Source: Clostridia bacterium
GTDB taxonomy: Bacteria; Bacillota; Clostridia; Oscillospirales; CAG-272
Reading direction: 5' to 3'
NCBI GenBank assembly: GCA_017504785.1
Contig: JAFVQL010000038.1
Coordinates: 1 to 37,262 of the forward strand
Length of the DNA stretch: 37,262 bases
How positions within the stretch are numbered: the stretch's first letter is position 1; each line of letters starts with the position of its first letter. A program made the translations under genes and the position numbers. The notes below the pieces were generated by a model. It had not been told where the DNA came from and made no database searches. It saw only the letters and a program-made list of their open reading frames with translations. Shown piece by piece: positions 1-37,262 of the stretch.

Positions 1-98
1 CCGCGATCGAGACCTACGTCAGAGGCGCGCGCGCCGAGGCAATCGTCGATGCCTGTGAGAAGGTCGACAACGCTGCAAGGGCGGGTGCCATGGCGGTG
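1..98 (+). other. Unidentified non-carB segment joined to carB at the window edge
   Basis: The first ~98 bases do not continue carB. Read on the plus strand from base 3 they give an open frame with ordinary protein composition, including [20 protein letters not shown] then [12 protein letters not shown], ending where carB begins. I do not recognise the family. The clean switch from carB on the minus strand to a protein-like frame on the plus strand suggests two joined fragments rather than a single frameshift. Confidence 0.4.
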
Positions 99-228
99 CC
101 TCGTAGCCCTCCTCCTTGAGCGCAAGGCAGGCCTGCGTGCCGGCGTAGTCAAATTCGGCGGCCTGTCCGATGATGATGGGGCCGGAGCCGATGATCAGGA
201 TTTTTTTCAAGTCAGTTCTTTTTGCCAT
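98..228 (-). CDS. carB: Carbamoyl-phosphate synthase large subunit, N-terminal fragment (partial)
   Basis: The first 43 residues match the start of the large subunit of carbamoyl-phosphate synthase, which makes carbamoyl phosphate from ammonia, bicarbonate and two ATP for pyrimidine and arginine synthesis. The visible signature is the ATP-grasp N-terminal strand with [20 protein letters not shown] (residues 12-31) followed by [11 protein letters not shown]. The ATG lies one base after the pyrC stop and is preceded by a GAGG site inside the end of pyrC, so the two are co-transcribed and probably translationally coupled. After residue 43 the expected continuation (VVLVNSNPATIMTD in homologues) is absent in all three frames. 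The sequence from about base 98 to the window start is unrelated to carB. This is either an assembly chimera at a contig end or a real rearrangement; the former seems more likely. Confidence 0.85.
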
Positions 229-229
229 T

Positions 230-1459
230 TTATTTTTCCTCCGTATTATAATCTGAATTTTGGTAAACGATGCGTCCGTCGATCGCGGTCAGAACGCATT
301 TTCCGAAAACGCGGTGTCCCTTAAAAGGCGTCGCTCTTCCGAGAGATATGAATTTTTCGGGATCGATCTCGTATTCGCTTTCTAAATCGAATACGCAGTA
401 TTCATCTGCGAAGGGAAGCGAGAATCGCTCGCGCGGCCTTACGCACAGCGCGTCGATCACGCGGTCGAGCGGTACGGTGCCGGGCTTTACGAGATAGGTG
501 TAAAGGCAAGCAAACGCCGTTTCGATGCCGACGATGCCCATCATGCTTTTTTCAAGCCCGCGGCTCTTTTCCTCGAGGCTGTGGGGCGCGTGGTCGGTCG
601 CGATCATATCGATCGTTCCGTCGATCAGTCCCTCGACGAGTGCCTTTCGGTCCTCGGCGGAGCGGAGCGGGGGATTCATTTTAAAGCGGCCGTCCTCTTC
701 GAGGCAGGAGTCGTCGAGGATCAGATAGTGCGGCGCGGTCTCGCAGGTGACGTCAACGCCCTCTGCCTTCGCCTTGCGAATGATCTCCACGCTCTCCTTG
801 GTGGAAATGTGGCATACGTGGTAGGCACAGCCGATCTCCTTGCTAAGCGCGAGGTCGCGCTCGATCTGCTTATATTCGCTTTCGGATGAGATGCCGCGGT
901 GCCCATGCGCCTTGGCGTACGCGCCGTCGTGGATATACCCGCCGTGAAGCAGGGAATTGTCCTCACAGTGCGCCACGATGATCTTGCCGAGTCGCTTCGC
1001 CTCGGTCATCGCCGCGCGCATCATATCATCGCTCTGCACGCCGCGCCCGTCGTCCGAAAATCCGGCGACGAAGGGGGCCATGGCCTCCATGTCGGAGAGC
1101 GCCTCTCCCTTCTGCTCCTTGGTGATCGAGCCGTACGGATGCACGAAGATCCTTGCATCCCTTTCAATAATATCCGTTTGCACCTTGAGATGCTCAAGGC
1201 TGTCCGGCACGGGAGAAAGGTTGGGCATGCTCATCACGCGCGTGTATCCGCCTGCGGCGGCCGCCATCGTTCCGGTTTCCATGCGCTCTTTATAAAAATA
1301 ACCCGGCTCTCGAAGATGTACGTGCACATCAACAAAACCGGGAAAAACAACGTATTTTGAAAAAGAGGAAAGAAAAGGGGTAACGGGAATAGCGGCAGAA
1401 GCGGCAGAGAGAGAACGAATGAGATTTTCATGCATCGTCTTATCGTTATGGAAAAACAT
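230..1459 (-). CDS. pyrC: Dihydroorotase (PyrC, amidohydrolase superfamily)
   Basis: Cyclises N-carbamoyl-aspartate to dihydroorotate, the third step of pyrimidine synthesis, in the cytoplasm. The 409-residue product has the metal-binding strand [13 protein letters not shown] (HxH at 46 and 48), [17 protein letters not shown] at 78-80, AHCED (163-167), the histidine strand YHVCHIST (213-220), ETAPHYL, and the catalytic loop TDHAPHS (288-294). The ATG at 1459 is chosen because an AAAGGAG site lies 8 bases upstream and because an earlier in-frame ATG at 1522 sits inside the predicted -35 box. The N-terminal 35-40 residues are short and unlike the beta-sandwich strands of typical type I enzymes, which usually begin with a recognisable beta-rich segment. 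The gene leads a pyrC-carB operon; the TAA stop is one base from the carB ATG. Confidence 0.93.
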
Positions 1460-1493
1460 AGCGGCTCTCCTTTCGCTGTAAATCTTTTTCAAT

Positions 1494-1522
1494 ATAATAA
1501 CACAAATAGAATGAAAAGTCAA
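1494..1522 (-). promoter_or_regulatory. Promoter of pyrC-carB
   Basis: On the minus strand TTGACT (1522-1517) and TATTAT (1499-1494) are separated by 17 bases, giving a short leader to the pyrC ATG at 1459. Between this promoter and the plus-strand promoter at 1688 lies about 165 bases of AT-rich sequence in which I see no gene or regulatory fold. Confidence 0.65.
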
Positions 1523-1687
1523 GTTGAATCGGGCAATTTATTTTTTAAACCGAAAGATTTGTAGCAGATGGCGAGAGTCTTGGCGCGGGGCGGCGGGGGG
1601 ATTGGCTAAATGTTATAAAAAACGCGATATAATATGTATAAAGTTTACATTCGATCATAAAAAAATGGAAAAAATTTCTCAAAACTA

Positions 1688-1715
1688 TTGACAAAAAAAA
1701 CGGAAGTGATAAAAT
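1688..1715 (+). promoter_or_regulatory. Promoter of the two-helix membrane protein gene
   Basis: TTGACA (1688-1693), a 16-base spacer and TAAAAT (1710-1715) lie 40 bases before the start codon. The upstream flank is A/T-tract rich. Confidence 0.65.
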
Positions 1716-1754
1716 ATTAGTACAGAGATTATTATTAAAGGAGATATTACCGAT

Positions 1755-2096
1755 ATGAGCAAAGAAAAGAAGACCAAAGAGCAGAAGAAGCTCGAGAAGC
1801 AGGCGCGCGCAGCGAAGCCGTTTATTTCCGCTTGGGGATACGTTGGTTACAGCGTGCTTTGGTTTATTCCCGTTCTCGGTTGGCTGATCTGGTTCTTTAA
1901 TCTGTTTTCCAAGAAGACCAACAAGAGAAGCTACGCCCGTTCGAAGGTTTGCGGCGCTATCTTCCTCTTCCTTCTCCTCGCGTTCCTTGTTGGCGGGCTC
2001 TTCCTTGCCGTTGCGCTTGACGTTAGCCCCGCAATCACGGAGTTCTGTTTGGAAAACGAGATCTTCAAGGGATTTATTGAAGCGAAAGGTGCTTAA
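1755..2096 (+). CDS. Small two-helix membrane protein, unknown function
   Basis: The product is 113 residues. It begins with a strongly basic, lysine-rich cytoplasmic tail (about residues 1-22). A first hydrophobic helix follows (about 26-52, Trp-rich, with WFIPVLGWLIWFFN), then a polar loop KKTNKRSYARSKVCG and a second helix (about 70-94). The loop pattern, an Asn/Lys-rich turn followed by YARxxxxG, resembles small membrane proteins widespread in Clostridia that carry NxNKRNYARA-like loops, but no function is known for them. The start has an AAGGAG site. The gene is monocistronic, with its own promoter (1688-1715) and terminator (2131-2158). Confidence 0.75.
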   Translation: MSKEKKTKEQKKLEKQARAAKPFISAWGYVGYSVLWFIPVLGWLIWFFNLFSKKTNKRSYARSKVCGAIFLFLLLAFLVGGLFLAVALDVSPAITEFCLENEIFKGFIEAKGA

Positions 2097-2130
2097 TTTT
2101 TCTTGAAAGAGAAATCCGCGAAGCGTAAAA

Positions 2131-2158
2131 ACACCCGATCTTTTCGGGTGTTTTTTTG
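2131..2158 (+). terminator. Rho-independent terminator after the membrane protein gene
   Basis: The stem ACACCCGA (2131-2138) pairs with TCGGGTGT (2144-2151) around a 5-base loop and is followed by a run of seven T. Confidence 0.85.
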
Positions 2159-2178
2159 TTTTGTTTGTGTTTAACTAT

Positions 2179-2222
2179 TCGTTAATATAAGGAAAAGAAG
2201 CGAATCGTTAACATAAGGAAAA
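2179..2222. repeat. Direct repeat, two 18-base copies upstream of the 73-residue gene
   Basis: TCGTTAATATAAGGAAAA (2179-2196) recurs with one change (TCGTTAACATAAGGAAAA) at 2205-2222, a 26-base period. It lies in the 282-base gap between two small genes. It could be a protein-binding site or a chance duplication. No matched promoter is evident beside it. The following GC-rich stretch (2225-2310) shows no gene I can support. Confidence 0.4.
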
Positions 2223-2378
2223 TGCGAAAAAGCGCGCCCGCGATCGAATATCTTTTCCGCGCGCCGTCTTGCCGCAAGGGCGGAGGGCGCCCTTGGCGGC
2301 GATCGCTTGCGCCTTTTACGCATAAATTCTCCTCGTTTTGCAAAAAATAGAAGGGAAAACCAAAAAAAGGAGAGAGAA

Positions 2379-2600
2379 ATGAAAAAGATCATCTGCAAAA
2401 AAGAATACGATACCGAAGCGGCAACGCTTTTGAAGAAAAACACCTTCGGCACGCCGGGAGATGCGGACGGCTATGAGGAGAGCGTTTATAAAACGGCGGA
2501 CGGATCGTATTTTCTTTACGTCAACGGCGGTGCGGATTCCAAGTATCCGAAGGAGGATATCAAGCGCCTTTCCAAGGCGGCGGCAGAGAAGCTGCTTTGA
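2379..2600 (+). CDS. Small conserved-type protein of unknown function (73 aa)
   Basis: A 73-residue soluble protein beginning MKKIICKKEYDTEAATLL, with a central GxxGDADGYEESVYKTADG and a C-terminal SYFLYVNGGADSKYPKEDIK. The layout (KxYDTExA near the start, an acidic GY-E turn, then a FFLY/YFLYVNGGA strand) resembles short proteins found in many Clostridia, often beside mobile or accessory genes, with no assigned role. The start at 2379 is preferred over an in-frame ATG at 2307 because AAAGGAGAG lies just before it and the upstream 24 codons are basic and low-complexity. A strong hairpin follows at 2667-2702. Confidence 0.65.
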   Translation: MKKIICKKEYDTEAATLLKKNTFGTPGDADGYEESVYKTADGSYFLYVNGGADSKYPKEDIKRLSKAAAEKLL

Positions 2601-2666
2601 CGGAGTGCAAAAAGCGCACGCGGCGAAAGAAAAAATGCGCCAAGGAGCGAAAAAGAAAGAGGAAAG

Positions 2667-2702
2667 AAAAATCCGAGTTTTTCCATAAAACTCGGATTTT
2701 TT
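2667..2702. terminator. Strong bidirectional hairpin terminator
   Basis: A 16-base arm with core AATCCGAGTTTT (2667-2682) pairs with 2687-2702 around the loop CCAT. T-runs on both strands let it act in either direction. It ends the 73-residue gene. Confidence 0.85.
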
Positions 2703-2894
2703 CCTGTTTTTGGAAAGAATTGTTTACATAAAGTTGCATTTTGCGCGCCTTGTTTTGTTTTTTTACTGTTCTCCGTTTGCTTTTTTCGTTTAAAACGAGA
2801 GGAGCAAGACCCATTTCCTTATCCTTCGCGCATCCCTTGCTTTTTATGAGAAACGGAGGAGAGAAATTATGAGAAGCGCGGGGCAAAAAAAGCA

Positions 2895-2923
2895 TTGACT
2901 TTTATCCTTCCGTTGTATATAAT
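2895..2923 (+). promoter_or_regulatory. Promoter of the ZIP transporter gene
   Basis: TTGACT (2895-2900), a 17-base spacer and a perfect TATAAT (2918-2923). The leader to the ATG at 2979 is about 50 bases. The rest of the 378-base gap (2601-2978) contains only the preceding terminator and AT-rich sequence with no recognised metal-responsive site. Confidence 0.7.
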
Positions 2924-2978
2924 GAAAATACGGTGAAAGCGCGCGGTGCGTGCTTTTCTAAATTTGGGAGGCATATCT

Positions 2979-3752
2979 ATGAATTCGGAACTTTTTTTCG
3001 TACTTTCCATAACGGCACTCGGCGTGGGCGGCGCAACGCTTGTGGGCGCGGTGCTCGGTTTTGTTTTTAAGAAGATATCACACGCCTTCAGTGACATCGT
3101 GCTGGGCTTTGCGGCAGGGGTAATGCTTTGCGCCGCAGTGATCGGACTTATTTTGCCCGCGCTTGAGGGTGGGAATATCGGCACGCTTTTCATGGTGCTC
3201 GGCGGCGTGATGGCGGGTGCTGTCTGTCTGCATCTTGCGGATCTTTCGGTGCCGCATCTGCATTCCATGGCGGAAAAGCGCGGTAAGAGCTGCGGCCCGC
3301 ACAATCACCGTCTGGATAAGGTGCTTCTTTTCGTGCTTGCCATTGCCATACATAACCTGCCCGAGGGCATTGCCGCAGGCGTCAGCTTCGGTACGGGAGA
3401 CGTCGGTGCCGCGCTTTCCGTGGCACTTGGAATCGCTTTGCAGAATATCCCGGAGGGTATGGTGATCATCGCACCCTTGCTTGCCGCAGGCGTTTCGCCG
3501 AAAAAGACCTTTTTTATCGCCGCGGGCACGGGAGTGATTGAGATCGTGGGCACCTTTATCGGATACTTTGCGGTGAGCATTTCGGCGGCGATCCTGCCCT
3601 TTGCCCTTGCTTTCGCGGGCGGCACGATGCTGTACGTCATCAGTGACGAGATGATCCCCGAAACGCACGCGCACGGAAGCGAGCGCGGCGCGACCTACGC
3701 GCTTCTCTTCGGCTTTGCCCTGATGCTCGCAATGGATTTTTTGCTTGCATGA
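2979..3752 (+). CDS. ZIP-family divalent metal transporter
   Basis: A 257-residue integral membrane protein of the ZIP (ZupT-like) family, which moves zinc and other divalent metals into the cytoplasm. The diagnostic metal-site helices are present: HNLPEGIAAGV in the middle of the protein and QNIPEGM about 33 residues later, the TM4/TM5 pair of ZIP proteins. A His-rich loop (HLADLSVPHLHSM...CGPHNH) precedes them, as expected for the variable cytoplasmic loop, and another His-containing stretch (ETHAHGS) lies before the last helix. The ATG at 2979 is chosen because GGGAGG lies 9 bases upstream. An earlier in-frame ATG at 2946 has no site. The gene is monocistronic with its own promoter. No clear terminator follows. 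Confidence 0.9.
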   Translation: MNSELFFVLSITALGVGGATLVGAVLGFVFKKISHAFSDIVLGFAAGVMLCAAVIGLILPALEGGNIGTLFMVLGGVMAGAVCLHLADLSVPHLHSMAEKRGKSCGPHNHRLDKVLLFVLAIAIHNLPEGIAAGVSFGTGDVGAALSVALGIALQNIPEGMVIIAPLLAAGVSPKKTFFIAAGTGVIEIVGTFIGYFAVSISAAILPFALAFAGGTMLYVISDEMIPETHAHGSERGATYALLFGFALMLAMDFLLA

Positions 3753-3827
3753 GAAAAAAGATGCACAAAAAGCGACCTGCATTTTTAGATAAATGGTAGA
3801 AAGTAAGAGAAAAAAGAAGATTAACTC

Positions 3828-3856
3828 TTGACTTATTTTTAAGTATATGATATATT
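3828..3856 (+). promoter_or_regulatory. Promoter of the orphan solute-binding lipoprotein gene
   Basis: TTGACT (3828-3833), a 17-base spacer and TATATT (3851-3856). It gives an unusually long leader of about 120 bases before the ATG at 3988. Confidence 0.6.
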
Positions 3857-3916
3857 TATATCGACCTAATGGCATTGTCGGATGGCCCTCGATGGGCGCC
3901 CGCCCGTTGATGTGCA

Positions 3917-3943
3917 TTCGGCGAAGCGGCTCCGCGTGCCGAA
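3917..3943 (+). promoter_or_regulatory. Hairpin in the leader of the solute-binding lipoprotein gene
   Basis: Within the long 5' leader, TTCGGC (3917-3922) pairs with GCCGAA (3938-3943), and inside it GCGG pairs with CCGC. The upstream leader is also GC-rich and self-complementary. It could stabilise the mRNA or be regulatory. It matches no riboswitch class I recognise, and no T-run follows, so it is not a terminator. Confidence 0.4.
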
Positions 3944-3987
3944 CGGATGTCCGTTAAACTAATTTTAGGCAAAAAAAGGAGAAAAAC

Positions 3988-5949
3988 ATGAAAACAAGAA
4001 TCTTGAGCCTGTTGCTTGTTCTTGTCATGGCCGTTGGTATGCTCGCCTCTTGTGGCGGCGGCGGTGGAGACACCTGCACCAACCACGTGGATGCTAACCA
4101 TGACCAGAAGTGCGACAACGCCGGCTGTACGGCTGACGTGCCCTGCCCCCACAACTGGGACGAAGATGGCTTCTGCGAGTGGTGTGATGCATTCCAGTGC
4201 GTTGCACACGTTGACAGAAACCACGACCAGAAGTGCGACATTTGTAAGGAAGCTGTAGCTTGCCCTCACGGCGCTGATGCCAACGAGGATAGCAAGTGCG
4301 ACTACTGCGGCGCAGCCTTCTCTTGCGCTCTTCCCGCACACGCTGACGCAAACCAGGACGGTCTTTGCGACGGCTGCCTGTTCCTTCTTGACGACACGAA
4401 GTTCCCTTGGGAGAGCGGCACTCTTACCTTTGAGATGACCAACCACTCCAACTTGGAGGAGCTTCCCTCCGGTTGCCAGAACTGGATGGCAGGTGAGTCC
4501 ACCGGTAAGACCTCTCTGACGCAGATCGCTGCTAAGCAGAGAAACGACGAGGCTTTCGCGGTTACGAAGCTGAACATCAGCTACAAGTATCTTCCCGACG
4601 GTAATACCGACTACGGTTGGTCCAAGAACTACGACAGAATTCAGACCAACCAGGATAAGGGCCAGTATTCCGATATGTACTGCAACTTCGTATACGACCT
4701 GATCGGCGCATACCTTGCAGGCTGCTTTGCAAACCTGAAGACCCAGAAGTATAACAACTACTTTGCATTTGCAAAGAACCCCGACTACGGTACCGAGGTT
4801 GGAGACTCCGAGGGTTACATGTATGAGTACATGACTTCTCTTTCCATCAAGGAAGATAAGATGTACGTTCTTGCATCCGACTACTTCATCGACCTTGTTC
4901 GTGCATTCTACGTTGTTCCCGTAAACGTTACCATGCTTGAGGACCTTGAGACCGAGCTTCCCAACAATCCCACCGACTTTGCGGCAATGGTTTCCGCAGG
5001 CGACTGGACCTATGAGAAGGTAATTCAGTACTCTGCAGGCTACGGCGACGTAACTGCTTCTGCCGACGAAAAGAAGGGCTTTGCACTTGCTGAGCACTCC
5101 CTGTCTGCTGCAGGTATTCTTTACACTACCTCCGTTCGTCTTCTGAACGACGCAAGAAAGCAGCCCGGTAGCACCTTCGTTTCTGACGGAACGAATTCTC
5201 CTTATTCCTACTCGGCTACCAACGAGACCTTGCGTAGCTTCTCGTCCGCTCTTGAAAACATGGTAACTAAGCCCGGTTTCGTTCTCTTCACGAAGACCGA
5301 TACGGCTTCCTTCAGCACCAACCTGCTGAACATCCGTAATCAGTTCACCACCAACAAGGTTCTCTTCGGCGGCGTTATCCTTCTCGGTTCTCTTGAGTAT
5401 CTGGATTACCAGAACATGAAGACCGGCGACGGTAAGGGCTTCCTTGTAGTTCCCGTTCCGCTTTACACCGATACCGAGATTTACTCCACGCAGATCCACA
5501 ACATTGGTCGTATCGGTGCTATCTCCGTTAAGAGCGAGAAGTTTGCTGAGTGCTCTGCGTTCCTGAACTATCAGTCCACGCACTCCAGAAACGTTAAGAA
5601 TACCTACTACGAGCAGGAGCTTCTGTACTCCGTTGTAGGTGGCGGTACTACCGATAACGCACTTCTTGAGGCAAACAAAGAGATGCTCGATCTCCTTCGT
5701 GACAGCCTTATCACCGGTTTCGACAAGGCATACGAGGACTCCTCTGCCCTGTTCGATAACGGTACGAAGGTTACCACGCCTGACAATGGTGAGCCGATGT
5801 ACATCGACCTGAAGTGGCACGATATTTTCGATAAGCACCACTATCAGATGAGCGCCCTCATCGATCCTTACTACAGCTCCTTAAAGCCCGCTAAGGAAGC
5901 AGCAATGAAGGCACTCTTCAACAACGGTAACACCATGCTTCCCGAATAA
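3988..5949 (+). CDS. Extracellular solute-binding lipoprotein with N-terminal Cys/Asp-rich repeats
   Basis: The product is 653 residues with a lipoprotein signal (basic MKTR, hydrophobic core, LASC, lipidated Cys at 22) and a Gly linker. Residues ~28-125 hold five short Cys/Asp-rich repeats of the type HxDxNxDxKCDxC (e.g. HVDANHDQKCDNAGC, HVDRNHDQKCDICKEA, HADANQDGLCDGC), which look like calcium- or metal-binding loops. The remaining ~520 residues read like a family 1 type ABC substrate-binding protein: alternating segments, a VVPVNVTML hinge-like strand, KGFLVVPVPLY, GRIGAISVKSEKFAECSAFLNY. No permease or ATPase is adjacent, so it is an orphan or serves a distant importer. Codon choice (AAG, GTT, CTT, AAC, TAC) suggests high expression. 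Promoter at 3828 and a strong terminator at 5983. Ligand unknown. Confidence 0.75.
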   Translation: MKTRILSLLLVLVMAVGMLASCGGGGGDTCTNHVDANHDQKCDNAGCTADVPCPHNWDEDGFCEWCDAFQCVAHVDRNHDQKCDICKEAVACPHGADANEDSKCDYCGAAFSCALPAHADANQDGLCDGCLFLLDDTKFPWESGTLTFEMTNHSNLEELPSGCQNWMAGESTGKTSLTQIAAKQRNDEAFAVTKLNISYKYLPDGNTDYGWSKNYDRIQTNQDKGQYSDMYCNFVYDLIGAYLAGCFANLKTQKYNNYFAFAKNPDYGTEVGDSEGYMYEYMTSLSIKEDKMYVLASDYFIDLVRAFYVVPVNVTMLEDLETELPNNPTDFAAMVSAGDWTYEKVIQYSAGYGDVTASADEKKGFALAEHSLSAAGILYTTSVRLLNDARKQPGSTFVSDGTNSPYSYSATNETLRSFSSALENMVTKPGFVLFTKTDTASFSTNLLNIRNQFTTNKVLFGGVILLGSLEYLDYQNMKTGDGKGFLVVPVPLYTDTEIYSTQIHNIGRIGAISVKSEKFAECSAFLNYQSTHSRNVKNTYYEQELLYSVVGGGTTDNALLEANKEMLDLLRDSLITGFDKAYEDSSALFDNGTKVTTPDNGEPMYIDLKWHDIFDKHHYQMSALIDPYYSSLKPAKEAAMKALFNNGNTMLPE

Positions 5950-5982
5950 TTCAGTGAAAACCGAATTATAAAAATAAATGGC

Positions 5983-6018
5983 AAAAAGCCGCGCAACCTT
6001 GTGTTGCGCGGCTTTTTT
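5983..6018. terminator. Strong bidirectional terminator between convergent genes
   Basis: AAAAAGCCGCGCAAC (5983-5997) pairs with GTTGCGCGGCTTTTTT (6003-6018) around a 5-base loop. It closes the lipoprotein gene on the plus strand and could also stop the minus-strand operon that ends at 6275. Confidence 0.9.
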
Positions 6019-6051
6019 GTATAACGAAAATGCGGCGAAGCGGCTCTGCCG

Positions 6052-6233
6052 CCCGCGGTAGAGGATATGCCGCACTGCGTGCGGATGAGATACAGCCCGC
6101 GGTAGAGGATATGCCGCACTGCGTGCGGATAAGATACAGCCCGCGGTAGAGGATATGCCGCACTGCGTGCGGATGAGATACAGCCCGCGGTAGAGGATAT
6201 GCCGCACTGCGTGCGGATAAGATACAGCCCGCG
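6052..6233. repeat. Four 44-bp tandem repeats, each with an internal hairpin
   Basis: Units start at 6052, 6096, 6140 and 6184 and are followed by a 6-base partial unit. Each begins CCCGCGGTAGAGGATATGCC and contains the hairpin CCGCAC-TGC-GTGCGG. The only visible difference alternates, GATGAG in units 1 and 3 and GATAAG in units 2 and 4, so the array is also two copies of an 88-bp dimer. A related single hairpin (CCGTGC-GAT-GCACGG) follows at 6247-6261. The array fills the 325-base gap between a terminator and the end of the AEC gene. The open frames through it are repeat artefacts. Confidence 0.9.
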
Positions 6234-6274
6234 AGGGGCTTGATATACCGTGCGATGCACGGCAATGAGAAGAT

Positions 6275-7207
6275 TTACGCGGGGAGCAGCAGAACCATAA
6301 TGGGAAGGGTCACGATACTGAACAGCGTGCTGAGAAGGACGGCAGAGGCGGCTTCCTTTTGCCCCTCGCCGAGGATCTCCGAAAAGTTTAGAACCACGCT
6401 TGCAACGGGGCAACAGCAGATGATATAGAGCACGGCCTTCATTCCGCCGTCCACGGGCAGGAAGGCAACCAAAAGCAGGCAAACGAGTGCCATGACGAAT
6501 TGCTTCATGAAAATGGCGATATAGATCTGCTTTGTGGTGAACAAGCGCTTAAGATCCGTCGTGGCAAGGCGCATTCCCATGATCAGCATGGAGATCGGCG
6601 TTGCCATTCTTCCGATCAGAGATATCATGCTGTCAAGGCTTTCGGGGAGCGGGATCTCAAAAACGAAGAAAGGAACGGCAAGCACGAGTGCCACCGTTGC
6701 GGGATTTAGGAGTACCTTTTTCACGCTGACGTATTTTAGATTCTGTGAAATGATCGCCGCGCCGATCGTCCATCCGATCACGTTCATGATAATGGCGTAT
6801 ACCGAGGTATAGATGAGAAGTCCCGATGCGGTTTCGGGATAGAGTGCCTCGAGGATCGGGATGCCGAAGAAGGCACAGTTGCCAAGCGCGCAGGCGATCG
6901 TCATGATACGGTAGAGGGGTTCCTTCATTTTCCTTCGGAAGAGAAGATAGGCGATGCCGAGAATGATGACCTGCACGAGCAGAGCAAGCAGAGAAAAGAC
7001 GCCGATATTGCCGAGCATTTCCATCGAAAAGGTGGCGTTTTTGAAGGTGTAAATGCTGAGGCAGGGGGTGCAGATATAGAGAAGGATCTTCGAGAGCGAG
7101 GGCATCGTATCCTCGCTCACCATGTTTTTCTTTTTCAGAACATAGCCGGGAACGGCGGCTGCCAAAAGAATGGCAACGGCACCCAGAGCAACAAGAAAGG
7201 TTTTCAT
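6275..7207 (-). CDS. AEC-family transporter (auxin efflux carrier type)
   Basis: A 310-residue integral membrane protein of the AEC/bile-acid-arsenite-riboflavin transporter superfamily, in bacteria associated with export or exchange of small organic acids such as malate or malonate. Visible features are the N-terminal helix followed by GYVLKKKNMVSEDTMPSLSKILLYICTP. The second half has the second inverted set of helices, including CALGNCAFFGIPILEALYPE and LNPATVALVLAVPFFVF, then GRMATPISMLIMGMRLA. These are the Pro-containing crossover helices of the family. About ten helices are expected. It is the last gene of the minus-strand run, 3 bases after the foldase-like gene, with GAGG upstream of the ATG. 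Substrate cannot be told from sequence. Confidence 0.88.
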   Translation of the reverse strand: MKTFLVALGAVAILLAAAVPGYVLKKKNMVSEDTMPSLSKILLYICTPCLSIYTFKNATFSMEMLGNIGVFSLLALLVQVIILGIAYLLFRRKMKEPLYRIMTIACALGNCAFFGIPILEALYPETASGLLIYTSVYAIIMNVIGWTIGAAIISQNLKYVSVKKVLLNPATVALVLAVPFFVFEIPLPESLDSMISLIGRMATPISMLIMGMRLATTDLKRLFTTKQIYIAIFMKQFVMALVCLLLVAFLPVDGGMKAVLYIICCCPVASVVLNFSEILGEGQKEAASAVLLSTLFSIVTLPIMVLLLPA

Positions 7208-7210
7208 AGA

Positions 7211-8422
7211 TCAGAACCTCACACGGATGATATCTTTGTAGGGAATGGAGGTCACCGAGATCTCGGATGCGCGCTTTTTGAAAACGACGTCCTCAATCAA
7301 AACCTCTACGTCATCGGCAAACATATCGTCCGCCGCATTTTGATAGAAATCGGAAAAATAGCTTTCGTAATCCTTGACGCCGAAGGCGTTCTCCTCGGTC
7401 TCGCTCTTATAGATATAGCAAACGCCGTGCGCGTAGGTCACCTTTTTGAATTCGCCGGGCTCCATGGCTCCCAGCGCCTCGGTGATGCTTTCGCCGTTTT
7501 CCGAGATAAAGCGCTTCGTATAGGATGCGCTGTCCGAAAGGTAATAGAGTGCTTCGCTTCCCTCGGGAGCGGCGTCGTAATACTTTTTCATCTCGTCCTT
7601 AAAGAAGGGAAGGCGCGGATTTTTGCTCGCGATCTCCGCATCCATTTTTTCGATCAGAGCGTTTCGCTTCTCGGTCTCCTCTGCACGCAGAGGGCGGGTG
7701 GCGTATGCGCCGCTCCCGTCAAGCTCGATCGTTTTGTTTCCGTCCGCATCCACGTTATAGATATAGGTGCTTTCGGTGCGGATGAAGAAGAGATGCGCGG
7801 CGGTGTAGTTTTCCGAAAGATAGGCGTTGCAGTCATCCAGTCGAGCGGTAACGTTCGCGCCGCCGACACCGTAGAACAGCGACTGCGCCACGGATGCCTT
7901 ATAGAGCAGAAGTGCGATGTCCGAAAGATCGGAGTAGGTATAGCCGTATGCGGCGATCATTTCGTTAAAGGCGGCCTTATCGCCGCTCGCACGGTAGGTA
8001 AGAAGCTCCTCTGCCGCGTTTTTTGCCGCCGCCTTCGCTTCCTTTTTCTCCTTGGCGGTTGCCGCGCTGTCAAAGAGAGCGGCAGACACCAGAACGCGCG
8101 CGATATATTCCTTCGTGCCTTCCTCTAAAAGTGCGCCGTAGGTTTTATCGCTTCCCTCGGGCTTCGTTTCCCAAAGCGTCTCGCTTTCCGTGATCCCCTG
8201 TGCGGTGAGGGAGCGGCAGAAGTTGAATTTATAGTTGCTCGCAAGGTAGGAATACGCCGCCTTGTCGGCGATCGCCCCGCCGTAACGCGCGTAGGTTTTG
8301 GCGTTCGTCAGCATAACCGCCGATGCGAGCACGACGCCGACTACGGTCAGCGCCGCTATAAAGACGATCAGAAAGTTTCTCAAAAAATGCGAGCGCACGG
8401 GCGCAGAGTTTGCATTTTTCAT
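7211..8422 (-). CDS. PrsA/SurA-like membrane-anchored foldase, PPIase domain not evident
   Basis: The product is 403 residues: a short cytoplasmic N-terminus, a single membrane helix (about residues 14-39, LRNFLIVFIAALTVVGVVLA), then a largely helical extracytoplasmic region. The latter has an AKTYARYGGAIADKAAYSYLAS segment, an Ala/Lys-rich helix [18 protein letters not shown], then AAHLFFIRT and a late GEFKKVTYAHGVCYIYK. The AHLFFI and GEF...V...GVCYI strands resemble parvulin beta strands of PrsA/SurA foldases, but the characteristic GGxLG core is missing, so catalytic activity is doubtful. A PrsA-like gene commonly follows mfd in Clostridia, which supports the call. Its ATG overlaps the mfd stop by 4 bases (ATGA), so it is translationally coupled. 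The likely role is folding or quality control of secreted proteins. Confidence 0.65.
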   Translation of the reverse strand: MKNANSAPVRSHFLRNFLIVFIAALTVVGVVLASAVMLTNAKTYARYGGAIADKAAYSYLASNYKFNFCRSLTAQGITESETLWETKPEGSDKTYGALLEEGTKEYIARVLVSAALFDSAATAKEKKEAKAAAKNAAEELLTYRASGDKAAFNEMIAAYGYTYSDLSDIALLLYKASVAQSLFYGVGGANVTARLDDCNAYLSENYTAAHLFFIRTESTYIYNVDADGNKTIELDGSGAYATRPLRAEETEKRNALIEKMDAEIASKNPRLPFFKDEMKKYYDAAPEGSEALYYLSDSASYTKRFISENGESITEALGAMEPGEFKKVTYAHGVCYIYKSETEENAFGVKDYESYFSDFYQNAADDMFADDVEVLIEDVVFKKRASEISVTSIPYKDIIRVRF

Positions 8423-11400
8423 TGGGGTGTGAGTCCTCCTTGGGTTTCGTTTTTGCTTGCCCTGCAGTAAAGAAGCAGGATCTTTAACGCCTCGTCCTCG
8501 CCCTTTTGCCCCTTGGCAAGACGGTAAGTGACCGTCGGTGTGGGTGCGCCGCGCAGCATAAGCCCGGGCACCTTTTCAAATACCTCGGACCAAGCGGCGA
8601 GATCGGGCATTTCGGGGGAGAAGATCAAGCGGCCGTCCTTTTGCTCGGTGCGGCGGATGCGGCATTTCTCCGAAAGTGCGCGCAGAAGCGAGAGCTTCGT
8701 CAGCGCAACGACCTCCTTCGGTGGCTCGCCGAAGCGATCGGTAAATTCGTCGATGATATCCATGCGATCCTCCTCCGTGGCGATCAGAGAGATCTTTTTG
8801 TACATTTCCATGCGCGCCGCCGAGGATGCGATATAACGGTCGCTTATGTGCGCGCCGAGCGGGAAATCCACGGTTGCCTCGAAGGGCGGCACGGGCGTTT
8901 TGCCCTGCTCCTCAAGGACCGCCTCGGAAAGCAGGCGCACGTACAGCTCGTAGCCGACGCCGTCGATATATCCGTGCTGCTCCGCGCCGAGCAGATTGCC
9001 CGCGCCGCGGATCTCAAGGTCGCGAAGCGCGATCTGGAAGCCCGCGCCGAATTCGGCGTAGGCGCGGATGGTGGAGAGTCGCTTTTCGGCAACCTCGGAG
9101 AGCACTTTGCCGGGGCGGTAGGTAAAATAGGCGTATGCCTGGCGGCATCCGCGCCCCACGCGGCCGCGGATTTGATGGAGCTGGGCAAGGCCCATGCGGT
9201 CGGCGTTCTCGATGATCAGCGTATTGGCACTCGGCAGATCGATGCCGGTTTCGATGATCGTGGTGCAAACGAGAAGGTCGATCTCGCCGCGCACGAGCAT
9301 TTGCCAGATGTCCTCGAGCTCTTCCTTTTCCATTTGTCCGTGCGCGTAAGCAATGCGCGCCTCGGGAAATTCCTTCATCAGCTTGCCTGAAAGAAGGTCG
9401 ATGTTTTCCACACGGTTATAAAGGTACAAAACCTGACCGCCGCGCAAAAATTCTCGGCGGATGGCGTCTCGGATGACAACGTCGTCATGCTCCAAAACGT
9501 AGGTCTGCACGGGGCGGCGATCCACGGGTGCTTCGTCCAAAATAGACATATCCGCAATGCCGTTCATCGCCATGTTCAGCGTGCGGGGAATGGGTGTGGC
9601 GGTCAAGGTCAGGGTGTCCACGTTTGCCGCCATCTTGCGTAGCTTTTCCTTTTGCGCCACGCCGAAGCGCTGCTCCTCGTCGATAACGAGAAGGCCGAGA
9701 TCCTTAAATTCGAGTTTCTTTGAAAGCAGCTTATGCGTGCCGATCAAAATATCGGTCTCACCGCGCTTGACGCGACGGAGTATAGCTTCCTCTTGCTTCG
9801 GGGTGCAGAAGCGCGAGAGCATCTCCACCTGCACGGGGTAGCCGCGCATACGCGAAAGTGCGGTTTGATAGTGCTGAAGGGCGAGAATGGTGGTGGGAAC
9901 GAGGATGGCGACCTGCTTGCCGCCGAGGATCGCCTTGAAGGCGGCACGAAGCGCGACCTCGGTCTTTCCAAAGCCAACGTCACCGCAAAGCAGGCGGTTC
10001 ATCGGCACGGGCTTTTGCATATCCGCCTTGATCTCCTCGATGGCGCGCATCTGGCAGGGGGTCGGCTCGTATTCAAAGGCAGAGGCAAACTCGTCCTCCA
10101 TATCCGAATCGGGCGGGAAGGCGAAGCCGGGGGTGCGCTGCCTGCGCGCGTAAAGCTCCACCAGATCCTTGGCAATATCCTTGGCGGCGCTCTTGGCGCG
10201 CGCCTTCGTGCGCGACCAGTCCGTTCCGCCCATCGTCGAGAGCTTGACCTTGCCGTCCTTATCCCTTGCGCCGATGTATTTTCCGATCATTTCGAGGCGG
10301 TCGCAGGGAACGAAAAGCTTATCCGTGCCTGCGTAGCGGATCGTGATATAATCTCTCGTCACGCCCATGGCGGTCACGGTCTGAATGCCCTCAAAGAGGC
10401 CGATACCGTAATTTGCGTGCACGACGTAGTCGCCGGGAGAAAGATCTGCATGCGAAAGCAGTCTTTGCCCTGCGCCGCCCGCCTTTCTTAAAATCCTCTG
10501 GCGGCGGCGGTTTGCCATCACGGCGCGGCCGAGATCCTTGTGCATGGAGAGCACGGCGATCTTCGGCATTAGAAGATCAAATCCCTCTTCCAAGGGATCT
10601 ACCGTAATGTATATTCCTGCATTTTGTAAAGAATTGTAGTCAATATCCTCTTTTTCGTAGAGAGGAATTGCGGCAATATCATCCGAGGCGAGCGAGTCCT
10701 TCAGCGACTGTGCGCCGGCTTTGTTTTCGCAAACGATAAGCGTGCGGTAGAGAGATTTGCGGAAGGTCATAAGATCCTCTCGCAGCATAGCGCCGTTATC
10801 TCCGTACGCCACGGTGCGGCGCGAGCGGAAGCCGAAAAGACCGCCGAGACGGCCGTTAATACCGCCTGAGAAGGGGTTGAGATGCAACGGCACAGCACCC
10901 AAAAGAAAGGCGTCGAGATCCGCTCTCGTGCCCGCGAAGCGGGCGGCCCTCTCGCTCGTCAGTCCAAGGGAAAGAAGCGCGGTGCGCTCGTCCTCAAGGT
11001 GAGACGAGAAGCGCTTGATATTTTCATCTGCCGCCGCCGTGCCGAGCAGGCAAACGAGGGGGCGATGCGTGTCTTCAAAATAAGAGAAAAGCGTGGCGGG
11101 CGTTTCGTAGATCAAGCCGAGAAAACGGTCACGAAAGGGGAGCGCAAGATCGCTTTTCGCGGCGGCAAGCTCGCTTTCGAGCCTTGCACCGATCTCGGGA
11201 TCCTTTGCGTTCTTTTTAAGCTTTTCAAGCGTCTTGACGATCAGCGCGCGCGCCTCCTTCGTGACGGGAACCTCCGCCGCGGGAAGGATCTGCAAGGTGG
11301 GGCAGGGCGCACTCACGCGCTGCGTTTCGGGATCGAAGCTCTCCATGCGGTCGATCTCGTCACCGAAAAATTCAATACGAACGGGGGGCGCTTCCACGTC

Positions 11401-11970
11401 GGCATAGACGTCTAAAATACCGCCGCGGCGCGCGTACTGTCCCGCGCTTTCCACCATATCCACGGCGGTGAAGCCGAGGTCGGAAAGCTTTTTTTGCAGA
11501 AGGTCGGGCGAGATCTCGTCACCGACGGAAAGCGAGACCGAGCAAGAAAGAAGCTGCGCCTTCGGCATCGTGTAAAGCAGGGCGGCGGCGGGCGTGGTCA
11601 CAATGGCATCCACCGTGCCGTGGCAAAGCTCGGACAAGACCGAAAGCCTCTCACGCTCTGTGTCGTGGGAGGCGGAAATGCTATGAAAGACAAGGTCGCG
11701 GGATTTGAACACGCGCACGGAAAGTGCCGCACGGGAGAGAAGCCCCGCGATCCTTTCCGCGGCGTCCTCGTTTTCCGCGAAGAGAAGCACGGGCGCGCCC
11801 GAAAGCGCACGGCCGTCCTTCACGATCTCGACGGTAAAGGCATCGCTCGCGCCGCCCTGCAGACCATTTACCACCAAGGGCAAGGGCTTTTCTGCGCGGA
11901 GCTGCTCACCGAGCGAGATCAGGACGCTTTTATATTCACGGTCGCACCGTATGAGCTCTGTAATTCGCAT
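8419..11970 (-). CDS. mfd: Transcription-repair coupling factor
   Basis: An 1183-residue SF2 DNA translocase. It removes stalled RNA polymerase from lesions and recruits UvrA. The N-terminal UvrB-like region includes SAGQYARRGGILDVY (about 180-195) and RIEFFGDEIDRMESFD. The RNA-polymerase-interacting domain has the usual LSPGDYVVHANYGIGLFEG. The helicase motor is intact: Walker A GDVGFGKTE (about 657-665), Walker B DEEQRFGV (about 764), TATPIPRT, and motif VI GRVGRG (about 937). The C-terminal domain (TRCF, DRFGEPP...) is present and the length is typical. It sits between pth and the foldase gene, starting 3 bases after the pth stop and ending in a 4-base overlap with the next gene, so it is an operon member. 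The SD upstream is weak, consistent with coupling to pth. Confidence 0.97.
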   Translation of the reverse strand: MRITELIRCDREYKSVLISLGEQLRAEKPLPLVVNGLQGGASDAFTVEIVKDGRALSGAPVLLFAENEDAAERIAGLLSRAALSVRVFKSRDLVFHSISASHDTERERLSVLSELCHGTVDAIVTTPAAALLYTMPKAQLLSCSVSLSVGDEISPDLLQKKLSDLGFTAVDMVESAGQYARRGGILDVYADVEAPPVRIEFFGDEIDRMESFDPETQRVSAPCPTLQILPAAEVPVTKEARALIVKTLEKLKKNAKDPEIGARLESELAAAKSDLALPFRDRFLGLIYETPATLFSYFEDTHRPLVCLLGTAAADENIKRFSSHLEDERTALLSLGLTSERAARFAGTRADLDAFLLGAVPLHLNPFSGGINGRLGGLFGFRSRRTVAYGDNGAMLREDLMTFRKSLYRTLIVCENKAGAQSLKDSLASDDIAAIPLYEKEDIDYNSLQNAGIYITVDPLEEGFDLLMPKIAVLSMHKDLGRAVMANRRRQRILRKAGGAGQRLLSHADLSPGDYVVHANYGIGLFEGIQTVTAMGVTRDYITIRYAGTDKLFVPCDRLEMIGKYIGARDKDGKVKLSTMGGTDWSRTKARAKSAAKDIAKDLVELYARRQRTPGFAFPPDSDMEDEFASAFEYEPTPCQMRAIEEIKADMQKPVPMNRLLCGDVGFGKTEVALRAAFKAILGGKQVAILVPTTILALQHYQTALSRMRGYPVQVEMLSRFCTPKQEEAILRRVKRGETDILIGTHKLLSKKLEFKDLGLLVIDEEQRFGVAQKEKLRKMAANVDTLTLTATPIPRTLNMAMNGIADMSILDEAPVDRRPVQTYVLEHDDVVIRDAIRREFLRGGQVLYLYNRVENIDLLSGKLMKEFPEARIAYAHGQMEKEELEDIWQMLVRGEIDLLVCTTIIETGIDLPSANTLIIENADRMGLAQLHQIRGRVGRGCRQAYAYFTYRPGKVLSEVAEKRLSTIRAYAEFGAGFQIALRDLEIRGAGNLLGAEQHGYIDGVGYELYVRLLSEAVLEEQGKTPVPPFEATVDFPLGAHISDRYIASSAARMEMYKKISLIATEEDRMDIIDEFTDRFGEPPKEVVALTKLSLLRALSEKCRIRRTEQKDGRLIFSPEMPDLAAWSEVFEKVPGLMLRGAPTPTVTYRLAKGQKGEDEALKILLLYCRASKNETQGGLTPQ

Positions 11971-11973
11971 AGA

Positions 11974-12600
11974 TCAGTGAGAGAAGCGACACATGGCCGT
12001 CTCGATTTCGCCGCGCACGCAGAGAACGGATGCATCGTAAACGGCGGGCAGAATGTCGAAAAACGCCTGATTTTCCGCCTCGGGCATTTTGCCGAGCACC
12101 CAGCTTGCAAGATCGGTATCGGGCGAGGGTTTTTCGCCGACGCCGAGCTTGATGCGCGGAAATTCCTGGCTTCCAAGCTCCGCGATGATGCTCTTTAAGC
12201 CGTTGTGTCCACCCGCAGAGCCCTTGCGGCGAATGCGAAGCCTGCCGGGGGCAAGGCTGATGTCATCCGCCAAAACGAGCACGCGCTCGGGCGGGATCTT
12301 ATAGAAGCTTGCCGCCTCGGCGATCGCCGCGCCCGAAAGGTTCATAAAGGTCTGCGGCTTCATCAGAATGCCGCGCTTTTCGCCGATCGTCACCTCACAG
12401 ATGAGGGCGCGATACTTTGCGCGGTCGATCTTCGCGCCGAGCCTTTCGGCAATAAAATCCACTGCGGCAAAACCGACGTTGTGGCGTGTCCTTTCGTATT
12501 CCTTGCCGGGGTTTCCGAGTCCGGCGATGATAAATTCGATCGGAGCGGAAGCCGCGGGCTTTTTACTCTCGATCTTTTTAAACAAATCAAAAATATCCAT
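11974..12600 (-). CDS. pth: Peptidyl-tRNA hydrolase
   Basis: Cleaves the ester bond of peptidyl-tRNAs released by stalled ribosomes, recycling tRNA. The 208-residue product has the family core AGLGNPGKEYERTRHNVGF. The conserved Asn (residue 30), catalytic His (40), MNLSG Asn (87), DD pair (112-113) and GHNGL Asn (133) are all present. An N-terminal extension of about 20 residues (MDIFDLFKKIESKKPAASAP) precedes the usual start, and no better start with a ribosome site exists downstream. The region before the ATG lacks a clear SD and instead has the palindrome AAACAATTGTTT (12606-12617). It lies 29 bases after nadE and 3 bases before mfd; pth-mfd adjacency is a classic Bacillota arrangement. 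Confidence 0.95.
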   Translation of the reverse strand: MDIFDLFKKIESKKPAASAPIEFIIAGLGNPGKEYERTRHNVGFAAVDFIAERLGAKIDRAKYRALICEVTIGEKRGILMKPQTFMNLSGAAIAEAASFYKIPPERVLVLADDISLAPGRLRIRRKGSAGGHNGLKSIIAELGSQEFPRIKLGVGEKPSPDTDLASWVLGKMPEAENQAFFDILPAVYDASVLCVRGEIETAMCRFSH

Positions 12601-12629
12601 TATGCAAACAATTGTTTTCTTTTATTCGT

Positions 12630-14507
12630 TTATTCGTTATCCAAAGCGGCGACCCAAAGGGCAGAGCTTGCATCGGATGGCATAGCAAATCCGCCTCTCG
12701 GAGAAAGCGTGACGGAACCGATCTTCGGTCCGTCCGGCAGACAGGAGCGCTTGAACTGCTGGGAGAAGAAGCGGCGAAGGAAGATCTTAAGATAGCCCTT
12801 GATCGTTTCCTTGTCGTAGCTGCCCTTGAAGCTCTCGGCAGCAAGACGAAGGATCTTGTCGGGCGAGAAGCGGTTTCTCACGAGGTGATAGAGAAAATAA
12901 TCGTGCAGCTCGTAAGGGCCGACGATGCTTTCCGTGCATTGCACGATCTCGCCGTCCTTCGGGGGGAGAAGCTCGGGGCTGACGGGGGTTGCAAGCACGT
13001 CGCGCAGGATCTCTGCCTCCGCCTTGCCGCCCTTTTTCTCCGCCTCGTCTGCAAGATAGGAAACGAGGTGGCGCATCAGCGTTTTGGGTACGGCCACGTT
13101 GGGCGCGTACATGGACATGTGGTCGCCGTTATAGGTAGCGAAGCCGAGCGCAAGCTCGGAAAGGTCACCCGTGCCGATAACGAGGCCGCCCTCCGCGTTG
13201 GCAACGTCCATGAGGATCTGCGTGCGCTCGCGTGCCTGTGCGTTCTCATAGACCACGTTGCGATCGTCCTCGCTGTGCCCGATGTCCTTAAAATGCACGC
13301 GCACGGCGGCGGTGATATCTACGGTGCGAAGGGTAACGCCGAGGGCTTCGCAGAGCTTTTCCGCGTTGCCTTTGGTTCTTTCGGTCGTGCCGAAGCCGGG
13401 CATGGTGATCGCGATGATATCGGCGCGCTTCATGCCGATGCGATCGGCGGCGCGCACGGCGACGAGAAGCGCAAGGGTGGAGTCAAGACCGCCGGAAACG
13501 CCGATCACGCCGCTTTTTGCATAGGCTCTTTCAAAGCGGGCAGCGAGGCCGCGGGTCTGAATTTCAAGAATTTCGGCAAAGCGCTCGCATCTTGCCGCCT
13601 CGCTCTCGGGCAAGAAGGAGAGCCTTCTCGGCGGATGCGTGATGCGCGTTTCTTCCACGGGGAGCGAGAAATGCACCTCGGTCTCTTCCGCGTGCGTGCT
13701 TCGCGCGCTTGCAAGACGGCTTTGTGCAAGTGCGACGTCCACCTCGCGGCAGAGAAGCGCACCGTCTGCAAACGGGTCGCTTTCGGTGACGATGCGGCCG
13801 CCGAAGGCGATCAGCGAATGCGCGGCAAAGATCAGATCCGTGCCGCTCTCGCCCGCGCCCGCGTTCGCGCTCACGAGAATGCGATCGGGGGATGCCGCCG
13901 CCATACGGGTGCGGCGCAAAGCAAGGCTTCCCGCCGCGGCGTGCTCTGCGGTCGGCAGAGAAAGAAGGGTGGCACCGCCGTTATAGTGCGCCGCGCCGTT
14001 TGTGCAAACCGCCAAGCGAAGGGCGGGCAGGGTGTCGCAGACAAAGAGAAGATCCGTGCCGCAAAGCACCTCTTTGCCGGCGTAAGGGATCTTTCGCGTC
14101 GCGCCGTGCCAAGCGCAGAAGATACGGTCCTCGGCAAGCGCGTCACCGCGGGCAAGCTCTGCCTTCGGCACGATGCCGAGAAGCTCTCCGCCGTACACAA
14201 CGGCGGCTGCGTTATAAAGCCGCCCCTCTACGGCAACGGGAAGTCCCACGACCGAAACGAGCGAAAGCGCCGCGGTCTCTTTCATAAAGCGCGCGAGGGC
14301 GCTTTCCGCCGAGGCGATCAGCGCCTCGGAAAAATAGAGGTCGCCAAGGCAAGCCCCCGTCAGCGTCAGCGCGGGAAGTGTGAGAAGCCTTGCGCCGTCC
14401 TCTGCGGCATTTTTTGCGGCGGCGATCGCCGCGTCACAGTTATAAGAAAGGTCTGCCACCCGTCCCTTCGGGGTAACGGCGGCAACTCTTATCAGTCCGT
14501 GCTTCAT
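12630..14507 (-). CDS. nadE: NAD+ synthetase with degenerate glutaminase domain
   Basis: The product is 625 residues, the length of glutamine-dependent NAD+ synthetases, which amidate NaAD to NAD+ using ATP. The C-terminal synthetase half is intact: P-loop SGGLDS (338-343), [25 protein letters not shown] and the closing [22 protein letters not shown]. The N-terminal nitrilase-like half, which releases ammonia from glutamine with a Glu-Lys-Cys triad, is unusual. The expected PEL(T/S)xTGY motif reads PALTLTGAC, so the catalytic Glu is Ala46 (codon 14370-14372). The Lys is kept in GIVPK (115) and the Cys in LAVCTN (168), but the usual ICED around the Cys is lost. The domain is probably poor or inactive as a glutaminase, making the enzyme ammonia-fed. 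It lies 16 bases after the ThyX-like gene, in the same operon. Confidence 0.93.
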
Positions 14508-14523
14508 AAAACAGCCTCCGAAA

Positions 14524-15165
14524 TCAGTGTTTGTCTTCCGCCCCGTCTCCCTTGACGAGGATCAGCTCCTTCGCATAGGGGAGCGACTCGATGGCGCGGC
14601 AAAGCGCGTGCCATTCGTCGAGCTTGTGGTGGCGGCGTGCGTAGTATATATTGATCAGAACCTCGTAATTCAAGGTCACGGTGCGAAGCTGGTTGAAGGA
14701 GGAGGGAAGGAGCTGGATGATGTTGTGCCAAGCCGCCTTGTCCTTTGTTTCGTTGAAGCGCACGCGCTCGGATTCGAGAAACGCGATCAGCGCATCCAGA
14801 GCGGCAAGCCCCTCCTCGGTCAGATGATCGTGCGAGAACATATCGCGCGTGAAGGGGAGCGACTGGATCTTATGCATCGTGGAGCAGGAGTTTGCCACGG
14901 TGCCGACCTTGTAGGTATCAAATTCCTTCCACCAGTAAAGCGGTGCGTTGATATCGATGGAAACGATGATCTGGCGCAAAAATTTGCGGTGGTCGCTGCC
15001 CGCCTTCGCAAGACGGTGCGCGAGCGAAAGATCGTTTTCTCCGAGGATAAAATTGCCCTTTTCGTCATAGGTGCTGTCCATGCGCGCCCAGCTGTTCATC
15101 GGGTTTCTCGCGCCGCGGATGGCGTTCTCCATATTCATGACAGAGATCTTTTCGGTCTGTAACAT
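14524..15165 (-). CDS. ThyX-like protein lacking the RHR signature, function uncertain
   Basis: A 213-residue soluble protein, first gene of the long minus-strand operon. It has LAKAGSDHRKFLRQIIVSID (52-71) followed by INAPLYWWKEFDTYKVGT (72-89), then VANSCSTMHKI (90-100). A later helix has NQLRTVTLNYEVLINIYYARR. This order (H..FLR..., strand, aromatic WW, polar motif ending in NSxST, then a C-terminal helix resembling the ThyX NLRxL region) looks by eye like flavin-dependent thymidylate synthase ThyX. However, the RHRxxSxNxxS signature is replaced by TYKVGTVANSCS. I recall similar uncharacterised proteins in Clostridia and phages. The activity may be different or lost. Start ATG 15165 has GGAGGGG just upstream. 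Family placement is inference. Confidence 0.5.
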   Translation of the reverse strand: MLQTEKISVMNMENAIRGARNPMNSWARMDSTYDEKGNFILGENDLSLAHRLAKAGSDHRKFLRQIIVSIDINAPLYWWKEFDTYKVGTVANSCSTMHKIQSLPFTRDMFSHDHLTEEGLAALDALIAFLESERVRFNETKDKAAWHNIIQLLPSSFNQLRTVTLNYEVLINIYYARRHHKLDEWHALCRAIESLPYAKELILVKGDGAEDKH

Positions 15166-15202
15166 AACCCCTCCAAAATACTATATAAAATCTTTACCTT
15201 TT

Positions 15203-15231
15203 ATTTTAGCATATTCCTATAAAAAAGTCAA
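15203..15231 (-). promoter_or_regulatory. Promoter of the thyX-like/nadE/pth/mfd operon
   Basis: On the minus strand TTGACT (15231-15226), a 17-base spacer and TAAAAT (15208-15203) precede the 15165 ATG by about 38 bases. It is the only good promoter seen for the six-gene run down to 6275. The 413-base gap it lies in (15166-15578) is very A-rich on the plus strand and otherwise holds only the divergent RDD promoter. Confidence 0.7.
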
Positions 15232-15502
15232 TCACCCGAAAAAGAAAAATAAAAACGAAAAAAGCAAAAAAACGAACACGATCGAAACAGAAAAATCAAA
15301 ACCGATACAATTCCCGATATTTGTTTTTTTCTTGAAAATAGAGATAAATGACAACTATAATTTGCAAAACAAAGCAAAAACGCGGCGATCGGAAGAAAAA
15401 TCTCGTTTTAAAAAACGGAAAAACAAAGGCAAAAACTGAAGAGGCGGACACGATTTTTGCTTTTTTCTTTTCGGCACAAAGACGCAAAATTTCCGTTTTG
15501 TC

Positions 15503-15531
15503 TTGCAAATGCCGCCGCCGTGTGCTACAAT
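15503..15531 (+). promoter_or_regulatory. Promoter of the RDD protein gene
   Basis: TTGCAA (15503-15508), a 17-base spacer and TACAAT (15526-15531), about 48 bases before the ATG at 15579. Confidence 0.6.
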
Positions 15532-15578
15532 ATTATCAGAAAAACGCAGAGCGGCGGCGGCCGCTCGGGAGGATAGCT

Positions 15579-16343
15579 ATGCAGTACGATTTGCAAAGGG
15601 CCTCGGTCCTGAAAAGAATTGCGGCCTTCATTTTTGATGCGATGATGATCATGATCGCCTTTTCTCTGTTTGCCACGCTTTTTTCGTGGGTGACGGGGTA
15701 CAATAAATATTCAAGGGAATACGATGCCATAAAGCTCTCTTACGAGCAGGAATACGGCATCACGATGGATATCGGAGCAGAGGAATACGAGGCGCTTTCC
15801 GCCGAGGAAAAGGCGAAATACGAGGCGGCGGATGCCGCGATCAAAAAAGACGAGCGCGCTCTGCATGCTTACGGTATGATGTTCAATCTCTCCATTCTGA
15901 TCTCGGTGCTGGGACTTCTTTTTTCCTTCCTTCTTCTTGAATTTATCCTTCCGCTTCTGCTCGGAAACGGGCAAACGGTCGGCAAAAAAATGTTCGGCAT
16001 CGGGGTGATGCAGTACAACGGCGTGAAGCTTTCGGGCGCGGCGCTTTTCGTCCGCGCGATCCTCGTCAAATACACGGTGGAGACCATGATCCCCGTGCTG
16101 ATCCTTCTCTCCGTGCTGATGGGCACGGCGGGACCGATCCCCGTGATGCTTGCGCTTGCCGTTCCGATCCTGCAGATCGCTCTGCTTGCCACCACGAAAA
16201 GCCGCCTCGTTTTGCACGACGTGATCTCCTCAACGGTGGCTGTGGATCTTGCGAGCCAGATGATCTTTCCTACGAACGAGGACCGCATCGAATACGAAAA
16301 AAAGGTCGCGGCAGAGCGGGCGAAGGAGCAAAAATACTTCTGA
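15579..16343 (+). CDS. RDD-family membrane protein
   Basis: A 254-residue membrane protein of the RDD family, a group of poorly understood proteins some of which affect ion exchange or solute tolerance. It shows the N-terminal family pattern LKRIAAFIFDAMMIMIAFSL (Arg and Asp in the first helix). A charged, helix-forming outside or loop segment rich in Glu/Tyr/Ala follows (about 45-85), then two hydrophobic helices, GQTVGKKMFGIGV, and the C-terminal HDVISSTVAVD signature, ending in a basic/acidic tail. The 45-85 insert (YEQEYGITMDIGAEEYEALS) is longer than in simple RDD proteins. The ATG at 15579 has GGGAGG 9 bases upstream; the in-frame extension from 15348 is low-complexity and lies upstream of the promoter. 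A MITE separates the gene from its terminator. Confidence 0.85.
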   Translation: MQYDLQRASVLKRIAAFIFDAMMIMIAFSLFATLFSWVTGYNKYSREYDAIKLSYEQEYGITMDIGAEEYEALSAEEKAKYEAADAAIKKDERALHAYGMMFNLSILISVLGLLFSFLLLEFILPLLLGNGQTVGKKMFGIGVMQYNGVKLSGAALFVRAILVKYTVETMIPVLILLSVLMGTAGPIPVMLALAVPILQIALLATTKSRLVLHDVISSTVAVDLASQMIFPTNEDRIEYEKKVAAERAKEQKYF

Positions 16344-16349
16344 ATCGGT

Positions 16350-16428
16350 TAGCTTTAAGAAAAAATCGGCGAAGTATAGGGGAAAATCCGCACTTCCAAA
16401 CCTTATGTGTTCGACTCTCTTAAGGCTA
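16350..16428. mobile_element. 79-bp MITE-like element, short copy
   Basis: This copy runs from TAGCTTTAAG to CTCTTAAGGCTA. Read on the minus strand it matches bases 35934-36005 of the long copy almost exactly (terminal TAGCC(T/G)TAAGAGAG, CGAACACATAAGG, CGGATTTTCCCCTATACTTC). It then ends abruptly in a second, weaker terminal repeat. It is therefore an internally shortened derivative of the 279-bp element. TA at both ends would fit a TA target-site duplication. It inserted between the RDD gene and its terminator. Confidence 0.85.
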
Positions 16429-16438
16429 TACAAAGAGG

Positions 16439-16470
16439 GCACTCCGAAGGGGATTTTCGGAGTGCTTTTT
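16439..16470 (+). terminator. Rho-independent terminator after the RDD gene
   Basis: GCACTCCGAA (16439-16448) pairs with TTCGGAGTGC (16456-16465) and is followed by a T-run. The 230 bases beyond, up to the ABC gene, contain only AT-rich promoter-like sequence. Confidence 0.85.
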
Positions 16471-16617
16471 CGTTCCTTTTATAAAATGAATAAGACCGAG
16501 TTTTTTCATAAAGAGCGATTTTAAGTACACTTGGCACAAATGACAGTGCACCGCGATGAATTTTGTTTATAATGCCGAAATTTTGCACATATTTTTTCTT
16601 TTTGAGAAAAAAGCACC

Positions 16618-16651
16618 TTGCTTTTCTTTTATTAATAAGTTAAAATATAAT
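16618..16651 (+). promoter_or_regulatory. Probable promoter of the ABC importer/nuclease operon
   Basis: TTGCTT (16618-16623) is 17 bases from TAAAAT (16641-16646). A perfect TATAAT overlaps at 16646-16651. Either -10 gives a leader of about 45 bases to the ATG at 16700. No catabolite-repression-like palindrome was recognised beside it. Confidence 0.5.
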
Positions 16652-16699
16652 TATATTAGACGTACGTGCGGAAGGCATCTTCGCACGATGGAGGCTTGA

Positions 16700-17800
16700 A
16701 TGAAAGTTGAACTGAAAAATCTTACTAAAATTTTCCCCTCTCGCAACAAAAAGGCAGGCGGCGAGGTGGTTGCGGTCAATGATTTTAACTTCACCATCCC
16801 GGACGGAAAGCTCGTGGGCCTTCTCGGTCCGTCGGGCTGCGGAAAGAGCACGACGCTTTATATGATCAGCGGTCTGCAGAAGCCCACGTCGGGACAGATC
16901 TTCTTCGGTGACGAGGACGTGACGGAGCTGACGCCCGAGAACCGCGGCATCGGTCTCGTGTTCCAAAACTATGCGCTGTATCCGCACATGACCGTGAAGC
17001 AGAATATTCTTTTTCCCTTGCAGAATCTGCGCGGCGAGGACAAGCTTCCCAAGGAAGAAATGCTTGAGCGCGCCTATCGCGTGGCAAAGCTCGTGCAGAT
17101 CGACGAGCTGATGGACAGAAAGCCCAGCGAGCTTTCGGGCGGTCAGCAGCAGAGAGTTGCGATCGCGCGCGCCCTTGTGAAAATGCCGCGCGTGCTTCTT
17201 TTGGACGAGCCGCTTTCCAACCTTGATGCGCGCCTGCGCTTGCAGACGCGAGAGGAGATCCGCAGAATCCAGAAGGAGACCGGGATCACCACCATTTTCG
17301 TAACGCACGACCAGGAGGAGGCAATGTCGATCTCCGACGTCATCGTGGTCATGAAGCTCGGCGTCGTTCAGCAGACGGGCAAGCCCCAGCAGATATACGA
17401 CGATCCCTGCAATCTCTTCGTTGCCAAATTCCTCGGCACGCCGCCCATCAACGTATTTAACGGCGAGGTGAAGGGCGAGGTGCTTTATATCGGCGGCGCG
17501 GCGGTGCTTTCCGTGCCCGGGGTAGAGGATAAGGCGGTCTTTGTCGGCATCCGCCCCGAGGGCTTTATTCCCGACGAGGCCGGCGGGCTTCTTTGCGAGG
17601 TCTCGGGCGTTGACGTCATGGGACGCGACGTGAGCATCGTTTCAAAGCATAAAGAGATGCTGACCCCCTCCGTGCGCTCCATCGTGGATGCGGATTACAC
17701 GCTCGCCGAGGGGCAGAGAGAGGTCCGTTATGCGCTGAAGCCGCATAAGGTCTTCCTCTTTGATAAGACCACCGAGGAAAGAATTTATTTCGGGGTGTGA
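16700..17800 (+). CDS. ABC importer ATPase, MalK/UgpC/MsmK type
   Basis: A 366-residue nucleotide-binding subunit that powers a CUT1-type ABC importer at the inner face of the membrane. Walker A GPSGCGKST is at 43-51, the Q-loop at FQNYALYPHMTV, the signature LSGGQQQRVAIARAL at about 144-158, Walker B VLLLDEPLSNLDA just after, and the switch His in VFVTHDQEEAMS. A TOBE-type C-terminal domain follows (GTPPINVFNGEV..., FVGIRPEGF), as in MalK/UgpC. The length is typical for the family. Start has GGAGG at a good distance. It is the first gene of an operon with two permeases and a binding protein, the next ATG lying 4 bases after its TGA. MsmK-like ATPases can serve several importers, so it may have other partners. 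Confidence 0.93.
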   Translation: MKVELKNLTKIFPSRNKKAGGEVVAVNDFNFTIPDGKLVGLLGPSGCGKSTTLYMISGLQKPTSGQIFFGDEDVTELTPENRGIGLVFQNYALYPHMTVKQNILFPLQNLRGEDKLPKEEMLERAYRVAKLVQIDELMDRKPSELSGGQQQRVAIARALVKMPRVLLLDEPLSNLDARLRLQTREEIRRIQKETGITTIFVTHDQEEAMSISDVIVVMKLGVVQQTGKPQQIYDDPCNLFVAKFLGTPPINVFNGEVKGEVLYIGGAAVLSVPGVEDKAVFVGIRPEGFIPDEAGGLLCEVSGVDVMGRDVSIVSKHKEMLTPSVRSIVDADYTLAEGQREVRYALKPHKVFLFDKTTEERIYFGV

Positions 17801-17804
17801 CGCG

Positions 17805-18830
17805 ATGGAAGAAAAAAATACGAGCTTTTTCGCGAAGCTTTGGCACAGCGTTTCCGACTTCTTTTCGAAGCGGGTATGGCAGGGCTTCTGCGTCAATATT
17901 CTTTATAAAAAATTCGATCGCTACAAGGGCTGGATCTATCTTGCGCCCGCGATCGTGCTTCTTATGATCTTTACGGTGTGGCCGATCTTCAATACCATCC
18001 GCATGTCGCTTCTTGAGGGATATACCTCGATGAAGGCGGTGCGCGGCGTGGAATTTGAATTCGGTATCGGAAACTTCACCCGCGTTCTGAAATATAAGGG
18101 CTTTATCAACTGCTTGAAGAATACGGTGCTTCTCACGGTGCTGACCGTGCCGATCTCCACCTTCCTTGCGCTTTTGATCGCCGTGTGCTTAAACTCCATC
18201 AAGTGGTTTTCGAGAGCCTTGCAGACGATCTTCTTCCTTCCGTACGTAACCAACTCCATCGCCATCGGCATGGTGTTCGCCGCGATGTTCAATATGATCC
18301 TCGGCGGCGGCGCGCGCCCCGACTTCGTCGGTGTCGTAAACATCGTGATCGAGGCGTTTGGCGGCGAATATATCAACTGGATGAACGCCGGATCGGAATA
18401 CTGGGCCAACATTTTCGTCATGACGGTATATATCGTCTGGAACGCGCTGCCCTTCAAGATCCTGATCCTTCTCGGCGGTCTTCAGTCGGTCAATAAGCAG
18501 TATTACGAGGCTGCCAAGGTGGATGCAACGCCGCGCCGGCGTGTGTTCACGAGGATCACGATCCCGCTTCTTTCCCCGATGCTTGCCTACGTTATCATCA
18601 CGGGCTTTATCGGCGGCTTCAAGGAATATTCCTCGATCGTCGGCGTATTCGGTGACAGCATGGGTCCCGCGGGCAATCACTACGCGCTGGATACCATGGT
18701 CGGCTTTATCTACCGTGCGATCGGTAACCAAGAGGGAACCGCCTCGGCGGCGGCACTCATTCTTTTTGCTATCATATTGGTGGTCACGATGGTGAACCTC
18801 TACGTGAGCAAAAAGAAAACGCATTATTAA
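17805..18830 (+). CDS. ABC importer permease, MalF/UgpA type
   Basis: A 341-residue membrane permease, first of the pair. It opens with an amphipathic basic segment (FFAKLWHSVSDFFSKRVWQG), then about six helices; the first is APAIVLLMIFTVWPIFNTI, standard for MalF/UgpA-type proteins. The EAA loop that docks on the ATPase is YYEAAKVDATPRRRVFTRIT (about 233-252), followed by IPLLSPM. It ends VSKKKTHY. ATG 17805 is used, 4 bases after the ATPase stop; an in-frame ATG at 17760 lies inside the ATPase gene. It should form a heterodimer with the next gene's product. Confidence 0.92.
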   Translation: MEEKNTSFFAKLWHSVSDFFSKRVWQGFCVNILYKKFDRYKGWIYLAPAIVLLMIFTVWPIFNTIRMSLLEGYTSMKAVRGVEFEFGIGNFTRVLKYKGFINCLKNTVLLTVLTVPISTFLALLIAVCLNSIKWFSRALQTIFFLPYVTNSIAIGMVFAAMFNMILGGGARPDFVGVVNIVIEAFGGEYINWMNAGSEYWANIFVMTVYIVWNALPFKILILLGGLQSVNKQYYEAAKVDATPRRRVFTRITIPLLSPMLAYVIITGFIGGFKEYSSIVGVFGDSMGPAGNHYALDTMVGFIYRAIGNQEGTASAAALILFAIILVVTMVNLYVSKKKTHY

Positions 18831-18842
18831 GGGGGTGGCGAG

Positions 18843-19763
18843 ATGAAAGCAACGAACAAAGCGACGGCCTCATCCTCTCCCAAGGTGATGCGCGAAAGAG
18901 ATATGGAAAAGGTTTCCAAGGCGCAAAAAGCCGTCAAGATCGGCGTGCAGGTCGCGCTCTATCTTTTCCTCGGTATCATGGCACTGATCGTGCTTTTCCC
19001 GTTCTACTGGATGCTCGTTTCCTCGGTGAAGACCATGCCGGAATACAGCCAGTCGATCCCGACGATCATTCCGCACGAATGGGATTTCCAAAACTACGTA
19101 GAGGTCTTCCAAAACGAGGATCTTCTGCTTGGACAGCTGTTTGCAAACACGCTGTTTGTCGGCGTGGTGTCCACGGTGATCTCGCTCGTGATCACGGTGC
19201 TCTCCGCCTTTGCCTTTGCGCGGCTTGAATTCAAGGGCAAAAATCTTTTGTTTGCCGCCTTGCTTGCCACGATGATGATCCCCGGCGAGCTTTTCACGAT
19301 CACAAACTTCCAGACGGTGCATACCTTCGGCTGGATGAATACCTTTACGGTTCTGATCGTGCCCTTCCTCGTCAGCGTTTTCTACATATACCTTTTAAAG
19401 CAGAATTTCCAGCAGGTGCCAAACGAATTGTATCTGGCCGCAAAGGTGGACGGAACGACGGATCTGAAATACCTTTGGAAGGTCATGATCCCGCTGGCAC
19501 TCCCCACGCTGATCTCCATCACCATTCTCAAGATGATGGGCTCGTGGAACTCCTATATGTGGCCTCGCCTCGTTGCCAACGACGAAGCACACAGGCTGAT
19601 CACCAACGGTCTTCGCACGGCGTTCACCTCGGCGGACGGCGTGACCGACGTGCCGCTCCAGATGGCGGCGGTCGCTGTGGTGTCCGCGCCGCTTTTCCTC
19701 GTATTCGTATTCCTTCGTAAATATATTATGAAGGGCGTTTCCAGAAGCGGTATCAAGGGTTAA
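18843..19763 (+). CDS. ABC importer permease, MalG/UgpE type
   Basis: A 306-residue membrane permease, partner of the preceding one. The long polar N-terminus (about 35 residues, Lys/Ser/Ala-rich) is followed by the first helix and FPFYWMLVSSVKT, a hallmark of MalG-type proteins. The EAA loop reads YLAAKVDGTTDLKYLWKVMI and is followed by PLALPTLISI. Its start lies 12 bases after the previous stop, with AAGGGGGTGG upstream. The C-terminal KGVSRSGIKG matches the usual MalG-type ending (GxxxGAVKG-like). Confidence 0.92.
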   Translation: MKATNKATASSSPKVMRERDMEKVSKAQKAVKIGVQVALYLFLGIMALIVLFPFYWMLVSSVKTMPEYSQSIPTIIPHEWDFQNYVEVFQNEDLLLGQLFANTLFVGVVSTVISLVITVLSAFAFARLEFKGKNLLFAALLATMMIPGELFTITNFQTVHTFGWMNTFTVLIVPFLVSVFYIYLLKQNFQQVPNELYLAAKVDGTTDLKYLWKVMIPLALPTLISITILKMMGSWNSYMWPRLVANDEAHRLITNGLRTAFTSADGVTDVPLQMAAVAVVSAPLFLVFVFLRKYIMKGVSRSGIKG

Positions 19764-19808
19764 GATATAAAAAATAAATACGAAAAAACAAAAAAGGAAA
19801 AAGAAACC

Positions 19809-21236
19809 ATGAAACGAATTCTTTCCACACTTCTTCTCCTCGCGATCCTCACGGTAACCGTGCTGGGCACGCTCACCTCCTGCGGCGGTGGCGGTGGCGG
19901 TACCGGTGGCGGGGTTTCGCCCGATTTCGAGATGCCTGCGGGCGGCTTTGATACCACCACACCCGTGACCATTACCTTCTATCACTCGATGGGACAGGGC
20001 CTGCGCGAGATCCTTGACGATGCGATCGCAGACTTCAATAAGATCTATCCCAACATCAAGGTAGAGCATCAGTCCTTCGGTGACTACGACGGCGTGCGCG
20101 ACCAGGTGAAGCAGGAGATCCTCGTCGGCGATCAGCCGCACCTTGCATACTGCTATCCCGACCACGTGGCGCTCTATAACGATGCAAACGCCGTGCAGAC
20201 GCTCGATATCTTCATGAACGACGCAACCTACGGCTACACCGAGGAGCAGCTTAAGGACTTCGTTGCGGGCTGGCTTGCAGAGGGTGCCGCCTTCGGTGAC
20301 AACAAGATGTATTCACTTCCTCTTTCCAAGTCCACCGAGGTGCTTTACTACAACAAGACCTATTTTGAGAAGAACAATCTGAAGGTTCCCACCACCTGGG
20401 ACGAGATGGAGGCGGTTTGCCGCCAGATCAAGGCCATGGAAGGCGATAAGTGCATTCCTCTCGGCTATGATTCCGAATCCAACTGGTTTATCACCATGTG
20501 CGAGCAGTATAATTCTCCTTATACCTCCGCAACCGGTGAAAACTTCCTTTTTGACAATGAAACGAACCGCGCGTTCGTAGAGAGATTCCGCACTTGGTAT
20601 CAGGAAAAGCTCGTGACCACCAAGGCGCTCAACAGTAATTCCTACACGTCTAACCTCTTTACGGGCAGTGCGACCGGAAACGCGGCAGGCACGCGCTCCT
20701 ATATGTGTATCGGCTCTACGGGCGGTACGGTATACCAGCAACCCAAGCAGACCGACGGCGTTTACGAGTTTGAGGTAGGCGTGGCACAGATCCCGCGGAT
20801 CGATCCTTCCAAGCCCAAGGTTATTTCCCAGGGCCCCTCGATCTGCCTCTTCAAGAAGGACAATCCCCAAGAGGTTCTTGCTTCTTGGCTGTTCGCAAAG
20901 TTCCTTACGACGGATATCAACTTCCAGGCGGGCGTTTCCATGAACAACGGCTACTGCCCCGTCATCAAGTCCGTGATCGAGAACGCCGAGTATAAGGCAT
21001 GGCTGGATACGGCGGGCACCTCGAACCTTCAGGCATACGGCGTGAAGGCAGCGCTTGAGCATGCGGATTCCTACTATGCATCTCCCGCCTTCCTCGGCTC
21101 CTCCATTGCGCGCGATCAGGTTGGTCTTCTTCTGTCCAAGTGCCTCTCCGAGACCGCGGCAAAGGATATCTCCGCCTTTATCAAGAAGGCCTTTGAGGAT
21201 GCGGTGGAAGAGTGCAAGTACCAGTCCGGTCAGTGA
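19809..21236 (+). CDS. ABC importer substrate-binding lipoprotein (family 1)
   Basis: A 475-residue lipoprotein with signal MKRILSTLLLLAILT, lipobox LTSC (lipidated Cys 25) and a Gly-rich linker. The mature part starts PVTITFYHSMGQGLREILDD, the first beta strand and helix of family 1 solute-binding proteins. FNKIYPNIKVEHQSFGDYDG, YSLPLSKSTEVLYYNKTYFE and PTTWDEMEAVCRQIKAM are the usual hinge and domain markers. It is encoded 45 bases after the second permease and completes an ABC importer. The family usually binds sugars or glycerol-phosphate-type ligands; here the ligand is unknown. The next genes encode secreted nucleases, so nucleotide- or pentose-derived ligands are possible but unproven. 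Confidence 0.9.
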   Translation: MKRILSTLLLLAILTVTVLGTLTSCGGGGGGTGGGVSPDFEMPAGGFDTTTPVTITFYHSMGQGLREILDDAIADFNKIYPNIKVEHQSFGDYDGVRDQVKQEILVGDQPHLAYCYPDHVALYNDANAVQTLDIFMNDATYGYTEEQLKDFVAGWLAEGAAFGDNKMYSLPLSKSTEVLYYNKTYFEKNNLKVPTTWDEMEAVCRQIKAMEGDKCIPLGYDSESNWFITMCEQYNSPYTSATGENFLFDNETNRAFVERFRTWYQEKLVTTKALNSNSYTSNLFTGSATGNAAGTRSYMCIGSTGGTVYQQPKQTDGVYEFEVGVAQIPRIDPSKPKVISQGPSICLFKKDNPQEVLASWLFAKFLTTDINFQAGVSMNNGYCPVIKSVIENAEYKAWLDTAGTSNLQAYGVKAALEHADSYYASPAFLGSSIARDQVGLLLSKCLSETAAKDISAFIKKAFEDAVEECKYQSGQ

Positions 21237-21266
21237 TCTTCAAACAGAAAACGGTAGGATAAAAAT

Positions 21267-22802
21267 ATGAAAAAGAATTCACTTCGCATTTTATCCCTGC
21301 TTCTCCTTCTTTGCGTGGCGCTCTCCGTGCTGGCGTCCTGCTCTCTCGGCTGTACGACCCATAAGGACGATAACCGAGACGGCATCTGCGACACCTGCTC
21401 GAAGGAGATCCCCGCGTGCGAAAAATGCACGGATACCGATAGAAACGGCGTTTGCGACCTTTGCTTCCGCGCGGTAACGATTCCTTGCTCTATTCACAAG
21501 GATGAGCAGAGGGACGGTATCTGCGACGTATGCGCGACCGTTTTGCCCGCATGGGTGGACTACGTGGCCCAAACGAAGCTGGATATGCATTCCGCTACGC
21601 TCAAGGAAGAGGTAACGGTGAAGTATTATATCGACGGCGATACCACGCATTTTGAATCCGATACGCTCGGAACGAACGGCGTCGCCAAGGCAAGATACCT
21701 TGCAGTCAATACCCCCGAGTCCACGGGTAAGATCGAGGAATGGGGCAAGCCCGCCTCGAACTTCACGAAGGAAAAGCTTTCGAGCGCGCATTCGATCATC
21801 ATCGAGGCGGACGGCTCGAGCTGGGAGCAGGACAGCAACGGCAGATACCTTCTCTGGATCTGGTATCAGCCCGCGGCGGGTGCGGAATACCGCAACCTCA
21901 ATCTCGAGCTTTTGCAGGAGGGCTTCGGCCGCAGCGCCTCGGTTTCCGAGGGGCGGTACGGCTCCGCCTGCGTTGCCGCCATGGGACAGGCAAAGACCTA
22001 CGGTCTGCATCTTTTCTCCGGCGAGAAGGACGAGACCTTCCCCTACGACGAGGCGATCTCGGTTTCTCTGAAGGAGCTTCGCACCAATATTGCGGCGTAC
22101 GCCGGCAAGAACGTTGTGGTTGAGGGCGTCGTCGTCCGCAACAGCAACTGGGAGGTCTATATCGAAAGCTACGATGCGGCGACCGCGCGCTCGTACGGCA
22201 TGCAGATCTTCTACGGTTATATTTCGGGACTGAACAACGTGCTTCTGCCCGGCAACGAGGTCCGCATCACGGGCACGGTGCAGGAGTTCTTCGGCACGTA
22301 TCAGATCTCCAACCTCACCTATAAGCCTCTGCGCCCGACCGATCCCGCCAATACGGTGGTTCTTTCGAAGGGGCACACGCCGCCCTTTACCGAGATCGCT
22401 CCCAAGGATTTCCTTGCGAGTGTGACCGTTCCCGTCACCAAGACGGATGCCGAGGGCGAAAGCTACGAGGAGGATAAGATCTTCAAGAATGCAGAGCTTC
22501 TGCTTTCCTCTTCGGTTTCAATGAAGGATCTTCTCGTTACGAAGGTCTACACCACGACCAACGTCCAGAGCGACGATTACGGCGCGATGACGCTGACCTG
22601 CAAGGCGGCGGACGGCACGGTCATCTCCGTGCGTACCGAGGTTCTGCTGGATGAAAACGGCGATCTTATCACCGATCAGTATTTCTACGGCGAGACCATC
22701 GACGTGAAGGGCATCGTGGAATTCTATCAGCCGGACAGCGGCGAAGGAAAGTATCAGATCCGTGCGTACACGATGAATGATTTTGTGATCCACGGCAATT
22801 GA
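21267..22802 (+). CDS. Surface lipoprotein with staphylococcal-nuclease domain and OB-fold segments
   Basis: The product is 511 residues. Lipobox LASC (Cys 25) is followed by three Cys/Asp-rich repeats (HKDDNRDGICDTC, CTDTDRNGVCDLC, HKDEQRDGICDVC; about 32-95). A thermonuclease-like domain spans about 121-252: YYIDGDTTHF (first metal Asp), ARYLAVNTPES (Arg and Glu of the catalytic set; the second metal Asp reads Asn), DSNGRYLLWIWY (second Arg) and LNLELLQEGFGRS. A segment at about 265-358 (NIAAYAGKNVVVEGVVVRNS...GNEVRITGTVQEF) looks like the OB-fold found beside SNase domains in Bacillus YhcR-type nucleases; a further beta-rich domain closes the protein. It probably cuts extracellular DNA/RNA at the cell surface. 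It starts 30 bases after the binding-protein gene, so it is likely in the ABC operon. Confidence 0.8.
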   Translation: MKKNSLRILSLLLLLCVALSVLASCSLGCTTHKDDNRDGICDTCSKEIPACEKCTDTDRNGVCDLCFRAVTIPCSIHKDEQRDGICDVCATVLPAWVDYVAQTKLDMHSATLKEEVTVKYYIDGDTTHFESDTLGTNGVAKARYLAVNTPESTGKIEEWGKPASNFTKEKLSSAHSIIIEADGSSWEQDSNGRYLLWIWYQPAAGAEYRNLNLELLQEGFGRSASVSEGRYGSACVAAMGQAKTYGLHLFSGEKDETFPYDEAISVSLKELRTNIAAYAGKNVVVEGVVVRNSNWEVYIESYDAATARSYGMQIFYGYISGLNNVLLPGNEVRITGTVQEFFGTYQISNLTYKPLRPTDPANTVVLSKGHTPPFTEIAPKDFLASVTVPVTKTDAEGESYEEDKIFKNAELLLSSSVSMKDLLVTKVYTTTNVQSDDYGAMTLTCKAADGTVISVRTEVLLDENGDLITDQYFYGETIDVKGIVEFYQPDSGEGKYQIRAYTMNDFVIHGN

Positions 22803-22861
22803 TCCCACTTAAATTGCGTTCCTTATAAATTTATATAAACACAAAAAGAAAGGGCAAGATC

Positions 22862-25800
22862 ATGAAAAAAGTATTTACACTTCTCCTGATGCTCGTCATG
22901 TGTCTTTCCATGCTGACCGGTTGTTTCGGCTCCGAGTGGCATAACAGCCACCAAAACGGCGGCGAGGCGGATGCGGCATTGACGGCGGCGGCCGATTTCC
23001 TTTATAGCGTTATGAAGGACAAAGAGGGCGTCGAGAACTTAAACGACTTCGACGTTGTTAAAAAGCTCGTCGTTGACGGCGTTACCTACGAGGTAACTTG
23101 GACGACGGATAACGACAAGGTAAAGATCGTTGAAAGCTCCAAGGCCAGCTATTGGACGGTGGATATCCCCACCACCAACGACGTAGCGTTCAGCTATAAG
23201 CTGACGGCCACCATCAAGGCGGCGGACGGAAAGACCATTACGAAGGAATTTAACCGCAAGGTTGGCGTGATCGGTGCAGACAACGCATTGGTCGTTGCCG
23301 ATCCGCAGGAGGGCGTTGACTATAAGCTCTTCATCGTGCAGTATACCGCACGCAAGGTCCTTTTCCTGAAGGGCGCAACCCAGAACAACGAAAACAAGTA
23401 CATCCTCGGCGGTGACGCAAAGGATGGCGCGATCTTCCGCGTTGAAAAGGCAGACGGCGGCGTGAAGATCTATACCGAGATCGACGGCGCGAAGATGTAT
23501 CTCTCCGCTTCCATTACGCTCATCGAGGACGGCAAGACGAGCAAATATCTCGGCTTCTCCGCGGATAAGCCCTCCGTATTCTACTACAAGCAGAACGTAG
23601 GCGCATGGTTCACCATGATCGATAACGCCGAGTTCGTGATCGGTACGTACAGCACCTACGAGACCGCATCTCTTTCCGAAGGCAAGTTTATGACCGAGGA
23701 AGCGGTTGCAAAGAAGGAGCAGTTCGCAGTTTCCTTCATGACCAAGGCAAGCGCGGATACCTACGTTCCTCCCGTATTTGAGGAACCCGACGAGCCTGCC
23801 GACGGATCGACCTTGACCATCAAGGAAGCGATCGATCTCGGCAATACCTTTGCAAAGAACGGCTATTCCGTCGGTAAGTTCGTTGTGACCGGTACCGTAA
23901 AGCAGATCCAGAGCGACGTCTACGGTAACGTTGTGATCACCGACGGCACGAACGATCTTCTGGTCTACGGTATGTACGATCCCGCAGGCAAGAGATTTGA
24001 TAAGATGGCAACCAAGCCCAAGGAGGGTGACGTGATCACCGTGAAGGGTATCATCGGTATGTACGATGCGCCCCAGATGAAGAACGGTACGCTCACCAAG
24101 ATCAACGATACCGAGCTTGGCGGCGGCTCCGCGGAAGACGGCCTTATCCTGAATATGCTGGGCTCGATCACCCGCGTTGAGCGAACCGATGAAAAGACCG
24201 TGCATAAGGCAAACGGCATCACCTATACCAATGACAGAGGCGAGTCCAAAACGCCCAACTATAATAACACCGGCTCGAATGCGGCAAGAGCGTATAAGAG
24301 CTCCACGATCACGATCAGCGCAGATAAGGCGTTCAGAAAGATCGTATTCACGCTGGACGATTATTCGAACGGCGAATATCTGAAGGGCTTTGACGGCATG
24401 ACGGTTGCAGGCGCGACCATCACTCGCAATAACGATACGGTAACGATCGTTCTCGCCGAGGCGAAGACCTCCTTCACCACCGCGGCTCTGCTTGCACAGG
24501 TTCGTATCAAGGAGATCGCGGTATACGAGGAAGCCGGCGACGTTGGCGGTGAGCAGCCCGGCGAAGGTGACGAGAGCGGCATGACGCTCGTGACCGCACC
24601 CGAGGCAGGCGTTGGCTACTATCTGCGCTTGACGCAGGGCACTCTCAACAAGACCCTTTACATCAACGGTGCTACGGCAAATAAAGAGTGGTATCTTGCA
24701 ACCGTTGAGGATCCCGCACAGGCAGTGCTTGTATATCTGGAAGCGGTTGACGGCGTTAGCGGCGCTTTCAGAATGTACTTCACGAAGGATAACGCGAAGA
24801 CCTATATCCGCGTTTATGAGCGCGATGCGTCGAGTAAGTCCGGCTCTCTGGAGCTTGTGACGAGCGCACCCGAGGAGTACTTCACCTTTAACAGCGAGCT
24901 GAAGACTCTTATGTATACCAAGGGAGAAAACTCCTACATTCTTAATACCTATAACGATTTTGATACGTTCTGCGTATCTCATATCTCCAAGGCTCCGATC
25001 AACTTCGTTTCCGGTCTCTATCAGAAGGCAGAGTCCGGCGAGCCCGTAGCACCTCACGAGCATGCGTACGTGCCTACCGTCGTAGCACCCACCTGCACCG
25101 AGGCGGGCTACACCGAGCATAAGTGCGCGTGCGGCGACTCCTACAAGGATACCTACACGGATGCGCTCGGCCATAAGGACGAGAACGGCGATAAGGTTTG
25201 CGACGGCTGCGGCATCGACAGAGAGCTTTACGGCGTTGTAGACGCTCCCGTTGTCGGCGCACCCTATTTCTTGGGTCTCGTTCAGCAAAAGCTTGGCTAT
25301 AACCTTTACTTCAGCGGCAAGACGGCTGACAAGGATTACTACCTTGCAACCGAAAAGTCCGCAGTCGTTGCCGACACGAGAGTATTCCTCGAGGCGGTGG
25401 ACGGCGTGGAGGGCGCGTACAGACTGTATTTTGAGACCGAAGCGGGCGGTAAGATCTATATTCGCGTTTACGAGCGCGATGCTGCCGGCAAGAAGGGAAG
25501 CCTCGAACTTGTCAGCACCGTGCCCGCAGAGTACTTCACCTACGATAAGGATCTGAAGACGCTCGTGCATACGGCAGGTGAAAATGCGTACTACATCGGT
25601 ACCTACAACACCTTTAACACGCTTTCCGTATCTCACGTTTCCTTCGCTTCCACGAGCTTCGTGGCAAGCTTCTATGTAAAGAACGTGACCGCACACCACG
25701 CTTACACGGTGACCGAGGTAGTAGAGCCCACCTGCACCGAAAAGGGCTATTCGGTATATACCTGTGCGTGCGGCGACTCCTACAAGGCGGATTTCACGGA

Positions 25801-27940
25801 TACCATTCCTCACGTTGACTATAACGACGATAAATTCTGTGACGAGTGCGGCGCAGACGTTCGTATTTACGACGTTCTGATCGGCAATCCCACGGTAGGC
25901 ACGCCGTATTACATCGGTATCTTCCAGGGTAACCTTGATAAGGTGCTTTACTTCAACGGCAGCGTTGGCAACAAGGATTACTATCTTGCAACCGTTGAGA
26001 TCCCTCTTCAGGCACAGACGCTCTATCTCGAAGAAGTTAACGAGCTCGGCAGAAGAATCTACTTCTACGATGAGGACGGCACGAAGACCTACATCCGCAT
26101 TTACGAGCGCGATGCAGAGGGCAAGAAGGGAAGCCTTGAGCTGACCGCGAAGATCCCCGTTGAGTACTTCGTATTCGATAAGGATCTGAACACTCTCGTT
26201 TATAAGGCTGCAAGCGGCAACGCTTACTACCTTGGCACTTACAGCAACTTTAACACCCTTTCCGTTTCCCATATCGATTATGCAACCAAGGAAGGCAACT
26301 TCGTAGCAAGACTGTATACGATCGGTGCAAAGCCGCACGAGCATCTTTACACCGCGCATCAGACCGTTGCTCCCAAGTGCGTTGAGCAGGGCTACGATGT
26401 GCATACCTGCCCCTGCGGATACTCCTATCAGGATAATTACACTGCCGCTCTCGGCCATATCGATGCAAACGGCGATAAGGCTTGCGACGATTGCTCCGAT
26501 CCCATGTCTGCTTCCGTGGATATGAAGGGAAAGACGACGCGCACCGAATACAGCAAGGAGCAGCTTGAGCATTCTGCAAACGGCGTGACCGTTATCGTGA
26601 ATAAGGCAGGCAGCTCCACGAATTGCTACGACAACACGGGCTCGTATGCCGCAAGACTCTATACGAAAATGACGGTTGCGATCACCGGTACGGCTTTGAT
26701 CGATAAGATCGTGATCAAGATGGATAATATGAACAACGGTCAGTACGTCGTCGGCTTTGACGATATGTCCTTGGATGGCTACGTTCTGTACCGCGCGGAC
26801 GATACGCTTACGATCGTATTCTCCGAGCCTGCGCTCTCCTTCGTATCTCTTCCTCTTGGCAGTCAGGTGCGCGTAAACAGCGTAGAGGTGTTCTATCTTG
26901 ACCGTGCACACGAGCACGTTTACACGAGCCAGGTGGTTGGCGCGTCCTGTGCAGATAAGGGCTATACGCTTCATACCTGCGAGTGCGGCAACGTTTATAA
27001 GGATACGTGGGTAGATACTCTTCCGCACGTAGACGAGAACGAAGATAACGTTTGCGACAATGCATGCGGCGTATTTATCGGTACTCCCGTTGCACCGGGT
27101 GCTGTTGCTCCCGTTGCGGGCGTGGCGTATAAGCTTGTGATCCATCAGGGTAAGCTCGGTAAGCTCTTGTACGTTTCCGGCGTGAAGAGTGGTCATTACG
27201 GCTCAACGGTAGAGAGCGCGACCGGTGATGCAAACGTTTATATCGAAGCAACCCCCGACGGCTTCTACATGTATTGCATCGTTAAGGGCGTTAAGACCTA
27301 CATCAATATGGTAGTAAGCGGCGAGTACGTAAATATCAGCTTTGATGCTGAGGCATCCACCGTTTATACCTACGATGCAGATCTGAAGAGCGCCGTGGCA
27401 ACCGTGAACAATAAGAAGTACGTCTTCGGTATCGAGGCGGGCAATACTTATAAAACCTACGGACCTATTCTCGCAAGCGCAGACGGCTACGTTCTGAACT
27501 TCGTTGCTTCGACCGTTGCGGATTCCGAGGCTCCTGCAAATGTTGCAGTATTGGATCTTGGTACGGGCGCAAATCAGCTTTCCTTCTCTACGACGGAACA
27601 GGTTTACGCAGCGAACGGTCTTACGTTGAAAAACCAGAAGGGGGCTTCGTCCACCAATTGCCGTGATGCCAAGGATAAAGGTGATTCGGCCATCCGTTTG
27701 TATCAGAACTCGACCTGTGTAATCGAATCCACGGTTGCTTTTAATAAGCTTGTTTTGACGACGGAAAGCGCGACTCAATATAATGCCGGCATGGATAATC
27801 TGCAGGTGGAAGGTGCAACCATCGTTCGTGTAGATGACGTTATTACGGTAACCTTTACAAATGCGGTGACCTCTGTGACCTTTACTAAAGTTGCAGCACA
27901 GACGAGAATAAAGACTGTGGAAGCATATCTTGTTGCTTAA
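22862..27940 (+). CDS. Giant repeat lipoprotein with OB-fold segment and Cys-rich modules
   Basis: The product is 1692 residues; lipobox LTGC, lipidated Cys 21. By eye it is a mosaic of four module types: an Ig-like start (~37-134); A modules (~145 aa; (G)VGYYLxLxQGxLxKxLYxNG... IRVYERDAxxKxGSLEL... Y) at ~144-297, 579-722, 795-940, 1009-1154, 1417-1555; an OB-fold-like segment (~319-417; VTGTVKQIQSDVYGNVVITD... GDVITVKGIIGMY); B modules (~130 aa; NNTGSNAARAYKSSTITI... GFDGMTV) at ~427-556, 1220-1350, 1562-1692; and C modules (~55 aa; HxHxY, PTCTEAGYTEHKCACGDSY, then a HxDxNxDxxCDxC loop) at ~732-787, 946-1002, 1159-1215, 1351-1405. Probably a surface adhesin or binding scaffold. It follows the nuclease gene by 59 bases. 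Ligand unknown. Confidence 0.8.
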   Translation: MKKVFTLLLMLVMCLSMLTGCFGSEWHNSHQNGGEADAALTAAADFLYSVMKDKEGVENLNDFDVVKKLVVDGVTYEVTWTTDNDKVKIVESSKASYWTVDIPTTNDVAFSYKLTATIKAADGKTITKEFNRKVGVIGADNALVVADPQEGVDYKLFIVQYTARKVLFLKGATQNNENKYILGGDAKDGAIFRVEKADGGVKIYTEIDGAKMYLSASITLIEDGKTSKYLGFSADKPSVFYYKQNVGAWFTMIDNAEFVIGTYSTYETASLSEGKFMTEEAVAKKEQFAVSFMTKASADTYVPPVFEEPDEPADGSTLTIKEAIDLGNTFAKNGYSVGKFVVTGTVKQIQSDVYGNVVITDGTNDLLVYGMYDPAGKRFDKMATKPKEGDVITVKGIIGMYDAPQMKNGTLTKINDTELGGGSAEDGLILNMLGSITRVERTDEKTVHKANGITYTNDRGESKTPNYNNTGSNAARAYKSSTITISADKAFRKIVFTLDDYSNGEYLKGFDGMTVAGATITRNNDTVTIVLAEAKTSFTTAALLAQVRIKEIAVYEEAGDVGGEQPGEGDESGMTLVTAPEAGVGYYLRLTQGTLNKTLYINGATANKEWYLATVEDPAQAVLVYLEAVDGVSGAFRMYFTKDNAKTYIRVYERDASSKSGSLELVTSAPEEYFTFNSELKTLMYTKGENSYILNTYNDFDTFCVSHISKAPINFVSGLYQKAESGEPVAPHEHAYVPTVVAPTCTEAGYTEHKCACGDSYKDTYTDALGHKDENGDKVCDGCGIDRELYGVVDAPVVGAPYFLGLVQQKLGYNLYFSGKTADKDYYLATEKSAVVADTRVFLEAVDGVEGAYRLYFETEAGGKIYIRVYERDAAGKKGSLELVSTVPAEYFTYDKDLKTLVHTAGENAYYIGTYNTFNTLSVSHVSFASTSFVASFYVKNVTAHHAYTVTEVVEPTCTEKGYSVYTCACGDSYKADFTDTIPHVDYNDDKFCDECGADVRIYDVLIGNPTVGTPYYIGIFQGNLDKVLYFNGSVGNKDYYLATVEIPLQAQTLYLEEVNELGRRIYFYDEDGTKTYIRIYERDAEGKKGSLELTAKIPVEYFVFDKDLNTLVYKAASGNAYYLGTYSNFNTLSVSHIDYATKEGNFVARLYTIGAKPHEHLYTAHQTVAPKCVEQGYDVHTCPCGYSYQDNYTAALGHIDANGDKACDDCSDPMSASVDMKGKTTRTEYSKEQLEHSANGVTVIVNKAGSSTNCYDNTGSYAARLYTKMTVAITGTALIDKIVIKMDNMNNGQYVVGFDDMSLDGYVLYRADDTLTIVFSEPALSFVSLPLGSQVRVNSVEVFYLDRAHEHVYTSQVVGASCADKGYTLHTCECGNVYKDTWVDTLPHVDENEDNVCDNACGVFIGTPVAPGAVAPVAGVAYKLVIHQGKLGKLLYVSGVKSGHYGSTVESATGDANVYIEATPDGFYMYCIVKGVKTYINMVVSGEYVNISFDAEASTVYTYDADLKSAVATVNNKKYVFGIEAGNTYKTYGPILASADGYVLNFVASTVADSEAPANVAVLDLGTGANQLSFSTTEQVYAANGLTLKNQKGASSTNCRDAKDKGDSAIRLYQNSTCVIESTVAFNKLVLTTESATQYNAGMDNLQVEGATIVRVDDVITVTFTNAVTSVTFTKVAAQTRIKTVEAYLVA

Positions 27941-27964
27941 GGCTTGACCGAAAATATAAAAAAG

Positions 27965-27993
27965 TCTTCCCGCCGCATTTTGTGGCGGGAAGA
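27965..27993 (+). terminator. Terminator after the giant lipoprotein gene
   Basis: TCTTCCCGCC (27965-27974) pairs with GGCGGGAAGA (27984-27993) around a 9-base loop. The T-run is broken (TGTTTCTAG), so some readthrough into the ribonuclease gene is possible; I see no convincing separate promoter for that gene. Confidence 0.65.
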
Positions 27994-28067
27994 TGTTTCT
28001 AGTTGAAAATTTAAATGAAGTGTTTGCCTTTTTAATATCAAAATCGGCATAGGAAAGTATTTTTACT

Positions 28068-29321
28068 ATGAAAAAAATATCAGTAAAGCTTCTTGCGCTT
28101 CTGCTTGCGCTCCTTTTGGCGCTTTCGCTTTGCGCCTGCGACATGGGCGGCGGTTCGCCGCCTCTCGCACAGAGCTTCTCCATTCTGGACGGCGACAGCA
28201 TTGAGGTGGCGCTTGACGGCGAGTACAGACTCCGCACGAATCTTTTAGAGGAAGAATTAAAGTCGGTCAAGTGGACGGTGTCGGGCGACTGCGTTATGGT
28301 GACCGAGGAAGGATACATTCTCGGCATCCGCGTTGGCACGGCAACCGTGCGCGGCGAGATCGCGGGGCATTCGGATAGCGTGCAGGTGCGCGTTGTGGAA
28401 AAGAAGGCGTCCGAGCCGACCTCCGCAAGCGGCGCATCCGCGAGCTTCGACCCTTACGAGAGAATGACGGCGGCGGCGTTCTACGAAAATTATACGCCTG
28501 CCGACAGCCATTGGGACGCATATTGGCGCACCTTCCATAATTTTATGTCAGGCACGCTGGAAACGCCCGATCAGGCGCCCGTGCTCTCGGCGTACAGACC
28601 GACGGCAGACGGAAGGTATATAAGAAACACCGATATGCTCTATTCCGAGGGCGGCAAGGCGTACACCGTTACGGATGCTTACGGCGAAGCGGTCTTCACC
28701 GTGTATGAATACGGCGCGTATATCACGCTCGAGGAGATAGCGGCGTACGTTTTCGCCTTTGGCGACGTTCCCGAAAATTACGATGCCGATAAGGACGCAA
28801 ATCCCAAGGGAAGCCCTTGGGGCGAGTATCTGCGCGCAAATCATTCCTATTTTTCGGGGGATACGGATCGGTTTCCCTACGAGCCCGTGCTTCCCAATAT
28901 TTCGGGCTGCGGCGGTACGCTCTATTACTACGAGATCGATATCGGAACGACCGGAACAGATTGCGATCCCAAATATCCGAGCACACTTTATAATAACGGC
29001 AATCAGATCACGCGCGGTGCGGCACGCATCGTGTACGGCAAGCAGGATCTGAACGGCAACGGCATTTACGAGCGCGGCGAGCATCACGTTTTCTATACCT
29101 ATAATCACTACAACGATTTTCAGGAGTATTTGAATTACTTTGGCGGCTGGGGCGAGACGTTCGGCAATATTACCGGCGGCGGCTCGATATCGAGCAAATA
29201 CGACTATAATCCCACCGATTATATAGAGGTGGCGTTCACCTCACTCTCCTCGCACGGAAATGCGGCGGCGATGATCTTCGTGCTTCCGCCTGCGTATCTG
29301 AAGCGTGCGGAGATTTTTTGA
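28068..29321 (+). CDS. Surface lipoprotein with Ig-like and barnase-type ribonuclease domains
   Basis: The product is 417 residues; lipobox LCAC (Cys 24). An Ig-like (Big_2-type) domain spans ~35-115 (VEVALDGEYRLRTNL-like strand, KSVKWTVSGDCVMVTEEGYI, GTATVRGEI). After a Ser/Ala linker and an uncharacterised ~100-residue part comes a C-terminal domain from ~220 like microbial guanyl-type RNases (barnase family). YITLEEIAAYVFAFGDVPENY parallels the start of such domains, YYYEIDI (Glu 289) the catalytic Glu, ITRGAARIVYG (Arg 316, 320) the Arg strand, and VFYTYNHYNDF (His 347) the catalytic His. An insertion, DLNGNGIYERGE (327-338), has the spacing of an EF-hand calcium loop. Probably degrades RNA outside the cell. 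No barstar-like gene is adjacent, consistent with export. Confidence 0.75.
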   Translation: MKKISVKLLALLLALLLALSLCACDMGGGSPPLAQSFSILDGDSIEVALDGEYRLRTNLLEEELKSVKWTVSGDCVMVTEEGYILGIRVGTATVRGEIAGHSDSVQVRVVEKKASEPTSASGASASFDPYERMTAAAFYENYTPADSHWDAYWRTFHNFMSGTLETPDQAPVLSAYRPTADGRYIRNTDMLYSEGGKAYTVTDAYGEAVFTVYEYGAYITLEEIAAYVFAFGDVPENYDADKDANPKGSPWGEYLRANHSYFSGDTDRFPYEPVLPNISGCGGTLYYYEIDIGTTGTDCDPKYPSTLYNNGNQITRGAARIVYGKQDLNGNGIYERGEHHVFYTYNHYNDFQEYLNYFGGWGETFGNITGGGSISSKYDYNPTDYIEVAFTSLSSHGNAAAMIFVLPPAYLKRAEIF

Positions 29322-29369
29322 AAAGCAAGCTCTTATTTTTGAAAAATACAAAAAAACAACCAAAAATAC

Positions 29370-29425
29370 AAGCTCCGTCTTTGTTTATTCCATCACGGAA
29401 CAAGGGCGGGGCTTCTTGCTTTCTT
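29370..29425 (+). terminator. Terminator of the ribonuclease lipoprotein gene
   Basis: AAGCTCCGTCTTTGTT (29370-29385) pairs, with G-U wobbles, with AACAAGGGCGGGGCTT (29399-29414), followed by a T/C-rich tail. Confidence 0.7.
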
Positions 29426-29439
29426 CTTTTGAAAAAGGA

Positions 29440-29466
29440 AAAACGCCGTCTAAAGACGGCGTTTTC
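29440..29466. terminator. Bidirectional terminator between convergent genes
   Basis: AAAACGCCGTC (29440-29450) pairs with GACGGCGTTTT (29455-29465) around TAAA. It lies just past the surE stop and ends the minus-strand nrnA-nrnA-surE operon; it can also back up the plus-strand terminator. Confidence 0.85.
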
Positions 29467-29469
29467 TTG

Positions 29470-30195
29470 TTAATTCAATTCGTTTTTGAGCGCTTCAAAA
29501 ACCTGCATATCCGTGCGTACGGCGATCAGAGGCGTGATGGAAATATAGCCGTCGAAAAGCGTGAGCACGTCGGTCTCGGGATCGGTATCCGTCACCGCGG
29601 CGGGTGTGCCCACCTGCTCGTAGGTCACCGTGTCGATACGGCGAAATTCATCGGTATAGTAGATCCCGCCCTGCCTTGTGATGCGAAAGCCCTTCGGGTC
29701 TTTTGGCAGATTGACGTTGTACCAGCCGTGGCGTGAAAGCAGATCGTTTTTCTTAAAATATTCGTAAAGGCGGGGAAGCGATGCGATCGCGGGCGAAAAA
29801 TCGTCCGGTGCGGTGGAAAGCGCGATCCCCTTGATGCCGAGCCTCGCCGCCTCGAAAACCGCACCCGCCGTCCCGGAGTAAACGAGATCTGCTCCGAGAT
29901 TGAAGCCGCGGTTGATGCCCGAGAGCACGAGATCGAATTTTTCCTTCAATCCCAGCACGGCAAAGCGCACGCAGTCCGCCGGGGTGGAGTCCATGGAGTA
30001 GCACCGCGCGCCCTCGGCGATCGAAGTCTCACGGATCTCGATCGGCCTTGTGAAATCGATCGCGTGGCTTTTTCCGCTTTGCTCCGTCTTGGGCGCAACC
30101 ACCACGATCTCGTCGGCAATGGATCTCGCAAATGCCACGAGGTGCGAAAGCACGGGTGCGTTGATACCGTCGTCATTCGTAATCAGAATTTTCAT
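29470..30195 (-). CDS. surE: 5'/3'-nucleotidase SurE
   Basis: A 241-residue metal-dependent phosphatase acting on nucleoside monophosphates and, in some species, short polyphosphates. The family signature is complete: KILITNDDG (Asp 8, Asp 9 bind metal), VVVAPKTEQSGKSHAID (Ser 40), FDLVLSGINRGFNLGADLVY (Asn 95) and YSGTAGAVFEA (106-116). The C-terminal half reads SurE-like, with the usual YNVNLPKDPKGFRITRQGG (NINxP followed by a G/ITRQG strand). It is the third gene of an operon; its ATG overlaps the stop of the preceding NrnA-like gene by 4 bases, indicating translational coupling. Together the three genes could convert short oligonucleotides to nucleosides. Confidence 0.95.
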   Translation of the reverse strand: MKILITNDDGINAPVLSHLVAFARSIADEIVVVAPKTEQSGKSHAIDFTRPIEIRETSIAEGARCYSMDSTPADCVRFAVLGLKEKFDLVLSGINRGFNLGADLVYSGTAGAVFEAARLGIKGIALSTAPDDFSPAIASLPRLYEYFKKNDLLSRHGWYNVNLPKDPKGFRITRQGGIYYTDEFRRIDTVTYEQVGTPAAVTDTDPETDVLTLFDGYISITPLIAVRTDMQVFEALKNELN

Positions 30196-31172
30196 ATCCA
30201 GCCGGTGTTCGTCTCCTTATATTCCTTAAGCAGTGCATCGGCTTCCGAGATCAGAGCGCGCATTTCTGCCTTGGAATACACGGTCGCGCCGCTGGCACAG
30301 GCGTGTCCGCCGCCGTGATATTTCGTTGCAAGATCGTGCACCTCGACGAAGCGGGAGCGAAGGCGCACGCGCGTTTTTCCGTCGTCGCCGTCAATAAAGG
30401 CAAGCCAGATCAAGGAGCCCTTGATGGAATCCAGATAAGAAACCGAGGCGCTGGCATCCTCGCTCGAAAGCCCAAATTTTTTCTTCATCCGCTTCGTGAC
30501 GTGCAGATAAACCACGCCGTTTTCGGTCATCTTCATCTTTTTATAAACGGCGGCTTGGAAGCGGAAGTTGTGCAGCTCCTTCATGTAGAGATTGGCATAA
30601 AGGTGCTCGGTGTCAACGCCGATATCGAGCAGCATGCCTGCAAGGCGCAAGGTGTTTCCCGAAACGTCGCGGTAGCGGAAGCGCCCCGAATCGGTCACCA
30701 TGCCCGCATAAAGATAGGTGGCTGCCTCGGTGTCGATCTTCAGCTTGTCGCGGAAGGTGTCGTAAAAGTGCGCGATCATCTCGCAGCAGGAGGAGCGCTC
30801 CTCCTCGATCCAGGCGGCGTTGCCGTAGGGCTTATCGTCGATGTGATGGTCGATCTTCACGATCTCACGGCAGAGAGCAAACTTTTTGTTGGAGATGCGG
30901 TCGGTCGTCCCCGTATCCACAACGACGGCGAGCGCGTCCTTATAAAACGCATCCTCGACCGTGGCGTCCTCGCCGCCGAGAAAGGCGAGATAATCCGAGT
31001 GGTCCGCATTGATAAGGCGGATATCCTTCTCGGGATACGAGAGCTTCAGAATGCGCTGAAGTCCCTTCGATGAGCCGACAGCGTCACCGTCCGGGCGGAA
31101 GTGCCGAAAGATAATAATTTTGTCATATTCCTCGATTTTGTCAATAATTCTTTGCATTTTGACATTATTCAT
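30192..31172 (-). CDS. DHH-family phosphoesterase, NrnA-like (second copy)
   Basis: A 326-residue DHH/DHHA1 phosphoesterase like Bacillus NrnA (nano-RNase and pAp phosphatase), which trims 2-5-nt RNA oligomers to mononucleotides and dephosphorylates pAp. The DHH domain shows IIIFRHFRPDGDAVGSS (His 24, Asp 28, Asp 30), VVVDTGTTDRI, KIDHHIDDKPYGN and YAGMVTDSGRFRYRD. The C-terminal DHHA1 domain has the substrate-binding GGGHACASGATV. The ATG at 31172 is used because AGAGG precedes it by 8 bases; it overlaps the last codons of the upstream paralogue by 8 bases. An in-frame ATG at 31223 is inside that gene and has no SD. Confidence 0.9.
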   Translation of the reverse strand: MNNVKMQRIIDKIEEYDKIIIFRHFRPDGDAVGSSKGLQRILKLSYPEKDIRLINADHSDYLAFLGGEDATVEDAFYKDALAVVVDTGTTDRISNKKFALCREIVKIDHHIDDKPYGNAAWIEEERSSCCEMIAHFYDTFRDKLKIDTEAATYLYAGMVTDSGRFRYRDVSGNTLRLAGMLLDIGVDTEHLYANLYMKELHNFRFQAAVYKKMKMTENGVVYLHVTKRMKKKFGLSSEDASASVSYLDSIKGSLIWLAFIDGDDGKTRVRLRSRFVEVHDLATKYHGGGHACASGATVYSKAEMRALISEADALLKEYKETNTGWI

Positions 31173-32115
31173 TGCAAATACCTCTGTTAACTTCGTCAAG
31201 ATCTTTAAGAAGTGCCATTGCATCCTCGCGCGATTTCAGGGTTGCGCCGCTGGCTTTTTTGTGTCCGCCGCCGCCCCATTTGACGGCAACGGGATTGATG
31301 TTATGTAGGGAAGAGCGGATCTCGCAGAGCACGCCCTCGTCGGTTTCCGTGAAGTTTACCCACGTGTCGATGCCGCGGATGTCACTCATGGTGTTGACCA
31401 TGCCGCGCGAGATCGTGAAGGTATCCGCGCCCGTGGCGGCCGCCTCCTCCTTGGTGGTGTATATGTAAGCAACGCCCGCCTCTGTCACCTGTATCTTCGA
31501 TACGAAGTGCGCCCGAAGCTTGACGTTTTCGAGATCGTCCGAATAAAGATTTTTATAGATATCCTGCGTGGAAAAGGGCGTCCTTAAAAGGAAGGAAGCG
31601 AGGGCAAAGGTCTGTGCGTTCGTGCTGTCGTAGCGGAAGCGCCCCGAATCGGTCACCATACCGGTGTAGAGCGCCTTTGCCGCCTGCGGCGGAACGCGAA
31701 GGCCGCATTCTTTTGCCATTGCGGCGATCATACCCGCACAGCTTTCAAAGCGCGTGTCGATCACCTCGGTGTCGCAGATCTTCTCGCAGAAGATATGATG
31801 ATCGATGCGCGCACTTGCCTTGGCGGTCGCGTAGCGGTCATCGGAGATGAGAGCCTTTGCCGACGTATCCAGCACGATGGCGAGCGCATCCCGATAGGCA
31901 AGGTCCTCCACCGTGTCCATTTCCTTATCCCCCGCAATGAAGGCGTAGCGCCGATTCATATCTCCCACGGCGAGGATCTCCTTTTCGGGGAAATTTTCTT
32001 TCAGTATATGATAAAGCCCGATCTGCGCGCCGAGCGCATCTCCGTCGGGATTCTGATGGCGGTGCAAAATAATGCGCTCGTGCGCCTTTATCTGCGTTAA
32101 AATGCTTTCAAACAT
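31165..32115 (-). CDS. DHH-family phosphoesterase, NrnA-like (first copy)
   Basis: A 316-residue DHH/DHHA1 phosphoesterase, paralogue of its downstream neighbour. It shows IILHRHQNPDGDALGAQ, LAIVLDTSAKALISDD, SARIDHHIFCEK, TGMVTDSGRFRYD and the DHHA1 glycine loop WGGGGHKKASGATL, so all metal and substrate motifs are kept. It is the lead gene of the nrnA-nrnA-surE operon, with GGAGG 5 bases before the ATG and a promoter at 32157-32185. The two copies differ strongly between motifs, so this is an old duplication or two distinct acquisitions, and division of labour (oligo degradation versus pAp phosphatase) is possible. Confidence 0.9.
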   Translation of the reverse strand: MFESILTQIKAHERIILHRHQNPDGDALGAQIGLYHILKENFPEKEILAVGDMNRRYAFIAGDKEMDTVEDLAYRDALAIVLDTSAKALISDDRYATAKASARIDHHIFCEKICDTEVIDTRFESCAGMIAAMAKECGLRVPPQAAKALYTGMVTDSGRFRYDSTNAQTFALASFLLRTPFSTQDIYKNLYSDDLENVKLRAHFVSKIQVTEAGVAYIYTTKEEAAATGADTFTISRGMVNTMSDIRGIDTWVNFTETDEGVLCEIRSSLHNINPVAVKWGGGGHKKASGATLKSREDAMALLKDLDEVNRGICNE

Positions 32116-32156
32116 ACTGCCTCCGTGTGTGCCCTGTGGGCGCTTTCTTTTCTATC

Positions 32157-32185
32157 ATTTTACCATACTGCGAAGAAAAAATCAA
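32157..32185 (-). promoter_or_regulatory. Promoter of the nrnA-nrnA-surE operon
   Basis: On the minus strand TTGATT (32185-32180), a 17-base spacer and TAAAAT (32162-32157), about 41 bases before the ATG at 32115. Confidence 0.65.
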
Positions 32186-32286
32186 GATACGGGACCTAAA
32201 AGCCGCGCTTTTTATTCCTTTTTATCGTCTTGGCTTCGCTTCGTTTTTTCTTTGCTCTTTTTCTTCGCCATGCCCTCGCGCGGTAA

Positions 32287-32341
32287 AAAATGCAGGATAT
32301 CCTTTATTTTTGTATTTTTTTAGGCTTTAAAATGCAGGATT
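32287..32341. repeat. Direct repeat of 13 bases between the divergent promoters
   Basis: AAAAATGCAGGAT occurs at about 32287-32299, and AAAATGCAGGAT recurs at 32330-32341, a period of about 42 bases. The stretch lies in the 348-base intergenic region between the nrnA operon and the TAXI gene, and is otherwise AT-rich with no gene. A regulatory role is possible but not shown. Confidence 0.35.
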
Positions 32342-32367
32342 TGAAGTTCATCTTGCAAAAAATGCGA

Positions 32368-32383
32368 AAAATTCGCGAATTTT
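32368..32383. promoter_or_regulatory. Candidate operator: perfect 16-bp palindrome upstream of the TAXI promoter
   Basis: AAAATTCGCGAATTTT is a perfect palindrome ending 10 bases before the -35 box at 32394. Its size and position fit a dimeric regulator's site, but no regulator gene is adjacent; the TetR-type gene at 36419 is on the far side of the TRAP genes. Confidence 0.4.
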
Positions 32384-32393
32384 AAGAAACATA

Positions 32394-32422
32394 TTGACTT
32401 TTTTGCAATTTTAGTGTATAAT
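32394..32422 (+). promoter_or_regulatory. Promoter of the TAXI TRAP transporter genes
   Basis: TTGACT (32394-32399), a 17-base spacer and a perfect TATAAT (32417-32422), about 40 bases before the ATG at 32464. Confidence 0.75.
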
Positions 32423-32463
32423 ATATGTACCATTTTTTATTTTAAAGAAGGAGAAATTTTACT

Positions 32464-33504
32464 ATGCGTGCATTTTTTGGAAAAGTTCTTACGCTTGCAC
32501 TGGCCGCTGTGATGGCGCTCTTCGCGCTGACCTCTTGCGGCGGAAAGGGTGGCGAAACCTCGTATACCTTCGCTACCGGCGGCTCTACGGGCACTTACTA
32601 TGGATTTACTACGGCAGTTGCCGGCGTTCTTACCGATAAGGTAGAGGGCGCGAAGTTCACCGCAGTCACCTCCGGTGGCTCGAAGGCCAATATCGAGGCG
32701 ATCGACGACGGTGACGCACAGTACGGTATCGTACAGAATGACGTTATGCTGAACGCTTACAACGGCGTGAACAATTTTAAAGACAACCAGATTCGTTCCT
32801 TCTCGGTTGTCGGCACGGTATATCCCGAGGTTTGCCAGCTCATTGCCTCCAAGGCTTCGGGCATTCAGTCCGTTGCGGATCTTGCGGGCAAGAGAGTTTC
32901 CGTGGGTGACGTTGGATCGGGCGTTGTAACGAACGCAGAGCAGATCCTCGCCGCAGCAGGTCTCACCTTCGATGATATCCAGGTGCAGAACCTCGGCGTT
33001 GGCCCCTCCGCAGACGCGATCAAGTCCGGTAATTTGGATGCGTTCTTCTTTACCGCAGGTATTCCCACCACGGCGATCACCGAGCTGGATACCTCCAATA
33101 CGGAGATGGTCGTTGTTTCTCTGACCGATGCAGAGATCGAGTCTCTCACGACGCAGTATCCTCACTACGTGCGCGCCGAGATCACCAACGAGCATTATCC
33201 CAAGTCGATCGCGGCAGGTGCGCCCGCCGTTACCATTGCCGTAAAGGCAACCTACATTGCGGATGCAAGCCTCAGCGAGGATGCCGTTTACGCAATGACG
33301 AAGGCGCTTTGGGAGAACCGCGATGCGATCGCAGCGGCACACAATACCGGTAAGGCAATGGAAATCAAGACCGCGCTTCTGGGTATCGGTGCAGCTCCCG
33401 TTCACGCAGGCGCTATGCGCTACTACGAGGAGTACCTCACTTCCTATAATCAGCAGAACGGCACGAGCCTTTCCTTTGCTGATTTCTACGGCTATACGAA
33501 ATAA
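32464..33504 (+). CDS. TAXI-family TRAP transporter substrate-binding lipoprotein
   Basis: A 346-residue lipoprotein (lipobox LTSC, Cys 25). The mature start YTFATGGSTGTYYGFTTAVA is the typical TAXI opening, in which the binding protein recognises the ligand near GGSxGTYY. SGGSKANIEAIDDGDAQYGIVQNDVML, QLIASKASGIQSVADLAGKRVSVGDVGSGV and AIKSGNLDAFFFTAG are further family markers. TAXI proteins deliver ligands (often glutamate or other carboxylates) to fused TRAP permeases, with transport driven by ion gradients. The next gene is just such a permease. Upstream are a strong promoter, a palindromic candidate operator and AAGGAG before the ATG. A terminator between the two genes probably lowers permease expression relative to the binding protein. 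Confidence 0.93.
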   Translation: MRAFFGKVLTLALAAVMALFALTSCGGKGGETSYTFATGGSTGTYYGFTTAVAGVLTDKVEGAKFTAVTSGGSKANIEAIDDGDAQYGIVQNDVMLNAYNGVNNFKDNQIRSFSVVGTVYPEVCQLIASKASGIQSVADLAGKRVSVGDVGSGVVTNAEQILAAAGLTFDDIQVQNLGVGPSADAIKSGNLDAFFFTAGIPTTAITELDTSNTEMVVVSLTDAEIESLTTQYPHYVRAEITNEHYPKSIAAGAPAVTIAVKATYIADASLSEDAVYAMTKALWENRDAIAAAHNTGKAMEIKTALLGIGAAPVHAGAMRYYEEYLTSYNQQNGTSLSFADFYGYTK

Positions 33505-33534
33505 ACGAAACGCTTTATAGCGCTTAAGACCGCG

Positions 33535-33566
33535 AAAAGATCCCGATCTCGGTCGGGATCTTTTCC
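33535..33566 (+). terminator. Intra-operon terminator/attenuator between TAXI gene and TRAP permease
   Basis: AAAAGATCCCGA (33535-33546) pairs with TCGGGATCTTTT (33553-33564) around a 6-base loop, ending in T/C. It lies 30 bases past the TAXI stop and before the permease start at 33602. No promoter is seen between them, so partial readthrough is expected. Confidence 0.8.
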
Positions 33567-33601
33567 TTATGCTTTTCACTTTACGCAAGGAGGACCCGTT
33601 T

Positions 33602-35761
33602 TTGCAAAATCATTCTTCTAAAATCAAAACCGCCGAAGAGATCATGAAGGAGGTGGACCGCGAGTCCAACGTCCGTGTTTTCGACGGCTGGCGCGCGCCC
33701 GCTTTGCGCTATGCGAAGATCCTTGCCGCGCTCTTCATGATGGCACTTTCCTTGGTCTTCACGATACCGGGCGAGCTTTCCAAGCCCCTTTTCGTGGGGA
33801 TCATTCTCGTTTTCGTGTATCTGACCTTCCCGCTGTATAAAAAGCAGACCAAGATCAAGAATTTCATTCCTTGGTACGATTTTCTGCTGATCGGTCTCGT
33901 CATTTGCACCTATCTTTATCCCGTCGTTCGCCGCGATTACCTCGTTGAGATCGGTAAGCGCATCGGAACGCTCGAGATCGTGATCGCTTTGGTGGCGATC
34001 GCGCTTCTGATCGAGGCATGCCGCCGTGCGGTCGGTATCCCGATCCTCTTCGTTGCGGGCGGCTTCGCCGTATACGCCTTTATCTATCTTGCGAAGAACC
34101 CGAAAACAATGATCAGAAACTTCTGCTACGAGATGTTCTTCAATGCGAGCGGCGGTATCTTTTCCACGCCGATCGACGTATGCGTGAATTTCATTATTCT
34201 CTTTATCATTCTCGGCGCGTTCCTTGAAAAGACGGGCATCGGCCAGTTCTTCGTGGATCTTGCGAACTCGATCGCCGGCGCTTCCGCAGGCGGACCTGCC
34301 AAGGTAGCGGTTATCTCCTCTGCTTTGGAGGGTATGTATTCGGGAAGCTCCGTGGCGAACACCGTGGGCAGCGGCAGCGTGACGATTCCCGTCATGAAGA
34401 AGACCGGCTATAAGCCCGAGTTTGCCGCCGCGGTGGAGGCGGCTGCTTCCACGGGCGGACAGATCATGCCCCCCATCATGGGTGCGGCGGCGTTTTTGAT
34501 GGCGGAGATCACGGGTATTCCGTACGCCACGATCGCCATTGCCGCCATTCTTCCCGCATTGCTGTACTTCGCGGGCATTTTCATCATGGTGCATCTCGAG
34601 GCGAAAAAGCGCGGTCTGCGCGGCCTTCCAAAGGAGACGCTTCCGAAATTCTTTAAGCTGCTTCTTTCCAAGGGCTATCTTCTGCTTCCCGTCGTCGTGC
34701 TCGTTATCTGCATGAATTATTTTCCCTCGGGCATGAGCGCATGCTATGCGATCCTCTGCGCCCTGACCGTCAACCTCTTCGATCCGCACCTTTCAAAGGC
34801 GCGCTTCGGCGGCTCGTATAAGACGAAGGAGGCGCGCATCGGTCTTTTGCGTGCGATCGGTCTGCCTCTGATCCCCGTTTTGATCCTCGCTTCGTACTAC
34901 GTTTTGAACGCTGTCGGCGTGATCACGCCCTTCTGGCACGGAAAATTCGTGTTTCTTGCCATGGCGGCGGCAACGGTGTGCAGTGCCTTCACGCGCGGCG
35001 CGCCCTTGAACCTTGAGACTACGCTTTCCGCCTTTGAGGGCGGTATCACGAACTCCGTCGGCGTTTCGGTTGCCTGCGCGATCGCGGGCATCATCTCCGG
35101 CGTGGTAACGCTCACCGCGCTCGGCGCTACGCTGGTGACCACCATCGTGCCCATCGCAAAGCAGAGCGTTCTTCTCGCGCTCTTCCTCACGATGCTTGCC
35201 TGCATCGTGCTGGGTATGGGTGTGCCGACCACGGCGAACTACATCATTATGGCAACCACCACCGCGCCCATTCTCGTCGAGATGGGAATTCCGATCTTGG
35301 CGGCGCACATGTTCGTTTTCTATTTCGGCATCGTGGCGGATATCACGCCCCCCGTTGCGCTCGCGGCATACGCCGGCTCTGCGATCGCGGACTCCAATCC
35401 GCTTCGCACGGGTATCAACGCAACGAAGCTTGCCATCACCGCGTTTATCATTCCGTATATCTTCGCTCTGAATCCCTCGCTGCTTTTGGTCTGCGCGGGA
35501 TACGAGGCAAAGCTTTTCAAGGTGCTTCAGATCCTTGCCACCTCGCTGATCGGATGCTCTTCGCTTTCCGCGGCGCTGGAGGGCTTCCTCGTTCATAAGA
35601 ACAAGATCTGGGAAACGGCGCTTTTCGCCATTGGCGGCCTCCTGATGATCATGCCCGACGGATTGACTGACCTTATCGGTATCGTGCTGATCGCGCTCGC
35701 GGTCCTGTCGCATTTCTTTTTTGACCGCGTGATAAACAAAAAAGCAAGCCCCGAGGCTTAA
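33602..35761 (+). CDS. TRAP transporter fused permease (DctQM-type, TAXI partner)
   Basis: A 719-residue integral membrane protein joining the small and large TRAP permease subunits, as in TAXI-type systems. The N-terminal cytoplasmic part (KTAEEIMKEVDRESNVRVF) leads to about four helices of the DctQ-like part. The DctM-like part has FILGAFLEKTGIGQFFVDLA, SGSSVANTVGSGSVTIPVMK, STGGQIMPPIMGAAAFLM and TPPVALAAYAGSAIADSNP, all hallmarks of the family. The start is placed at TTG 33602, because AAGGAGG (33587-33593) sits 8 bases upstream. The in-frame ATG at 33569 has no SD and lies in the terminator tail. The substrate may be a carboxylate, but cannot be told from sequence. The gene partners the preceding TAXI lipoprotein. 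Confidence 0.93.
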   Translation: MQNHSSKIKTAEEIMKEVDRESNVRVFDGWRAPALRYAKILAALFMMALSLVFTIPGELSKPLFVGIILVFVYLTFPLYKKQTKIKNFIPWYDFLLIGLVICTYLYPVVRRDYLVEIGKRIGTLEIVIALVAIALLIEACRRAVGIPILFVAGGFAVYAFIYLAKNPKTMIRNFCYEMFFNASGGIFSTPIDVCVNFIILFIILGAFLEKTGIGQFFVDLANSIAGASAGGPAKVAVISSALEGMYSGSSVANTVGSGSVTIPVMKKTGYKPEFAAAVEAAASTGGQIMPPIMGAAAFLMAEITGIPYATIAIAAILPALLYFAGIFIMVHLEAKKRGLRGLPKETLPKFFKLLLSKGYLLLPVVVLVICMNYFPSGMSACYAILCALTVNLFDPHLSKARFGGSYKTKEARIGLLRAIGLPLIPVLILASYYVLNAVGVITPFWHGKFVFLAMAAATVCSAFTRGAPLNLETTLSAFEGGITNSVGVSVACAIAGIISGVVTLTALGATLVTTIVPIAKQSVLLALFLTMLACIVLGMGVPTTANYIIMATTTAPILVEMGIPILAAHMFVFYFGIVADITPPVALAAYAGSAIADSNPLRTGINATKLAITAFIIPYIFALNPSLLLVCAGYEAKLFKVLQILATSLIGCSSLSAALEGFLVHKNKIWETALFAIGGLLMIMPDGLTDLIGIVLIALAVLSHFFFDRVINKKASPEA

Positions 35762-35783
35762 CGTGACGTCTTTAAGGACGATC

Positions 35784-35841
35784 ACGATAAGCTATGATTG
35801 CCCTATGGGTAAGTTATCGTTGGGCAATGCCAAGTTATGCT
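35784..35841. other. Structured segment after the TRAP permease, nested complementary arms
   Basis: ACGATAA (35784-35790) is complementary to TTATCGT (35814-35820), and ATTGCCC (35797-35803) to GGGCAAT (35822-35828). The order A, B, A', B' could fold as a pseudoknot. Alternatively, bases 35791-35841 form a longer imperfect hairpin. There is no gene here. It may be a decayed repeat or a 3'-UTR structure. Confidence 0.3.
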
Positions 35842-35882
35842 AAAATCATAAAGGGAGCCGCTTCATTTGGAAGCAACTCCAA

Positions 35883-35925
35883 GAAAAAAGGTAGAGGCAC
35901 TAAAAACAGTACCTCTACCTTTTTG
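35883..35925. terminator. Terminator after the TRAP permease gene
   Basis: GGTAGAGGCAC (35890-35900) pairs with GTACCTCTACC (35909-35919), one mismatch, with A-run before and T-run after. It ends 9 bases before the MITE. Confidence 0.85.
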
Positions 35926-35933
35926 TTTGGGGT

Positions 35934-36212
35934 TAGCCGTAAGAGAGCCGAACACATAAGGTTTGGAAGTGCGGATTTTCCCCTATACTTCGCCGATTTT
36001 TTCTTAAATATCCGCATATTTTTCAAAAAAATTGGCTCGTCTATGAAAAAATCCGCTACTTCGAAACTGCTTTGCACCATACGGCAAATAAATTTCCGGT
36101 TGATTTTGTCGGATTTTGACGAAATCAAGTGCTGACTTTATTAGGAGAAATACGGCAAAAACGGCGGAAAGTTATCGCCGTAGGGCTTGTGTCTTCGACT
36201 CTCTTACGGCTA
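35934..36212. mobile_element. 279-bp MITE, complete copy
   Basis: The ends are imperfect inverted repeats of about 27 bases: left TAGCCGTAAGAGAGCCGAAC, right (inverted) TAGCCGTAAGAGAGTCGAAG, both continuing ACA(T/C)AAG. Internal sequence is AT-rich with no significant protein-coding frame. A TA at each end could be a TA target-site duplication, as made by IS630/Tc1-mariner-type transposases, which would have to act in trans; this parentage is inference. A second long copy (37033 onward, inverted) and a 79-bp derivative (16350-16428) confirm a dispersed family. Confidence 0.88.
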
Positions 36213-36356
36213 GCAGCCCCTTTCGTTTTTACGGATAAGCGCGGCCTTCACCGCTTTGAACGAGGCATTTTTTCTCTCCTTGACAAATAAAAAAAGCGCG
36301 CAAAAACATAGAGAAAAAACGGCGAAAAAAATGGTTTTTTTTGTGCAAAATACCTC

Positions 36357-36385
36357 TTGCTTTTATCCGCACTTTAAATTATAAT
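36357..36385 (+). promoter_or_regulatory. Promoter of the TetR-family gene
   Basis: TTGCTT (36357-36362), a 17-base spacer and TATAAT (36380-36385), about 33 bases before the ATG. A TTGACA at 36280-36285 has no matching -10. The 206 bases between the MITE and this gene (36213-36418) contain only these signals. Confidence 0.65.
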
Positions 36386-36418
36386 ATTGTCATTACTTTT
36401 TAAGGACGGACAGGATAA

Positions 36419-36964
36419 ATGCCAAAGATCATCAAGGATGCAAAAGAAACCATTTTAAAAGAAGCCCGCGCGTTGCTTGCGGAAAACGGCGCTTCCAAGC
36501 TGAACATGCGTGCACTCGCAGAAAGCGCAGGCGTTGCCGCGGGTACTTTATATAACTATTTTCCTTCCAAAGAGGACCTTATCCTCGAGGTCGTGCGCGA
36601 GGACTTTGCGAAAGCGCTCGATGCCGTGGAGAAAAAGCTTCCCGCCGCGCCCAATGCCACCGCGGGAATCGAAATGATATTCAACGCGATCGGTGCTTAT
36701 CGCGAAAAGTACGCCTTTCTTTGGAGCACCATCCGCGCCTCCAAGAAATTTGCGGAAAAGCTGCCGAGCTTTCGCAGAGAAATGATCCGGCAGATCGGCG
36801 ATCGCGTTTATATTCTCGGCATGCGCTTCGGTTTTCTTTTCGATCCGACGGTCGTGCCCTTTATTTCCGAGGTGCTTTGGGCAGGCGGCATGTACCCCTA
36901 CGCGCAATTCTCCTTTTTTGCCCCCTGCTTAAAGCGCATCGTTGGCGAAACGGAGCGTTCCTAA
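36419..36964 (+). CDS. TetR/AcrR-family transcriptional regulator
   Basis: A 181-residue DNA-binding regulator. The N-terminal TetR helix-turn-helix reads ARALLAENGASKLNMRALAE followed by SAGVAAGTLYNYFPSKEDLI (about residues 16-56), with the diagnostic GTLYNYFPSKEDL. The C-terminal ~120 residues form the ligand-sensing domain and are unlike any subclass I can name. The start ATG 36419 has a weak AGGAT site. The gene stands alone, between two inverted MITE copies. The nearest intact transporter is the TRAP pair ending at 35761, in the same direction but separated by a terminator and a MITE. Targets are unknown; an obvious palindromic operator near its own promoter was not seen. Confidence 0.9.
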   Translation: MPKIIKDAKETILKEARALLAENGASKLNMRALAESAGVAAGTLYNYFPSKEDLILEVVREDFAKALDAVEKKLPAAPNATAGIEMIFNAIGAYREKYAFLWSTIRASKKFAEKLPSFRREMIRQIGDRVYILGMRFGFLFDPTVVPFISEVLWAGGMYPYAQFSFFAPCLKRIVGETERS

Positions 36965-37032
36965 AAGCGCGCGGCGCACCGATACGGCAAAGCCAAGCAA
37001 AAACGATAAAAAGCACGGGGCGGCTTCATTTA

Positions 37033-37262
37033 TAGCCGTAAGAGAGCCGAACACACAAGCCCTACGGCGATAACTTTCCGCCGTTTTTGCCGTATTTCTC
37101 CTAATAAAGTCAGCACTTGACTTCGTCAAAATCCGACAAAATCAACCGGAAATTTATTTGCCGTATGGTGCGAAGCAGTTTCGAAGTAGCGGATTTTTTC
37201 ATAGACGAGCCAATTTTTTTGAGAAATATGCGGATATTTAAGAAAAAATCGGCGAAGTATAG
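37033..37262. mobile_element. MITE, second long copy, inverted and cut by the window end
   Basis: Starting TAGCCGTAAGAGAGCCGAAC at 37033, this is nearly identical to the reverse complement of 35981-36212 through to the last base of the window; about 50 bases including the far terminal repeat are missing. Its position at the end suggests an assembly break in repeated DNA. No gene lies between the TetR stop (36964) and this element. Confidence 0.9.

Follow-up and report, generated by a model that had tools for sequence, protein, structure and literature searches.

CUT1 importers mostly move sugars, and annotation usually labels members of this class sugar or glycerol-phosphate transporters. What, then, is imported when the genes of such a transporter run directly into that of a surface nuclease? 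This arrangement occurs in a Clostridia bacterium (CAG-272, Oscillospirales; assembly GCA_017504785.1, contig JAFVQL010000038.1), within the 37,262-nt stretch of DNA analysed here and called the window below. Conservation of the operon, its co-variation with NrnA/SurE, the nucleoside-metabolism genes beside it and the relation of its solute-binding protein (SBP) to a Thermus protein together argue that this is very probably a locus by which gut Clostridia utilise nucleic acids. A preliminary description had proposed a chain leading from extracellular nucleic acid to nucleosides, and conserved linkage and nucleoside neighbours favour that proposal. The data show the gene families and which residues are conserved, how far linkage is kept, which genes co-occur and what lies next to them; from these we infer what the enzymes do, which ligand is imported, in which direction material flows and what it supplies (carbon, nitrogen, phosphorus or bases).

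Layout of the locus and its protein families

All ten open reading frames of the preliminary description are present where it had placed them. The features of the locus are as follows.

15348..16343, + strand: RDD-family membrane protein gene (Pfam RDD, 1.2e-9)
16434..16470, + strand: terminator-like hairpin 3' of the RDD gene (17-pair stem)
16700..17800, + strand: importer ATPase, UgpC/MalK type (ABC_tran, 1.7e-38)
17805..18830, + strand: importer permease 1, UgpA type (BPD_transp_1, 2e-17)
18843..19763, + strand: importer permease 2, UgpE type (BPD_transp_1, 5.6e-16)
19809..21236, + strand: solute-binding lipoprotein (SBP), relative of UgpB and Thermus 7c0f (SBP_bac_8, 2.9e-31)
21267..22802, + strand: surface SNase-type nuclease lipoprotein with a C-terminal OB-like part (SNase PF00565, 2.3e-9)
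22862..27940, + strand: giant repeat lipoprotein, variable between loci
27964..27994, + strand: terminator-like hairpin, end of unit 16700-27940 (14-pair stem)
28068..29321, + strand: candidate barnase-type ribonuclease lipoprotein with an N-terminal Ig-like part (PF00545, 5.7e-4, sub-threshold)
29439..29466, both strands: terminator-like hairpin between the barnase-type gene and surE
29470..30195, - strand: SurE 5'/3'-nucleotidase (TIGR00087, 155.8 bits, cut-off 135.1)
30192..31223, - strand: NrnA-like DHH-DHHA1 phosphoesterase (b) (DHH and DHHA1)
31165..32115, - strand: NrnA-like DHH-DHHA1 phosphoesterase (a), first in the convergent unit (DHH and DHHA1)

Judged from the sequence alone, the genes from the ATPase to the giant lipoprotein form one co-directional series, separated by no more than 59 nt, with hairpins at both flanks. 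Given the hairpin at 16434..16470, the importer unit probably starts 3' of it. The window contains 24 such hairpins against 22.1 expected, so that only position and stem length single out the 17-pair and 14-pair ones listed. Searches of the window for tRNAs and, at gathering score, for Rfam families gave no match. The open reading frame of permease 1 opens at a TTG at 17760, its first ATG being at 17805. Many related loci have an RDD-like gene directly 5' of that for the ATPase (59 of the 80 named loci, with this identity verified for one representative).

The SNase-type domain noted earlier is confirmed at 38.1 bits against a cut-off of 21, and the family profile both matches and aligns to the solved staphylococcal nuclease in the PDB. 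All 28 homologues keep D123, D125, R143 and E151, and at least 90% keep R193; by SNase numbering these are the catalytic Asp-Asp-Arg-Glu-Arg set. The lipobox Cys is likewise invariant (28/28), while the OB-like part gives only sub-threshold Pfam matches.

The other two surface proteins are less clear than first described. In the giant lipoprotein the OB-fold match falls to 16.7 bits (Pfam cut-off 27), a PDB search gave no match at E<=1, and the suggested role in binding or uptake is unsupported; length and content differ among loci. The barnase-type protein scores 20.8 bits against PF00545 (cut-off 24), so that its assignment, too, is weaker than claimed. At E<=0.1, PF00545 matches 8 of 9 C-terminal domains searched, the best at 2.5e-4; at the stricter E<=0.01 it matches 5 of 12 homologues taken at full length. 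Structure searches matched no solved ribonuclease. In favour of the assignment, all 12 homologues keep E289, R316, R320 and H347, which may correspond to the catalytic Glu, Arg, Arg and His of barnase. The lipobox Cys is also invariant in all 12, and Big_2 matches occur in four. The gene lies near the SNase-importer operon in only 11 of 48 loci, and its association with SurE was not significant in a tree-based pair test (p 0.125).

In the convergent unit, the SurE identification stands. The best model for the two DHH-DHHA1 proteins is NrnA NF053633, with 257 and 232 bits against a cut-off of 350, and they are therefore called only NrnA-like.

From DNA as well as RNA, SNase-family enzymes release mono- and dinucleotides with a 3'-phosphate, and barnase-type RNases leave 3'-phosphate or 2',3'-cyclic ends. 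By its family, the surface SNase lipoprotein would thus cut extracellular DNA and RNA into such 3'-phosphorylated fragments, while the barnase-type lipoprotein, where present, would cut RNA outside the cell. The CUT1 importer (16700-21236) is predicted to take up these products with their phosphate, mono- or dinucleotides being the likeliest form. In the cytosol the two NrnA-like enzymes would split short oligonucleotides, and SurE, a 5'/3'-nucleotidase able to take 3'-phosphates, would free nucleosides. These could then enter the deo pathway, whose genes share the cluster in a sizeable fraction of relatives but lie on another contig in this genome.

Conservation, co-occurrence and gene neighbourhood

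One scan of species-level genomes found 525 SNase relatives, and 80 loci were examined. The SNase gene lies directly 3' of the CUT1 SBP gene in all 76 named-genome loci with enough upstream sequence. The preliminary description would have been refuted had the nuclease genes of relatives consistently lain apart from the importer and from nrnA/surE; instead, a complete importer lies 5' in 66 of 66 named loci with enough sequence, and SurE and both NrnA-like genes follow downstream of the operon in 35 of 48. The same operon occurs in another order of the class (locus L081). A divergent version (L095; SBP 33% and SNase 39% identical) was found in one more family that does not belong to the window's order; in a congener of the latter genome (G232, locus L078) an SBP gene also adjoins the SNase gene. 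Importer linkage is not general among SNase genes: no SBP match lay beside the SNase gene in 30 of 30 loci from the phylum, and one did so in 3 of 43 places examined in the class. This conservation excludes a chance association.

SurE and the NrnA-like genes stay close to the operon even where rearranged: they are co-directional and downstream in L029/L188 (one genome), and upstream in L161, L176 and L187. Of 35 loci with both flanks, nine had no unit found within 9 kb on either side. Across 89 family genomes, the SNase-importer operon and SurE/NrnA co-occur strongly ([[26,1],[9,53]], Fisher 8e-14). On a ribosomal-protein tree, independent pairs gave 7 changes in the same direction, 0 opposite and 2 unchanged (sign test p 0.016), and reciprocal pairs about 8, 0 and 2 (p 0.008); restricted to genomes at least 85% complete (47 rows), the test weakens to p 0.0625 and 0.031. 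As the two sets of genes are adjacent, their joint loss may reflect one deletion rather than shared function.

The gene neighbourhood provides decisive evidence for the nucleic-acid reading of the locus: of the 80 loci, 43 carry nucleoside or nucleotide genes, among them udp, deoB, deoC, cdd, pdp and tdk (a representative of each was verified), compared with 2 of the 35 control loci with an SNase gene (Fisher 3e-7). For the core deo/tdk/cdd set the figures are 22 of 80 and 1 of 35 (p 0.0018). Within the sequence searched, none of nine such neighbours was found in the other 37 loci or in the window. On its contig C29 the genome analysed here has deoC, a DeoD/Udp-like phosphorylase gene and deoB as adjoining genes. 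All 27 operon carriers have deoC, as do 42 of 62 non-carriers (p 2.7e-4); a tree-controlled test of this association was not significant. The operon showed no association with purF loss (Fisher 0.36), which argues that it is not simply a response to purine auxotrophy. A separate surface 5'-nucleotidase-like gene is present in 14 of 80 loci.

The imported ligand and competing explanations

The importer had been named as the weak link of the chain, its class usually moving sugars. This link is now stronger, given the nucleoside-metabolism genes in many neighbourhoods and the nearest relatives of the SBP. Its best PDB matches are the Thermus chains 7c0f-7c1b (3e-23 by family profile, 1e-13 by single sequence), with UgpB the next relative by family profile. 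The PDB search labels these chains merely as sugar-binding protein. We take the 7c0 series to be the published dinucleotide-binding protein, a distant relative of the SBP by overall sequence. The reported ligand of this Thermus thermophilus CUT1 binding protein is uridylyl-3'-5'-phosphoguanosine (PMC12718374, citing Chandravanshi 2021).

It is decidedly unlikely that the importer instead takes up glycerol-3-phosphate or glycerophosphodiesters, as UgpB/GPC-type systems do, with the nucleases beside it in a joint phosphorus-scavenging regulon and not feeding it. Ugp models are the top NCBIfam matches for all four importer proteins, which belong to the same class as E. coli UgpB-UgpAEC. Y93, S175, S303, Y382 and R435 of the SBP align with the ligand-site residues Y65, S144, S270, Y346 and R397 of UgpB (precursor numbering), and this phosphate-coordinating Tyr/Ser/Ser/Tyr and Arg set is kept in 27 of 27 SBPs. 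It is equally conserved in 20 of 20 paralogous SBPs, encoded in these genomes or in relatives, for which no nuclease linkage was found, and is therefore no mark of nucleotide specificity. Against glycerol-phosphate uptake, the SBP scores 54.8 bits on the UgpB equivalog NF008211 (cut-off 411), and the Trp pair that clamps glycerol in UgpB is replaced, by alignment and spacing, with S224 and F227, the latter in 27 of 27. Moreover, in the subset of recurrent neighbour clusters scanned the enzymes act on nucleosides or nucleotides, with no glycerolipid enzyme. That the importer carries an ordinary oligosaccharide, with the nuclease a hitch-hiking accident, is hardly credible: the general preference of CUT1 systems for sugars speaks for it, but the complete importer upstream, the order kept in divergent lineages and the absence of general importer linkage among SNase genes all oppose it.

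Membrane-anchored nucleases can also destroy extracellular DNA in defence, biofilms or competition, with uptake incidental, and evasion of neutrophil extracellular traps (NETs) by mycoplasmas in this way has been published (PMC9740415). For this locus such a role is very improbable, in view of the fixed position of the SNase gene beside the SBP gene and the nucleoside metabolism genes held by many of the same clusters. A different objection concerns the convergent unit. NrnA and SurE have housekeeping roles in model bacteria, and here too they might serve nano-RNA turnover, lying beside the operon by chance; in 9 of the 35 genomes with the unit, mostly incomplete assemblies, no SNase operon was detected. 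This explanation is nevertheless unlikely. Contrary to the general housekeeping role allowed for earlier, each was detected, at the thresholds used, in only 35 of the 147 relatives, and in the same ones; at E<=1e-20, SurE escaped detection in 54 of the 89 family genomes. SurE also co-varies with the SNase-importer operon, its adjacency survives rearrangement, and udp, deoB, deoC and cdd precede it on the same strand in some loci.

Many related gut bacteria carry the same gene set, and on the nucleic-acid reading they may well feed on nucleic acids commonly. A wider claim stands at about an even chance: that one widely distributed family of CUT1 'sugar' importers in animal-gut Clostridia consists of (di)nucleotide importers fed by their own surface nuclease, the imports keeping their 3'-phosphate, being cut by the paired DHH-DHHA1 enzymes, dephosphorylated by SurE and passed to the deo pathway. 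If true, gut Clostridia would be equipped to eat DNA and RNA through loci that do for nucleic acids what polysaccharide-utilisation loci do for glycans, and hundreds of uncultured species might have them. One conserved operon would then reassign a whole importer subfamily (525 SNase stretches, 80 examined) and offer a testable model for Gram-positive uptake of nucleic-acid fragments with phosphate still attached.

Relation to known systems

The preliminary description knew of no system with this gene set, a statement that needs correction: the mycoplasma nuclease/ABC operon and loci of Hujiaoplasma and other Izemoplasmatales are close precedents, and the present locus would probably work like both. 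The SBP scores 29.8 bits against the NCBIfam P68 model (NF045826, cut-off 200), and the divergent SBP of L095 scores 47.5 bits. P68 is, we assume with some doubt, the binding protein of the mycoplasma operon; the SBP here falls outside that family.

Examples of the mycoplasma operon include MAG_5030-5070 (M. agalactiae), MBOVPG45_0307-0311 (M. bovis), mhp379, Mpn133 and MG_186; its transcripts are reported to overlap, and it is proposed to supply the importer with nucleotide precursors (PMC3585158, PMC4045577, PMC9740415). These reports also place M. bovis deoC and pdp (0300, 0301) about 5 kb from the operon and cite polynucleotide binding by MslA (PMC4045577). As there described, an SBP-type lipoprotein, an SNase lipoprotein and a sugar-type ABC importer adjoin, as in the window and in 66 of 66 relatives, and the nuclease gene follows the SBP gene; the order is SBP-nuclease-ATPase-permeases in mycoplasmas and ATPase-permeases-SBP-nuclease here. 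Additions relative to that description are the surface RNase candidate, the giant lipoprotein, the RDD protein and the adjoining NrnA-NrnA-SurE unit. If the nucleic-acid reading is true, the poorly explained mycoplasma operon gains a fuller counterpart with candidate cytosolic steps.

The Hujiaoplasma nucleasis zrk29 locus is reported to encode an extracellular ribonuclease, NrnA and ABC transporters, many of the genes being up-regulated on DNA or RNA (PMC8289736, PMC10470597, PMC8397711). Co-location of extracellular nucleases, phosphoesterases and an ABC importer is shared with the locus studied here, where these are assigned by family and lipoprotein signal. Izemoplasmatales loci reportedly also contain phosphate (Pst) transporters and a large nuclease that combines lamin-tail with nucleic-acid-binding domains; among the 29 window proteins scanned, no Pfam match to either was found. 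Bacillus subtilis YhcR is a cell-surface SNase/OB nuclease with a nucleotidase domain. Unlike in YhcR and ecto-5'-nucleotidases, nuclease and nucleotidase are here encoded by separate genes and linked to an importer.

Organisation of the locus

The locus is made up of the following features, where SBP is the solute-binding lipoprotein of the importer (19809-21236) and SNase the nuclease lipoprotein encoded next to it.

15348-16343 (+), RDD membrane-protein gene
16434-16470, hairpin with T tail 3' of the RDD gene
16700-21236 (+), complete CUT1-type importer: ATPase, two permeases and lipoprotein SBP
21267-22802 (+), SNase lipoprotein
22862-27940 (+), giant repeat lipoprotein of 1692 aa
27964-27994, hairpin with T tail 3' of the giant lipoprotein gene
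28068-29321 (+), barnase-type lipoprotein
29439-29466, hairpin with T tail separating the convergent units
32115-29470 (-), convergent unit: NrnA-like, NrnA-like, SurE

The gaps between genes are at most 59 nt from the ATPase gene through the giant lipoprotein gene, and the likely transcription units are RDD, importer-SNase-giant lipoprotein, barnase-type and nrnA-nrnA-surE. The window shows no overall excess of terminator-like sites (24 found, 22.1 expected), so the unit boundaries rest on hairpin position and stem length. An Rfam scan of the window returned no riboswitch or regulatory RNA at gathering score. Downstream of the locus, and seemingly unrelated to it, lie genes for an NMT1-like binding protein and then a DctM-type TRAP permease (32464-35761). 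An amidohydrolase/dihydroorotase-like gene at the window edge (230-1522, -) could touch pyrimidine metabolism.

Linkage of nuclease and importer in related genomes

The SNase protein is matched in 42 of 147 related genomes. The full SNase-OB lipoprotein, as judged from the match table by eye, is present in 27 of these 147, every one in the window's family; the remaining 15 matching genomes were excluded from the carriers, since all they share with it is a short Cys/Asp repeat or a distant SNase domain. The SBP gene lies directly upstream of SNase in 27 of 28 fetched family loci, the 28th (L042) being at a contig end. Among public genomes at species level, 525 SNase relatives were detected, and the best 80 of these were fetched. 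Conservation of the neighbourhood in relatives, proposed in the preliminary description as a check on its reading, is borne out among these: SBP adjoins SNase on its upstream side in all 76 loci that extend 2 kb or more upstream, and a complete importer precedes it in all 66 that extend 5.7 kb or more; under a stricter overlap filter, one permease had escaped detection in 7 of 67 loci. All 80 are titled as MAGs, 49 of the titles name cecum, colon or rectum, and the nearest, at 86% identity, is a genome from water-deer rectum. The locus occurs in many gut Clostridia.

L081, from a different order of the class, has the identical gene order, and L095, from a further family, has a diverged version that follows polC and whose SNase carries a DUF5689/OB part; in G232, a congener of the L095 genome, SBP also adjoins SNase. 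Importer linkage is not a general trait of SNase genes. In a class sample, where 47 SNase places were listed outside the window's genome, SBP stands beside SNase in 3 of the 43 examined (35 with wider flanks, 8 with 1.5 kb), namely in G357, G208 and G232. In a phylum sample with an SNase match in 90 of 348 genomes, none of the 30 loci listed has an SBP match within 1.5 kb. Within another genus (G208 and G254, loci L095 and L090), the SNase lipoprotein gene directly follows a polC-like gene in one genome, whereas in its congener the importer genes sit between the polC-like gene (identified by eye) and the SNase gene, a pattern that would fit insertion or loss of the importer at this site.

Nucleotide-handling genes associated with the locus

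The decisive context for the locus is provided by its nucleoside and nucleotide gene neighbours. ORFs around the 80 loci were clustered, and one representative of each recurrent partner was checked against NCBIfam and Pfam. Six partners exceed a curated cut-off: uridine phosphorylase, phosphopentomutase, deoxyribose-phosphate aldolase, cytidine deaminase, pyrimidine-nucleoside phosphorylase and thymidine kinase. The other three are a fusion of an NT5C deoxynucleotidase with a guanylate kinase, a 5'-nucleotidase-like surface lipoprotein and a dGTPase-like HD protein that falls short of its NCBIfam cut-offs. At least one of the nine occurs in 43 of 80 loci, compared with 2 of 35 in the control set (3e-7), and at least one of the six in 22 of 80, compared with 1 of 35 (p 0.0018); the controls are SNase neighbourhoods of other taxa, unmatched in taxon and length (0.47 Mb for 35 loci, 1.38 Mb for 80). 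These counts come from tblastn to one representative each at more than 70 bits, and 'udp' may include other superfamily phosphorylases. None of the nine lies in the window or in 37 of the 80 loci within the sequence examined. In the window's genome, deoC, a DeoD/Udp-like phosphorylase gene (below the Udp cut-off) and deoB are adjacent on contig C29.

In one relative's locus, L180, surface 5'-nucleotidase, NT5C-GMK, importer and SNase are followed by a series of genes in the opposite orientation to the importer: SurE, NrnA, NrnA, udp, cdd, deoB, udp and deoC. Together they could lead from polymer to pentose catabolism within a single locus. The NT5C/guanylate-kinase fusion near the importer (L122:714-1829, -), with relatives in 19 of 80 loci, is an unusual nucleotide-handling fusion. 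Two further candidate associations were rejected. Purine auxotrophy was considered as a driver, yet 11 of the 27 carriers have purF, as do 33 of the 62 non-carriers, a non-significant difference in which below-cut-off partial matches in G060 and G083 were scored as present. Co-occurrence of deoC with the operon is significant by Fisher test but not on the tree.

The 35 of 147 genomes with SurE (E<=1e-20) are also the 35 with NrnA (E<=1e-40), and the two therefore form an accessory unit in the window's family; the NrnA match in G079 is the second copy, the first being cut by a contig end. The unit is present in 26 of 27 SNase carriers and 9 of 62 other genomes (Fisher 8e-14). On a quick LG+G4 tree built from the sequences of 14 ribosomal proteins in 60 genomes, the unit and the SNase operon each change at least 11 times. 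The tree takes in 59 of 89 family genomes, those fetched and with a usable rplB region; G035, G096 and G107 (not fetched) and G006, G016 and G059 (partial rplB) are absent. In independent pairs the traits change together 7 to 0, with 2 unchanged (p 0.016), and in the reciprocal test about 8 to 0 (p 0.008); restriction to genomes at least 85% complete gives 5 to 0 (p 0.0625) and, in the reciprocal test, about 6 to 0 (p 0.031).

Co-deletion of linked genes could produce such co-variation. The unit lies downstream and convergent in most loci, but downstream and co-directional in L029/L188 (one genome) and upstream of SNase in L161, L176 and L187. In G013 and G040, SNase and the unit are on separate contigs, SNase being flanked on each side by about 17 kb or more of its contig. 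Both the separate contigs and the varied placement count against co-deletion. Of 35 loci with 9 kb of sequence to either side, 9 showed no SurE nearby. Co-variation of the barnase-type gene with SurE is less clear on the tree (p 0.125); SurE is present in all 20 genomes counted with that gene, 5 of 25 (G003, G054, G079, G082 and G088) having been excluded for weak partial matches.

Ligand, nucleases and proposed pathway

By sequence search SBP is nearest to Thermus chains 7c0f-7c1b (a series that we take to be the Thermus dinucleotide binder of the branch described next) and then, by family profile, to UgpB. A 2025 paper describes a CUT1 branch comprising UgpB, a glycerophosphocholine binder and a Thermus binder of the dinucleotide uridylyl-3'-5'-phosphoguanosine, in which two Tyr and two Ser that serve phosphate binding are common to all members (PMC12718374). 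In an alignment with E. coli UgpB, Y93, S175, S303 and Y382, together with R435, are invariant in all 27 SBPs, and the UgpB Trp clamp is absent. The phosphate-site residues were rejected as proof of a nucleotide ligand: they are likewise kept in 20 of 20 paralogues, and therefore support a phosphate-bearing ligand rather than nucleotides as such.

Close SBP paralogues also occur at the C-terminus of longer ORFs (L101:1575-5498, L102:2-1861, L103:5413-7848, L104:337-2109 with Big_2 and L105:5562-7682 with leucine-rich repeats). The stretches fetched around them gave no permease or SNase match, and they are perhaps binding proteins turned surface receptors.

The SNase domain aligns over its extent with solved staphylococcal nuclease. 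In the locus-type family, D123, D125, R143 and E151 are invariant in 28 of 28 proteins and R193 is kept in more than 90%, residues which we take to serve Ca2+ binding and catalysis. A second SNase copy in G001 (L042:12317-13828, -, from contig C60) is without the Arg equivalent to R193, presumably the counterpart of SNase R87. A reading of L042 as an orphan that lost its importer was dropped because its contig stops within about 0.3 kb of the aligned part, cutting off the upstream neighbourhood. The barnase-type domain scores below the Pfam cut-off and has no ribonuclease match in the PDB, the sole matches being to its Ig-like part and a glucanase; a Glu, Arg, Arg and His, presumably the barnase residues by numbering, are kept in 12 of 12.

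The preliminary description read the surface nucleases, importer and NrnA/NrnA/SurE genes as a nucleic-acid scavenging locus, a reading that is correct in its main line and well supported, the ligand being inferred. The surface SNase, of an established family, would cut nucleic acid, and the importer, judging from its linkage and SBP kinship, would take up mono- or dinucleotides. The NrnA-like enzymes would split the imported products and SurE would dephosphorylate them, as their established families suggest; the 3'-nucleotidase ability of SurE fits the 3'-phosphates left by SNase and barnase. The deo pathway, linked in part of the relatives, would then catabolise the products.

Two described systems work in a similar manner. 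A mycoplasma operon encodes an SBP lipoprotein, an SNase lipoprotein and a sugar-type ABC importer, and, among the Izemoplasmatales/Hujiaoplasma loci, that of Hujiaoplasma combines extracellular ribonuclease, NrnA and ABC transporters, with many genes induced by DNA or RNA. Membership in either is not claimed, because the clostridial SBP fails the model of P68 (presumably the SBP family of the mycoplasma operon), and neither the lamin-tail nuclease nor the phosphate transporter of Izemoplasmatales was found among 29 window proteins scanned. No description of the clostridial locus was found in the open-access literature searched.

In the giant lipoprotein no domain scores above cut-off, and the PDB yielded no match to it; its counterparts, where recognised, measure 504 to 2059 aa, some being truncated by contig ends. 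A short Cys/Asp-rich repeat, H-K-D-x-(D/N)-x-D-G-x-C-D-x-C, is present in 3988-5949 (+) and at the N-terminus of 21267-22802. It has no Pfam match in the window proteins that carry it, produces numerous short matches in other large ORFs from the genus, and looks like a metal-binding or wall-anchor repeat.
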